Part shown: in pieces, positions 1-42,041 of the stretch
How the letters are laid out: each line of letters starts with the position of its first letter
How positions within the stretch are numbered: the stretch's first letter is position 1
NCBI GenBank assembly: GCA_001004885.1
Contig: LCRX01000006.1
Location: 99,079-141,119 of the forward strand
Origin: Candidatus Magasanikbacteria bacterium GW2011_GWA2_56_11
Lineage (GTDB): Bacteria > Patescibacteriota > Patescibacteriia > Magasanikbacterales > UBA922
Reading direction: 5' to 3'
DNA: 42,041 nt
The notes under the pieces: generated by a model
The model's database searches: none
Told to the model about the DNA's origin: nothing
Seen by the model: the letters and a program-made list of their open reading frames with translations, nothing else
Program-made: the position numbers and the translations under genes

Positions 1-322
1 GGTAGCTGGCCTCCGGATTTTGGATTAGCCATTGGTCCAGGCTTTTGGCATCGCCTGTCTCTTCTTCGGCGGCGGTCGGAAATCCGGCCTGAACCGTGCC
101 GAGTACCCGGACGCCAAAAAGTTTTTCGGTTGCCACCAGCTTGCCGGTAGCTCCCCTTTCGATAAGCCCGTCGGCGATAAATTTTTGGACGTAGCGGTAA
201 AGCGAACCTTTGGATTTAACCGCGAAAATCTCTGCCAGTTCGTCGTAACTCGGGAGCTGTTTGAACTTTTGGAAGTAGTGCGCCAGCTTGCGTTTGCGCG
301 TCTCGTAGAGGGAGATTTCCAT
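1..322 (-). CDS. lexA: LexA/S24-family SOS repressor, N-terminal part (runs off the left edge)
   Basis: Reading leftward from the ATG at 322-320 gives 107 open residues with no stop before the window edge. Residues 1-65 resemble the LexA winged helix (start MEISLYETRKRKLAHYFQKF, then PSYDELAEIF and a KSKGSLYRYVQKF recognition segment). Residues LGTVQAGFPTAAEEE carry the Ala-Gly self-cleavage site of LexA/S24 proteins, and the following LDQWLIQNPEASY matches the start of the S24 protease domain. The catalytic Ser and Lys lie outside the window. In this family RecA-stimulated autocleavage relieves repression of DNA-damage genes. The assignment is supported by a GAAC-N4-GTTC operator inside the gene's own promoter. 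The start was chosen because family similarity begins there. Confidence 0.88.
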   Translation of the reverse strand, partial: MEISLYETRKRKLAHYFQKFKQLPSYDELAEIFAVKSKGSLYRYVQKFIADGLIERGATGKLVATEKLFGVRVLGTVQAGFPTAAEEETGDAKSLDQWLIQNPEASY

Positions 323-350
323 GGGATGGGGGTTAAAAATTACTGAGTGT

Positions 351-379
351 AGTATAGAGAACATTTGTTCTCTATACAA
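351..379 (-). promoter_or_regulatory. lexA promoter with an embedded SOS (LexA) box
   Basis: On the minus strand, -35 TTGTAT (374-379) and -10 TATACT (351-356) are separated by exactly 17 bases. The spacer is filled by a palindrome spanning 353-376, with 11-bp perfect arms (TATAGAGAACA / TGTTCTCTATA) and a 2-base centre. Its core GAAC-ATTT-GTTC (359-370) is the Gram-positive-type SOS box. A bound LexA dimer would block RNA polymerase, which implies autoregulation. Confidence 0.88.
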
Positions 380-432
380 GGCATAGTTATCCACATTTGC
401 CGCGGAATAGCACTGGGAATGTAGGCTACAAA

Positions 433-460
433 AAAACCGGGATAAGCCGGTTTTATTCTT
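433..460. terminator. Bidirectional intrinsic terminator
   Basis: An 8-bp perfect stem, AAAACCGG (433-440) and CCGGTTTT (447-454), has a 6-base loop. T-rich tracts follow in both directions. On the minus strand it closes the unit that begins near 779. Confidence 0.7.
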
Positions 461-477
461 TGGACAGTGAAGGCAGT

Positions 478-511
478 GAGGCGTTTTTGGTGTCGTCGGG
501 AGAAACGCCTC
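478..511. other. Hairpin upstream of the terminator
   Basis: GAGGCGTTT (478-486) pairs perfectly with AAACGCCTC (503-511) around a 16-base loop. It lies in the 3' part of the minus-strand transcript that ends at 433-454. No T-run follows, so it looks like RNA structure or a processing element rather than a second terminator. Confidence 0.4.
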
Positions 512-571
512 GAAACCCTTTACTTGCGGCCCAAGTGACCACCTCCTTTCGTCTTGTCGGAGCGTCGTGTA

Positions 572-748
572 CTAGTGGCGCCAGCGCGGGAGGAAGACGA
601 GCGACTCCCGTCGCGTGCGCCTGTGGGCGGGGCAGAGGTTAGCCGGATCGAACTCGTCCTTCCTGGGGTCGTATGGAGACCCCGCAAAGGTATGGAACAA
701 TCCGTCCTCCCTGACGACACTGCAGACCCGGACACAGTACCTAGACAT
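572..748 (-). CDS. Possible 58-residue small protein
   Basis: I do not recognise this protein. The ATG at 748-746 is preceded by a strong Shine-Dalgarno GGAGGTG about five bases upstream, the same arrangement as the small ORF at 15423. The product has three cysteines (C5, C9, C46), a central proline- and acid-rich stretch with FAGSPYDPRKDEFDPANLCP, and a basic C-terminus (RRTRRE...RWRH). There is no signal peptide or membrane segment. A -10-like TATACT lies at 774-779 and a terminator at 433-454, so it can be a one-gene transcript. After the stop, another strong Shine-Dalgarno (AAAGGAGGTG, near 540) occurs without a convincing start: the only well-spaced codon is a TTG opening a 4-codon ORF. 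The unit could instead be a structured non-coding RNA. Confidence 0.42.
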   Translation of the reverse strand: MSRYCVRVCSVVREDGLFHTFAGSPYDPRKDEFDPANLCPAHRRTRRESLVFLPRWRH

Positions 749-773
749 GCACACCTCCGAATACACTACTAAA

Positions 774-802
774 AGTATAATTTGTTTTTTTGAATTAAAG
801 AA
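774..802 (-). promoter_or_regulatory. Candidate promoter for the 572-748 unit
   Basis: On the minus strand, TATACT (774-779) is a good -10. A weak -35, TTCTTT, lies at 797-802 with a 17-base spacer. The call rests mainly on the -10 and the strong ribosome site downstream. Confidence 0.35.
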
Positions 803-916
803 ATTTTTTGGGGATAAGTCGCCAAGACCGGTAATGATTGTGGATTAGGACGGCGTTTGCCAGTTAAAATAAAAAACCGCCGGCGGGTACGGGGTTGCTT
901 ATGACCCAGGCTCTGA

Positions 917-1384
917 TCAATCTTTCCACCGGGCGCTCCGTTCTAAATCGAGTAGATCGATGTCGAGAAGGCCCAAGTCCACACCGCTCGCGCTCATTCC
1001 TACCCGGTACCCCTTATTTTGAAACACGATAAAATCCTCTCCCACCTTATACAGAACTTTACCCCCAAGAATAGCGTATTGTCTTTCTATAAAACCAGTT
1101 TTTTCCACGTCGGCTATCTCTTCTGGCGTAAGCGAAGTAAATGTTAGCGTCACTTCCCCGCCGGGAATACTGAACTTTGCCACATTATCAGCGGTAATGC
1201 TTTCCCGCTTCCAGGTCTGTGGTAGGGTAAATTCCAGATGGCCGACGGTGAAATTGTTTGTCGGACTAACCGGGTTAGAAACGCGGATAAGTTTTTGGTT
1301 TGTCAGGGCTCCAGATCCAAAGCCGATACCCAGAGCCAGCACCACTGAAAGAGCCCAGATTATTTTTAGTTTGTTCGTCAGCAT
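917..1384 (-). CDS. Membrane-anchored or secreted orphan protein, 155 aa
   Basis: Not recognised. Residues 1-28 form a short basic N-terminus and one hydrophobic segment (KIIWALSVVLALGIGFGSGAL), so the rest is probably outside the membrane. The exported part (about residues 35-155) alternates beta-strand-like segments (HLEFTLPQTWKRESI, KFSIPGGEVTLTFTSL, GYRVGMSASGVDLGLLDIDL), as in small lipoprotein-like extracytoplasmic domains, but there is no lipobox cysteine. It starts 8 bases after the stop of the M23 peptidase gene, so the two are almost surely cotranscribed and may both act at the envelope. Confidence 0.72.
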   Translation of the reverse strand: MLTNKLKIIWALSVVLALGIGFGSGALTNQKLIRVSNPVSPTNNFTVGHLEFTLPQTWKRESITADNVAKFSIPGGEVTLTFTSLTPEEIADVEKTGFIERQYAILGGKVLYKVGEDFIVFQNKGYRVGMSASGVDLGLLDIDLLDLERSARWKD

Positions 1385-1392
1385 AAAATCTA

Positions 1393-2625
1393 TTAAGGAA
1401 GGTAATTCAACGGGTTCACCGGAATGCCGTTTTTGCGCACCTCAAAATGCAGGTGCGGACCGGTGGTAAACGGGCCGGCGCCCACAGTGCCTGGCGTGGC
1501 GCCGGAGTAGCCAATAATATCGCCGCGGGTAACAAATTGGTCTTCGTCCGCGCTGATGCGGCTTAGGTGCCCGTAGACGGTGGATATGCCGCCGGAGTGC
1601 ACGATCATGACATAGCTGTAGCAGGCGGCAGTGGTGCACCGCTTGGCGCGCGCGATGTATCCGGAGGCAGCCGCTTTGACCGCTGTGCCGTGAGCGGCGG
1701 CGATGTCGATGGCGTTGTGTTCAAATATTTGCCGGTAAGGGTAGCTGGTATCGCGAAAGTAGGCCGTAATCCGGTGGCTTTGCGTGGGCCAGGAAAGGGC
1801 GCTGGAGTTTTCATCAAACTGTTCCGGTTTTTTCTTTTGCTCCTCCTCGAGTTTTCGCCGCACTTCGCGCTCGATGCCGGAAATTTCGTTTTCAATCTGC
1901 TGGTACTGCGTTTTTAGGCTCGAAACCAGAGTCTTGTATTTAAGTTCCGATGATTGGGTGTCGGCCAGGAGCTTCTGCTTAAAATTTATCTGCCCCTGCA
2001 GTTCGGTTTTTTTTTGGTTCAGTTCCCGGTTAAGATTTTCGTAGGCCGTTCTCTGCGCCTCGACCTCGGATTTTTTAGTTTCCAAATCCGCCCTGGCCAG
2101 CCGGACCGTTTTGGCGCTTGAGCCGAGATCGGTTTCAATTTTTTGCAGGTATTGGACTCGGCTGTAAAAATCGGAAAAATTGTCGTAGGCAGCCAGGATC
2201 TCGATCTGTTTTTTATTATTTTCTTGGTAAAGATGGCGTATAAGTTCGGCCAGGATCACTTTTTGGCGTTCGACGACCCGGGTTTTGTCTTCAATCCCGA
2301 GCGTCAGGCGTTCAATTTCCAGTTTGGCCGCGGCCAGCTTTTCGAGAGTGGCGGCCACGTCGAGCTCCACTTGGGCGATGCGGTTATCCAGTATGGCCAT
2401 CTGGTTACCCAGAGAAACAGACTCCAGGCGGGCCTGTTCGATCTTTTTCTTATAATCGGCGATCGCCTGTTCGATTTCCTGGATTTTTTTCTTTTTAGCT
2501 TCAATTTGTTTGTTGAGTTCGTCTATCTCCTGTTTGTTGCCGCCGGTAGGTTCGCCCCAGGCAACAAACGGCTCCGTGGAGAAGCCGATAATAATAATGA
2601 GGCACAATAGGAGTACTTTACGCAT
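1393..2625 (-). CDS. Murein hydrolase activator / M23 peptidase, EnvC-NlpD type
   Basis: A 410-residue exported protein. A signal peptide (residues 1-25, hydrophobic core VLLLCLIIIIGF) is followed by a long coiled coil (about 28-270, rich in E/K/Q heptads) and a C-terminal LytM/M23 domain (about 290-410). The zinc site looks intact: H303 and D307 in HNAID, H391 and H393 in GPHLHFEV, plus the conserved YGHLS at 351-355. This suggests an active DD- or cross-bridge endopeptidase rather than a degenerate EnvC. In the family, the coiled coil positions the enzyme at division complexes, so a role in septal peptidoglycan cleavage is inferred. It has its own promoter that would give an essentially leaderless mRNA. 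Confidence 0.9.
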   Translation of the reverse strand: MRKVLLLCLIIIIGFSTEPFVAWGEPTGGNKQEIDELNKQIEAKKKKIQEIEQAIADYKKKIEQARLESVSLGNQMAILDNRIAQVELDVAATLEKLAAAKLEIERLTLGIEDKTRVVERQKVILAELIRHLYQENNKKQIEILAAYDNFSDFYSRVQYLQKIETDLGSSAKTVRLARADLETKKSEVEAQRTAYENLNRELNQKKTELQGQINFKQKLLADTQSSELKYKTLVSSLKTQYQQIENEISGIEREVRRKLEEEQKKKPEQFDENSSALSWPTQSHRITAYFRDTSYPYRQIFEHNAIDIAAAHGTAVKAAASGYIARAKRCTTAACYSYVMIVHSGGISTVYGHLSRISADEDQFVTRGDIIGYSGATPGTVGAGPFTTGPHLHFEVRKNGIPVNPLNYLP

Positions 2626-2631
2626 GACATG

Positions 2632-2640
2632 ATTATATCA
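2632..2640 (-). promoter_or_regulatory. Extended -10 promoter giving a leaderless mRNA
   Basis: The minus-strand sequence TGATATAAT (2640-2632) is a perfect extended -10. A weak -35 (TTTAAC, 2655-2660) lies 17 bases upstream. The expected start point, 6-7 bases downstream, coincides with the A of the ATG at 2625, so the M23 peptidase message would have no 5' leader. Confidence 0.6.
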
Positions 2641-2656
2641 CAGCCGCGCGTTTAGT

Positions 2657-2682
2657 TAAAAAAGCTCCGGGAAGGAGCTTTT
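2657..2682 (-). terminator. Terminator of gltX
   Basis: Stem AAAAGCTCC (2660-2668) and GGAGCTTTT (2674-2682) with a 5-base loop. On the minus strand it is followed by a T-run (2657-2662). The stem overlaps the gltX stop codon (2681-2683). Confidence 0.75.
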
Positions 2683-4174
2683 AAGCCAATTTTTTTCGGG
2701 CTGTGGATAGCCGCTCCAGAGTTTTTTTCTTCCCCAACACCGCCGCGATCTCAAACGGTCCGGGAGAGTTTTTTTGTCCGGACAGGGCTACCCGCATCGG
2801 CCAGAGGACATCGCCCACACCGTATCCGTTTTTTTTGATCCAGCCCTGGACGGCGGCGTCGAGCTTCTCGGCCGTCCACTCGAATTCGGCGAGAGTCAAA
2901 AGAAATTCGGATAGGGCCTCAAGTTTGGTCTCGGTTTCTTTTTTGGTACTTTTTTTCCAGACCAAAAGTTCCGGCTCATACGCCAGCTCGTCGGCAAACA
3001 TAAAACCGGTGGCTTCGGCCAGTTCCGCCAGGGTAGCCGAGCGCTGGCGTTCGAGCGCCACGACATTTTTTAGCGACGCCAATTCGGCCGGCTCGTCTGT
3101 GCCTGTTTTGTGGAGCACGCCGGCGTGTTTGAAGAACGGCACCGCCCGGCGGGTGAGCTCGTTAAGATCGAGACTCATCATGTATTGCCGGTTGTACCAG
3201 TTGAGTTTTTCCCGGTTGAAGACAGCGGCGGCCTTCGAGACTTTCTCGAGAGAAAATTCCCGCTCCAGTTCGCCCAGGGTAAAGAGCTCGCGCTCGTCTC
3301 CCGGATTCCAGCCAAGGAAAGCAATAAAATTGACCAGGGCCTCGGCGAGGTAGCCTTTTGCCTGGAAATCCTCCACCGAGACGTCTCCGTGGCGCTTGCT
3401 TAATTTTTGCTTCTGTTCGTTTATGAGCAGTGAAAGGTGCGCGAAAGCGGGTTCTTTCCAGTCCAGCATCCGGTAGAGAGCAATGTGCTTGGGCGTGGAA
3501 GGCAGCCACTCCTCTCCCCGGATGACGTGCGTTACCTCCATGAGATGATCATCCACGACCGCGGCCAGATGGTAGGTGGGAAAGCCATCTGATTTGACAA
3601 TCACCTGGTCGTCAATCAAAGAATTCTGGAAGGCCACCTCGCCGCGGATAAGGTCGGTAAACGTCGTCTCTCCGGAGGCGGGCATTTTCAGGCGCACCAC
3701 CGCGCTCTCGCCGGCGGCCCGGCGCTCGCTAGCCTCCGCGGCCGGAATTTCGCGGCAGCGGCTGTCGTAGCCCGTTGGGAGCTTGTTCAGCTCTTGGAAC
3801 TTTCTGAGTTCTTCCAGGCGCTCTTTGGCGCAGAAACAGTAATAGGCTTGGCCTTGGGCCAAAAGTTGGTTGGCGTATTTTTGGTAAATCGGGAGGCGTT
3901 CGGATTGGATGTATGGCCCGAGACTGCCTTTTTGAATGACTTTACCGTCGGTCGAGAGATCCACGCCCTCGTCTATGGAAATACCGGCCCAGCGGAGCGA
4001 ACGGATGAAGTTTTCCATGCCGCCTTCGACAAGTCGTTCTTGGTCAGTGTCCTCGATGCGCAACATAAATGCGCCGCCTTGTCGCCGGGCGAACAGATAG
4101 GAAAAAAGAGCCGTTCGGAGGCCGCCGACATGAAGAAATCCGGTGGGACTGGGGGCGAAACGGGTTTTGACCAT
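2681..4174 (-). CDS. gltX: Glutamyl-tRNA synthetase
   Basis: A class Ic aminoacyl-tRNA synthetase of 497 residues, close to the usual length. The HIGH-type motif is in FAPSPTGFLHVGG (residues 6-18), the KMSKS-type loop is KLSKR (257-261), and the conserved IRGEEWLPSTPKH lies at 218-230. Cysteines C113 and C115 (CFC) and C140 (YDSRC) match the zinc site of many bacterial GluRS enzymes. It charges tRNA-Glu, and often tRNA-Gln where GlnRS is absent; the window does not show whether this enzyme is non-discriminating. It follows the TrmH-family methylase gene by 11 bases in the same direction, so cotranscription is likely, and ends at its own terminator. Confidence 0.97.
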   Translation of the reverse strand: MVKTRFAPSPTGFLHVGGLRTALFSYLFARRQGGAFMLRIEDTDQERLVEGGMENFIRSLRWAGISIDEGVDLSTDGKVIQKGSLGPYIQSERLPIYQKYANQLLAQGQAYYCFCAKERLEELRKFQELNKLPTGYDSRCREIPAAEASERRAAGESAVVRLKMPASGETTFTDLIRGEVAFQNSLIDDQVIVKSDGFPTYHLAAVVDDHLMEVTHVIRGEEWLPSTPKHIALYRMLDWKEPAFAHLSLLINEQKQKLSKRHGDVSVEDFQAKGYLAEALVNFIAFLGWNPGDERELFTLGELEREFSLEKVSKAAAVFNREKLNWYNRQYMMSLDLNELTRRAVPFFKHAGVLHKTGTDEPAELASLKNVVALERQRSATLAELAEATGFMFADELAYEPELLVWKKSTKKETETKLEALSEFLLTLAEFEWTAEKLDAAVQGWIKKNGYGVGDVLWPMRVALSGQKNSPGPFEIAAVLGKKKTLERLSTARKKLA

Positions 4175-4185
4175 AAGGGATCGGG

Positions 4186-4959
4186 CTAAAGGCGGCTCAT
4201 AACGATCGCCGCGGCTACTGCCACATTGAGCGATTCGGCTTTTCCTTTACCCGGAATAGTATACTTCCGGGCCAAGGAAGAAGCAAGTTCCGGACTCACT
4301 CCGTGCGACTCGCTGCCAAACGTAAAAACCGTCTTTTGTCCTGTTTCTTGAACCAGATTTTTATCCGGCAGCGGCCGGCCGGCCATATCCAGCCCGACTG
4401 CCTGATAGCCGTAGCGCTCTTTGAGCGTTAGCAGGGTATGAACAAGATTTGTACTCTCGAATATCTTGACTCGGAATATAGAGCCCATAGTGCTCCGAAC
4501 CGCTTTGGGGTTGTACGGGTCCACGGCTTCCTCGCCGAGGAGGATATTACGCACTCCGAACCAGTCGGCAGTCCGGATAATGGTGCCCAGGTTGCCTGGA
4601 TCCTTAAGAGCGTCGAGCGCAATAATCGGCGTTCCGTCCGCGATCTGGTCCAGGCCGCAGTCCCCCCGGGCGACGACGGCCAGCACGCCGGGAAAGGTAT
4701 CCGTGGTTTTGATCTCGCCGATATCTTTGCGGCCGCAGAATTCTACCGGCACGGATTTTTTTTGGCCGGCCGCCGCCACGATTTGCATGTCGGCTTGGTC
4801 GCGCAGGCTGCCGTCCATAATGACCAGGAGGACTTCGGCGTCCGAGCGGAGGGCTTCGCCCACACCCTTTGCTCCCTCGACAATAAATTCCCCAAATTCG
4901 GCACGGTATTTTTTTTGTTGGAGCTGATTGAGGTGGCGGAGGGTAGCTTTTGTGAGCAT
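4186..4959 (-). CDS. TrmH/SpoU-family RNA 2'-O-methyltransferase
   Basis: A 257-residue SPOUT enzyme. An N-terminal RNA-binding domain (about 1-95, containing EFIVEGAKGVGEAL) precedes the catalytic trefoil-knot domain. The three SpoU motifs are present: NLGTIIRTADWFG (123-135), FGSESHGVS (214-222) and the Asn-containing ESLNVAVAAAIV (242-253). It transfers methyl from S-adenosylmethionine to a ribose 2'-OH in rRNA or tRNA. The architecture fits the rRNA group (RlmB/TsnR-like), but the target nucleotide cannot be told from sequence. It is the first gene of a likely two-gene unit with gltX. Confidence 0.9.
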   Translation of the reverse strand: MLTKATLRHLNQLQQKKYRAEFGEFIVEGAKGVGEALRSDAEVLLVIMDGSLRDQADMQIVAAAGQKKSVPVEFCGRKDIGEIKTTDTFPGVLAVVARGDCGLDQIADGTPIIALDALKDPGNLGTIIRTADWFGVRNILLGEEAVDPYNPKAVRSTMGSIFRVKIFESTNLVHTLLTLKERYGYQAVGLDMAGRPLPDKNLVQETGQKTVFTFGSESHGVSPELASSLARKYTIPGKGKAESLNVAVAAAIVMSRL

Positions 4960-4968
4960 AATTGCCTA

Positions 4969-4998
4969 ATTTTAGATGAAAATTATCACGATTGACAG
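4969..4998 (-). promoter_or_regulatory. Promoter of the trmH-gltX unit
   Basis: On the minus strand, -35 CTGTCA (4993-4998), 18-base spacer, -10 TAAAAT (4969-4974). The start point would lie only a few bases upstream of the ATG at 4959. Confidence 0.5.
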
Positions 4999-5038
4999 TT
5001 TTGGTATTGACAACATCAGCCGTTGCTGAGGTGGATTA

Positions 5039-5791
5039 TTATTTTCTTGATTTAAGAATTAAGTACATAAACTGTCCGGTCGCCTTCCAGATGCGCCTCG
5101 TCCGGCGTGGCTCGCGGGCAAGACGCCACAGCCACTCTAGCCCTAGCGCCCTCACCGACTGCGGGGCGCGCCGGACTTTGCCGGCAAGATAGTCCAGCGC
5201 TCCGCCAACGCCCATGGCGATCTTTACACTAGGCAGCTCTTTGGCGTATTGCTCTATCCAGTTTTCCTGCTTCCTGTGTCCAAAGGCGACGAAAAGCACA
5301 TCCGGAGATTTTTCGATAATGTCTCCGATAACTTCATCGTTATCTTCCCGTCGTATTTGCAGCGACCGCCGGCCGTTTAGACCCACAAAGTCTATCCGCG
5401 GTCCGGGATGATAACCCGCTATCCGCAGATTCGGGAAATCATGTTTGAGTTTTTCCGCTGCTCCGGAGACGGCTGTCCGATCGCCCGTGCCAAGCAGGTA
5501 AACGCTTCTCCCCTGCTCTTGTGCCACCTGGCAGATGTCGAGCAGGAAATCCGTGCCGGGAATGCGGACGAGGCGGCCGCGGCTCGCCAGCGCTAGTCCG
5601 GTGCCGTCGCAGAGGTTAAGGTCGCCGCGGTTTAGAACCTGCCGAAAATTCTCGTCCCGGTAGGCATCAACCAGCATCTCCGGATTCGGGGTAAAAATGC
5701 GGCGTTGCCCGCCGCCGGCTAAAAAACGTCTCACCGTCTCAATGGCCGCCAAACGGGTAATCTGGTCGATTCGAACTCCAAGGATGTTCAT
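5039..5791 (-). CDS. WecG/TagA/CpsF-family glycosyltransferase (GT26)
   Basis: A 250-residue GT26 enzyme. Family marks run in order: NILGVRIDQIT at the N-terminus, RRIFTPNPEMLVDAYRD, LNLCDGTGLALASR (the conserved D-G segment), VYLLGTGD, and the late VLFVAFGHRKQENWI and GVGGALDYLAGKVRRAP. Relatives transfer N-acetylmannosamine or a related sugar to a lipid-linked GlcNAc during enterobacterial common antigen, teichoic acid linkage unit or capsule synthesis. The substrate here is unknown. Its ATG overlaps the stop of thpR (ATGA overlap, 5788-5791), so the two are translationally coupled. The C-terminal RRTRRIWKATGQFMYLILKSRK is basic and hydrophobic and may touch the membrane. Confidence 0.92.
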   Translation of the reverse strand: MNILGVRIDQITRLAAIETVRRFLAGGGQRRIFTPNPEMLVDAYRDENFRQVLNRGDLNLCDGTGLALASRGRLVRIPGTDFLLDICQVAQEQGRSVYLLGTGDRTAVSGAAEKLKHDFPNLRIAGYHPGPRIDFVGLNGRRSLQIRREDNDEVIGDIIEKSPDVLFVAFGHRKQENWIEQYAKELPSVKIAMGVGGALDYLAGKVRRAPQSVRALGLEWLWRLAREPRRTRRIWKATGQFMYLILKSRK

Positions 5792-6354
5792 ACCGTTGGC
5801 GCTGTCAGCGGATACGAGCCGAGGACGGTGTACTTCGGTCCCCCCTCCCCGAGCTCGCTTTTGATAAACTCTAACCGGTCGATATTCCAGACCACGGGCT
5901 CAATTTTAAGAGTCGTAAGGCCGCCAATCGCGCCGTGGTCTTTGTTTCGGCCGAGGGTAATATGCGGCTTCCAGGCGCGCTCTTCCAATACCAAGCCCAT
6001 CCGTTTGAGCTCGCAGGTAAGACTGTGCTCCAGGTCGCGGCCGGCGTGATGTTCCTCGGCGGCGCGGGCGACAATCACATTCGGGTGGGCTTTGTTTGGG
6101 AAGCCGTCGAGGCCGTTGAGCCAATAACGGAAAGAACGGTGAGCCGAGGCTACCCGGCCGATGGCGGCGCCGACTGCCGGGCCAAGAGACTCGTTGACCT
6201 CGCCCAAAAAGCGGATAGTAACGTGCATGGCTTCGGGTTTTACCCAGGTAATGTGGGCGCGCGGATTCAGAGCTTTGAGCTCGGTTTGGGCCAGCGAAAT
6301 GGCCCTTTTTACCTCGGCCTCGACCGGAAAAGCAATGAATACTCTTTGCGTCAT
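5788..6354 (-). CDS. thpR: RNA 2',3'-cyclic phosphodiesterase
   Basis: A 188-residue protein of the LigT/ThpR 2H phosphoesterase family, near the normal length. The two catalytic HxT motifs are present: MHVTIRFLGEV (HVT at residues 44-46) and WKPHITLGR (HIT at 131-133), with the typical FIAFPVE start. The family hydrolyses RNA 2',3'-cyclic phosphate ends to 2'-phosphates in vitro; the cellular role is debated. It precedes the GT26 gene with a 4-base overlap. It is divergent from clpB, with about 70 bases between its start and the clpB -35. Confidence 0.93.
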   Translation of the reverse strand: MTQRVFIAFPVEAEVKRAISLAQTELKALNPRAHITWVKPEAMHVTIRFLGEVNESLGPAVGAAIGRVASAHRSFRYWLNGLDGFPNKAHPNVIVARAAEEHHAGRDLEHSLTCELKRMGLVLEERAWKPHITLGRNKDHGAIGGLTTLKIEPVVWNIDRLEFIKSELGEGGPKYTVLGSYPLTAPTV

Positions 6355-6395
6355 ATACTATAGAGGCCACCCGAGGATTAATATCGAGGCAAAAC

Positions 6396-6424
6396 TATGC
6401 TATAATAAGATAAAGTTTAGCATA
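6396..6424. other. Inverted repeat upstream of the clpB promoter
   Basis: TATGCTA (6396-6402) and TAGCATA (6418-6424) are inverted copies separated by 15 bases in the thpR-clpB divergent region. This could be an operator for an unknown regulator, or chance in AT-rich DNA. Confidence 0.25.
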
Positions 6425-6426
6425 AG

Positions 6427-6480
6427 TTGACAGTTTTTTCTACGGGTGTTATATTAGCACTCTCTATACTAGAGTGATAA
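6427..6480 (+). promoter_or_regulatory. clpB promoter overlapped by a CIRCE (HrcA) operator
   Basis: -35 TTGACA (6427-6432), 17-base spacer, -10 TATATT (6450-6455). The CIRCE inverted repeat begins inside the -10: TTAGCACTC (6454-6462), a 9-base spacer, and GAGTGATAA (6472-6480), which is 17 of 18 bases of the TTAGCACTC-N9-GAGTGCTAA consensus. Bound HrcA would cover the start point near 6462, so heat-inducible derepression of clpB is inferred. Confidence 0.92.
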
Positions 6481-6487
6481 GTCTATT

Positions 6488-9133
6488 ATGGTTCCCCAAA
6501 ATTTCACTCACAAATCCCAGGAAGCCATCCAGTACGCCCAACAGATAGCCAACGACAACGGCCAGCCCCAGGTGGAGCCCCCGCATTTGTTTATGGCGCT
6601 CATGGAGCAAGACGAAGGCGTCGTGGTGTCGGTCCTCAAAAAACTAAATGTCAATATTTTGGAGCTCACTTCCGAAGTCCAGGAGCTAATTGATGTTATC
6701 CCCAAGCAGGGGCCCACTCAGATGAACCGGGCTATCGGCCAGGTACTTTTGGGGCAGGCCATGATCTATATCCTCCAGGCCGCCGACCAGGAGGCCAAAA
6801 AGATGCACGACGAGTACATCAGCGTGGAGCACCTGCTGTTGGCTTTTCTTACAACCAAAAATCCGATCAGCGATTCGCTCTCCCGCCAAGGCGTCCAGCA
6901 CGAAGACGTGCTCAAAATTTTGGCGACTATCCGCGGCACGCAGCGCGTCGATTCGCCGGAGCCGGAGAGCAAGTACCAGGCGCTCGAAAAATACGGGATT
7001 AATCTGACAGAGATGGCGCGCAAGGAAAAGCTTGATCCGGTGATCGGCCGCGACGATGAGATCCGGCGCGTGATGCAGGTGCTCACCCGCCGCACCAAGA
7101 ATAACCCGGTTCTCATCGGCGAACCGGGGGTGGGCAAAACCGCCATTGTCGAGGGGTTGGCGCAGCGCATCGTCAACGGCGACGTACCAGAAAACCTCAA
7201 GGACAAAGAAATCATTTCGCTCGATATCGGGTCGCTCATCGCCGGCACCAAATTTCGCGGCGAGTTCGAGGAACGCTTCAAAGCCGTCATCAAGGAAATA
7301 GTCGAATCGCACGGCAAGATTGTCCTGTTTATAGATGAACTGCACACCATCGTGGGCGCCGGCTCATCCGAGGGCGCGGTGGATGCTTCCAACATGCTCA
7401 AACCAGGTTTGGCGCGCGGAGAGCTTCATATCATTGGCGCCACCACGCTCAAAGAATACCAAAAGCACATTGAAAAAGACGCCGCTTTCGAGCGCCGCTT
7501 CCAGCCGGTGTCGGTCATCGAACCCAACGAAGAAGACGCGATCGCTATTCTGCGCGGCGTCAAGGAAAAATACGAAGTGCACCACGGCGTGCGCATTACC
7601 GACCCTTCGGTCGTGGGCGCGGTGCAGCTGTCGCGTCGCTATATCAGCGACCGCTTCCTACCGGACAAGGCCATCGATCTTATCGACGAGGCCGCTTCGG
7701 CTTTGAAAATGCAAATAGACTCAATGCCGGACGAACTCGACAAGATGAAGCGCCAGATCATGAAGATCGAAATTGAACTCCGGGCGCTGAAAAAAGAAAG
7801 CGACGCCGAGTCCAAGGAGCGGCAGGTGAAGCTCAAAGAAGAACTCGCGAATCTCAAAGAACGCACCCAGGCGCTCGAGATGCAGTGGCAGCACGAAAAA
7901 GAGATCATCACCAAGATCCGCGAGTATAAAAAAGACATTGAAAAACTCAAACAGCAGGCTGAGATCGAAGAGCGCAAAGGAGATTTGCAGAAAGTGGCTG
8001 AAATCCGCTACGGCAAGATCCCCATGACCGAGGAAGCGATCCAAAAGCTGCAGACCAGGCTGGCCGACATTCAGCAGAAACGCGGCATCCTCCAAGAGGA
8101 AGTAACCGAGAAAGACATCGCGACCGTGGTTTCGCGCTGGACCGGGATACCGGTGGTAAAAATGCTCGAGGATGAAACCCGGAAACTGGCCCGCATGGAA
8201 GACGTGCTTTCCGGCCGCGTTATTGGGCAGGCCGAGGCCATCAAGGCTGTCGCCAACGCGATCCGGCGCAGCCGCGCCGGCATTTCCGAAGAAAAGCGGC
8301 CGATCGGTTCGTTCATCTTTATGGGTCCGACCGGCGTGGGCAAGACCGAGCTGGGCAAGAGCCTGGCCGAGTTTCTGTTCAACGACGAGAACGCTCTGGT
8401 GCGCGTGGACATGAGCGAGTACATGGAAAAGCACGCGGTCAGTCGCATGCTTGGCTCTCCGCCGGGCTATGTTGGTTTTGAGGAGGGCGGACAATTGACC
8501 GAAGTCATCCGGCGCAAACCCTATTCGGTTATCCTGTTTGACGAGATCGAAAAAGCGCACCCGGATATTTTCAACGTCATGCTCCAGATTTTGGAAGACG
8601 GCCAGCTTACCGACGCCAAAGGGCGCAAGGTAAATTTCAAGAATACCGTCATCATCATGACGAGCAACGTGGCGAGCGAAATGATCATGAATATGGGCCG
8701 GCGGGGCGAGTTCGGTTTCGGCGAGAAAAAACGCGGCCACGCGGGTCTGAAACAGCAGGAGGAAAAAATGCGCGAGAAAGTGATGGACGCGCTCAAAGAG
8801 CACTTTAAACCGGAATTTTTAAACCGCATCGACGACATCATCATCTTCCATCCCCTCTCGCGCGAGCAGGTGCGTTCGATTGTCGATCTGCAGATGCAAC
8901 TGGTGGCCGAGCGTCTGGACACGCAAAAAATTACCCTGGTTATTTCCGACGACGCCAAAGAATGGCTGGCTAAAAAAGGTTATGATGCCAATCTGGGCGC
9001 CCGGCCGCTCAAACGCGTCATCCAGCACGAACTTCTCGATAAACTGGCGATGCAAATAATCGAGGGGAAATTTGTTGAGGGAGACACAGTGAACGTGGCG
9101 GTGGATAAAGATGTCCTTGCCCTGACGAAATAA
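6488..9133 (+). CDS. clpB: ClpB-type AAA+ disaggregase
   Basis: An 881-residue Hsp100 chaperone. The order is a Clp-N domain (1-150), first AAA+ module with Walker [10 protein letters not shown] (211-219) and Walker [10 protein letters not shown], a long coiled-coil middle domain (about 405-535), second AAA+ module with Walker [10 protein letters not shown] (about 613-621), and a C-terminal small domain with GARPLKR. The middle domain marks it as ClpB rather than ClpA or ClpC. With DnaK/DnaJ it threads aggregated proteins through a hexameric pore. No clear Shine-Dalgarno precedes the ATG; the leader is about 26 bases and carries half of the CIRCE element. It stands alone between its promoter and a strong terminator. 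Confidence 0.96.
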
Positions 9134-9138
9134 CGGAT

Positions 9139-9184
9139 AATAGCTAAAAGGTCCTGGCTTCTAAGCCAGGACCTTTTAGCTATT
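9139..9184. terminator. Long perfect-hairpin terminator after clpB
   Basis: A 22-bp perfect inverted repeat (9139-9160 and 9163-9184) with almost no loop separates convergent clpB and the DUF3592 gene. Its arms contain AAAAGGTCCTGGCTT and the complement, so a T-rich end exists on each strand. Confidence 0.75.
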
Positions 9185-9223
9185 CCGTCTTTGCCGGTCA
9201 GCAGCCCGGTGCCGCTTTCAGGT

Positions 9224-9925
9224 TCAGGCGTTGTCTTTGGGCAGCCAGGAAACGTCGGCGTAGTAGCGCTTGGGATTGCTCGGATCGACGTACACGTCGA
9301 GTTCGGTTCGGCCGTTAAGATAAGCTTCGGGATTGAACCAGAGATGTTCGCTTTTGCCGGTGCGCGGCCCATCCAACGCTTCGTCGTGCCACTGGATAGA
9401 GATCACGTAGGGCGAACGGCCGTTGATCTTATAATTCGTTTCCTGGACTACTCCGTTGATGCGCGCTGCAACCCGATGACCGGTTTGCAACAGTTCCTGC
9501 CGCCTTTTGGCCGAGAGGCGCTGCCGGACAAAATATTGGAGTCCAACGGCCAGGAACACGCACCCCATGCCGCCAAGAATCAATGTTGGCAGCCACGATT
9601 CCATGAAGGTGTCAATCCTCGCCTGGCTTGGAGCGGACGAGTTGTAGCGGACGGTAACCGCCTCCCCCGTTGTATATTTCCCCGGCCGGTAGCGTAGGCC
9701 TGACTTGGCGGTTACCTCCTCTCCCTTGTCGGTAGTGAAGGTAAATACCGGCTTTACCTTATTGCCATCCGAATCAATAACGATGAGCACGTCGGTAACG
9801 ATGCCTGCGGCCGTTTTTGAGTGGCTGATAAATTTTACCGCCGCCGCCGCGGTCAGTCCGGCTCCGCCGAGAAAAAGAGCCCCGACCACCCCCATAATCG
9901 CCATAACAGTCTTTATTTGCCGCAT
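9224..9925 (-). CDS. DUF3592-type membrane protein
   Basis: From the ATG at 9925 the product is 233 residues. An upstream in-frame ATG at 9964 would overlap the ferredoxin gene by 35 bases and adds nothing conserved. A first membrane helix (TVMAIMGVVGALFLGGAGLTAAAAV) and a second in the middle (WLPTLILGGMGCVFLAVGLQYFV) flank an extracytoplasmic beta-rich segment with VKPVFTFTTDKGEEVTAKSG and GEAVTVRYNSSAP. This pattern is typical of DUF3592 proteins. A second, similar beta-rich segment follows (VISIQWHDEA, LDVYVDPSNPKRYYADVSWL). Function is unknown. It is last in the suf operon, 4 bases after the ferredoxin stop. Confidence 0.78.
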   Translation of the reverse strand: MRQIKTVMAIMGVVGALFLGGAGLTAAAAVKFISHSKTAAGIVTDVLIVIDSDGNKVKPVFTFTTDKGEEVTAKSGLRYRPGKYTTGEAVTVRYNSSAPSQARIDTFMESWLPTLILGGMGCVFLAVGLQYFVRQRLSAKRRQELLQTGHRVAARINGVVQETNYKINGRSPYVISIQWHDEALDGPRTGKSEHLWFNPEAYLNGRTELDVYVDPSNPKRYYADVSWLPKDNA

Positions 9926-9929
9926 ATGT

Positions 9930-10220
9930 TTAAGTCTCAGGAAATAATTGCTGGCCGTCTTCATCGTAAAGGCGGATAGCTAATACCGGGCACGATTGCG
10001 CGGCCAGCATGATCGTGTCCTCGTCCGTGCTATCCGGGTCGACCACGTAGGCGAGGTTTTCCTCGTCGAGCTGGAAAACGCCCGGTGCCACGACCACGCA
10101 GGAGCGCGCGCCGATGCAGCCCTGGCGGTCGACTACAATTCGCCGGATCCGGCCGCCGGCGCGGATTTTTTGCGCGCTGTCCTCGGGAAGGTTGTCGGGG
10201 AGTTTGGGTTCGAGGGTCAT
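9930..10220 (-). CDS. Ferredoxin with a three-cysteine (3Fe-4S-like) site
   Basis: A 96-residue protein starting at MTLEPKLPDN; longer in-frame starts reach into the DUF59 gene and carry no conserved sequence. The cluster site is GCIGARSCVVVAPGVF followed by SCPVLAI. In the C-x2-[C/D]-x2-C pattern the middle ligand is Ala, leaving three cysteines, as in single-cluster 3Fe-4S ferredoxins or those that hold a fourth iron weakly. It likely carries electrons at low potential. Its place behind sufBDSUC and DUF59 suggests it supplies electrons for cluster assembly or is an early recipient of clusters. The FNR-type flavoprotein at 17447 is a candidate partner. Confidence 0.85.
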   Translation of the reverse strand: MTLEPKLPDNLPEDSAQKIRAGGRIRRIVVDRQGCIGARSCVVVAPGVFQLDEENLAYVVDPDSTDEDTIMLAAQSCPVLAIRLYDEDGQQLFPET

Positions 10221-10267
10221 AGAAAAAAATAAGGCTGGTTTTATGGTAGCGGAAAATTCTCTTTTTT

Positions 10268-10555
10268 TCAAATTCCCAGCATTGTTCGGAGTTCTTCGGA
10301 CGGCTGCCAGGGAGGGTTGAAAGTAACTTCGAGGGCAATCGTGGTAAAGCCCAGGTCTTGGAGCGCGGCATGTACTTGCTCCTTGAGCGCCGATCCGAAC
10401 GGACACAGTGGGGTTGTGTAAGTCATGATGACCCTGATCATTTCCTCGCTCAGGATGTCGACTTCATAAATTAACCCCATTGTCCAAACGTCAAGGTTAA
10501 TCTCCGGGTCCTTCACTGTTTTGATTTTTTCGACGACAGCGTCCTTGGTGATCAT
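10268..10555 (-). CDS. DUF59/MIP18-family Fe-S assembly factor (SufT-like)
   Basis: A 95-residue single-domain protein of the MIP18 family. Family signs are VKDPEINLDVWTMGLIYEVDI, the TYTTPLCPFGSAL segment with the conserved cysteine (C51), and the late VEVTFNPPW-like VTFNPPWQPSEELRTMLGI. SufT and PaaD-like relatives help mature or deliver Fe-S clusters to client enzymes. It overlaps the sufC stop by four bases (ATGA at 10552-10555), so it is coupled to sufC. Confidence 0.9.
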   Translation of the reverse strand: MITKDAVVEKIKTVKDPEINLDVWTMGLIYEVDILSEEMIRVIMTYTTPLCPFGSALKEQVHAALQDLGFTTIALEVTFNPPWQPSEELRTMLGI

Positions 10556-11277
10556 AGGTCTTGGTATCCCAGGGTTTCAATTTCCCGGGCCAGTTCCGGG
10601 CCGCCGCTTCTGACCAGGACGCCCCGACTCATGGCGTGTACTACATCGGGGAGGACAAACTCGAGGATCCGGTTGTAGTGGGTAATAAGGAGTATGCCGC
10701 GCTCCGGGCTGCGGTAGCGGTTAATACCCTCGGCCACGATACGCAGGGCGTCCACGTCTAATCCGGAGTCGGTTTCGTCGAGGATGGCGTATTTAGGGTT
10801 CAGGACCAGGAGCTGGAGTATCTCCGCCCGTTTTTTTTCGCCGCCGGAAAAGCCGACATTGATCGAGCGCCGGGCGAATTCGGGATCAATGCCGAGCGTC
10901 CGCATTTTCGCCTGCAGTTCCTGATGAAATTCAAGCGGCTGGCGGTTAGCGCCCGTGAGGGAGTTGGCGCTCAGGCGCAGAAAGTGCTCGGTCGAGACGC
11001 CGGCGATTTCCGGCGGGTATTGCTCCGAGAGAAACAAGCCCCCCCGCGCCCGCGCCTCTGGCTTGGCAGCGGTAATATCCGCGCCGTCAAGTTCTATTTC
11101 ACCCGCGGTAATTCGGTACTTCGGGTGCCCCATGATGGCATTGGCCAGGGTGGACTTGCCCGAACCGTTCGGCCCCATGATGGCGTGGACTTCGCCCGGC
11201 TTGATGGTGAGCGTTACGCCCTTGACTATGGGCTTGTCGCCGACAGAAATATGCAGGTTTTTGATTTTGAGACTCAT
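10552..11277 (-). CDS. sufC: SufC, Fe-S assembly ATPase
   Basis: A 241-residue soluble ABC-type ATPase. Walker A is GPNGSGKST (about 34-42), the signature is FSGGEKKRAEILQLL, Walker B is YAILDETDSGLDVDALR, and the switch histidine is in ILLITHYNRIL. The SufC-specific DETDSGLD and FLSEQYPPEI are both present. It binds SufB and SufD and drives opening of the scaffold. Its position after sufU rather than before sufB/sufD is unusual among suf operons. Confidence 0.96.
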   Translation of the reverse strand: MSLKIKNLHISVGDKPIVKGVTLTIKPGEVHAIMGPNGSGKSTLANAIMGHPKYRITAGEIELDGADITAAKPEARARGGLFLSEQYPPEIAGVSTEHFLRLSANSLTGANRQPLEFHQELQAKMRTLGIDPEFARRSINVGFSGGEKKRAEILQLLVLNPKYAILDETDSGLDVDALRIVAEGINRYRSPERGILLITHYNRILEFVLPDVVHAMSRGVLVRSGGPELAREIETLGYQDL

Positions 11278-11289
11278 AGATGAATGTTT

Positions 11290-11676
11290 TTAAGTCAGCG
11301 CGTCTTGAATTGTCGACAGGCAAAGCAGCGCGCATTTAATGCGCGTGTAACTTACAGGTATGCCGAGCATGTTTATCATATCAGTGTTCGTGATGGAGAG
11401 AATTTCGGTCGCGGTTTTGCCCTTGACGTAATCGGTAATGAGCGACGCCGCCGCCTGCGAAATGGCGCATCCCTGGCCCTGATGGCCAATGTCGGACAGC
11501 TTCCCCTCTTCCCAAGCGATCATTACCTCTATTTCGTCTCCGCAGCTCGGATTTAGTCCGCGGCGCTTGACGTCATAGCGTTTCGGGATTTTTTTGTTAA
11601 GCGGATGGCGAAACAATTCCAGAATCATTTCTTTGTAGACAGCCTCAATCTCGCTGTGCGGTAGCTCTAGGCGCAT
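11290..11676 (-). CDS. sufU: SufU-type sulfur acceptor / scaffold
   Basis: A 128-residue IscU-fold protein. Cysteines and the aspartate of the SufU zinc site are seen in NPSCGDEIEV, GQGCAISQAAASLI and RIKCALLCL. The insertion between the second and third ligands is of SufU type. In this type of system SufU accepts persulfide sulfur from SufS and passes it to SufBCD. Its start overlaps the sufS stop by ten bases, which fits the SufS-SufU partnership. Confidence 0.93.
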   Translation of the reverse strand: MRLELPHSEIEAVYKEMILELFRHPLNKKIPKRYDVKRRGLNPSCGDEIEVMIAWEEGKLSDIGHQGQGCAISQAAASLITDYVKGKTATEILSITNTDMINMLGIPVSYTRIKCALLCLSTIQDALT

Positions 11677-12878
11677 AGGACTTTCTTGGCATATCGCACC
11701 CCCTCTACCAGTCGGTCGATGTCCTCGGCGGTGGAATAGACGCCGAGCGAAGCGCGCGTCGCGCCGGTTAGCCCCAGGTAGCGCATAAGCGGCATAGTGC
11801 AGTGGTGGCCGGCGCGCACCACCACGCCGTGCTTGTCGAGGATGTCGGCTATGTCGTGCGGATGCGCGCCCTTGATCACAAAGGAGACGACTCCGGTGCG
11901 GCGGGAGATATCCGCGGGGCCGATTATTTTGACCTCTTTCCCCACTTTCTCAAGCGCGTATTCGGTCAGCCGCGTTTCGTGGGCGCGGATGGCCGCCAAG
12001 TCTAACCCGGTAATGAATTCGGCGGCTGCTCCGAGCCCGATCGCCTCGGCTATGGCAGGCGTCCCGGCTTCGAATCTCTCCGGAATGCCGGCCCATTCGG
12101 CCGTCTCGTAGGTTACGTGGCTTACCATCTCGCCGCCGTAGAAAAGAGGTTCCAGCCGGCGCAGGTGTTCACGGCGGCCGAAAAGCACTCCGCTGCCGGT
12201 GGGTCCGTACATTTTGTGGCCGGAGAAGGCCACAAAATCCGCTTCGAGATCGCGGACGTCGAGCGGCAAATGGGCAGCCGCCTGGGCCGCGTCGACGATG
12301 GTAAGCGCGCCGCGTTCGTGCGCGAGCGCGATCAGTTCACGCGCCGGAGAAATCGTGCCGAGCGTATTGGAGACCAGGGCAAAGCCTACGACTTTGGTAT
12401 TTTCGTCTATGAGCGTCCGGGCCGACGCCAGGTCAATCTCGTAGCCGGGCGTGAGTTCGACAAAACGCAGCGAAAACCCGCGCTCTTTGGCTGCCTGCTG
12501 CCAGGGAACCAGGTTGGCGTGGTGCTCCAGGCGCGTTAGGACGACATTATCCCTGCTTGTAAATTTTTGTGTCAGCCTCAGAGCCAGCCAATTCAGCCCG
12601 GCCGTCGTTCCGGAAGTGAAAATTATTTCGTCCGCGCTGGCATTGATAAACCGGGCCAGCGCGCCGCGGGCGTTTTCGTAGCGCCCGGTCGCCAGAGCCG
12701 ACAGCTCGTACACTCCGCGGTGGATGTTGGCCCGGTAGCCAGTGTAGTAGCTAGCCATGGCGCCGACCACGGCCTGCGGGGTTTGCGTGGAGGCGGCGTT
12801 ATCCAGATACGCCAGGTGGGGATGGCGGGCAAAAAGCGCAAAATGTTGTTTGGCGGCGGTGCCGGTCATAAGGTTCAA
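11667..12878 (-). CDS. sufS: SufS, group II cysteine desulfurase
   Basis: A 403-residue PLP enzyme. The PLP lysine lies in FSGHKMYGPTGSGVLFG and the persulfide cysteine in VVRAGHHCTMPLMRYLG, the compact active-site loop of group II desulfurases. TSGTTAGLNWLA and VDAAQAAAHLPLDV are cofactor-pocket motifs. It removes sulfur from L-cysteine to give alanine and a persulfide passed to SufU, encoded directly downstream. The gene overlaps sufD by four bases. A second desulfurase of group I lies at 15690-16925. Confidence 0.96.
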   Translation of the reverse strand: MNLMTGTAAKQHFALFARHPHLAYLDNAASTQTPQAVVGAMASYYTGYRANIHRGVYELSALATGRYENARGALARFINASADEIIFTSGTTAGLNWLALRLTQKFTSRDNVVLTRLEHHANLVPWQQAAKERGFSLRFVELTPGYEIDLASARTLIDENTKVVGFALVSNTLGTISPARELIALAHERGALTIVDAAQAAAHLPLDVRDLEADFVAFSGHKMYGPTGSGVLFGRREHLRRLEPLFYGGEMVSHVTYETAEWAGIPERFEAGTPAIAEAIGLGAAAEFITGLDLAAIRAHETRLTEYALEKVGKEVKIIGPADISRRTGVVSFVIKGAHPHDIADILDKHGVVVRAGHHCTMPLMRYLGLTGATRASLGVYSTAEDIDRLVEGVRYAKKVLCA

Positions 12879-13930
12879 TGGCTTCTCGAAAGAAAAAATT
12901 CAGAAACACTCCGGCGCAGCCCGGGGCGGGGTAAAGCGTCTAGAATCGCGAAGATGTGCCCCCGGACCAGGAGTTCGCGGGCGGCACTGGCATCCAGGCC
13001 CCGTGATTGTAGATAAAAAAGCCGCTCCGGGTCAAGGCGGGTAGCCGTGACGGCGTGCGAACAGGCGACGTCGTGATGGCGTATCTCCAACTCCGGCAGG
13101 GATTCAATCCTGGCCTGCGGCGACAAAAGCAGCGTGTCCTCCCTTTCCTGCCCGCGGCAGCCCGGCGCGTCGGGTGCGATCCGGATGAGACTCCGGTAGT
13201 CCGCTCGGGACCGCCCGCCGAGAACCCCCCTGGTTAGCAGATTTGATTCGGTGCGGGACGCGAGATGTTCCACCCGGTGATTCAGATGGCGGACTTCATC
13301 GCCAGACCCGGAAAAAATTCCGTAGATGGCGCCGCGGGCACGCTCTCCGGTGAGATAGGTAGTAATTTCGCTGGCGGTCAAACTGCCCTGCAGCGCCAGG
13401 TCAAACCAGGTCATTTCAGCTCCCGCGGCGACGTTCGCTTGCCGGAGTGCCCAGCTGCCTGCTTCCGGAGCGGCAGTCTGTGAGGCTGCATAGGTAATAC
13501 GGCATTGGCTTTCCAATCTAAGGTTGACAATAACGGCCGCCCAGCCGGCGGCCGTTATTTTTTCCCAAATATTGGCTGTCGAGCCTGTTTCGGCCGTTAT
13601 TTCGAGATAGATCAGGCCGCCAGCTTTCACTTGCCTGATGTCGAGATCAATGGCCGGCAAAGTCTCTCTGGTAATTCGCAGGGCGTAAGCGGCAATCGGC
13701 GGCGCTAACCGTTGGGAAAACATGGGCTGGGCTTCGAGTCCGGCCATGCCCGGGCGCGCGGCAGCCGCGGCGACGGTAGAAACTTCTGGCAGCGGTTTCA
13801 GTTCGCAGTTGGTTGAAGAAACTGAAAATAAATCGGCCACAAGCGGGGGCGCGCTCCGTTTGGCTCCGGGCAGCCCCGCATTCGCGCCGTCGGCGCGAAG
13901 AGTATTTTTTTTTGGTTTCATTTGGTTCAT
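12875..13930 (-). CDS. sufD: SufD, Fe-S scaffold subunit
   Basis: A 351-residue SufB/SufD-family protein, shorter than SufB and placed directly after it. The N-terminal region (1-70) is poorly conserved. The beta-helix core holds repeated short strands, with WFDLALQGSLTASEITTYL, the conserved HLNHRVEHLASRTESNLLTRGVLGG region and GREREDTLLLSPQARIESLPELEIRH-like features (here QEREDTLLLSPQARIE and DVACSHAVTAT). The end, ERLFYLQSRGLDASAARELLVRGH, is the typical helical tail. It forms the SufBC2D complex. Its start lies about 20 bases after the sufB stop. Confidence 0.92.
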   Translation of the reverse strand: MNQMKPKKNTLRADGANAGLPGAKRSAPPLVADLFSVSSTNCELKPLPEVSTVAAAAARPGMAGLEAQPMFSQRLAPPIAAYALRITRETLPAIDLDIRQVKAGGLIYLEITAETGSTANIWEKITAAGWAAVIVNLRLESQCRITYAASQTAAPEAGSWALRQANVAAGAEMTWFDLALQGSLTASEITTYLTGERARGAIYGIFSGSGDEVRHLNHRVEHLASRTESNLLTRGVLGGRSRADYRSLIRIAPDAPGCRGQEREDTLLLSPQARIESLPELEIRHHDVACSHAVTATRLDPERLFYLQSRGLDASAARELLVRGHIFAILDALPRPGLRRSVSEFFLSRSH

Positions 13931-13949
13931 GCGCTTGAAATATGGACCC

Positions 13950-15356
13950 TTACCCCACTGACCCGTCCATCTCCAATTCGATAAGTCTGTTCAGTTCGAG
14001 CGCGTACTCGAGCGGGAGCGCTTTGACGATCGGCTCGATAAACCCTGCCACGGCGAGTTGTATTGCCTGCTCTTCGGACAAGCCCCGGGACTGCAGGTAA
14101 AACAACTCCTCTTCTCCGATTTTACCCACCCTGGCTTCGTGCGCGACGTCCACTTCGTTGGCGGCTATTTTCATACAGGGGTGCGTGGTGGAAACCGAAG
14201 CGTCGTCGATCAGAAGAGCGTCGCAGGACACGGAAACCGCCGAGTTCCGCGCGTGGGACCCCACCCGGACCAATCCGCGGTAGCTGCACACTCCCCCGCC
14301 GGTCGAAATGGATTTGGCTCTGATCGTTGATTTGGTGTCCGGCGCCGCGTGGATCGCCTTGGCGCCGGTATCCTGGTGCTGTCCCGGCCCGGCGAAGGCG
14401 ACGCCGAGCGAGTCCGAACGCGCGCCGCGGCCGCGCAAAATCGAGGCCGGGTAAAGCATGGTAACGCCTGATCCCATATTCCCGCTGACCCATTCGATAA
14501 TCCCCGCTTCGTCTACCAGGGCGCGTTTGGTGTTTAGATTGTAAGTGTTTTTCGACCAGTTTTCGATCGAGTAATAGCGCACGCGCGCGCCGCGGTGGAC
14601 AAAAATTTCCACGCACCCGGCATGCAGCGAACTGACGTCGTAACGCGGGGCCGAACAGCCCTCGATGTATTGTACTTCGGCGCCCTCGTAGGCGATGATA
14701 AGCGTGTGCTCGAACTGCCCTCCCTGGCGCGCGTTCAGGCGGAAGTAGGCCTGGAGCGGGAGCTCGACCCTGACGTCCTTGGGGACGTAGATGAAAGTCC
14801 CGCCTGACCAGACCGCGGCGTGAAGCATGGCGAATTTGTGGTCGTTAACCGGCACGCACTGGGTCATGAAGTATTTTTTTACTATCTCCGCGTGTTCGCG
14901 CACCGCGGTGTCGAAGTTGCAAAAAATAACGCCCCGACGTGCCAGGTCGGCCTGAATATTGTGGTAGACGACTTCGCTGTCGTACTGCGCGCCGACGCCG
15001 GCCAGAACCTTTTTTTCAGCCTCCGGGATGCCTAGCCGGTCAAATGTCCGCCTGATGTCGGCCGGCACCTCGGCCCAGCTTTTGGACTCGGCCGCCTCCG
15101 GCTGCACAAAGTAAACAATCTCGTCGAGATTGAGTTTTGACAGATCCGGTCCCCAATTCGGGAGAGGCGTTTTCACAAATAGTTCCAGAGCCCGCAACCG
15201 TTTATTCAACATCCAATCCGGCTCGTTTTTTTGCGCGGAAATTCGGCGCACGACCGACGCGGACAAGCCGGGCGCGGCACAAAAACGCGGGCGGCCATCG
15301 TCTGGCTCGTCATACAGGACGCGGGAGGGGGTGGTTATGGGAGTAGCTGGTTTCAT
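13950..15356 (-). CDS. sufB: SufB, Fe-S scaffold subunit
   Basis: A 468-residue scaffold protein of normal length. Diagnostic segments are VPVNDHKFAMLHAAVWSGG, GTFIYVPKDVRVELPLQAYF, VQYIEGCSAPRYDVSSLHAG (with the conserved cysteine), IENWSKNTYNLNTKRALV and the final LFYLQSRGLSEEQAIQLAV. SufB is the site of nascent cluster formation in SufBC2D. It is the first gene of the minus-strand operon that continues through sufD, sufS, sufU, sufC, DUF59, ferredoxin and DUF3592, with overlaps or short gaps throughout. Confidence 0.96.
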   Translation of the reverse strand: MKPATPITTPSRVLYDEPDDGRPRFCAAPGLSASVVRRISAQKNEPDWMLNKRLRALELFVKTPLPNWGPDLSKLNLDEIVYFVQPEAAESKSWAEVPADIRRTFDRLGIPEAEKKVLAGVGAQYDSEVVYHNIQADLARRGVIFCNFDTAVREHAEIVKKYFMTQCVPVNDHKFAMLHAAVWSGGTFIYVPKDVRVELPLQAYFRLNARQGGQFEHTLIIAYEGAEVQYIEGCSAPRYDVSSLHAGCVEIFVHRGARVRYYSIENWSKNTYNLNTKRALVDEAGIIEWVSGNMGSGVTMLYPASILRGRGARSDSLGVAFAGPGQHQDTGAKAIHAAPDTKSTIRAKSISTGGGVCSYRGLVRVGSHARNSAVSVSCDALLIDDASVSTTHPCMKIAANEVDVAHEARVGKIGEEELFYLQSRGLSEEQAIQLAVAGFIEPIVKALPLEYALELNRLIELEMDGSVG

Positions 15357-15364
15357 TAATCAGG

Positions 15365-15393
15365 TTGATTTTTTCTGCATTTATGTTACTATA
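15365..15393. promoter_or_regulatory. Candidate divergent promoters between sufB and the 52-aa ORF
   Basis: On the plus strand, TTGATT (15365-15370) and TACTAT (15387-15392) are 16 bases apart. On the minus strand, TATAGT (15388-15393) is a good -10 for sufB but has no clear -35. The overlap implies that the two directions compete. No regulator site was recognised. Confidence 0.35.
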
Positions 15394-15422
15394 CGCGCGG
15401 TCTCTTAGGCATGGAGGTGCTC

Positions 15423-15581
15423 ATGATTTCTGAAGGAATCCATCTGCTCCGCCTCGCGGAGCTGTTGGACCCGGTGATCCGGGTGTTCACGGTATTCGTG
15501 ACGCCGGCGCTTGTAGTGCTGGTCGTTGTCTCGGCTCTCACCCACTACTGGGCCGGGGATACTGTCCCCCTGAGTAGCTGA
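15423..15581 (+). CDS. Small single-pass membrane protein, 52 aa
   Basis: Not recognised. The ATG at 15423 is preceded by a perfect GGAGGT (15413-15418) at good spacing; an in-frame ATG at 15411 exists but would swallow that ribosome site. The product begins MISEGIHLLRLAELLDPVIR (amphipathic, acidic), has one long hydrophobic helix (VFTVFVTPALVVLVVVSALTHYW) and a short tail AGDTVPLSS. It is divergent from sufB and convergent with the iscS-like gene. Small membrane proteins of this form often regulate a larger membrane partner or act as toxins, but nothing in the sequence decides between these. Confidence 0.6.
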   Translation: MISEGIHLLRLAELLDPVIRVFTVFVTPALVVLVVVSALTHYWAGDTVPLSS

Positions 15582-15644
15582 ACTCCACCCAAGCCCGCCC
15601 CCCTCTCCCTGCCTAGCCCCCCGAACTACCCGACACTGCCCCTC

Positions 15645-15661
15645 AGCCGAATCAATCGGCT
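15645..15661 (+). terminator. Weak hairpin between the small ORF and the desulfurase gene
   Basis: AGCCGA (15645-15650) pairs with TCGGCT (15656-15661) around ATCAA. A T-rich stretch (ggtggtttttggttt) follows about 20 bases later. It is a candidate end for the small-ORF transcript. Confidence 0.3.
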
Positions 15662-15689
15662 AAGCGGCGGGAGGCGGGTGGTTTTTGGT

Positions 15690-16925
15690 TTATTTCACGG
15701 CCACGGTTTCTCTAAGCGTTTCCACGATGCCGGGCAGGTACTTGAGGACATAATCTATATCTGTTTTTGTCGTACCGCGTCCCAGCGTAAACCGCACGCT
15801 GGCGCGAGCCGTCTGCTCGCTCAGCCCGCAGGCTAAGAGGACAGGCGACGAGCTGCCCTTGTCCGCGGCGCAGGCCGAGCCGGTCGCGGCCATAATGCCG
15901 TAGGCGTCGAGGTAGAGCACCAGCGCCTCGGCTTCAAGGCCGCGGAAACAGACGTTCAAATTATTGGGCAGCCGGCCGGCAGATCCGGTCGCGCCTACTT
16001 CCGGTCCGTTCAGCGATATGTCCGGTATGAGACTTAGCAAGCGACCCCAAAAATAGCCGGTGAGGGCACAGAGGCGCTTGGCCTGCCGCGGGCCGTCCTG
16101 CCGCGCCAGGCCAAGCGCGGCGGCCAGGCCGACAATGCCGGCTATGTTCTCGGTGCCGCTGCGGTAGCCCCGCTCTTGCCCCCCGCCCAGCAAATGCGGC
16201 GTGAGCGGCACTCCGCGCCGGCAGTACAAAGCGCCGACGCCTTTGGGCCCGTAAAGTTTGCTGCCGTTAAGGGACATGAGGTCAACGTGCAGGCGCTCCA
16301 CTGACAAGTCGAGCCAGGCGGCAGCCTGGCAGGCGTCGGTATGGAAAAACGGAAAAAGAGTTTTATTTTTTTGGCGGGAGCGGAGTATCTGCCGCCCGAT
16401 TTCCCCGATGGGGTTGACCGTTCCGATTTCATTGTTGGCGTACATCAGCGATACCAGCATGGTTGTCGGTTTGATCGCTTGCCAGAGCTGTTTGAGATCC
16501 ACCCTGCCCTCGCGGTCGACGGGCAGGTAAGTTACTTCCCAGCCCATAGCCGCCAGTTTCTCCGCCGGGTAGATGACTGAACGGTGTTCCACGGCCGAGG
16601 TAATCAAATGCGGCTTTTTTCGTCTGGAGCGGATTGCGGCTTCCTGCGTGAGCCCGAACAAGGCCAGGTTGTTGGCTTCGGTCCCGCCGCCGGTAAAGAT
16701 GATTGTGTCCGGTTGCGTGGCGAGCTCCAGCGCAACCGCGCGACGCGCTGACTCCAGCGCCTGGCGGGCTGCCTGGCCCTGCGAGTAAACCGCCGACGGA
16801 TTGCCGAACAGAGTGCTGTGGTAGGGCCGCATAGCCGAAAGCACTCGCGGGTCGGCCGGAGTGGCGGCGGCGTGATCCAGATAGACCGGGCGTTTGGTTT
16901 TGGGATGTCTCGGCAGTTGTTTCAT
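15690..16925 (-). CDS. Group I cysteine desulfurase (IscS/NifS type)
   Basis: A 411-residue PLP enzyme starting MKQLPRHPKTKRPVYLDHAAATPADPR (conserved YLDHAAATP). The PLP lysine is in SLNGSKLYGPKGVGALY, FHTDACQAAAWL binds the cofactor, and the flexible active-site loop holds the cysteine in ATGSACAADKGSSSPVL. That long loop separates it from SufS. No iscU or iscA follows, so a role in tRNA thiolation or as a general sulfur donor is as likely as cluster assembly. It is 29 bases downstream of an Rrf2 regulator in the same direction, an isc-like pairing. It may be regulated by cluster status through that protein. Confidence 0.93.
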   Translation of the reverse strand: MKQLPRHPKTKRPVYLDHAAATPADPRVLSAMRPYHSTLFGNPSAVYSQGQAARQALESARRAVALELATQPDTIIFTGGGTEANNLALFGLTQEAAIRSRRKKPHLITSAVEHRSVIYPAEKLAAMGWEVTYLPVDREGRVDLKQLWQAIKPTTMLVSLMYANNEIGTVNPIGEIGRQILRSRQKNKTLFPFFHTDACQAAAWLDLSVERLHVDLMSLNGSKLYGPKGVGALYCRRGVPLTPHLLGGGQERGYRSGTENIAGIVGLAAALGLARQDGPRQAKRLCALTGYFWGRLLSLIPDISLNGPEVGATGSAGRLPNNLNVCFRGLEAEALVLYLDAYGIMAATGSACAADKGSSSPVLLACGLSEQTARASVRFTLGRGTTKTDIDYVLKYLPGIVETLRETVAVK

Positions 16926-16954
16926 ACCTCCAATTATTTGCGGGTGCCTGACGT

Positions 16955-17347
16955 CTAGGTGTCGGCCATGGTCGTAGTTTCAAGAATGGTATTTATCCGC
17001 TTGTGCAGGGCGTGCCAGGCCGGCTGCGCCGGGCAGCCGGCGTTCGGGCATCCCGGCCCGGTCTTATCGAGACAGTTCAGAGGGTAATAGGGTCCTTCCA
17101 TGGCTTCAAGGACGCGTTTGAGCGTGATTTGCGCTGCCGGCACGGCTAAGCCGTACCCGCCGCCGGGTCCCTTGGCGGCCTTGATAAGTCCGGCTTGACG
17201 CAATTTGCGCGCGATTTTTTGCATAAAGAGGGGTGATATGGTACTCTCCTTGGAGTATGCCGGCAGGCTTATCAGAGAGTTGGGCGTCCGCAGCAGGCGT
17301 CCCAGGAATTGCCAGGCGTAGTCAACCTGACGGGAGATGTGGATCAT
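16955..17347 (-). CDS. Rrf2-family regulator, IscR-like
   Basis: A 130-residue winged-helix protein. The N-terminus MIHISRQVDYAWQFLGRLL and the recognition region SPLFMQKIARKLRQAGLIKAAKGPGGGYGLAVP are typical Rrf2. Three cysteines in NCLDKTGPGCPNAGC (spacing x7 and x4) match the usual Fe-S ligand region, although IscR spacing is x5 and x5. It probably senses Fe-S cluster supply and controls the desulfurase downstream. The suf operon about 1.6 kb away in the same direction could be a second target. It lies back to back with the FNR-like gene, with an R2 repeat between them. Confidence 0.9.
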   Translation of the reverse strand: MIHISRQVDYAWQFLGRLLRTPNSLISLPAYSKESTISPLFMQKIARKLRQAGLIKAAKGPGGGYGLAVPAAQITLKRVLEAMEGPYYPLNCLDKTGPGCPNAGCPAQPAWHALHKRINTILETTTMADT

Positions 17348-17360
17348 ACGGGCGTGTCAT

Positions 17361-17503
17361 TAGAACCCATCCCAAAAATAATTCCGAGACAATTTTGTGC
17401 CTGTTTCGAGCGAAAATTGTCCGGGTTGAGGAGGCATAGTGGTACTATGGCGACGAGAGCCGGACAATTTGCAGCCGGAACAGGTGCAAAATTGAGCCGG
17501 AAG
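17361..17503 (+). repeat. R2 palindromic repeat, copy A
   Basis: A 143-base element nearly identical to 34087-34228. It is an imperfect palindrome centred on CATAGT-GGT-ACTATG (17435-17449). Matching arm blocks include CAATTTTG, CCTGTT and AAATTGTCCGG. It fills the Rrf2-flavoprotein divergent region and supplies the ATG (17447) and first 19 codons of the flavoprotein. Size, palindromy and ability to be read as protein recall Rickettsia palindromic elements. Confidence 0.9.
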
Positions 17504-18178
17504 ATTAACACGGCGCGAATCATATCCAAGCGTTTGATCGCCGCTGACATACTTGAGCTTCGTCTGTCCAAGCCGGAGGGTTTTTCTTTCGTCGCCGGCC
17601 AGTTTACGCAGTTTTTGATCCCGCGGGAAACAGGCCCTGTTTGGCGTTCCTATTCTATCGCCTCTACCCCGGCGGACCCGTACCTGGAATTTTGCGTCAA
17701 GATCCTGCCCGAGGGATTAGGCTCGGACTACCTATCCCGGATAGAGGCCGGCGGGCAGATACAATGCAAAGGCGCGGCCGGACGTTTTGTGTCCCCGCCA
17801 CCGTCCGAGCTTTTTTTTGTCGCGACCGGCGTCGGACTCGCCCCGATAATGAGCCTGATCACCGACGAGATCCGGAATAAAAAAACGGATCGGGAGATCC
17901 GGCTTTTGTTCGGCGTCAGGCACCGGGCCGATATTTTTTGGCGGGAGCGGCTGGACCAGATGGCCGCCGACAGCCCCAATTTTTCCTATGTTATCACCTT
18001 GTCCCAGCCGGAAGCGGGCTGGGACGGATCTACCGGACGGGTAACGGAGCAGCTGCCGGATTTGGCCGCCGGGCGGAGCTACTATCTGTGCGGCAGCCAA
18101 GAGATGGTGCGCGAGGTCAAAACCATTCTCGCCGGGCGCGGTGTTTCGGATCAGGATATTCACTTCGAAATATTCTAA
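17447..18178 (+). CDS. FNR-like FAD/NAD(P) oxidoreductase with a repeat-derived N-terminus
   Basis: A 243-residue ferredoxin-NADP reductase-type flavoprotein. The FAD domain has RSYSIAST (67-74, the RxYS motif) after FVAGQFTQFLIP, and the NAD(P) domain has ATGVGLAPIMS (126-136) and the late YYLCGSQEMVREV, ending HFEIF as in two-domain FNRs. It would move electrons between NAD(P)H and a ferredoxin such as the one at 9930. Residues 1-19 are encoded entirely by repeat R2; conserved sequence begins at about residue 20 (INTARIISKRL). A GAGGAGG lies 12 bases before the ATG, a long spacing. The original start may have been lost when the repeat inserted, so the native N-terminus is uncertain. An in-frame start at 17309 lies inside the Rrf2 gene and is unlikely. 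Confidence 0.88.
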   Translation: MATRAGQFAAGTGAKLSRKINTARIISKRLIAADILELRLSKPEGFSFVAGQFTQFLIPRETGPVWRSYSIASTPADPYLEFCVKILPEGLGSDYLSRIEAGGQIQCKGAAGRFVSPPPSELFFVATGVGLAPIMSLITDEIRNKKTDREIRLLFGVRHRADIFWRERLDQMAADSPNFSYVITLSQPEAGWDGSTGRVTEQLPDLAAGRSYYLCGSQEMVREVKTILAGRGVSDQDIHFEIF

Positions 18179-18200
18179 CCCCCGCGGCCAATTCAGGCCT

Positions 18201-18785
18201 CTAGAGCGGCAGCGTCAGATTGATAGAGCCGCCGTTAGTGTCTCCCCCTCGACCCGCCGCCGGTGCCGGATCAAAGTTGATCGCCAGAGGCACGATTTCT
18301 CCGGTGATAGTCGGGTAGTACAGCATTTTGTTTTTTCGGCCGTACTCGTAGACTTCTTTGGTTACCCGGACATCCTGTTCGCAATAGCTTTTGATGAGGT
18401 CTATCTTGCCTTCTTTGTACCATTGCATGGCCTGGAGTCCATCGGCGCTTTTTTCAATCTGCAGCGTCGCTTTGGCGATGTCGTTAAGTTTGTAACGCAT
18501 GCCCGAAGCCTCTTTTATCGCCTTGAGCATGTCCAAGTGGGCGATTCTGGTCAGGTCGCCGGCATAATACCGGTTGAGAATCGGCACGTCGAAGTGCTCG
18601 CTGTTGTAGCCGATAAGCCGTCCGGCTTTTTCGAGAATCGGCCACAAATTCGCGAGCTCCGGCTCGGTAAACGAGGTGTAGCGGTCATGCTCGTACTCGT
18701 AAATAGATACCACTGTCACCTTCATCGTGCTGAGATCCCGGATATCCCCGATGGTTTCGATGTCGAAGACTACTTCTTGGGACAT
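18201..18785 (-). CDS. DEDD-family 3'-5' exonuclease (YprB/RNase H-like)
   Basis: A 194-residue DnaQ-like nuclease domain. Metal-binding acids are in VFDIET (D8, E10), GYNSEHFDVPIL (D66) and YCEQDVRVT (D138). Y134, four residues before the last Asp, suggests a DEDDy-type active site. This is the family often annotated as predicted 3'-5' exonuclease related to polymerase B. It would trim single-stranded DNA or RNA in the cytoplasm. The C-terminal tail (PAPAAGRGGDTNGGSINLTLPL) is low-complexity and probably disordered. It follows the coiled-coil gene by 25 bases and is convergent with the flavoprotein. Confidence 0.85.
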   Translation of the reverse strand: MSQEVVFDIETIGDIRDLSTMKVTVVSIYEYEHDRYTSFTEPELANLWPILEKAGRLIGYNSEHFDVPILNRYYAGDLTRIAHLDMLKAIKEASGMRYKLNDIAKATLQIEKSADGLQAMQWYKEGKIDLIKSYCEQDVRVTKEVYEYGRKNKMLYYPTITGEIVPLAINFDPAPAAGRGGDTNGGSINLTLPL

Positions 18786-18810
18786 AAGTCGAAATGGCGG
18801 CGCCCAGGCC

Positions 18811-19170
18811 CTACTTCATTTTTTTAAATTTCACGCTAAACACCGGTTCGTACTCATTTTCGTACTGATCCGTCACCGACACGTTCTCCCCTTTTACCAG
18901 TTGAGTGAGCGCCAGATCGCTCATCAGCTCTCGATCCGATTCGATGTCTACCGACAGATCCTCAAGTTCGGTCAGCTCTTTGGCGAAACTTTCTTTTATC
19001 GCTTGTTCGACCTGTTTTTTCCTCTCCCGCAGGCTTTTCACCTTTTCTCCGATTTCCTGGTATTCAGGCGTGGCGTCGAGCGCGTCGCGGTAGAGGCGTT
19101 TTATTTCTTTTTGCCGCGTTTGGGATTTTTCGAGCCGCGAAAAAACTTCTTGGATGTTTTGCATAGGCAT
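18811..19170 (-). CDS. Coiled-coil orphan protein, 119 aa
   Basis: Not recognised. Residues 1-75 are a continuous charged helix (QEVFSRLEKSQTRQKEIKRL, EKVKSLRERKKQVEQAIKES) likely to form an antiparallel coiled coil. The remainder (ENVSVTDQYENEYEPVFSVKF) is beta-like. No signal peptide. It is the first gene of a two-gene unit with the exonuclease, so a DNA- or RNA-related role is possible but only by association. A second in-frame ATG two codons downstream is an equally good start. Confidence 0.75.
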   Translation of the reverse strand: MPMQNIQEVFSRLEKSQTRQKEIKRLYRDALDATPEYQEIGEKVKSLRERKKQVEQAIKESFAKELTELEDLSVDIESDRELMSDLALTQLVKGENVSVTDQYENEYEPVFSVKFKKMK

Positions 19171-19187
19171 AAATAATAAGCCGCGCT

Positions 19188-19196
19188 AGTATAGCA
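19188..19196 (-). promoter_or_regulatory. Extended -10 promoter of the coiled-coil/exonuclease unit
   Basis: The minus strand reads TGCTATACT (19196-19188), an extended -10. The start would be near 19181, leaving a leader of about ten bases before the ATG at 19170. A TTGACA only nine bases upstream of the -10 is too close to be its -35. Confidence 0.5.
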
Positions 19197-19242
19197 TACC
19201 TTTGTCAAAGAGAAAAGCAGCTCGGTCGGGATTTGAAAAGTA

Positions 19243-19307
19243 TTCAATTCACTGCCTAATTAAAACCATTCCCCTCGGGAATGGTTTTAATTAGGCAGTG
19301 AATTGAA
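19243..19307. terminator. 31-bp perfect hairpin
   Basis: Two 31-base arms (19243-19273 and 19277-19307) pair without a mismatch around the loop CTC. It separates the pilin-like gene (stop at 19320) from the next unit. It is long for a terminator; the closing arm sequence TTCAATTCACTGCC gives no strict T-run on either side. Confidence 0.6.
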
Positions 19308-19319
19308 GGAGTACCAATC

Positions 19320-19814
19320 TTAGTCCCGAGATTTTTCTACCGGCGGCTTGAAGAAATCGGGATCGATTGTTCTTTCAAAACATGATCGGCCGGCGGTGTA
19401 ATCCCAGTTGGGAGCGTCCTTGCCAAACGGACTGTAATAAGGAAACTCGGGGCTGTACGGATCTGGCGCATAAGCGTCCGGCCGGCGATTTGAGTCCCGG
19501 TTCGAGGAATTGAAGTCCGCACAGAGCGAAAAAGACAGGTCTGCTTGCTTTTTGAATTCATAGGGCGTCCCGGTTTGGGGGTCCGATGGAATCCTAACGC
19601 CCCGGAGGTCGCTGTCCAAGGCCTCTAGTTTTTCAGGCAGCGATCCCTTGGCCTGCCAGTAGTTCAAAATTTCCTGCTGGATGAATTTTAGGTCTTCTAC
19701 TCGCCTGTCGTCGAACCGTTCGCTGCGCGCTCGCCCGGGCGATCCAACCAGCCACAGTCCGGCTATGGCACCCAGAGAAACGATGGCGATCACGCTAGAG
19801 GTAAAGTACTTCAT
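19320..19814 (-). CDS. Anchored, type IV pilin-like orphan protein, 164 aa
   Basis: One N-terminal hydrophobic segment (SSVIAIVSLGAIAGLWLVGS) is followed by a helix with DRRVEDLKFIQQEILNYWQAKGSLPEKLEAL and a small beta domain with SDPQTGTPYEFKK. This layout, including the pattern of a lysine-poor helix then LP-x-L and DPxTGxPYEY-like motif, is that of type II secretion minor-pilin (GspG-like) globular domains, though the classical prepilin cleavage site (G/A then F-T-L-x-E) is absent. The tail (AYAPDPYSPEFPYYSPFGKDAPNWDYTAGRSCF) is rich in Pro and Tyr. It lies 8 bases after the DUF5671 gene and is probably cotranscribed. The function is unknown. Confidence 0.72.
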   Translation of the reverse strand: MKYFTSSVIAIVSLGAIAGLWLVGSPGRARSERFDDRRVEDLKFIQQEILNYWQAKGSLPEKLEALDSDLRGVRIPSDPQTGTPYEFKKQADLSFSLCADFNSSNRDSNRRPDAYAPDPYSPEFPYYSPFGKDAPNWDYTAGRSCFERTIDPDFFKPPVEKSRD

Positions 19815-19822
19815 AGGCGCGG

Positions 19823-20317
19823 TTATTCAATTTGATGTTTACGCACGTCCCATAAGTAATAGCCGAATATAGAGCCGGTAACAAACAGCAGAGTAAGCAA
19901 TTTGAGCGCAAAACGCAGAGTCAGCTCCCCGTTCATAAACCGATTCAGCAGGCTTACCAGACTAAACAAAATGATAAGCGCGGCCGCAAAAAGGGTCAAA
20001 TATATAAGCCAGCGACGGATTTTGAGTCCTCGTTTGGCCTCGTTACGGGTGTATACCTTTTGCAGGTAAAGCGTGATGCCAATGTAAACCGGGAACATGA
20101 CAATGAGCATGGACAGGGCGTGGCGCAGAATTGAGCGCGCGCCGGTTTCGGAGAAATACCCGTTTTGCTCTAGGGGGTCAGGAATGGAGAGATTGATGAG
20201 CTGGTAAATGACCGCGGTGAAGCTGGCCGCGCTGGCGTATAACAATACCATTGCCAGAAGGTGCAGGAAGAAGTCACGCGGAGAAGCCTTGACCGCGACC
20301 GGCTTTTGTTCTGTCAT
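19823..20317 (-). CDS. DUF5671 multi-pass membrane protein
   Basis: A 164-residue protein starting MTEQKPVAVKASPRDFFLHL. An in-frame ATG at 20362 lies in repeat R1 and was rejected. Four membrane helices are visible: LLAMVLLYASAASFTAVIY, ILRHALSMLIVMFPVYIGITLY, WLIYLTLFAAALIILFSLVS and LLTLLFVTGSIFGYYL. The SPRDFFLHLLAMVLLYASA opening and GLKIRRWLIYLTLF segment fit DUF5671, a family common in Patescibacteria with unknown function. The pilin-like gene follows. Its promoter lies beyond the R1 repeat, so the repeat would be transcribed as the leader (antisense to the strand in which R1 is described). Confidence 0.8.
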   Translation of the reverse strand: MTEQKPVAVKASPRDFFLHLLAMVLLYASAASFTAVIYQLINLSIPDPLEQNGYFSETGARSILRHALSMLIVMFPVYIGITLYLQKVYTRNEAKRGLKIRRWLIYLTLFAAALIILFSLVSLLNRFMNGELTLRFALKLLTLLFVTGSIFGYYLWDVRKHQIE

Positions 20318-20337
20318 ATGTGGCTGAGTAAAATTAG

Positions 20338-20501
20338 TGAACTGATAGTAAGTTATCAGCAATTATCTTCTAAGTCGAGCCGAAACATACAGACTGATTT
20401 TCGCGGCACCAATGTCTGAGCCTGTAAGAGCGAGTTTTGGTGCCGTAAAAATCAGTCTGTATGTTTCGGCGAAAAAAAAGGGGAAACTCGCTGTGAGTTC
20501 A
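20338..20501 (+). repeat. R1 structured repeat, copy 1
   Basis: A 164-base element matching 37489-37648. Order: small hairpin CTGATA/TATCAG (20342-20359), then a 34-base arm (20379-20412) pairing with 20437-20470 with one mismatch and one G-U pair, loop 20413-20436, then a purine tract and AAACTCGCT (20484-20492) that is perfectly complementary to AGCGAGTTT (20429-20437) in the loop. TGAACT and AGTTCA flank the copy as short inverted ends. It lies in the leader region of the DUF5671 gene. Confidence 0.9.
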
Positions 20502-20512
20502 GTTATGTAGTT

Positions 20513-20541
20513 AGTATAGCTTGTTTCGGGATCAAAGCCAA
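20513..20541 (-). promoter_or_regulatory. Promoter of the DUF5671 unit
   Basis: On the minus strand, -35 TTGGCT (20536-20541), 17-base spacer, -10 TATACT (20513-20518). Transcription from about 20506 runs through R1 copy 1 before reaching the ATG at 20317. Confidence 0.55.
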
Positions 20542-20629
20542 TGCCCTGGCCAGCGACTGTCCGCCGCAGCTTGAACCGGCGAGCGGAAAAAATTGCAAAC
20601 GGCCGCCGGACTATTTTGTTGGCCGCGAA

Positions 20630-20673
20630 CAGACGAATAAAAACGACCCCGAGAGGCCGTTTTTATTCGTCTG
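20630..20673 (-). terminator. Terminator of the KGG protein gene
   Basis: CAGACGAATAAAAACG (20630-20645) pairs with 20658-20673, and an inner CC/GG extension follows. The 3' arm on the minus strand holds a T5 run. It begins 3 bases after the stop codon. Confidence 0.75.
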
Positions 20674-20675
20674 GT

Positions 20676-20951
20676 TTACGTTCCCTGGGTTCCGGTCTCC
20701 CGCCGGCGTTCGGCGGCCCGCCGGCCGCCTTTTTGGCCGGCCCGTCTGGCCTCCTCCGAGGTAAATTCATGGGCTGTGCCCCGGGCATGCGCCGCCCGGC
20801 CGCCCAGGCTGGCGATACGCCTCTGCATGGATGGATCCATGCTGGCAAACCCACGCCGGCTGCGCCGTTTGCGCCGGTCTTCCTCCCCCGGACGCTCGGT
20901 TGAACCCCGGGCTTCACGTGGCGTCTGTTCCATATAGTTTAGAGAATACAT
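20676..20951 (-). CDS. KGG-repeat (con-10/YmdF-like) stress protein
   Basis: A 91-residue highly charged protein. It contains GFASMDPSMQRRIASLGGRA, AHARGTAHEF and TSEEARRAGQKGGR, the tandem KGG-type motifs of the stress-induced acidophilic repeat family (YciG, YmdF, fungal con-10). The N-terminal 30 residues (ETPREARGSTERPGEEDRRKRR region) are basic and probably disordered. The family is induced by desiccation, stationary phase or osmotic stress; its molecular role is not established. A start at the seventh codon (20933) is equally possible. Confidence 0.85.
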   Translation of the reverse strand: MYSLNYMEQTPREARGSTERPGEEDRRKRRSRRGFASMDPSMQRRIASLGGRAAHARGTAHEFTSEEARRAGQKGGRRAAERRRETGTQGT

Positions 20952-21125
20952 AAGTGAATGCTTGAGGCCGCTTGGCGTGTCAGCCTCTATTTTCGTGTTT
21001 TTTGCCCCAAGCTCGCTGGCAGCGATGAATAAAGATCAATGCTGTTGACCAAGCATTCGCCCGCAGTCCGGGTGTTGACATATATGACGAGCCGATGTTG
21101 GGCATCTTACCGTCCGGTTTGTCCG

Positions 21126-22550
21126 TTACCGGACCGGATGAGAGAATAGCTGCAGGTTATCGAGCTGCTGTGTCCGTCCGAATAGCCTTTTAATCTCTGT
21201 TTCCCGGTTTTCGTAAGACCAATAAGGCCGAGAGCGGATGATAAGATGGCCGTCTTCGGCCGTTAATCCGGCGAGCGATTCCAGCCGACGCGGCTCATGC
21301 CAGATACCGGCCCAGCCGCGGGGATTGTAGCGGGGATCGTTGATATTGTAGAGGACTACGCGTTCGCGGCCAAAATAATAGGCTGCTATGACGTACTCAA
21401 ACGGGTCGAGAACATATACCGGCCCGTTATCCGCCGACAAAGTTGATTTGAGAATCCGATAGCCGTCCGGCACCTCTGGCTTTACTGTTAGCGCGAGCAC
21501 GGCCGCGTAGGCGCAGAGAAACGCGCCCGCGATCCACCACCGCGTCTCGGCGAGCCAGATACCAAAAATTACGCTGAGCGCCGCGCCACTCCCGATAAGA
21601 TAGCGGGCAACGAAATAATTTTCCCCGTAAAGCGACAAAGCGTACGCGGCTCCAATTGTGCCCGCGGTATGGACAAAAAGTATATTTTGCGGCAGGGAGC
21701 GTCGGCTCAGGCGCAGAAAAGCACCCATGACCGCGCCGAAAATCAGGGCCGCGGCCGCGGCCACGCTTAGCGGATCGGCCGCGGCCACGCGATTGGCCGG
21801 CGGCATGCCGAGCGAGAGTTCGCCCGGCGGCAGGCCGATGGCGAAAATAGCCAGAGTTTTGCAGAGATCAAAAAAAGTCGCCGGCGCGATCCAGCCAATG
21901 CGCGCTTCGCGGTCCAAAAATTGGATAATGAACCAGGGTAACCACGGCGCCAAGATAAGTCCCGCCGTGAGTACGCCGGGCAAAAACGTGGATAGCGGCC
22001 GCAGCCGGCGATAACAAACCGCGCCCGCGAGGGCGTACGCCGCCAAGGAGATGAAAGAGGCATAATGAGTGAGGAGAGAGAGGCCGGCGGCTACGCCCCA
22101 GGTGATAATGTCTCCAGCGCGCCGAGTCATGGCAGCCCGTATAAAACTGGCCAATGTAAGCAGATGGAGCAGACCCAAAAGGGCGTACATGCGGGCTTCT
22201 TGCGCGTAAACAATCAAAAAAGGCGAAATCGCGGCGAGCGAACCCGCGTACCAGGCCGCCCGGCGCCCGGCCGCAATTTTGGCCACGTACATGACAAGCG
22301 CCACGATTAGTGTCCCGGCCAGGGCGGAAAGCAGCCGCAAAGACACGGGAGAATAACCCAGAAACCAGCCAAAGGGTTTGGCTACTAGGTAGTAAAGAGG
22401 CGGATGCGTGTCTTCAATAATGAGACGCATCATTTCTCCGGGCGCAGTTCCAAGAATGAGTCCGCTGACAGCCTCGTCATACCAGAAATCTCTTTTTCCC
22501 AAATTATAAAAACGTCCGGCGGCGGCTCCAGCCAGGATTAAGGCGTACAC
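21126..22550 (-). CDS. GT-C membrane glycosyltransferase (PMT/ArnT-like)
   Basis: A 474-residue multi-pass protein. The N-terminal loop carries RDFWYDEAVSGL, with the D-E catalytic pair of the GT39/GT83 type, then EDTHPPLYYLVAKPF, the conserved HPP loop. At least ten hydrophobic helices follow, and a soluble tail from about residue 365 (PDGYRILKSTLSADNGPVYVLDPFEYVIAAYYFG). Such enzymes transfer a sugar from a polyprenyl phosphate carrier to an outer acceptor. The start is a GTG without a ribosome site; the frame stays open about 60 bases upstream without a standard start. The end overlaps a GC-rich hairpin at 21110-21135. Confidence 0.85.
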   Translation of the reverse strand: MYALILAGAAAGRFYNLGKRDFWYDEAVSGLILGTAPGEMMRLIIEDTHPPLYYLVAKPFGWFLGYSPVSLRLLSALAGTLIVALVMYVAKIAAGRRAAWYAGSLAAISPFLIVYAQEARMYALLGLLHLLTLASFIRAAMTRRAGDIITWGVAAGLSLLTHYASFISLAAYALAGAVCYRRLRPLSTFLPGVLTAGLILAPWLPWFIIQFLDREARIGWIAPATFFDLCKTLAIFAIGLPPGELSLGMPPANRVAAADPLSVAAAAALIFGAVMGAFLRLSRRSLPQNILFVHTAGTIGAAYALSLYGENYFVARYLIGSGAALSVIFGIWLAETRWWIAGAFLCAYAAVLALTVKPEVPDGYRILKSTLSADNGPVYVLDPFEYVIAAYYFGRERVVLYNINDPRYNPRGWAGIWHEPRRLESLAGLTAEDGHLIIRSRPYWSYENRETEIKRLFGRTQQLDNLQLFSHPVR

Positions 22551-22877
22551 AGCGGCAGATGGATTCAGTTTGAAACGGGAAAAAAATGGCGTAGTAGATA
22601 GTTCAGGGCCAGGCGAAAATCAATCTTGCGCCGGGCCGTAATTTAGCCTGTGGTTTTTTGTTTGTCCCGCTGTTTGAGGCAATATTCAGGTACTCTAGCT
22701 GGTGGTTTCGTTTCGGCGCAATGGTGTGGACAAGTTAGAAGTTTTAGTTTCGATGGCATAATCACTAACTGACGAGCTGCCCGGTAGCGCGAACATCGGG
22801 CGCGGGGTCGAAACATCGGGCAAAGACAGCCGCTATTTATCGGCCGCAAAGTTTTCGGGTTATCCACCGGCAAACCC
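22551..22877. other. Intergenic region with little visible content
   Basis: Between the GT-C gene and the promoter at 22878. Apart from a weak 38-residue minus-strand ORF at 22643-22759, I see no gene, hairpin or repeat. Confidence 0.4.
22643..22759 (-). CDS. Doubtful 38-aa cysteine/histidine-bearing ORF
   Basis: The ATG at 22759 opens MPSKLKLLTCPHHCAETKPP followed by ARVPEYCLKQRDKQKTTG. Three cysteines and two histidines in a basic peptide could form a small zinc site. There is no ribosome site and no recognisable relative. Coding status is uncertain. Confidence 0.27.
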   Translation of the reverse strand: MPSKLKLLTCPHHCAETKPPARVPEYCLKQRDKQKTTG

Positions 22878-22907
22878 TTGACGCGTTAATCTAGAGATAC
22901 CTATAGT
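22878..22907 (+). promoter_or_regulatory. Promoter of the double-GT2 gene
   Basis: -35 TTGACG (22878-22883), 18-base spacer, -10 TATAGT (22902-22907). The start point would be near 22914. Confidence 0.6.
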
Positions 22908-22913
22908 GCCTAT

Positions 22914-23202
22914 AGAGCTTACAGTCGTGTGTCTGGGTGAAAGTTTTTGAATTTTATTTTAATTTATTATTCCTGTGTTCACCGCTTTCGTACCCGCGGC
23001 GGCGCCAAGACTCGCAGAGAGCCTGGCCCCGGCTGCCTGTTTCTAGGTACTTCTGGCCACAGCCGGACTATCATGCCGGCGGCACAGGTTCCTTCTCCCT
23101 GCCGCCAAATAGGCGGACCGCACCTAGTCTAAGCTCCACAGCGTGGTGTATTTTTGTGTACCCGGGCGATGTGTTACCGCCCGGTCCTGTAAACGAACCT
23201 TT
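22914..23202 (+). other. Long structured 5' leader
   Basis: About 290 untranslated bases separate the promoter from the ATG at 23203. Hairpins visible include CCGGCTG (about 23028) with CAGCCGG (about 23060), and CCGGGCG with CGCCCGG about 20-45 bases before the ATG, close enough to affect ribosome access. I recognise no known riboswitch class. Confidence 0.4.
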
Positions 23203-24753
23203 ATGAGACAACAACATGTCGCCGTTATTCTTCCGACTTACAATGAAAGGGAAAACATCTCGAGCTTGATTCCCGCTATAGTGAAAAATTTATCAACTTT
23301 GGACAATATCCGGCTGTCGATCGTAGTGGTGGACGATCAATCGCCGGACGGCACCGATCAGGCGGTCATAGAGTACATGCGGCAGTATTCGGGTCTATAT
23401 TTAATCCGCGGACGCAAACAGGGCCTTGGCGTCGCCTACCGCCGGGGCTTTACCTACGCTCTCGAGACTCTCCGGGCCGATTTGCTGGTGGAAATGGATG
23501 CCGACTGGTCGCATAATCCGGCCGACCTGCCGCGGATCATCAGCGCCGCCGATGGCGCGCGGACTTTCGTAATCGGGTCTCGCTATGTGCCTGGCGGCGC
23601 CACGGCGCGGGATTGGCCGCGCTATCGGCTGCTCAACAGCCTGGCCGCCAATTGGTGCGCCCGTTATATCGCCGGGTTGTCCCCTGTCAGGGATTGCACC
23701 AGCGGTTTTCGGGCTGTCTCGGCGGGAGTGCTGAAGCAAATCAGCTGGCCGCGAATTTCAGCCCGCGGGTATTCGTTTCAGATTCAACTTTTGGCCGAGG
23801 CCCGTCGCCAGGCGGCGAATATCAAAGAAGTCCCGATCCAATTCGCGGAACGACAGCAGGGAACCTCCAAATTAGGTTGGCGCGACATTCTGGAATTCGG
23901 CCTCAACTCGGTAAAAATCAGATTCACCACGGCTGCCAGCCGGCAGCCGCTGTACATAACCGCCGGAGTTTTACTGCTGGCTTTGGCGGCCGCGGCCTTA
24001 ACCGCCGACTTTTTTACTTTGGGAACCGCCGGTTTTACGCTCTTTTTCCTGGCGACGTTCCTCATCACGGCCCAGAGTCTGTTGACTCTTTTCGGGATGA
24101 TTTACGCTTGGGAAGACCCGGCGCGAGTGGAGCGCAATAATTCGCCGCGCGTTTTTCGGCCGCCGCACTATTCGTTCACCGCGATTCTGCCGGCTTACCA
24201 TGAAGAAACGGTGATCGCCGACACCATCCGGGCCTTGGCGGCCGTTGAATACCCGGCGGACAAAAAAGAGGTCCTGATCGTATGCCGTTACGACGATGCC
24301 GGCACTATCGCGGCGGTCAAGTCTACTTTGCGGGAGATCGGGGCGCCGTGGATCCGGCTCCTGGTTCCGGCTTATCTGCCCAAAAATAAGCCGGACAAAC
24401 TCAATTACGCCTTGGGCCAGGCGGAACACGATGTAGTCTGTATTTTTGATGCCGAGGATAACCCGCATCCGGATATATTTAACATCGTCAATACCGTCAT
24501 GTGCCGCGATGGCGCCGATATCGTGCAATCAGGAGTCCAGCTGGTTAATTTCCGCTCCAACTGGTTCTCGACCCTTAATGTTTTGGAGTATTTTTTTTGG
24601 TTCAAGTCAGTGCTTCACTTTTTTGCCAGCCAACAAGTAATACCTCTCGGCGGCAACCAAAGTAACTTCGCCTATAAGCCCAGAGTACAGAGGCAGCTTT
24701 ATCCTTGCGCTTTCCTCGGTGAAAACGCCTACATAACCGCCTTTAATCTTTAA
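23203..24753 (+). CDS. Double GT2 synthase (DPM1-like + cellulose-synthase-like), broken at its 3' end
   Basis: 516 residues from MRQQHVAVILPTYNERENIS. An in-frame ATG at 23143 adds only non-conserved sequence. Domain 1 (1-225) is dolichol-phosphate-mannose-synthase-like: VVVDDQSPDGTD, EMDADWSHNPADLP, IGSRYVPGG, DCTSGFRA. Two or three membrane helices follow (LYITAGVLLLALAAAALTA, LFFLATFLITAQSLLTLFGM). Domain 2 is a second GT2 with AILPAYHEETVI and IFDAEDNPHPDIF. After HFFASQQVIPLGGN the reading becomes unlike the family and stops, and the TED and Q-x-x-R-W motifs expected next are missing. The family's C-terminal membrane part continues in another frame from 24737. The gene therefore appears to have lost about 60 codons and the frame; the second catalytic site is probably dead. 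Confidence 0.8.
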   Translation: MRQQHVAVILPTYNERENISSLIPAIVKNLSTLDNIRLSIVVVDDQSPDGTDQAVIEYMRQYSGLYLIRGRKQGLGVAYRRGFTYALETLRADLLVEMDADWSHNPADLPRIISAADGARTFVIGSRYVPGGATARDWPRYRLLNSLAANWCARYIAGLSPVRDCTSGFRAVSAGVLKQISWPRISARGYSFQIQLLAEARRQAANIKEVPIQFAERQQGTSKLGWRDILEFGLNSVKIRFTTAASRQPLYITAGVLLLALAAAALTADFFTLGTAGFTLFFLATFLITAQSLLTLFGMIYAWEDPARVERNNSPRVFRPPHYSFTAILPAYHEETVIADTIRALAAVEYPADKKEVLIVCRYDDAGTIAAVKSTLREIGAPWIRLLVPAYLPKNKPDKLNYALGQAEHDVVCIFDAEDNPHPDIFNIVNTVMCRDGADIVQSGVQLVNFRSNWFSTLNVLEYFFWFKSVLHFFASQQVIPLGGNQSNFAYKPRVQRQLYPCAFLGENAYITAFNL

Positions 24754-25189
24754 AAAGCGCGAATGGCAAAAGCTGCCGACCCTGACGCAGCGCTGGCTGG
24801 TGGCCTACATACTGCTCTGGCCGATTGCGCAGACGAGCATGTTTCTCTATGTCTCCTTTTCGCTTGTCATGATGCTCTTCATTAAATTGCCCGTGATCCT
24901 GGCGATGACGTCTATTCTGCCCTTGTACGTGCTGGTTTTGCATTTGGTGATAATGAATGTGGGATTGTATGAGTTTACCAGGAAATACGGCGTTCGCTAC
25001 CCTTTTTGGATGCCTTTTAAAGTGGTAATCACGTTTATACCGTTTCAGATAATGCTCGGCCTGAGCGCGCTGCGGGCCGTATACCGTGAGTTCACGGCCG
25101 AACGCGGTTGGGAGAAAACCGAGCATACCAACGTACACCGCCCGCCTCTCAAAACGGCCACGCTTAAATTGCGCCGGCCGGTGAGCTGA
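24737..25189 (+). pseudogene. Detached C-terminal membrane part of the double GT2 synthase
   Basis: The frame opens after a TAA at 24734-24736 and reads PLIFKKREWQKLPTLTQRWL, then membrane helices (VAYILLWPIAQTSMFLYVSF, LPLYVLVLHLVIMNVGLY, FKVVITFIPFQIMLGLSALR) and RAVYREFTAERGWEKTEHTN. This matches the usual C-terminal end of BcsA/NdvC-like GT2 enzymes (REWxKLPTLxQRW, then two helices, then REFxxxRGWEKTxH). An ATG at 24800 could give an independent 129-residue product. I treat it as the 3' remnant of the upstream gene; a sequencing or assembly error is the other explanation. Confidence 0.75.
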
Positions 25190-25226
25190 CTGCGGGCGGC
25201 GAGTAATATATTTTACCAATGAGAGT

Positions 25227-27944
25227 ATGTTAACGCGCATTATCTCCAATCTAAAATCACGGCGCCATCTGGCTCTTATTATCGGTCTGTGCGCGCTGTC
25301 ACTCGGCGTCAACAGCATCAATCTGTTCGGTTTTCCGTCGTACAGAGAGGACGAGGGGACCTACGTGGCGCAAGCTTGGTCCGTCGTAAACCTGGGGCAG
25401 CTGGCGCCGTATACGTACTGGTACGATCACGCGCCGGCCGGCTGGCTGATACTGGCTCTGTGGCATGTTTTGACCGGCGGGTTTTTTATCGCCGGCCTGG
25501 CTGTCAACTCGGGCAGGATATTTATGGTCGTGCTCCAGGTCATAGCCACGCTGTTGGTGTACGTCATCGCTTGGCGCACCACCGGGCGGCGGGCCGCCGC
25601 CTTTATTTCGGCCGTCCTTTTCTCCCTTACGCCTCTGGCCATCATCTCGCATCGCCGGGTGCTTTTGGATAATATCATGGTAGTCTGGTTTCTGGCTTCG
25701 GTGTATTTCTTGACGAAGACGCCCAAGATAAGAAATTTCATTTTTTCGGCCGTAGCGTTCGCCATCGCGGTTTTGACCAAGGAACCGGCCCTGTTCTTCT
25801 TGCCGCCCTTGGTTTACCTCGCCTGGCGCGCCTGCGATAAGACGTCGCGGCATTTTGTTTTTGTGATTTGGCTGTCGATTATTTTTTTAGCCGTCTCGAT
25901 CTACCCTCTGTTGGCCATGCTCAAGGGTGAATTTTTCCCCAGCGGTACCTGGCTCGGCGGCCAGGAACCGCACGTCAGTCTGATAGAGGCCGTGGCCTTC
26001 CAGGCCAGCCGCGAGGGCGGATTCCTGCTTTCTTCCGACAGCACTTTCCAGTTCGCACTCAAGAACACCTGGATCGTGTACGGCGGTATCCCCCTCAGCT
26101 TGGCAGTGGTCGCTGTTTTTATCTCCCTCATTCGGCCGGCCAACTACTGGCAGCGGGGGTTTTCGCTGCTTTCGTTGTCTTACGTCTTGTTTATCCTGAA
26201 AGGCGAGATCCTGGACTGGTACATTATTCCGCTTATCGCCACCTCGGCCCTCAATCTCTCGGGCCTGTATTTAACTGTTCTTAACTGGGGCCGGCGGCTT
26301 AAAATCAGGGAACGCTGGACCGAGTTCGGTTTCGTGACTTCGTTTGTCGCCATCATCATTTATTCGTTGGCGGGCCAGGCCCATATTTTTACTGTTGACC
26401 AGACCAGCAACCAGCGGCAAGCTGTCGAGTGGATACGCCAGCATCTCGGCCGGGAATCGGTGGCGCTGATTGATAACTATCCTTTTGTGGATTTAAATCC
26501 CAGTTTGGGCAAGGATATTACCGAGGCCAATATCCACTATTACTGGAAAGCCGACACCGACCCGCAAATTACCCATGGAGTGCTTAATGATGACTGGCAG
26601 ACGATTGATTACCTGCTCATCACGCCGGCGATTAAGCGTACCCTCGACATTACAGATCTGGATTTGGTGGAGACGGCTTATGATAATTCTTTTGTGGTCA
26701 AGCGTTTCGCCAATACCGATCTCAGCCTGCTCGATTATCCGGTCGACATCCGCGAGGTTAATAACCGCGACGGAACGCTGAGCACCAGCTGGCGCTATTA
26801 CCGGGACCGGTTTATCCTGCCGGAGGGTCGGGTGGTAGATCCGACTGCCGGCAGCGAAACCACCTCCGAAGGCCAATCATACGCTTTGTTGCGTTCGGTC
26901 TGGGAGAACGACCGGGCTACCTTTGACCAGGTACTCGCCTGGACTGAGTCTGCTCTCTCCAATCCCGAAACCGGCCTGTTCGCCTGGCGCTACGGACAGT
27001 CCGCGCCAGGCGGCTGGGGCGTGCTCGATCCGGCCAGCGCCAGCGATGCCGACGAGGATGTCGCCCTGGCCCTGCTATTTGCCTCCAGGCGGTGGGGCGA
27101 CGACAGTTACGCCAAACGGGCACAGCAGCTGCTCGCCGATATTTGGGACCAGGAGGTCGTGGAGATTGACGGCCGCCTGCACCTGCTCGCCGGCACCCAA
27201 GCCAGGCGGGGCGATGGATACCTGGTGAATCCGTCTTATTTCGCGCCGGCCCACTACCGGATTTTCGCCGAAGCCGATACTCAACATAATTGGTACCGCC
27301 TGGCGGCCGACAGCTATCGGATAATACGAGAATTGGAGAATCTGCCCACAGGGGGGCAGATGACCAATCTTTTGCCCAACTGGGTGGTGGTCGATAAAAA
27401 CGGCGCTTACCGGCCGCTCAGCCCCGGCCGTTCGTCCCCTTCGGACCAGTACGGCTATGATTCCTTTCGCCTGATGTGGCGCCTGGCTCTCGACTATGTC
27501 TGGTTTGACGCCGAGGAGGCCAAGAATTATCTCGGCGAAGTCTTTCCTTTTTTCCGCGACGAATGGAATCGTCACGGAAAAATTTATGCCGTCTATTCGA
27601 CCGCGGGCGTCAACCAGGTGCCTTATGACGATATCAGTACCTACGCCGGAGCCATGTCCATTTTCTCGGTTATCGATCCGGATCTGGCCATAGAGCTCTA
27701 CGCTAAAAGTTTTTGGTCCGAGTATCAGCGGGGCTATTGGGGCGACGGCGACAATTATTACAACCAGAATTGGGGTTGGTTCGCGACAGCTCTTTATGCC
27801 CGCGATTTACCCAATTTGTGGCAGAACCCGGACGGCAAGGGATCGCTGGCGCGCACCGAGGGCCGGCGGGATGATTTAGCGGGTAAAAAGACAGCCCCGG
27901 GCGGGCCGGGGCTGTCTTTCAAATTAGAATCTGACTCTCATTAG
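25227..27944 (+). CDS. Fusion of a GT39-type membrane glycosyltransferase with a GH8-like glycosidase
   Basis: A 905-residue protein. Residues 1-390 are a polytopic PMT/ArnT-like enzyme: YREDEGTYVAQA (E41, D42, E43) in the first outer loop, DHAPAGWLI, and about ten helices. Residues 390-520 are a linker with GRESVALIDNYPF. Residues 535-835 resemble GH8 endoglucanases (BcsZ type): TTSEGQSYALLRSVW with E548 at the acid position, ASDADEDVALALLFA (D607-D611), and SDQYGYDSFRLMWRLALD with D745 at the base position. The helix would place the GH8 part outside the cell. The joint suggests a protein that builds and trims a beta-glucan-like polymer. The final 20-25 residues are read through a terminator hairpin, so the true stop may have been lost. 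Confidence 0.85.
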   Translation: MLTRIISNLKSRRHLALIIGLCALSLGVNSINLFGFPSYREDEGTYVAQAWSVVNLGQLAPYTYWYDHAPAGWLILALWHVLTGGFFIAGLAVNSGRIFMVVLQVIATLLVYVIAWRTTGRRAAAFISAVLFSLTPLAIISHRRVLLDNIMVVWFLASVYFLTKTPKIRNFIFSAVAFAIAVLTKEPALFFLPPLVYLAWRACDKTSRHFVFVIWLSIIFLAVSIYPLLAMLKGEFFPSGTWLGGQEPHVSLIEAVAFQASREGGFLLSSDSTFQFALKNTWIVYGGIPLSLAVVAVFISLIRPANYWQRGFSLLSLSYVLFILKGEILDWYIIPLIATSALNLSGLYLTVLNWGRRLKIRERWTEFGFVTSFVAIIIYSLAGQAHIFTVDQTSNQRQAVEWIRQHLGRESVALIDNYPFVDLNPSLGKDITEANIHYYWKADTDPQITHGVLNDDWQTIDYLLITPAIKRTLDITDLDLVETAYDNSFVVKRFANTDLSLLDYPVDIREVNNRDGTLSTSWRYYRDRFILPEGRVVDPTAGSETTSEGQSYALLRSVWENDRATFDQVLAWTESALSNPETGLFAWRYGQSAPGGWGVLDPASASDADEDVALALLFASRRWGDDSYAKRAQQLLADIWDQEVVEIDGRLHLLAGTQARRGDGYLVNPSYFAPAHYRIFAEADTQHNWYRLAADSYRIIRELENLPTGGQMTNLLPNWVVVDKNGAYRPLSPGRSSPSDQYGYDSFRLMWRLALDYVWFDAEEAKNYLGEVFPFFRDEWNRHGKIYAVYSTAGVNQVPYDDISTYAGAMSIFSVIDPDLAIELYAKSFWSEYQRGYWGDGDNYYNQNWGWFATALYARDLPNLWQNPDGKGSLARTEGRRDDLAGKKTAPGGPGLSFKLESDSH
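27887..27919. terminator. Bidirectional terminator inside the end of the GT39-GH8 ORF
   Basis: AAAGACAGCCCCGG (27887-27900) and CCGGGGCTGTCTTT (27906-27919) pair perfectly around GCGGG. T-runs follow on both strands. It lies before the plus-strand stop (27942-27944) and after the GH44 stop on the minus strand. Confidence 0.85.
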
Positions 27945-27947
27945 GGC

Positions 27948-30365
27948 TTAGGGAGTGAAGACAAAGGTGGTAACGCTTTCTGCCGGCAGAGTGGCAGCCA
28001 GCGCCTGAGAACTCGGCACGCTCATTGTGCCGACAGGCACTGGTTTGGCCGCCGAGGCGCTTAGGCGGTAGAGAGCGGCCTGCTTAAGGGGTTGCGCGTG
28101 CGACAGGCTGAAACCCACGGTCCGGGCGCTCGCGGCTTTGTTTATCGCCACCACCACTAGGCGGCCGTTGGCGGCATCGGTGCTCGCGTAAACCGAAGTT
28201 TCATCCGGGCGGGAGGTCAGAGCGGACACGCTTACGGCACCGAAACTGCCGCCCTGGCCGTCGAAGTTGCGGAACATGTCAAAGGCGCCGTAGATGAAGC
28301 GATCGTCGGTCGCGCCGATACGCCACCAGTTGGCGGCAAAGACGCCTTCACGGCCGAAGATACCGAGCACGTCAGCTTGCGCCAAGCCGCCAGATATGTG
28401 CGCTCCGCCGCCGTAGTTATATTCGGTGACAGCCAGTTTGGTCCCCGGATAATGGGCGGCAATTTTGTTCTTCATGAGCGGTATCAAGGCTATGGGCGCT
28501 CCGGTGGCAGCGGTAATCCAGCTGTTTTCTTTGTAAGTTGGATCCCACAGTGAGCGCGGGGCCTGGACACGCGCCGCGGCTATTTCCGGATCGCCGTCAT
28601 CGGCGGTGATGCGCCTCCCGCCGCCCTGCGCCTCCGGGTACCAGTGGATGTCGAGGACGTCGAGAAGGCGCTGTCCCGACTGCGTTTCTGCCTGGCGCAT
28701 CGCGTCGAGGTAGGTATTGATGAAGTCGCGTCCGTTCGCGTCCGGAGCGTTTTGCAGGCTGGCAAAACCGTTCCAGCCGTAGTTGGAAGCGCCGAACACC
28801 AGTCCTTGGGGCGCGACGCGCTTGATGCCGCGGGCAAAGGCTACAGTCTGGTTGATAAGACCCTGGTAAGTTACCGGATTGGGCTGGATACGCGCGTGCG
28901 TGTGCGACCAAAGATCCGGTTCGTTGTCGAGCGAGTAAAATATTTTTTTTGTCGGATCAGTTTTGGCGTACGGGAACTTGTTTTCCAGCCACGCCACAAA
29001 CTCATCCTGGTAAACCGCGTTGTCAAAGAGGTCGGGAGAGGCGCTTAGGGGACCGGCTTTCTCGGCGTAGCTGCGGCGGAAACGGGTGGAAAGATAATTC
29101 GGGGTTTTGTTAACATCGCCGTCGCCGGCTTTGTCAGCCGCCACGTAGCCCTGCACAGGCACTGTAATCAGGGTGGCAGCATTGCCTTTGTGGGCAAGGT
29201 CTACCCGCATCCGGACGGCCTCCCCGGGAGTGTCGCCGCCTCCGAGATAACTGTCATTCTGGTAAAGCCAATCGCTGCCGGCGTGCGAAGCGTTGTTTTC
29301 CCAGTTGTAGGCCGTGAGACGGTTGCCGCCGAAACGGGCGAAGGTCAGGTTGTGCGCCAGGCCGTCCCAACTGTTGGGGCTTTCCCCAAAATTGGTTCCG
29401 TATATGTACGGCGATATCGGCGCGCGCTTCTGCCCGGAATTGATGTTGAATATAACCTGCGCGTTGGCCGGCGGAACCGGCGTTGGCGTTGGCGACGGAG
29501 TCGGCGTCGGCAGCGGCGCGGGCACCGGAGCCGGCTCGGGCGTTACTCCCCCGATCGGTGCCGGCGAGCCGGTTTGACCGGAACTGCCGCCAGTCGGAGG
29601 CGTCGGAGCTTGAATGTTTTCAGCAGTGTGATAATTGTTTTGAACATAAATGGGTATTTGTTTGGTGGCGATGACTGTCCCCGCGGCATTGCGCGCGCTA
29701 AAGGTAAGTACATACGGTCCTTGGCCGCGCCAATTCCAGCCGCCAAGGTTTATTGTTACCTCTTTATGCGGATAGTCGGCGGTGTTTGTGGGCATTAGAT
29801 TTTGCTGCCCGCCGTCTACCTGCCAGTACATGGTATAGTCCGATACGTTAAGCCCCTCGACCAGAGCCTTTAGCGGCTGGGTGCCGGAGAGAGACGCGTT
29901 GGCGGTCGGCCACCACACGCTTATGCTCCGGGCGGCAGGGATTGCCGGAACCGGGTTCGCGACGGTTATTTTTCCGGTATCGTCGCCCCAATAAAGTATT
30001 CCGGACCAGTTTTGTCTGAAGATGCCTACCTTTATCGTATAGGATCCGGCGGCGGTTGGTTTCCAGCCGGCAGTAAAGGTGCGGGTCGCGCCTGAGGCAA
30101 TGTTTTGTCCGCTAAAGTATTGCTGGTATGCTTTTTGGCCGTTGGCCGAGTAAACCTCGATGTCGATGATGCCCCCGGCGAGCTCTGGGCCGGAGTTAGT
30201 CACCCGGCTCGCGATGGCCACTGTTTGTCCGACAACCGGATTGACGCTGCTCGCCGTACTCAGAACAGCGTAGTCGGCGGCATAGGCTGTCGAAGCGGAA
30301 AGGAACGGGGAAATAATTAACGCGGGAGTAATAAAACCTATAAGCAGGCGACGTAGAGTATGCAT
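27948..30365 (-). CDS. Secreted GH44 endoglucanase/xyloglucanase with Ig-like N-terminal domains
   Basis: An 805-residue exported enzyme. A signal peptide (1-29, ending STAYA) precedes two beta-sandwich domains: a CARDB-like one (about 31-135, TNSGPELAGGIIDIEVYSAN) and an Ig-like one with SISVWWPTANASLSG (about 145-242). A Pro/Thr linker (PAPVPAPLPTPTPSPTPTPVPP, about 278-299) leads to the GH44 domain (about 302-725): SPYIYGTNFGES, ARFGGNRLTAYNWENNASHA, the acid/base E482 in DNEPDLW and the nucleophile E648 in AVTEYNYGGG. A C-terminal beta domain (about 725-805) completes the GH44 fold. GH44 enzymes cleave cellulose, xyloglucan or related beta-1,4-glucans. It faces the GT39-GH8 gene across a shared terminator. 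Confidence 0.93.
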   Translation of the reverse strand: MHTLRRLLIGFITPALIISPFLSASTAYAADYAVLSTASSVNPVVGQTVAIASRVTNSGPELAGGIIDIEVYSANGQKAYQQYFSGQNIASGATRTFTAGWKPTAAGSYTIKVGIFRQNWSGILYWGDDTGKITVANPVPAIPAARSISVWWPTANASLSGTQPLKALVEGLNVSDYTMYWQVDGGQQNLMPTNTADYPHKEVTINLGGWNWRGQGPYVLTFSARNAAGTVIATKQIPIYVQNNYHTAENIQAPTPPTGGSSGQTGSPAPIGGVTPEPAPVPAPLPTPTPSPTPTPVPPANAQVIFNINSGQKRAPISPYIYGTNFGESPNSWDGLAHNLTFARFGGNRLTAYNWENNASHAGSDWLYQNDSYLGGGDTPGEAVRMRVDLAHKGNAATLITVPVQGYVAADKAGDGDVNKTPNYLSTRFRRSYAEKAGPLSASPDLFDNAVYQDEFVAWLENKFPYAKTDPTKKIFYSLDNEPDLWSHTHARIQPNPVTYQGLINQTVAFARGIKRVAPQGLVFGASNYGWNGFASLQNAPDANGRDFINTYLDAMRQAETQSGQRLLDVLDIHWYPEAQGGGRRITADDGDPEIAAARVQAPRSLWDPTYKENSWITAATGAPIALIPLMKNKIAAHYPGTKLAVTEYNYGGGAHISGGLAQADVLGIFGREGVFAANWWRIGATDDRFIYGAFDMFRNFDGQGGSFGAVSVSALTSRPDETSVYASTDAANGRLVVVAINKAASARTVGFSLSHAQPLKQAALYRLSASAAKPVPVGTMSVPSSQALAATLPAESVTTFVFTP

Positions 30366-30455
30366 GGGATAAATGGGTTACCTGTCTTTTGACTGGCGAT
30401 GTAAAAATTAGTTTGAGTAAACGCGAACCCCGACCTCATGAATTCGCGAGCAGAC

Positions 30456-30461
30456 AGTATA
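30456..30461 (-). promoter_or_regulatory. Candidate -10 of the GH44 gene
   Basis: TATACT on the minus strand, about 90 bases upstream of the start codon. The -35 region (CTCGTC) is poor, so an activator may be needed. Confidence 0.35.
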
Positions 30462-30534
30462 ACACAGGGCTTCTTTTTGACGAGCTCAGCCTTGGACAAA
30501 TTTAACCGCAGAGTTTGGAACGGCTGGCCAAAGC

Positions 30535-30557
30535 AAAAATCCGGCTCTCTGGCCGGA
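30535..30557 (-). terminator. Terminator of the methyltransferase gene
   Basis: TCCGGC and GCCGGA (30540-30545 and 30552-30557) pair around a 6-base loop, followed by T5 on the minus strand (30535-30539). Confidence 0.7.
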
Positions 30558-30593
30558 CGGAAGAAAAAAACTTATCCACAGCCTTGACGCCTT

Positions 30594-31349
30594 TCAAATC
30601 TGGCGGGCCTCGAAAAACAAGAAAAGCGGGATTTCTTTGCGGGCCGTCTCGAGAGCCAAGAAAGTTTTTCCTTTAGGCCCGCGGCGATGCGATATCCACT
30701 CTTCCAGCCTGGTAACCGCCAGGCCTGATTTATGCAGGGCCTTAAAATAGCTTTGCAGAGGACGGTGGAAAGAAATGGTGTAAGGACTGTTATTTTCGCC
30801 CGGGTGCGCGATAATTTTTATTTTCGCATCCGACAGGTAGCGGTCCACGCGGCGGGACTGGATTTTTTTATCGTCGGTCCATTCCCAGCCGCTGGCCCGC
30901 GGGATACGGAAGGCGGGGTGATTCAAGACGACCGCGAGCCGGCCGTCCGGTTTGAGCACACGGGCCGCTTCCGCGACTGTTCCGCCGAGATCTTCAATAT
31001 TCTGCAGGGCGAGTATTATGGTTACGGTATCGAAGGTTCCGGCGGCGAACATGGTCAGCTTATCTGCCGAGGCCAGGCGGTAGTCAGCGTTTTTGTCTCC
31101 GCGGGTCCGCGCCTGGGCAATCATCTCCCGGCTGGCGTCGATGCCGGTAATGAGCGCGCCGGAATTGGCCATGGCGCGGGTGAAAAAACCGGTACCGCAG
31201 CCGATGTCCAGCCAGCGTTCGCCCCGCTTCGGGGGCAAAAGGCGTAATAGATGCGGCAAAATAACCTGGCTGTGGTAAGTGTCTGCCGTTTCCTCCACCA
31301 GCTCTCCGTACCACCCGGCGACTTCTTCCCACGAGGTGTCTTTTTTCAT
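30594..31349 (-). CDS. Class I SAM-dependent methyltransferase
   Basis: A 251-residue UbiE/COQ5-like methyltransferase. Motif I is WLDIGCGTGFFTRAM (about 46-60), followed by LITGIDASREMIAQAR, then FDTVTIILALQNIEDL (motif II/post II) and LKPDGRLAVVLNHPAFRIPR (motif III). The C-terminal part (SFHRPLQSYFKALHKSGLAV) is typical for small-molecule enzymes in which a lid covers the substrate. The substrate cannot be deduced. It starts 12 bases after a 68-aa ORF in the same direction. Confidence 0.88.
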   Translation of the reverse strand: MKKDTSWEEVAGWYGELVEETADTYHSQVILPHLLRLLPPKRGERWLDIGCGTGFFTRAMANSGALITGIDASREMIAQARTRGDKNADYRLASADKLTMFAAGTFDTVTIILALQNIEDLGGTVAEAARVLKPDGRLAVVLNHPAFRIPRASGWEWTDDKKIQSRRVDRYLSDAKIKIIAHPGENNSPYTISFHRPLQSYFKALHKSGLAVTRLEEWISHRRGPKGKTFLALETARKEIPLFLFFEARQI

Positions 31350-31361
31350 ACACAGAAAAAT

Positions 31362-31568
31362 TTATTTGTAGACGCTTATGAAGTCCGCCTCGCCCGGCTC
31401 CGGACTTTCCGCCGGCTGTGCGTTTTCTGGCAGCGCAAAATTGCTGTAAGTATATGGGTTTATTTGTTGTTGGTAAAGGCCGGTCCCGTTATCAGGGTTA
31501 TAAGCTGGGCCGGGTTTTGGCCGGTCGGGCGCGAGTACGGAAAACAATTTGCCGCTTTTTACTTTCAC
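31362..31568 (-). CDS. Small orphan protein, 68 aa
   Basis: Not recognised. The start is a GTG at 31568. The product is basic at the N-terminus (MKVKSGKLFSVLAP) and rich in Pro, Asn, Tyr and Gln in the middle (YNPDNGTGLYQQQINPYTYS), with an acidic tail (SPEPGEADFISVYK). It is probably disordered. Its stop is 12 bases before the methyltransferase start, so the two may be cotranscribed. No signal peptide or membrane segment. Confidence 0.5.
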   Translation of the reverse strand: MKVKSGKLFSVLAPDRPKPGPAYNPDNGTGLYQQQINPYTYSNFALPENAQPAESPEPGEADFISVYK

Positions 31569-31733
31569 GTCCCGCGGTCCCGGGCGCCGGGTCGTCTTTG
31601 AAAAAAGTTATTCACACTCAGCTATTAGGCGAGTTGTCCGCACTGTCCGGCAAAAAAAGCCCGCCAGAAGCAAAGTTATTTGTTTGTCGGTTTGAGGCGC
31701 GGGGAAACAGGCATTTTTTTGGGCCCGAAATGG

Positions 31734-31761
31734 TTGACAGTCCCCTATCCTCAGGTATAGT
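31734..31761 (+). promoter_or_regulatory. Promoter of the TIKI-like gene
   Basis: -35 TTGACA (31734-31739), 16-base spacer, -10 TATAGT (31756-31761). The leader would be about 43 bases. Confidence 0.65.
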
Positions 31762-31810
31762 AGGAGCTTCGAATTCTGTCTGTCGAGTTCTCTAACCCAT
31801 CATTATTTCT

Positions 31811-33196
31811 ATGCCGATATACCCCGTAAGGAAGATCGTCCGCGCGCTTAACACTGCCAAGCGCTCAGCCGAATTTATCTTTAGGCGCAGCCAGGTCTCT
31901 CAGCTTTTTCCCCGACAGCGGGAACGATTGGGTAGAACACTTATTTTCTTAGCGGCCATAGCAGCCGGCGGTCTCATCGGGATCTGGCCGGACAATGCGG
32001 GCCGCGTTTCCAAGCTTTCTGCCGAGTCGCTGTCACATTTAGTCGCGTTTCCGGCCAGTGCCGGCGCAGAGGTGGACGCCCAGGCGCTTGATCAGCTGGC
32101 TAATCCGGACTTTTACTCCGGTTTGCCTGTGGGCAAGGTGGAACGGCAAGCGAGTGCCGACGCGTGGGGTACGGTCATTTTTCTGCCGCAGTACCATCGC
32201 CACCCTGGCAGCCAGGTGGAAGATCCGCGCAACGACAAGGGTGAAAGTACCCAGAGGGAGACCTACAAAATTCTGGAAAAAATACTGGCCAGCAAGGTGG
32301 TTGAGTTAGTCATGGTGGAAGGCGAACTGGCCGGGCCGGTACCCGAAGAAAAACGTGTTCCGGTCTCCGATCTGATGGAGAGGCGGCGTCAATTCGCGTC
32401 TGCCTACGAGAGGTTTGCCGCCGCCATCGGCCAGTATCCGGCAGATTCCGGTTTGCCGGATAAAATTATGCGCGCCGGAAAGGATAACATCGCCCGTCTC
32501 GACCGCGAACTGATGCTCCTGGGCGCGCCGTATGTGCTTTGGGCCGAAAATAAGCCTATTAAGCTCGTGGGCGGCGAGGTGGAGGCTACGCGCGAAGCCA
32601 GTAAGGAGATCGTGCGCGAACGCCTGTACCTAGAGGACCGGATGGCGTCATTGGCCCGTCCGGTAAGGAAAGTCAGTCTCAGCCGGCGGTTGCCGGTGGA
32701 AGGCCTGTTAAATATGAAAGTCCTAGAGCGCCTGATTGCCAAAAGAGCGCCAGTCCGGACGGCGAAAGTTTCGCCCGCGGACGACCTGGCGCGGCTGGGC
32801 GCCGAGGCCCGGAAGCGTAATCTGCCCGCGGTAGCCAGAGCAGCCGAGGATTTGGCCGCGGCCTGGAAAGGTCCGGACAAGAAGTCTGGCGCCGCCTCGT
32901 TGCCCTCGCGTGCGAACAATCCCTATCGCGGTATCTCGAACGTTTCCGCGCTTCGGGCGAAGCTCAAGGAGAATGACCGAAAAATAACCGCTACTATTAT
33001 TGAACGCCGCAATCGCGAAACGGCTGACAATCTAGTCGCGGCTATGAAAGAGAACGGACAGAATGTCGCCGGGCTGCAGTTCGGCGCCGGCCACGAGGCC
33101 GGGTTGGAGACAGAGCTCTTGTCGCGGGGGTTGAATGTGATTACAGTGACGCCGGAAACAGTGTCCAAAGGCAAACTCCGCGGGGAGCTTGACTGA
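31811..33196 (+). CDS. Membrane-anchored protein, possibly TIKI/TraB-ChaN-like
   Basis: A 461-residue protein. A basic N-terminus and one membrane segment (TLIFLAAIAAGGLIGIWP, about 43-60) anchor an outer domain. That domain opens with WGTVIFLPQYHRHPGS and a later VVELVMVEGELAGPV, and ends with ERRNRETADNLVAAMKENGQ and VAGLQFGAGHEAGLETELLS before GLNVITVTPE. A strand-then-H motif, a strand-then-E motif, an R-N/D helix and a late strand-GAGH motif are the hallmarks of the TIKI superfamily (TraB/PrgY, ChaN, EreA-like). Members are metal-dependent hydrolases or peptidase-like. The link is by motif order only. The middle (about 185-370) is charged and helical. Confidence 0.6.
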   Translation: MPIYPVRKIVRALNTAKRSAEFIFRRSQVSQLFPRQRERLGRTLIFLAAIAAGGLIGIWPDNAGRVSKLSAESLSHLVAFPASAGAEVDAQALDQLANPDFYSGLPVGKVERQASADAWGTVIFLPQYHRHPGSQVEDPRNDKGESTQRETYKILEKILASKVVELVMVEGELAGPVPEEKRVPVSDLMERRRQFASAYERFAAAIGQYPADSGLPDKIMRAGKDNIARLDRELMLLGAPYVLWAENKPIKLVGGEVEATREASKEIVRERLYLEDRMASLARPVRKVSLSRRLPVEGLLNMKVLERLIAKRAPVRTAKVSPADDLARLGAEARKRNLPAVARAAEDLAAAWKGPDKKSGAASLPSRANNPYRGISNVSALRAKLKENDRKITATIIERRNRETADNLVAAMKENGQNVAGLQFGAGHEAGLETELLSRGLNVITVTPETVSKGKLRGELD

Positions 33197-33236
33197 CCGT
33201 CGGGTAAACGGCGCGACGGCAAAAAAGCAATCACCA

Positions 33237-33261
33237 AAAACGGCGCCACTGGCGCCGTTTT
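33237..33261. terminator. Bidirectional terminator
   Basis: AAAACGGCGCC (33237-33247) and GGCGCCGTTTT (33251-33261) pair perfectly around ACT. It lies between the convergent TIKI-like and LysM-repeat genes. Confidence 0.85.
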
Positions 33262-33282
33262 GAGCTGTCCCGCGCAGGGCCT

Positions 33283-34059
33283 TTATTGCCGGTTGTCAAA
33301 GACTTCCTGCAGGATGATCAAATCTTTCAGATCCGTGTCGTCGCCGTCATTAAACAACTCCGAGAGCACGATTAGGTCCCCCAGATTGGAGTCGCCTAAT
33401 ATGTTGCCCGTGCCTACGCCTCCGCCGTCAGCGGGCAGTCTCAGCCGCTGTCCCGGGAAGATAACGTCCGGATCCTCTATGTCATTGAGTTCCGCTATCT
33501 CGTCGAAACGGCTCGCGTCGCCCAGGAATTCCTCGGCAATGCCGCTTAACGTGTCGCCGGACTCAACCACCACTGTGCGCCGTCCCCCGATGACTCCGCT
33601 CGTCAGTCCGTCATTGAAGAGCGCCTCGAGGATGATGAGATCTCCGATGTCAGTGCCGTCTCCCCCGTCGCCCAGATTTAAGCCGCTGCCGTCCTCCCCG
33701 TCATTGAAGAGCGCCTCGAGGATGATGAGATCTCCCAGGTTCGACTGGCCGCCTCCGCTGCCGCCGAGTACGCCGCCGTCATCTCCCATTAGCGCCTCGA
33801 GGACTACCAAGTCTTCCAGGTTTATGTCGCCACCCAGATCCAGTCCGTTGTCGCCGTTGAACACGCCGTCTTCGTCGTCAAACAGCGCCGAGATAACGAA
33901 GAGATCGCTCAAGTTGCTACTGCCACCCAGCAAGCCGCTCATGTCAGTCTCCTCCCGGGCCGCGCCCGCGTTCGGGACAGAGACGACAAAAGTCATCACA
34001 GCCGCGGTGGTGAGGCCGAGCAAAGCGGCACTGACTTTTTTAAAGGTTTCGCGTAGCAT
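33283..34059 (-). CDS. Secreted LysM protein with six copies of a DL[IV][IV]LxxLF-type repeat
   Basis: 258 residues from MLRETFKKVSAALLG; a longer frame to 34242 only reads the R2 repeat backwards. A signal peptide (1-34, ending NAGA) precedes four acidic repeats at about 48-63, 79-94, 106-121 and 136-151, such as SNLGDLIILEALFNDG and TDIGDLIILEALFNDG. A LysM domain follows (about 162-208: VESGDTLSGIAEEFLG and PGQRLRLP), then two more repeats (224-239, 242-257). The Gly/Asp-rich spacers could bind calcium. LysM suggests attachment to peptidoglycan. Repeats 3 and 4 share 38 identical bases (33608-33645, 33698-33735), so they arose by recent duplication. It lies 10 bases after the sigma factor stop and may be its target or partner. 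Confidence 0.85.
   Translation of the reverse strand: MLRETFKKVSAALLGLTTAAVMTFVVSVPNAGAAREETDMSGLLGGSSNLSDLFVISALFDDEDGVFNGDNGLDLGGDINLEDLVVLEALMGDDGGVLGGSGGGQSNLGDLIILEALFNDGEDGSGLNLGDGGDGTDIGDLIILEALFNDGLTSGVIGGRRTVVVESGDTLSGIAEEFLGDASRFDEIAELNDIEDPDVIFPGQRLRLPADGGGVGTGNILGDSNLGDLIVLSELFNDGDDTDLKDLIILQEVFDNRQ
33608..33735 (-). repeat. Tandem coding repeat (90-base period)
   Basis: A 38-base sequence occurs identically at 33608-33645 and 33698-33735. It encodes the core of repeats 3 and 4 of the LysM protein. The exact identity against the divergence of the other repeats implies recent duplication or conversion. Confidence 0.9.
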
Positions 34060-34069
34060 ATATTTGCGG

Positions 34070-34774
34070 TTAGAGTGTTTGAAAACTAGAACCCATCTCA
34101 AAAATAATTCCGAGACAATTTTGGCCTGCTTCGAGCGAAAATTGTCCGGGTTGAGGAGGCATAGTGGTACTATGGCGACGAGAGCCGGACAATTTGCAGC
34201 CGGAACAGGTGCAAAATTGAGCCGGAAGGGTGTCCAGTTCATAGCTCAAAGCCGACTTAGCCCGGCGTAAGAGCGTTTTGACCGTGTTGAGCGGCAGACC
34301 GAGTTTGCCCGCTATCTCATCGTAAGTCAGACCCTGCCAGTAATAAAGCCTCAGTACGATGCGATACTTCGAAGGCAAATGGTTGAGCCCGTTATGCAGG
34401 TCTATGCGGCGTTCGATTTCCGGACCGTTCAGGTTTTCGCCGTCATGACCCGCGGACAGGGCCGCGTTTTTTCTGGCCTGCTTTCCGGCCTGCTCGCGCT
34501 GCTGTCGGCGCAGCCAATCGTAGACCGTCCGCTTCACAATAGTAAAAAGCCAGGTAGAAAATCTTTTTTGGTCATCATAGCTGGACAGGGCCTGGTAAAG
34601 TTTGATAAAAGATTCCTGCGCCAAATCAGCGGCATCAGACTCATTGCCGACGAAACGGAATATATAATGGCGCACGGCTCTGTCGTAGGCCCCCATTATC
34701 TGGCCAAAGGCTTCCAGGTCTCCCTCGCGCGCGCGGCGAATAAGGGCGTCTGGTACGCTAACGTGTAACGGCAT
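34070..34774 (-). CDS. ECF-type sigma factor with a repeat-derived C-terminus
   Basis: 234 residues. Region 2 (about 10-90) holds YDRAVRHYIFRFVGNESDAA, DLAQESFIKLYQALSSYD and FSTWLFTIVKRTVYDWLRR. Region 4 (about 125-180) holds LNHLPSKYRIVLRLYYWQGL, TYDEIAGKLGLPLNTVKTLL and RRAKSALSYEL. No sigma 3 domain, hence ECF type. From about residue 184 to the end (PAQFCTCSGCKLSGSRRHST onward) the sequence is encoded by R2 copy B read on the minus strand. The sigma fold ends just before it, so the protein is probably functional with a foreign 51-residue tail. No recognisable anti-sigma factor is adjacent; the secreted repeat protein follows at once. Confidence 0.9.
   Translation of the reverse strand: MPLHVSVPDALIRRAREGDLEAFGQIMGAYDRAVRHYIFRFVGNESDAADLAQESFIKLYQALSSYDDQKRFSTWLFTIVKRTVYDWLRRQQREQAGKQARKNAALSAGHDGENLNGPEIERRIDLHNGLNHLPSKYRIVLRLYYWQGLTYDEIAGKLGLPLNTVKTLLRRAKSALSYELDTLPAQFCTCSGCKLSGSRRHSTTMPPQPGQFSLEAGQNCLGIIFEMGSSFQTL
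34087..34228 (+). repeat. R2 palindromic repeat, copy B
   Basis: 142 bases, differing from 17361-17503 at only a few positions (around CATCTC/CATCCC and TTTTGGCCTGCTT/TTTTGTGCCTGTTT). Same palindromic centre CATAGT-GGT-ACTATG (34160-34174). It forms the 3' end of the sigma factor gene on the opposite strand. Confidence 0.9.
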
Positions 34775-34887
34775 AGTGTAGGCGGTTGCACGATTTTTGA
34801 CGGCGCTGCCATGAATGACTTACGCCAGGCATCAGTCTTCCCGTCAGTTTTTTCGCGCGCCTCTGGCGGCGCGGCGTAAACAAACAA

Positions 34888-34912
34888 GCGGAGGACGCGC
34901 CTCCGCCTTTTT
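34888..34912. terminator. Terminator after the GT2 gene
   Basis: GCGGAGG (34888-34894) and CCTCCGC (34900-34906) pair around ACGCG. A T5 run follows on the plus strand, and a TTGTTTGTTT tract on the minus strand. The minus-strand GT2 gene (stop 34934) is the likely user. Confidence 0.6.
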
Positions 34913-34933
34913 ACTCCGCGTCTCCGGCCGGGA

Positions 34934-35617
34934 TTAGCGCCGAAAGCGGTGCTTGAGTATCACCGCTACCGCGGCAATTCCGTCATGAAAACGGATTTTT
35001 TTACCCTCCGCGAATGTCCGGGGATGATAACTGATCGGGATTTCACGAATAACGCTCCCCTGCCGGAGCAGCTTGGCCGTTACTTCCTCGCAAAAAGAAA
35101 ACCTGTCGGATTCAACCTGCAAACACCGCAGAGCCGCGGCGTTAAACAGTTTGTAGCAAGTGTTGACGTCTGTCAGCCGGCTGCCGAAGAGCAGATTCAT
35201 CAGCGCTGTGATTAGTCGCCCGCCGTAATAGTAGCGCCGGCTGGAGCGCGAGTTGGGCTGCAGGTTGCGCGAACCGTAAACAGCGTCGGCCCGGCTCTCC
35301 TGGAGCGCGCGCAGCAGCCGGCCGTAATCGGCCGGATCATATTCGAGATCCGCGTCTTGGACGATGATCCAGCGGCCGGTGGCCCGCTCCAGGCCGCTCC
35401 GGACAGCCGCGCCCTTACCCCGGTTTTTTTCGTGCAGTACCACGGTGTGCCGGCCGGAAAGCTGGCGCAGGTACTCGCGCGAGCCGTCGGTGGAACCGTC
35501 GTCAACGAGGATGATCTCTTTGACGACGGGAATTTTCGCCTCCTCCACGCGCCGAATTATCTCGGCGATCGTCGCCAGTTCGTTATAAACCGGAATGATG
35601 ACGGACAGTTTTTCCAT
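34934..35617 (-). CDS. GT2 glycosyltransferase, DPM1/DpmA-like
   Basis: A 227-residue soluble GT-A enzyme. Seen are SVIIPVYNELATIAEIIRRV (1-24), EIILVDDGSTDGSREYL, VVLHEKNRGKGAAVRSGLE, the metal-binding IIVQDADLEYDPADYGRLL and VYGSRNL. The C-terminal SYHPRTFAEGKKIRFHDGIA is typical of the family that makes polyprenyl-phosphate sugars. Such donors would feed the GT-C enzymes in the window. It follows the 587-aa membrane protein gene by about 70 bases in the same direction. Confidence 0.9.
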   Translation of the reverse strand: MEKLSVIIPVYNELATIAEIIRRVEEAKIPVVKEIILVDDGSTDGSREYLRQLSGRHTVVLHEKNRGKGAAVRSGLERATGRWIIVQDADLEYDPADYGRLLRALQESRADAVYGSRNLQPNSRSSRRYYYGGRLITALMNLLFGSRLTDVNTCYKLFNAAALRCLQVESDRFSFCEEVTAKLLRQGSVIREIPISYHPRTFAEGKKIRFHDGIAAVAVILKHRFRR

Positions 35618-35690
35618 AGTGTGCCTCTCGACCTACCCCCGAAATAATTATGAGCCGTTTGGAGGCGGAAGTTATTTTTGGGAGCAGCCG

Positions 35691-37274
35691 CTAGAGTTCC
35701 CGGATGTCAAAACGGCTCCGGGGAATTTCGTATTCGCCGATCAGTGCCGCCTGGCCGGGAGTGCGGCGGGCAAAAATAATGAAAGAGTCGTCAACAAATA
35801 CCGGCGCCCAAGCCGGATCGTCTAACCGGCGGACAATAAAGGGAATTGCCGGGCCGGTCTTTTTTTTGAATGAAAGCAAAATGGTTTGAAAGTCGTAGTC
35901 TTTCAGCGCTGTCTCCCAGACGGCCTCATCCTGGCGGATTGGGCGGTAAGTGTTTCGCAGAAAATCTTCGGGGTAGGCTTCGGGCCGGTTGTCCACAAAA
36001 GGGCGCCATTGGGGGAAGAGATAATAAATGACGTATCCGCCGCTGTCAAAGTCGTGGAATAGCGGACCGGCAGCGTTTGATTGCGCCAGGAACAACGCCG
36101 CCTCCCGGTGGCCGTCGTTGTTGAGACCCACACCCCAGGCTTGTCCGGCAGCCGGCAGCCGGCCCCAGTTCAGGGCTGCCGTGAGAACCACCACCGCCAG
36201 GCCGCCGGCCGCAAACTCCCGCCGCCGCAGCGGCCGGGCCAGACGCCGGGCGAGACTCCCCGCCGTATCCCGCAGGGCCCAGGCCAAGAGGGGCAGCATG
36301 ATGAGGCCGTACATGGTGAGGTTGCGTATCATTTGCCAGCCGGTCGCGCTAAAAAAAGCGGCGATGAGGAAAAATACCAACGGCCAGCCGCGCGCGGCAA
36401 AAATTTTATTGAGCGCGTAAAGCAGCCAAAAAACAACCAGGCTAATGACAAAAGTTTTCAGCCGCGCCGAGTCGAGCCCGGCTGCGGCCGCTTCGTGTAG
36501 CGGCAGCATTTCATTAACAGGCAGTCCAAAGTGGCTCATTATTTGCAGCGGATAGAGATACATTCTCGCTCCAAACGGATTGATCAGACCTCCAGCCAAG
36601 GCCCCGGCCAAATACAGCGAGACGGCCCGGATTTTTTCTCGCGACCGTTCGGTTATCGCCGCCGCCAGGAACAGCCCGATCAGGGCAAACCCGTAAATAT
36701 AATAGATATGCAGGTTGACCCACAGACCGAAAAGGGGCGCCGCTGTCCATAGGGTCCAGGCTTTTGCCCTGGCTTGGTGCCAGGCAAGCAGGACGGAAAA
36801 GACAATACCGAGGAACAAATAGCTAAACAGTTCTGGCCTCACTTCCCGTCGGTCAGCTATGAGCGGCATGAGAAAAAAAGCGGCGGCGGCGCTGGGCCAA
36901 AAGCCTGCTTGGCGCCCGCCGGCCAGGAAAAAAAACAGAAAAGCGGCTGAACTAAGAAGCGCGCCCGCTATGGTGAGCGCGTTAAATCCGCCCGCGAGCC
37001 AGACCAGATAAAAAAATAACCCGCTGGCCCAATGATGATTGACGAAAGGGGCGTCGGGGAAGGTGTAGGAATAATAATTGCTGTCCAAAAGACTCCGGAA
37101 CGACTCCCCTGCCCGCACCGAGGCGAGGATTATCTCTCCGTTTTTGAGGTGCCGGCCCAGATCTCCGTGCGTGAGATCAACCGGGCGCACCAGCAAAAAA
37201 CCGTACCAGGCGAACAGAAAAACAAAGGCGGCTAGTTTGTACGGCTGAAGTTTGGCGGGGAAAGAAAAAAACAT
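35691..37274 (-). CDS. Large polytopic membrane protein, likely GT-C glycosyltransferase
   Basis: From the ATG at 37274 the product is 527 residues (MFFSFPAKLQPYKLAAFVFL). An in-frame start at 37454 adds 60 non-conserved residues and its codon overlaps a plus-strand promoter, so I prefer 37274. About ten to twelve helices follow a first outer loop with DLTHGDLGRHLKNGE and FVNHHWASGLFFYLVWLAGG. The soluble tail has HDFDSGGYVIYYLFPQWRPF and VDNRPEAYPEDFL. The layout is that of GT-C-like proteins, with acids in loop 1, but no named family is certain. Confidence 0.75.
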   Translation of the reverse strand: MFFSFPAKLQPYKLAAFVFLFAWYGFLLVRPVDLTHGDLGRHLKNGEIILASVRAGESFRSLLDSNYYSYTFPDAPFVNHHWASGLFFYLVWLAGGFNALTIAGALLSSAAFLFFFLAGGRQAGFWPSAAAAFFLMPLIADRREVRPELFSYLFLGIVFSVLLAWHQARAKAWTLWTAAPLFGLWVNLHIYYIYGFALIGLFLAAAITERSREKIRAVSLYLAGALAGGLINPFGARMYLYPLQIMSHFGLPVNEMLPLHEAAAAGLDSARLKTFVISLVVFWLLYALNKIFAARGWPLVFFLIAAFFSATGWQMIRNLTMYGLIMLPLLAWALRDTAGSLARRLARPLRRREFAAGGLAVVVLTAALNWGRLPAAGQAWGVGLNNDGHREAALFLAQSNAAGPLFHDFDSGGYVIYYLFPQWRPFVDNRPEAYPEDFLRNTYRPIRQDEAVWETALKDYDFQTILLSFKKKTGPAIPFIVRRLDDPAWAPVFVDDSFIIFARRTPGQAALIGEYEIPRSRFDIREL

Positions 37275-37447
37275 ATCCGCGGGTGTCCCGGCGATCGATT
37301 CTTGACGGATAGTATGCCCGCCGTCTTTGGCGTTGTCAATCGCGGTTCCGGCCGGCTGCCGGCGCCAGTTGCCGGCAGGCAGGGAGTGCGTTATGAGCTT
37401 GTTTGCGTGGCTAAACGGCCATAAACTAAAATCGTTACTGTTTCCCA

Positions 37448-37476
37448 TTGACAAAACAGGCTGAATACCCTAGAAT
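37448..37476 (+). promoter_or_regulatory. Promoter of the GT4 gene
   Basis: -35 TTGACA (37448-37453), 17-base spacer, -10 TAGAAT (37471-37476). The start near 37483 lies immediately before R1 copy 2, which would be the mRNA leader. Confidence 0.7.
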
Positions 37477-37488
37477 TGACAGATTATA

Positions 37489-37648
37489 GAATTGATAGTG
37501 AGTTATCAGCAATTCTATTCTCTAAGTCGAGCCGAAACATAGACTGATTTTCACGGCACCAATGTCTGAGCCTATTAAGAGCGAGTTTTGGTGCCGTGAA
37601 AATCAGTCTATGTTTGAGGCGAAAAGGGGGAAACTCGCTGTGAGTTCA
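37489..37648 (+). repeat. R1 structured repeat, copy 2
   Basis: 160 bases matching 20338-20501. The 32-base arm (37531-37562) pairs with 37588-37620, with one bulge near the base. Compared with copy 1, the loss of CA in one arm is matched by loss of TG in the other, and the imperfect CG/TA step becomes a perfect CA/TG. AGCGAGTTT (37580-37588) in the loop is again complementary to AAACTCGCT (37631-37639). It ends 29 bases before the GT4 start codon. Confidence 0.9.
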
Positions 37649-37677
37649 TAAACATTCGCGAACCCAGATATCTCTCC

Positions 37678-38898
37678 ATGCGTATACTTTCCAACATCTT
37701 TTCCACTAACATGCCGGATGCGGAAGAATTTTCCCAGGGAGGACCGGCTAATTTTGCCCAGCTGTTTACCCGTTACCTTGTTTCCGAAACAAAGCACAAT
37801 CTGATCGGCCTGCTGTTTGAGAGCGCAGTTTTGGGACCGGTGAAATGCCGAAAAATTTATTCCTTCCAGCAATGCGATTACTACCGCCTGCGGGTTTTAA
37901 AACCCGCGCTCAAGGCTATTGCCGCGGCAAAAAATAAGCTCCAGCCGGAAACAGTATTTAAAAAACCCATTGATCAGATCGTAAAGCTGATAGAGGCGGA
38001 AAAACCGGACGTTATTTTTTTGAACGGATTCGGCATCTATAATTGGATGCTCCTAAAAGCCGGCGAAATTACGCAAACGCCGGTGATCATCCAGCACGCC
38101 GGCATATGGACAAAAGAGCTTTCTGTCCACAAAAAGTTTTACTCGGCGGAAGGCAGGAGAATAATGGAAAAGATGGAGCGGGATTCCACCAGAATAGCGG
38201 CGCGCGAAATATTTCTCAACGAATGGAGCCGGGAAGAATACCGCCAATTGATCGCCAAGGTGGATCTCAAAAAAACCAGCGTGGTCCCGCTGCCTTTTGA
38301 TTTTGCTTCATTCAAAAAATTAAGCGCCGAAAATAAAACCCAGCTGTTTAACTTTGATAAGAAATTGTTCCATATCGGAATTATCGCCCGGTGGGACGAA
38401 ATTAAAAATCACCGGGCGGTTTTGTCTCTGGCAAAAGAGGCCAAAAAGAAAAACCTGCCCTGGCTTTTTCACGCGGTAACCAATATTCCCGAAACTGGCG
38501 GCTACGAAAAAGAAAGAGAGAAATATTGCCGGCATGTAGACGTCATTCCCCCTCTCGAAAGAGGAACCATATCGCAGTTTTGCCGAGCGGTTGACCTGCT
38601 GATATTGCCGTCAATCTTCGATGTTTCCCCGACCGTTGTTTTGGAGGCTATCGCCCTGAATACCCCTATTGTCATCTCCCCCCAGGTTGGTTTTGCCCGT
38701 GAATTCAGGATTCATGGCGCGAAAAAATGGATAATTGATTTCCATGATACTGCCGCCGCGGTGAACCGCGTCGAAAATCTTCTGGGTCAAAAAATGCCAA
38801 AATTATTGGCCAGAGAAATCAAACTCAATCACGGGCACAAAAAGGTTTTCGCCGAGTATATAAAAATATTCAAAAAAACGGTCGCGAAATCGGCGTAA
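37678..38898 (+). CDS. GT4-family glycosyltransferase
   Basis: A 406-residue GT-B enzyme. The N-terminal domain opens MRILSNIFSTNMPDAEEFSQ and GGPANFAQLF (acceptor-side glycine-rich loop). The donor-side domain has HIGIIARWDEIKNHRAVLSL, then VIPPLERGTISQFCRAVDLL and SIFDVSPTVVLEAIALNTPI with the E-x7-E-like nucleotide-sugar motif. It would add a sugar to a lipid-linked or surface glycan. Codon use looks more AT-rich than in the genes to the left, which may mark transfer. Its leader is the R1 element. Confidence 0.88.
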   Translation: MRILSNIFSTNMPDAEEFSQGGPANFAQLFTRYLVSETKHNLIGLLFESAVLGPVKCRKIYSFQQCDYYRLRVLKPALKAIAAAKNKLQPETVFKKPIDQIVKLIEAEKPDVIFLNGFGIYNWMLLKAGEITQTPVIIQHAGIWTKELSVHKKFYSAEGRRIMEKMERDSTRIAAREIFLNEWSREEYRQLIAKVDLKKTSVVPLPFDFASFKKLSAENKTQLFNFDKKLFHIGIIARWDEIKNHRAVLSLAKEAKKKNLPWLFHAVTNIPETGGYEKEREKYCRHVDVIPPLERGTISQFCRAVDLLILPSIFDVSPTVVLEAIALNTPIVISPQVGFAREFRIHGAKKWIIDFHDTAAAVNRVENLLGQKMPKLLAREIKLNHGHKKVFAEYIKIFKKTVAKSA

Positions 38899-38945
38899 GA
38901 AACGTCCGCGGCCAGTCTCGTTTTTGTATTCCGGGAACATTTGGT

Positions 38946-38979
38946 AAAAAAATAATGGCTCAATGGAGCCATTATTTTT
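38946..38979 (+). terminator. Terminator of the GT4 gene
   Basis: AATAATGGCTC (38951-38961) and GAGCCATTATT (38966-38976) pair perfectly, flanked by A5 and T5. Confidence 0.85.
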
Positions 38980-39086
38980 GCCCGGCCGGGCCGGAAACGC
39001 CGCTATCTTAAGTTATATTAGCGCCGCCCGCGTGCTTCTAGTTTCGTTGTCGTTATGGGCGGCAAGCGTGAAAATACCCCGGGCAG

Positions 39087-39115
39087 TTGACAATCTTGAG
39101 CAAATAATGTATAAT
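39087..39115 (+). promoter_or_regulatory. Consensus promoter of the cold-shock gene
   Basis: Perfect TTGACA (39087-39092), 17-base spacer and perfect TATAAT (39110-39115). The leader is about 77 bases, as is usual for cold-shock genes whose leaders act as thermosensors. Between 38980 and 39086 I see nothing else. Confidence 0.9.
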
Positions 39116-39198
39116 TAAGCCTACAAAATATCCTTAGAAAATTAGTCGGCCTTCTTCAGTGATATTTTTTGTCTCTTATCCATTAGATACAGTTCCAT

Positions 39199-39399
39199 AT
39201 GAAAGGTACAGTCAAAACCTTGGTGGTTGATAAGCACTTTGGCTTTATCACCCCCGAAGACGGATCGAAAGACGTTTTCTTCCACGAAGGCGGACTCGTC
39301 GGAGTCCAGTTCGGCGATTTGAAGATCGGCGACGTGGTAAGCTTTGACGTTGAGCAGTCCGAAAAAGGACCTCGCGCGGTCAACGTCGTCTTGGCCTAA
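39199..39399 (+). CDS. Cold-shock domain protein (CspA family)
   Basis: A 66-residue single cold-shock domain. RNP1 is HFGFITPE (normally KGFGFI) and RNP2 is DVFFHEGG (normally VFVHF), followed by VSFDVEQSEKGPRAVNVVLA. The usual Lys-Gly before FGFI is replaced by Lys-His. It binds single-stranded nucleic acid and melts RNA secondary structure. A very strong promoter and terminator imply an abundant monocistronic product. Confidence 0.95.
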   Translation: MKGTVKTLVVDKHFGFITPEDGSKDVFFHEGGLVGVQFGDLKIGDVVSFDVEQSEKGPRAVNVVLA

Positions 39400-39416
39400 T
39401 AGCCTCGATCTGCTTG

Positions 39417-39450
39417 CACCCCGTACCACCTCGGTACGGGGTGTTTTGTT
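39417..39450 (+). terminator. Terminator of the cold-shock gene
   Basis: CACCCCGTACC (39417-39427) and GGTACGGGGTG (39433-39443) pair around ACCTC, followed by TTTTGTT. Confidence 0.9.
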
Positions 39451-39457
39451 AAACAGT

Positions 39458-40027
39458 TCAATCGGCAGCTTCAAAATTTATCTCTATTTGAACGCCGCTA
39501 CGATGCGCGGCTTCGGCTAGGATTCCCGCCAATGTCAACGCCAAGTTAGCTTGGGTGGAACCTTTTTCTCCAAATATATCGGCCGTGTAAACAGAATACA
39601 GGTCCTGGCCGTTTTTTGTGGAGACGGTTAGAGTACCTTTTCGTTCTTCCGCCACAATGCTTTTTAAGACTCTCTTTTCGTTGGCGGACAAGGGCAGCGA
39701 ATCTACCAAGCGGTAATAATTTTGCGCTGTTTTTTCATACCCGCTCAACCCGGCTATTAACTCTTGAATATAGTCTAGCGGCAGGCCTTCCCGTTTGGTC
39801 AGATCATCGATCATCTGTGTTAGCGCGAGCACTTCCTGGCGTGGATTGGGAAGACTGCCCAATTCTTCGGCCAGGTACTTTTTGTCGGGGTCTAGGGACG
39901 AATAATAAGCGTGCGTAAGCTCTTCACTGGTGATTTTGTTTTCCCCGCAGTAATCAATAATTTGACCTAAAAGCTTCTCGCTTGCTCCTTCGCGCTCTGG
40001 TGAGTATGGCTGGTTTGTTTCTCCCAT
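39458..40027 (-). CDS. Orphan protein, 189 aa
   Basis: Not recognised. It is soluble and mostly helical (residues 15-125: EKLLGQIIDYCGENKITSEE, ALTQMIDDLTKREGLPLDYI, LSANEKRVLKSIVAEERKGT), with a C-terminal strand-helix-strand part (LTVSTKNGQDLYSVYTADIF; VQIEINFEAAD). No signal peptide, membrane segment or catalytic motif. It follows the broken gene at 40074-40399 and the caspase-like gene in the same direction, so it may belong to the same accessory unit. Confidence 0.75.
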   Translation of the reverse strand: MGETNQPYSPEREGASEKLLGQIIDYCGENKITSEELTHAYYSSLDPDKKYLAEELGSLPNPRQEVLALTQMIDDLTKREGLPLDYIQELIAGLSGYEKTAQNYYRLVDSLPLSANEKRVLKSIVAEERKGTLTVSTKNGQDLYSVYTADIFGEKGSTQANLALTLAGILAEAAHRSGVQIEINFEAAD

Positions 40028-40073
40028 ATATAAAAAGTAATCTTATAATACGCCATGAGTTTTTTCCTGCAAA

Positions 40074-40399
40074 TTAGAAAAGCTCTGACATTTTTGAAGC
40101 CTTTAATAGTTTATCTATGTCTGTATAGCGGGGTCCTTGCATAGCTCCCTGGACTAAATCAAATTTAATATCTTTCTCAAGTTTTCTAGCCTTGTCCGCA
40201 AAAATCAACTTATATTTTCCTTCTTCTCCACAACCGAAACTCGATAAGGCTTGGTACCGACAACAACGGCCGAATATGCGCTGATCCCCTCTTTGAATTT
40301 TGTTACTTTCCCTTTCTCGTACAAGTCAACCGCCTTCTCAAAAGTCGGCGCGTCAGTCGTGTATTTAATTTTATCCAAATTATATTTCGGTGGGATAAT
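40074..40399 (-). pseudogene. Frameshifted small gene
   Basis: Two overlapping minus-strand frames make one protein-like sequence. The first (40399 to a TGA at 40205) reads IIPPKYNLDKIKYTTDAPTF through ISAYSAVVVGTKPYRVSVVE. The second (to a TAA at 40074) reads GKYKLIFADKARKLEKDIKF through GPRYTDIDKLLKASKMSELF. They join in an A/G-rich run near 40215-40230, where a one-base change would restore a single frame of about 105 residues. No start codon remains at the 5' end, since a stop lies at 40400-40402. I do not recognise the family. Confidence 0.6.
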
Positions 40400-40433
40400 T
40401 TACCTAACACACTTTTTTCGTAAAGACAAGTTA

Positions 40434-41765
40434 CTACTTCCGTTCACCGCCCTGATAAGAGCGCATACTTTTTTTTCTAGGTTTGAAGCGACTTTGGTAG
40501 CTGACCGAAAGTCGGGGTGGCGCCCCGCCTTCTCCAGAGGGTGTTAGAGTGTAAATAACGCTGTTGACCGTATCAGGGCTGGCAACGAAATGTAAGTTTG
40601 GCATACTGGCCGACGCCTGCTGCGCCAGCTTGCCCTCTTTTCCTGTCAAGCAAGAATTTAATGCGATGTAAGCTCCGGTTTCAAAAAAACGTTTTGAGGC
40701 AGTCCTAAATTCATCGGTGAGAACATCTTCGGTGGTTATAACAGCGGAACGATCCATGCCTATCTCCAGCACTTCCTCATTCCCGTGCCCGCTAATTATG
40801 CCAAATTTTATTTTTTGTCCGCTTGACCGATGATACTTTCTGTCCAGAAAAAGAAGTTTTTTGAGCAGGTCAACTTTGCCGTTTGTTTCGATGACCCTGA
40901 TATTTAATCCCAGTTTTTTGGCTTGGTCCGACAAAGAACGCAGCGAGTTAACCGATTGCCCGGCATAGGAGATGCCATTGTGGTCGCCGATACTTGTTAT
41001 CACCACGCCATGCGGTGTCTCGGTGTCCTCCATCTGGTCTATTTGGTCATCAAGCATGCCTTTCGGATATCGGGAAAAACAATGCACGCCAAAATCATTT
41101 ACCAGCATTTTCGGAGCGCCCGGACGATGCCGTTCGAGCCGCCGCATCTCAAGGCAGTTTTCCAGCGCAGTCTGTACCGGGTGCCAGCCCCCATCTTTCG
41201 TACCCAGTCTAAAATTAATACTTTGGTGGCTGGCAAACCAGGCTCGGAAAAGGCTCTCCGCGTCCAAACCAAATTGGTTGCAATACTCTCGAAGCACGGC
41301 TTCATTTTTTTCTGATAAGCTTGTATGTTTGGGGGCGTACTTTGAATCACTCCATGGCCACCTGTCAACCAAATTATCCAAGACACCATCGGCCGGGCTA
41401 ATATTTGTTTCCGGATCGGCAATTTTAATAGTACGTCCAAGAATGTGCGAGAGTCTTCTTGCGTTTTCTTCTGAAGCGGTCTGCTTAAGACACTTATAGG
41501 CCGTCTTCGACAGTCTATTCCATAATTTAAACTTTTTTGGGTCAGTAAAAATGTGATCCAAGCTAGGGTCGGCGTCCAGGATAGACAAAATCGTAGTGCA
41601 AAGTTCATCAATTTCTTCTTCCCGCAAGGTATCATTCTCAAGGTACGCTGGGCCATCGAGTCTGTCAAAAAGCCGGTCAATTGTTTGATACTCCGTTCCC
41701 AACTTGGTCTCCAAGCCTCCTTTTTCTTGAGGCGGGATGGCTAATCCAATTCCTTCACGATGCAT
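40434..41765 (-). CDS. Putative clan-CD (caspase-like) cysteine protease, 443 aa
   Basis: The N-terminal half (1-215) is helical and unrecognised (WNRLSKTAYKCLKQTASEEN). The C-terminal half reads as a caspase/hemoglobinase fold: strand GVVITSIGDHNG (253-264), strand NIRVIETNG, then IKFGIISGHGNEEVLEIG with H327 after a hydrophobic strand, and TGAYIALNSCLTGKEGKLAQ with C372 after the next strand. A strand-H-G and strand-x-C pair in this order is the clan-CD catalytic dyad. The tail is basic (SRFKPRKKSMRSYQGG). There is no signal peptide, so it would act inside the cell, or be released in some other way. A role in regulated proteolysis or defence-like death is inference only. Confidence 0.6.
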   Translation of the reverse strand: MHREGIGLAIPPQEKGGLETKLGTEYQTIDRLFDRLDGPAYLENDTLREEEIDELCTTILSILDADPSLDHIFTDPKKFKLWNRLSKTAYKCLKQTASEENARRLSHILGRTIKIADPETNISPADGVLDNLVDRWPWSDSKYAPKHTSLSEKNEAVLREYCNQFGLDAESLFRAWFASHQSINFRLGTKDGGWHPVQTALENCLEMRRLERHRPGAPKMLVNDFGVHCFSRYPKGMLDDQIDQMEDTETPHGVVITSIGDHNGISYAGQSVNSLRSLSDQAKKLGLNIRVIETNGKVDLLKKLLFLDRKYHRSSGQKIKFGIISGHGNEEVLEIGMDRSAVITTEDVLTDEFRTASKRFFETGAYIALNSCLTGKEGKLAQQASASMPNLHFVASPDTVNSVIYTLTPSGEGGAPPRLSVSYQSRFKPRKKSMRSYQGGERK

Positions 41766-41875
41766 ATTTTGCTTAAGGGGCCCAATTTAATTACCTGACC
41801 ATAAAATTGATAAATACATTTTACCGCATAATATGGATAAGTTCTAGTATCTTTCCGTAGCGGTAAAATAAAACT

Positions 41876-41903
41876 AAAAAACCGCTCTGAAGAGCGGTTT
41901 TTT
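41876..41903. terminator. Bidirectional terminator
   Basis: ACCGCTCT (41881-41888) and AGAGCGGT (41891-41898) pair, flanked by A5 and T5. A looser hairpin, TTTTACCGC (41819-41827) with GCGGTAAAA (41860-41868), lies just to the left in the leader of the caspase-like gene. Confidence 0.75.
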
Positions 41904-41912
41904 AGGGTCTGA

Positions 41913-42032
41913 AAACCTTTGCTCGCCCTGCTCAACGATTTTCGAACTTTTGACTGGGCGGAGGAGTACAAATATCCTACCGTGGTTTTGGATCAGATGA
42001 AAGGATTGCTGGCCAAGTACGAGAACCTGTAA
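41913..42032 (+). pseudogene. Possible C-terminal gene remnant, 39 codons
   Basis: After a TGA at 41910-41912 the plus strand reads KPLLALLNDFRTFDWAEEYK then YPTVVLDQMKGLLAKYENL and stops at 42030-42032. The composition (W, Y, charged residues) looks protein-like, but there is no ATG and a terminator lies immediately upstream. It could be the relic of a gene cut by the event that brought in the neighbouring block, or a chance frame. Confidence 0.25.
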
Positions 42033-42041
42033 CCCCTGATT

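Follow-up and report, generated by a model that had tools for sequence, protein, structure and literature searches.

R1, a repeat of 151-162 nt with a long central hairpin, is a non-autonomous transposable element (MITE) of a patescibacterium. About 45 copies are present in the 1.25-Mb genome from which the window was taken (43 with two ends and 2 with one end lost), the window being the whole stretch of 42,041 nucleotides analysed here. It is likely that R1 is moved in trans with a 3-nt stagger and that its target sites lie at about +5 of sigma-A promoters. An earlier note had described two copies in the window as a dispersed repeat, and had named a lack of further copies as evidence against it. 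Both copies are confirmed, the family is far larger than noted, and its arms covary.

The R1 family and its ends

The ends of R1 are sharp and formed by 16-bp imperfect terminal inverted repeats, GAACTCACAGCGAGTT and GAACTGATAGTGAGTT. A 16-bp pattern describing both ends, GAACTNAYAGYGAGTT, gave 89 matches compared with 2 for the reversed control. We observed an exact 3-bp duplication at 27 of 38 copies, against 0-1 of 38 in unrelated registers, and at 30 of the 43 two-ended copies once later copies had been added. The duplications of IS5-type (ISL2/IS1031) elements have the form ANT or TNA; in those of R1, A is enriched in the first position and T in the third, and TAT, CAC and GTT also occur. 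The alignment of R1 copies contains no conserved ORF, so that no coding capacity was seen, and one copy has another mobile element nested within it. R1 thus combines the features of a MITE, namely terminal inverted repeats, a duplication of fixed length, multiple copies, short length and the absence of coding sequence. Transposition of R1 is evident from its dispersal, sharp ends, inverted repeats and 3-bp duplication, and the earlier proposal of a non-autonomous mobile element was correct. No empty R1 site could be demonstrated in a sister strain.

A search of the genome itself for four transposase families (Y1_Tnp, DDE_Tnp_1, rve and DDE_3) found none. Y1_Tnp (PF01797) is absent from this 99%-complete genome, positive controls having been detected. 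DDE_Tnp_1 is absent as well by PF01609 alone, whose sister models are PF13586, PF13612 and PF13359. The rve-type transposase (PF00665) to be expected for an IS3, IS30 or IS481 derivative is also absent from the genome. A viral or plasmid origin was rejected: R1 had no DNA match in phages or plasmids, and its ends are absent from viral contigs.

The two copies in the window

Copy 1 (162 nt, 20339-20500) is read on the minus strand, which is the leader sense from the DUF5671 promoter. By sequence and end pattern, its promoter-proximal terminal inverted repeat GAACTCACAGCGAGTT lies at 20485-20500 (minus strand) and its promoter-distal one, GAACTGATAGTAAGTT, at 20339-20354 (plus strand); the duplicated AGT occupies 20336-20338 and 20501-20503. 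The main hairpin (20379-20470; arms 20379-20412 and 20437-20470) bears at 20409-20440, on the minus strand, the conserved tip CCAAAACTC-[GC..GC]-TCAGACATTGG that is common to palindromic repeats of other phyla. The predicted promoter has a -10 box TATACT (20513-20518, minus strand) 12 nt from the element and, across a 17-nt spacer, a -35 box TTGGCT (20536-20541, minus strand). The DUF5671 gene (PF18920; 19823-20314, minus strand) follows, with its ATG about 21 nt past the element.

Copy 2 (L008; 159 nt, 37489-37647) is likewise assigned to the minus strand under the same leader-sense convention, and its clear promoter is at the opposite end of the element from that of copy 1. The end pattern places its terminal inverted repeats GAATTGATAGTGAGTT at 37489-37504 (plus strand) and GAACTCACAGCGAGTT at 37632-37647 (minus strand), between ATA duplications at 37486-37488 and 37648-37650. 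Its main hairpin (37535-37615; arms 37535-37562 and 37588-37615) carries the tip at 37559-37591 (minus strand). The predicted GT4 promoter on the plus strand comprises a -35 box TTGACA (37448-37453), recognized by sequence, a 17-nt spacer and a -10 box TAGAAT (37471-37476) 12 nt from the element, which therefore lies in the leader of the GT4 glycosyltransferase gene (PF00534; 37678-38898, plus strand). Both copies were found where the earlier note had placed them, with some of the ends given there off by one base. Of the arms of 34 and 32-33 bases reported, those of copy 1 stand (34 nt, 94%), and those of copy 2 are 28 nt of perfect pairing plus a 3-bp extension.

Position behind promoters

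The earlier observation that both copies lie in leaders behind promoters, copy 1 for DUF5671 on the minus strand and copy 2 for GT4 on the plus strand, is borne out, each at 12 nt. It is the most important remark of that note, as it is the rule for most copies. About 30 of the 45 R1 copies have a sigma-A-type promoter upstream, with 10-14 nt (mode 12) separating the end of its -10 box from the element. A strong -10 box at 10-14 nt is present on one side in 24 of 45 copies and on the other in 4 of 45 (local-control P~3e-30). At the -35 boxes of these promoters spacers are mostly 17 nt (P~3e-11), and an extended -10 TG is frequent. Because the -10 box ends about 12 nt before the element, R1 would begin at about +5 of the predicted transcript. 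R1 lies at a fixed distance from the -10 box, while its distance from the start codon varies between 0 and >200 nt. Where a promoter is clear, R1 separates it from the gene, in most cases in a single orientation and with the same end turned towards the promoter; copy 2 and L039 have the same -10 offset although their orientation is opposite. About one-third of the R1 copies have no recognisable -10 box at either end.

The genes behind R1 copies, called as simple ORFs, are functionally unrelated and include those for DUF5671, GT4, nucleotidyl transferase, iPGM, acylphosphatase, CBS domain, epimerase and DUF4015 proteins. Overall, the insertion point of R1 is correlated with promoter position and centred at about +5 of predicted starts of sigma-A promoters. 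We infer from this that R1 targets promoters. Its position could partly reflect selection after insertion.

Hairpin, tip and pairing changes

The two copies in the window have folding z-scores of -9 to -12 on either strand. Preservation of pairing while sequence changes, as claimed earlier, was found across the family, with two-sided changes at 6 main-stem pairs (24 cells, compared with 13 in shuffles). The paired CA/TG difference between the two copies is real, but it is a 2-bp insertion private to copy 1 among the aligned copies; the change from CG/TA to CA/TG is one of several variable stem pairs. In both copies the loop 9-mer AGCGAGTTT is complementary to the downstream AAACTCGCT, as the proposed pseudoknot would require, but this helix does not covary: it has 0 two-sided changes in 8 pairs across 36 copies. 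The pseudoknot does not form in the relatives L075, L083 and L086, and it fails in the five R1 copies in which the loop is inverted, four of which retain an intact target duplication. The end hairpins of R1 have no covariation, and that at the 3' end is without one pair in 25 of 36 copies. Wobbles are strand-symmetric in R1 (21 GU and 22 AC), as they are among the 81 hairpins of the wider tip class (83 GU and 97 AC mismatches).

Of the variants shared between copies, fewer fall in the tip than expected (3 against 12, P=0.002), and private variants show no such avoidance (9 against an expected 11.5). The tip is probably needed for multiplication of the element and not for a job in the leader of the host gene.

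Relatives and the tip in other phyla

Distant relatives of R1 in three other genera (G042, G060 and G085) retain its ends. Seven of these 9 relatives have a -10 box at 11-14 nt (P~9e-8), and the 3-bp duplication is present in 3 of the 9. In a covariance search across the phylum, only 7 candidates were scored in each genome, and its outcome is uninformative for weak relatives.

Palindromic repeats in many phyla carry the same hairpin tip. At the WFRP/WFRT loci, a long hairpin has the tip CAAAACTC-GC..GC-TCAnACA and the ends GTAACTATTCAGC. Seven of 10 copies of this type that retain both ends have 8-bp duplications (9 bp in one), and duplications of 8 bp are also made by IS66-type elements. These repeats thus share the long hairpin and tip with R1 and differ from it in having unrelated ends and 8-bp duplications. 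Clustering of 492 neighbouring ORFs revealed no recurring gene beside tip hairpins of other phyla. The tip is nearly absent from viral contigs, with no match in E. coli or plasmids, and we found nothing relevant in the literature on the tip sequence or on CPR MITEs.

Discussion

A MITE moved in trans would account for R1 as follows. A transposase supplied in trans would cut at the 16-bp ends GAACT...AGTTC and join these to target DNA at a 3-nt stagger, giving the 3-bp direct repeat. The insertion machinery may select the site where the melted promoter ends downstream, through contact with RNA polymerase or a preference for opened DNA, and after insertion the mRNA would carry R1 as a long hairpin at its 5' end. 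A more tentative proposal, which is possible but which we hold with less confidence, is that a bacterial DNA transposition system recognises either the open complex of RNA polymerase and promoter or the fork at its downstream side, inserting at about +5, and that a widespread, undescribed helper recognises the tip. The tip would have this role as it is common to palindromic elements of differing ends in many phyla, and it thereby offers a concrete sequence for finding the helper protein. If promoter targeting is real, R1 marks promoters, and +5 sites of organisms beyond the reach of culture can be read from its copies. R1 would further illustrate how an element multiplies in a very small, gene-dense genome with coding sequence left intact, and landing between promoter and start codon would give genes a new 5' leader.

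It is also conceivable, though unlikely, that insertion is blind to promoters and that selection keeps mainly those copies just behind the start, where the hairpin would do no harm or would stabilise the 5' end of the mRNA. Copies with clear promoters do lie between promoter and gene and mostly in one orientation, and protection of mRNA by a 5' hairpin is plausible. However, the -10 offset is constant to within 1-2 nt, also in copies with long leaders, a precision that a leader function would not need, and copy 2 and L039 hold it in the opposite orientation. Random insertion would moreover bring very few copies to this exact spot, and private mutations fall on the tip at a near-neutral rate.

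Considerably less probable is a structured cis-regulatory RNA, such as a leader switch or antiterminator, spread over about 45 transcription units by an unspecified copying route. The position at the start of leaders, the kept pairing and the conserved tip agree with this, but the 3-bp target duplications and inverted ends do not. The equal frequency of GU and AC mismatches, the unrelated downstream genes, the loop-inverted copies and the lack of covariation in the pseudoknot and end hairpins also weaken the structured-RNA alternative of the earlier note, and we rejected it as the main reading. No Rfam family matched R1 at gathering level; weak microRNA matches merely reflect a perfect hairpin, and purD was below the cut-off. 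The least credible explanation is movement of R1 by a Y1 HUH transposase, as a single-strand-DNA element of the IS200/IS605 (PATE) or REP/RAYT kind. Some copies have hairpins near their ends and the internal hairpin is strong, but the 3-bp duplication at most two-ended copies is already contradictory, the genome has no Y1_Tnp, and the 3' end hairpin is commonly short of a pair. The IS200/IS605 identity suggested earlier is ruled out by the duplications, together with the inverted repeats and the missing Y1_Tnp.

As a MITE, R1 resembles Correia/NEMIS, RUP and ERIC in being short, non-coding and self-folding, with inverted ends, a target duplication and intergenic dispersal. These well-known bacterial MITEs mostly use TA targets, and R1 differs from them in its 3-bp duplication of variable sequence and its fixed distance behind promoters. 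Duplications of 3 bp are made by IS5-type (ISL2, IS1031) and IS3-type elements, which R1 resembles in having an AT-rich duplication and in the length of its ends, about 16 bp; in contrast to them, it has GAACT ends, a genome with no DDE_Tnp_1 or rve, and no autonomous relative that we could find. IS200/IS605 PATEs and REP/RAYT elements make no target duplication; R1, hairpin-rich and non-autonomous like them, does make one, in a genome without a Y1 transposase. To our knowledge, no bacterial transposon has its insertions a constant number of base pairs behind the transcription start, and our literature search on promoter-targeted insertion found no bacterial precedent for such landing. The yeast retrotransposon Ty3 inserts a few nucleotides from the transcription start, directed by Pol III factors. 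This start-proximal insertion is analogous to that of R1 but unrelated, Ty3 being a eukaryotic retroelement and R1 bacterial non-coding DNA.

R1 copies in the genome

The two window copies of R1, a dispersed hairpin element of 151-162 nt, span 20339-20500 (copy 1) and 37489-37647 (copy 2). The check for further copies suggested in the earlier note bore out its expectation in the window's own genome (1.25 Mb in 23 contigs, 99% complete), which holds 43 copies with both ends and 2 truncated ones. Copy 1 as query identified about 40 copies, more or less complete; a second query gave one more, and an end-based pattern additional full-length places and the truncated copies. C2:16511 is included among the 43 although neighbouring sequence has replaced its 3' end. 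Nearly all copies start with GAACTC and end with AGTTC, in the sense opposite to that read earlier, and the borders are sharp, with nothing common to the flanks of different copies. In pairwise comparison the copies are 0.74-0.97 identical (median 0.89). No copy was detectable by BLAST in 45 other genomes of the same family.

The truncated copies, L229 (contig C4:70527) and L230 (C8:14456), share a start, GAACTCACAGTGAGTTC, and the same cut-off base (...GGTGCCGTAAAAAT) within unrelated flanks, and may represent a shorter mobile variant of R1.

Transposition of R1

An exact 3-bp direct repeat, never longer, flanks 27 of 38 intact R1 copies (30 of 43 with later copies included), compared with 0-1 of 38 in unrelated registers. 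The ends GAACTCACAGCGAGTT and GAACTGATAGTGAGTT are mutual 16-bp imperfect inverted repeats, and the end pattern GAACTNAYAGYGAGTT, run with two mismatches allowed, has 89 matches in this genome versus 2 for the reversed control. One copy, at C9:6361-6680, has a second dispersed element, R2, nested within it. Inverted ends combined with a duplication of fixed length are characteristic of transposases that work by cut and paste. These ends and duplications establish that R1 has transposed, in agreement with the earlier proposal of a non-autonomous mobile element. The IS200/IS605 type suggested at the same time is ruled out: such elements leave no target duplication, and the genome contains no Y1 transposase. 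Searches for DDE_Tnp_1, rve and DDE_3 proteins, which with Y1 make four transposase families, were likewise negative in this genome. Most likely, R1 is a MITE multiplying with a borrowed transposase.

Position of R1 relative to promoters

Most copies of R1 lie at a fixed spacing behind a promoter. When -10 boxes were scored at every distance from both ends of each copy, matches on the promoter-proximal side fell at 11, 12 and 13 nt in 6, 13 and 3 copies, respectively (expected, 0.15 each). A strong -10 box is located 10-14 nt from the element in 24 of 45 copies (P about 3e-30 against a local control taken from each copy's own upstream sequence at 25-150 nt); in about one third of copies no promoter is recognisable at that spacing. 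We count these promoters as real because of their -35 boxes, mostly at 17-nt spacers (P about 3e-11), and a frequent extended -10 TG. Most copies turn the same end to the promoter; in window copy 2 and L039 it is the opposite end that faces it, still at an offset of 12 nt. Among distant relatives from three other genera, located by a covariance model, the ends are conserved. In 7 of 9, with the threshold lowered, a -10 box lies 11-14 nt away (P about 9e-8), and a 3-bp duplication flanks three of them.

With predicted starts taken 7 nt after the -10 box, the 3-bp target corresponds to +4 to +6. Most likely, R1 inserts where promoter melting ends on the downstream side. Whereas the -10 box is at a fixed distance, the start codon follows at anything from 0 to over 200 nt; in L015, L017, L021, L032 and L232 it shares bases with the duplication. 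We infer that targeting, not later selection, made this spacing. Were insertion random and the spacing produced by selection alone, nearly all insertions would have to be discarded, and with a one-base accuracy superfluous for a leader function; we therefore consider selection alone unlikely. A 5' hairpin of about -60 kcal/mol (predicted folding) would probably affect the host genes. The genes behind R1 copies are functionally unrelated.

Stem pairing and the proposed pseudoknot

The main stem holds up as a paired structure, with 94.7% of cells paired versus 31-41% in slid versions and two-sided changes at 6 pairs. The compensatory arm changes described earlier thus stand as pairing, but not as proof of selection on RNA structure. 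Selection of the stem as the RNA of one strand should favour GU, yet non-Watson-Crick cells comprise 21 GU and 22 AC. Template switching can also keep palindrome arms matched, so that matching changes in the two arms, for instance the 2-bp insertion private to copy 1, are no proof either. The small end hairpins show no covariation.

The conserved candidate pseudoknot of the earlier note did not hold up. Its helix has zero two-sided changes, it is absent in several relatives, and its partner is lost in the five copies of this genome in which the loop is inverted relative to the ends (L036, L039, L231, L232 and L233). Two of these five have a common loop variant also found in the normally oriented L034.

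The hairpin tip

The top of the main hairpin, CCAAAACTC-GC...GC-TCAGACATTGG, is the most conserved segment of R1. Shared variants avoid it (3 versus 12 expected, P = 0.002) and private variants do not (9 versus 11.5 expected); the direct contrast is only suggestive (P = 0.07). The tip seems to matter for multiplying copies and less for copies already in place, and we infer that it serves mobility. As a guess, AGCGAGTT may be a repeated protein-binding site, since it lies within the inner half of the ends and recurs, inverted, in the tip.

The tip pattern has at least 118 matches with one genome per species (about 5 estimated by chance), among those listed in Clostridia, Deltaproteobacteria, Burkholderiales, Nitrospirae, Saprospiraceae, Campylobacterales and other Patescibacteria. 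It tops a long hairpin in 81 distinct cases among the matches listed, with unrelated arm sequences and a mean arm alignment of about 54 positions. No gene recurs beside these hairpins; no Rfam family and no papers on the tip were found. At L110-L228 (genome contigs, many bacterial phyla), CAAAACTC-GC..GC-TCAnACAKTKG crowns long palindromic repeats, whose arm mismatches show a strong pyrimidine-pyrimidine bias when read on the tip strand. L174 (Lachnospira sp., 870-1309) has three tandem tip hairpins spaced about 205 bp apart, and one inverted copy 5 kb off.

One tip-bearing family, with GTAACTATTCAGC ends, has 8-bp duplications in 6 of 10 copies and 9 bp in one. We take it to resemble IS66-type elements, its 8-bp duplications being alike. 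Since it shares the tip with R1, one tip occurs in elements of different transposition chemistry. This MITE is about 240 nt long and belongs to a proteobacterial MAG group (L120, L133, L143, L162, L182, L206 and L221).

Other repeats of the window

R2 occurs at about 20 places in the genome, including window positions 17363-17506 and 34089-34230. Its ends are GAACCYACTYCCAAAAATAA, flanked by TA, often CTAG, and it looks like a TA-target MITE. Some copies lie directly behind terminator hairpins, and one is nested in an R1 copy. The window also contains a perfect 31-bp inverted repeat with a 3-nt loop (19243-19307, intergenic) and a perfect 22-bp inverted repeat with a 2-nt loop (9139-9184), directly after the end of the ORF at 6488-9133.

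Follow-up and report, generated by a model that had tools for sequence, protein, structure and literature searches.

What might be the task of a single polypeptide in which a membrane glycosyltransferase is joined to a glycosidase of a cellulase family? The question is raised by one gene in the 42,041-nt stretch of DNA analysed here (the window), which comes from a genome of 1.25 Mb (23 contigs, 99% complete) of a lineage that, to judge by its relatives, belongs to the Patescibacteria. No tRNA was found in the window. An initial annotation had read this gene as a GT39-type glycosyltransferase fused to a GH8 endoglucanase-like domain, placed it between a cellulose-synthase-like GT2 gene and a secreted GH44 glycosidase, and proposed that the fused enzyme both synthesizes and trims a surface glucan. 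The features of the locus are compiled below.

Features of the fused gene and its neighbours (window coordinates)
Feature	Position	Strand	Basis or remark
GT2 gene, 5' part: DPMS-like domain (~23212-23898) and start of the synthase-like GT2 domain	23203..24753	+	Pfam GT2 twice; homology stops at ~24657
88 bases without homology, frame changes across	24658..24745		relatives have ~70 residues with TED and QRTRW here
GT2 gene, 3' part, other frame: C-terminal membrane helices of the synthase domain	24746..25189	+	intact homologues, six-frame HMM test
GT-C::GH8 fused protein	25227..27944	+	905 aa; single ORF, Pfam, predicted structure
GT-C (PMT/GT39-like) membrane domain	25227..26396	+	residues 1-390; Pfam PMT and PMT_2, Pmt4 fold, hydropathy
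D42-E43 (DE pair), first outer loop, expected GT-C catalytic site	25350..25355	+	alignment
Small extracellular alpha/beta domain, from last membrane helix to GH8 barrel	26397..26753	+	residues 391-509; secondary structure of the model
GH8 catalytic domain	26754..27830	+	residues 510-868; PF01270 and 1cem fold match
E548 codon, presumed general acid, CelA E95 column	26868..26870	+	alignment to 1cem and 1kwf (Q there)
D607 codon, presumed helper, in SDADED, CelA D152 column	27045..27047	+	1cem alignment; D also in BcsZ
D745 codon, presumed catalytic base, CelA D278 column	27459..27461	+	1cem alignment; conserved with BcsZ
Secreted GH44 glycosidase, convergent neighbour	27948..30365	-	PF12891 8e-54

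Domains and active sites of the fused protein

The fused gene starts with an ATG at 25227 and continues on the plus strand for 905 codons, without interruption, to a stop codon ending at 27944. Both proposed halves were confirmed in this one polypeptide by Pfam scores over the cut-off and by predicted folds, the latter in an AlphaFold2 model calculated from an alignment of 33 rows (the window protein and its counterparts from homologous loci), with a mean pLDDT of 88.5 and a pTM of 0.68. The fusion is not an assembly accident, since 22 of 75 homologous loci carry the same one.

The second half belongs to family GH8. Pfam PF01270 (Glyco_hydro_8) covers residues 521-832 (E 3.6e-51, 174.6 bits against a cut-off of 24), and the first 45 Foldseek matches of the model are all GH8-type enzymes. 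In VIA-align comparisons of the predicted structure, residues 510-868 superpose on CelA (1cem) with Z 42.9 and an rmsd of 2.0 over 330 residues, and on BcsZ (3qxf) with Z 38.6; the predicted fold is therefore the (alpha/alpha)6 barrel expected of the family. The best-named NCBIfam match is PRK11097 (BcsZ), with 1.4e-44 and 152.5 bits, under the cut-off of 299. The two acids proposed as catalytic, E548 and D745, fall on the catalytic columns of CelA (numbered as 1cem chain positions + 32), and the SDADED segment, also pointed out beforehand, supplies the third residue, D607. The roles of acid, base and helper are those that we take these columns to have, and the glutamine facing E548 in 1kwf presumably reflects an E95Q mutant of CelA. 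As judged from these alignments, the GH8 domain is predicted to keep an intact active site outside the membrane. Neither of the two outcomes named beforehand as refuting, another fold or misplaced catalytic residues, was observed.

The first half is a GT-C glycosyltransferase. Residues 81-229 match both PF02366 (PMT; 1.9e-9, 37.9 bits against a cut-off of 22.7) and PF13231 (PMT_2; 1.7e-8, 35.3 bits against 26.1), the latter profile covering further GT families besides GT39. The nearest solved folds are Pmt4 (9i5l, Z 29.2, residues 10-391) and Pmt1-Pmt2 (6p25, Z 28.8), as aligned by VIA-align on the predicted structure, both matches lying within residues 7-505. At the level of sequence, residues 1-515 match no solved structure at E 1, although the fold search reached the PMTs. 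Hydropathy, model helices and positive-inside loops, assigned by hand, give ~11 transmembrane helices with the N-terminus inside and the long C-terminal part outside. The DE pair, whose catalytic role we take from PMT/ArnT-type enzymes, is kept in 31/31 rows reaching that column among the 33 aligned.

These similarities raise the question of whether the GT-C half is a true GT39 enzyme that glycosylates proteins, GH8 being an unrelated passenger or a glycan editor. The nearest folds are indeed those of protein O-mannosyltransferases and the PMT cut-off is passed, but the lack of a sequence match to any solved PMT and, more broadly, the constant pairing with a synthase-type GT2 (73/75 loci, see below) and with endo-glucanase families make such a function distinctly improbable.

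The interrupted GT2 gene and its intact relatives

The GT2 neighbour announced as cellulose-synthase-like does exist as a synthase-type gene, but in the window it is interrupted. Its DPMS-like domain is recognized by sequence search (5e-30 against the DPMS 5mlz). Further downstream, model positions 214 to 283 are missing and find no match in any frame of either strand in a six-frame HMM test, so that TED and QxxRW are both absent from the gene as assembled. An inverted segment was considered and rejected: the reverse complement of the break resembled the TED region by eye, but the minus strand was not backed by the HMM test. Among 80 GT2 ORFs that include the C-terminal part, 76 have QxxRW, which is lacking in the window gene, its two copies (L121 and L122) and L075, located at a contig edge. 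At L115 and L119, the GT2 gene appears complete, as does the fused gene. The break is due to mutation or to misassembly, and an assembly error in a metagenome-assembled genome is possible.

If the break is genuine, the locus might be a decaying remnant in the window genome, with a dead GT2 and an intact fused gene left without its substrate, a situation compatible with the function proposed below for the relatives. The loss of ~70 residues with the catalytic motifs and the change of frame would fit, as would the searches of the genome, which found no second copy of this GT2 and the odd stretch at the break only once. Against it, the fused gene is fully open with its active site intact, other GT2 proteins are encoded elsewhere in the genome, one of them with QQRRW, and an assembly error is possible. 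Decay is a somewhat doubtful explanation.

Neither the window gene nor its homologue at locus L115 reaches the level of a cellulose synthase in the models scanned: the former scores 21.1 bits with TIGR03030 (cut-off 699.1) and 21.6 with PRK11498 (cut-off 992), the latter 48.5 and 37.2. An intact relative, the GT2 protein of locus L004 (725 aa), was modelled from an alignment of 27 rows with a pLDDT of 87.3. Its DPMS-like domain superposes on 5mlz (Z 29.0, rmsd 2.0 over 228 residues of the predicted structure). Its synthase-like domain is nearly tied between PcManGT (6yv7, Z 28.8) and BcsA (9b8v, Z 28.1), followed by hyaluronan synthase (8snc, Z 26.5); we know of no long polymer made by PcManGT. 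A synthase fold with membrane helices is thus predicted in the intact relative L004 only, and sequence searches agree with both fold assignments. In relatives, one protein often combines the DPMS-like domain with the synthase GT2, but phmmer, which may miss divergent versions, did not find a DPMS-like gene beside every GT2/GT-C pair.

The fold of the L004 protein also bears on the part attributed to the GT-C half. The initial annotation had made it the synthesis enzyme of a fused synthesis-and-trimming pair. It is unlikely to be a polymer synthase, a role that fits the separate GT2 instead.

A constant gene pair with an exchangeable outer enzyme

Genome contigs were scanned once with the whole fused protein, yielding 75 homologous loci that were then searched locally with the window domains. 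The ORFs considered in these loci extend from stop to stop rather than being predicted genes, and their domains were labelled by phmmer with proteins of the window or of the loci as queries, an approach that may miss divergent DPMS, GH5 and GlxA proteins. GT-C and GH8 share one frame in 22 loci (25 proteins, three loci holding two in tandem), labelled as Patescibacteria or its candidate phyla (19), Chloroflexota (two) and Methylophilaceae (one). The Methylophilaceae locus lies on a short contig and may be misbinned. The architecture seen as new in a minimal-genome bacterium is therefore real but not confined to it, being widespread and conserved in Patescibacteria and present in two Chloroflexota. 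GT-C proteins lacking GH8 occur in Chloroflexota, Actinomycetota and a few Patescibacteria; the actinobacteria with an unfused pair include Arthrobacter and Streptacidiphilus.

Examination of the genome context in relatives, as had been suggested, revealed that in 73/75 loci the GT-C gene is immediately preceded by a synthase-type GT2 gene, the exceptions being L018 and L023. This supports a biosynthetic rather than a nutritional setting of the fusion. The accessory enzyme is far more variable. It is a fused GH8 in 22 loci, a separate GH8 in five, GH5 in eight and a GlxA-like oxidase in 23, while the 17 loci with none are an upper bound. The phmmer search for GH5 and GlxA-like genes extended to 95 loci, including these 75. 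Pfam analysis of selected unfused loci identified GH5 cellulases (L029, L030 and L034), a GlxA-type galactose-oxidase-like protein (L049) and DPMS-GtrA proteins (L047 and L049), and at L026 the GT-C is fused to a GH3 domain (3.3e-46). The GlxA-like protein reaches 424 bits with NCBIfam NF052501, under the cut-off of 800; all 23 loci with such a gene are from Actinomycetota, and phmmer found none in the Patescibacteria loci searched. Since the accessory enzyme changes with lineage and the pair stays, GT2 and GT-C form a constant core, to which different outside editors are added.

As to the number of fusion events, in a quick GT-C tree of 83 rows (31 fused), from which partial or duplicate sequences were left out (the window copies, L098, L120, L053, L074 and most short loci of the phylum sample), the fused label needs five changes, of which starred branches force at least two. 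A quick GH8 tree has long branches.

Within the fusion, the two halves are not conserved alike. The acid, the base or both are lost from the fused GH8 in 14/33 rows, or 12/31 distinct sequences given two pairs of identical rows, whereas only one of 20 separate GH8 proteins has lost a catalytic residue and 19/20 keep both (Fisher p 0.008, kinship ignored). At L004, an arginine replaces the acid in the fused copy, whereas the following ORF encodes an intact GH8; of the two fusions in tandem at L013, the leading one is degenerate and only the other has remained intact. As the DE pair is kept throughout while the fused GH8 is often degenerate, GT-C activity appears to be the constant one. The frequency of these losses also indicates that cutting is not essential in all members, and in some of them, to judge by their residues, GH8 may act as a chain-binding part.

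In the order of the window genome, GH8 was found in 3/86 genomes, always in frames of 714-919 aa with a GT-C. An even sample of the phylum gave 24 matches in 23/379 genomes. Eight are fused as in the window, and 12 belong to a same-strand series of GH8, GT2 and GT-C genes, in this order; the GT2 of the only such series scanned (L101) has 269.7 bits on the CelA model, for a cut-off of 699.1. Among the remaining four, the GH8 of G191 is a 728-aa protein directly behind a GT-C::GH8 fusion, that of G271 is fused to a different membrane protein behind a GT2, that of G337 follows a GT2 and a PMT_2 protein, an arrangement that corresponds to G271 without the fusion (the two membrane parts match with phmmer 3e-15), and that of G384 is alone. 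Contexts were read from 20 regions, and from short loci for G180, G191 and G419; for G191, the corresponding longer locus L004, with ORFs of identical length (881 and 728 aa), was considered as well. Altogether, 23 of the 24 matches are tied to GT2/GT-C glycosyltransferases, in two fusion types with different membrane partners and in two unfused orders.

A membrane-tethered cellulase degrading plant or host polysaccharide for food has to be weighed here. GH8 is a cellulase family, a secreted GH44 adjoins, and a 2025 mBio survey lists GH8 with the cellulases of CPR bacteria (PMC12153355). The association of 23/24 matches in the 379-genome sample with polysaccharide-making genes argues that treating GH8 in Patescibacteria as food-degrading enzymes is probably wrong, and the retention of the GT-C DE pair (31/31) where the GH8 acid is often lost would hardly be expected of a feeding enzyme. 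Already disfavoured by this setting, a nutritional function is very improbable indeed.

The GH44 neighbour itself was correctly announced as secreted: in addition to the Pfam match, its N-terminus has a typical signal stretch by eye. As a conserved partner it was rejected, because GH44 was found near no other homologous locus examined and exceeds its cut-off in only 1/379 Patescibacteria genomes. It is probably accessory and outside the conserved system.

Proposed function and known systems

What, then, would the fused protein do? We favour, with a probability of roughly 0.58, an enzyme that finishes, on the outer face, a surface polysaccharide made by a synthase-type system, and infer the four reactions of this system, their order, the sugars, the acceptor and the action on one polymer as follows. 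The separate GT2 synthase would build a beta-linked chain in the cytoplasm and thread it out. The DPMS-like domain, often a part of the same protein, would charge polyprenyl phosphate with a sugar, and the carrier would be flipped. On the outer face, the GT-C domain would transfer this sugar from the carrier to the chain as it emerges, capping it or giving it a side group. Finally, the GH8 barrel just outside the membrane would cut the backbone, either setting its length or releasing it, like BcsZ in cellulose systems.

This finishing role is favoured because the fused protein has GH8 and PMT folds with the GH8 site intact outside, because GT2 lies upstream in 73/75 loci and because GH8 is linked to such genes in 23/24 matches. 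The domains, active-site residues, topology, gene pair and link of GH8 to the pair are read from sequence or predicted structure. Several observations weigh against it: the window GT2 has neither TED nor QxxRW, so that chain synthesis may be dead in the window genome, the synthase domain ties with PcManGT, DPMS is not beside every pair, and fused GH8 sites are lost. As to the product, which is probably a glucan, the company of GH8, GH5 and GlxA suggests glucose; mannose rather than glucose may be involved, since the nearest folds, DPMS, PMT and PcManGT, are all mannose enzymes.

The same gene set would fit a GT-C that attaches the completed polysaccharide, or a sugar serving as its linker, to an anchor made of lipid or protein, with GH8 trimming the anchored product. 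PMT-type enzymes usually glycosylate proteins, and Patescibacteria are treated as monoderm, which would call for an anchor. The frequent fusion of the DPMS-like donor domain to the synthase is easier to reconcile with a donor of monosaccharides than with one of polymers, and attachment to an anchor is therefore an unlikely alternative to the modification of the emerging chain.

More tentatively, the finishing enzyme could represent an undescribed class of polysaccharide machine in Patescibacteria, Chloroflexota and Actinomycetota. A backbone-extruding GT2 would be permanently paired with an outer-face decorating GT-C, the donor being a polyprenyl-phosphate sugar from a DPMS domain that is often fused to the synthase, and the set would be completed on the outside by an editing enzyme that can be exchanged (GH8, GH5, GH3 or a GlxA-type oxidase). 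Patescibacteria would have compressed the machine into four domains on two proteins, some of the fused GH8 domains having turned into non-catalytic chain binders. Because the fusion physically ties GT-C to a synthase-type polymer, it offers a testable case for the outside modification of synthase-made chains from lipid-linked sugars. It also provides a compact two-gene candidate for making a surface polymer in small symbiotic bacteria, a group in which hardly anything is known of such polymers.

Comparison with known systems reveals partial likenesses. The fused GH8 resembles BcsZ in fold, in active site and in its location outside the membrane beside a GT2 synthase, but BcsZ stands by itself, as in E. 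coli (bcsZ), whereas GH8 is here fused to a GT-C and stays under the BcsZ cut-off (152.5 < 299). The window system differs from the bcs operon in its GT2 neighbour, far under the BcsA cut-offs, and in having no BcsB-type partner among the ORFs scanned, BcsB itself not being a query. The GT-C half shares fold, DE pair and topology with Pmt1-Pmt2 and Pmt4 (GT39), from which it is set apart by its fusion to a glycosidase, its synthase GT2 partner and its lack of a sequence match to solved members. The GH44 neighbour resembles EpsB (NF041873, presumably from Myxococcus) with 245.5 bits, far under the cut-off of 1250, and is not conserved beside the GT2/GT-C system.

Two further systems are closer in composition. 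Streptomyces CslA is described as making a beta-(1,4)-glycan together with GlxA and the endoglucanase CslZ, and the passages concerned name no GT-C gene in cslA-glxA-cslZ (PMC4736821). The GT2/GT-C system shares with it a GT2 synthase with an accessory oxidase or endoglucanase, GlxA-like genes occurring in 23/75 loci, but no GlxA-like gene was found in the Patescibacteria loci searched. The GtrA/GtrB/Gtr system, in turn, combines a DPMS/GtrB-like donor enzyme with an outer-face GT-C, as in the loci studied here, and in Arthrobacter loci the likeness extends to a donor enzyme with a fused GtrA-type domain. The polymers decorated by Gtr systems are O-antigens or those of the wall; the GT2/GT-C system differs in being tied to a synthase-type GT2 and to a glycosidase. 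Full-text searches of the literature outside subscription papers and preprints found no published GT-C + GH8 fusion. Collectively, the domains are already known, and what appears to be new among synthase-type systems with an attached glycosidase is the GT-C::GH8 fusion and its tie to the GT2/GT-C pair.

Interruption of the GT2 gene and other features of the window

The synthase-like GT2 gene of the window is split by a short segment, where its catalytic motifs are lost; the break is due to either a mutation or an assembly error. Between the end of the GH44 gene and the fused gene lie 3 bases. As GH44 scores above the cut-off in only 1 of the 379 Patescibacteria genomes, it was probably acquired recently. 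Elsewhere in the window, a gene for a LysM-domain protein adjoins that of an ECF-type sigma factor (33283-34774, minus strand), and small reading frames of unusual composition (20663-20951, minus strand), one of them Gly/Arg/Ala-rich with KGG-like segments, adjoin a DUF5671 gene.

Features of the window and of other loci (L-numbers)
Feature	Position	Strand
Homology-free segment inside GT2 gene	window 24658-24745	
Secreted GH44 glycosidase with CARDB domain	window 27948-30365	-
728-aa protein with GH8	L004:10540-12723	
GT-C::GH3 fusion, Shapirobacteria	L026:6063-8486	
GH8 and membrane domain fusion	L118:7530-10298	-
Row of GH8, CelA-like GT2 and PMT_2-type GT-C	L101-L111, L113	
GT2/GT-C pair with GlxA-like radical copper oxidase, Actinomycetota	within L035-L076	

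Unfused rows and other fusions

The unfused row, its gene order conserved in Patescibacteria, is a compact cellulose-like system that includes a GT-C. Other fusions occur in relatives. In the Shapirobacteria locus L026, GH3, not GH8, is joined to a GT-C of the same family as that of the window, close to a GH5-like gene. In the L118 fusion, the GH8 carries Lys at the acid position, and its membrane partner, which goes unrecognized by Pfam, is similar to a PMT_2 protein of L114. The L004 protein (GH8 intact, N-terminal ~370 residues without Pfam match) lies immediately 3′ of a fused copy with Arg at the acid position.

Actinomycetota sets

The oxidase accompanies the GT2/GT-C pair in 23 Actinomycetota loci, often with a DPMS-GtrA protein. 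This set looks like an uncharacterised sister of the Streptomyces CslA-GlxA system.
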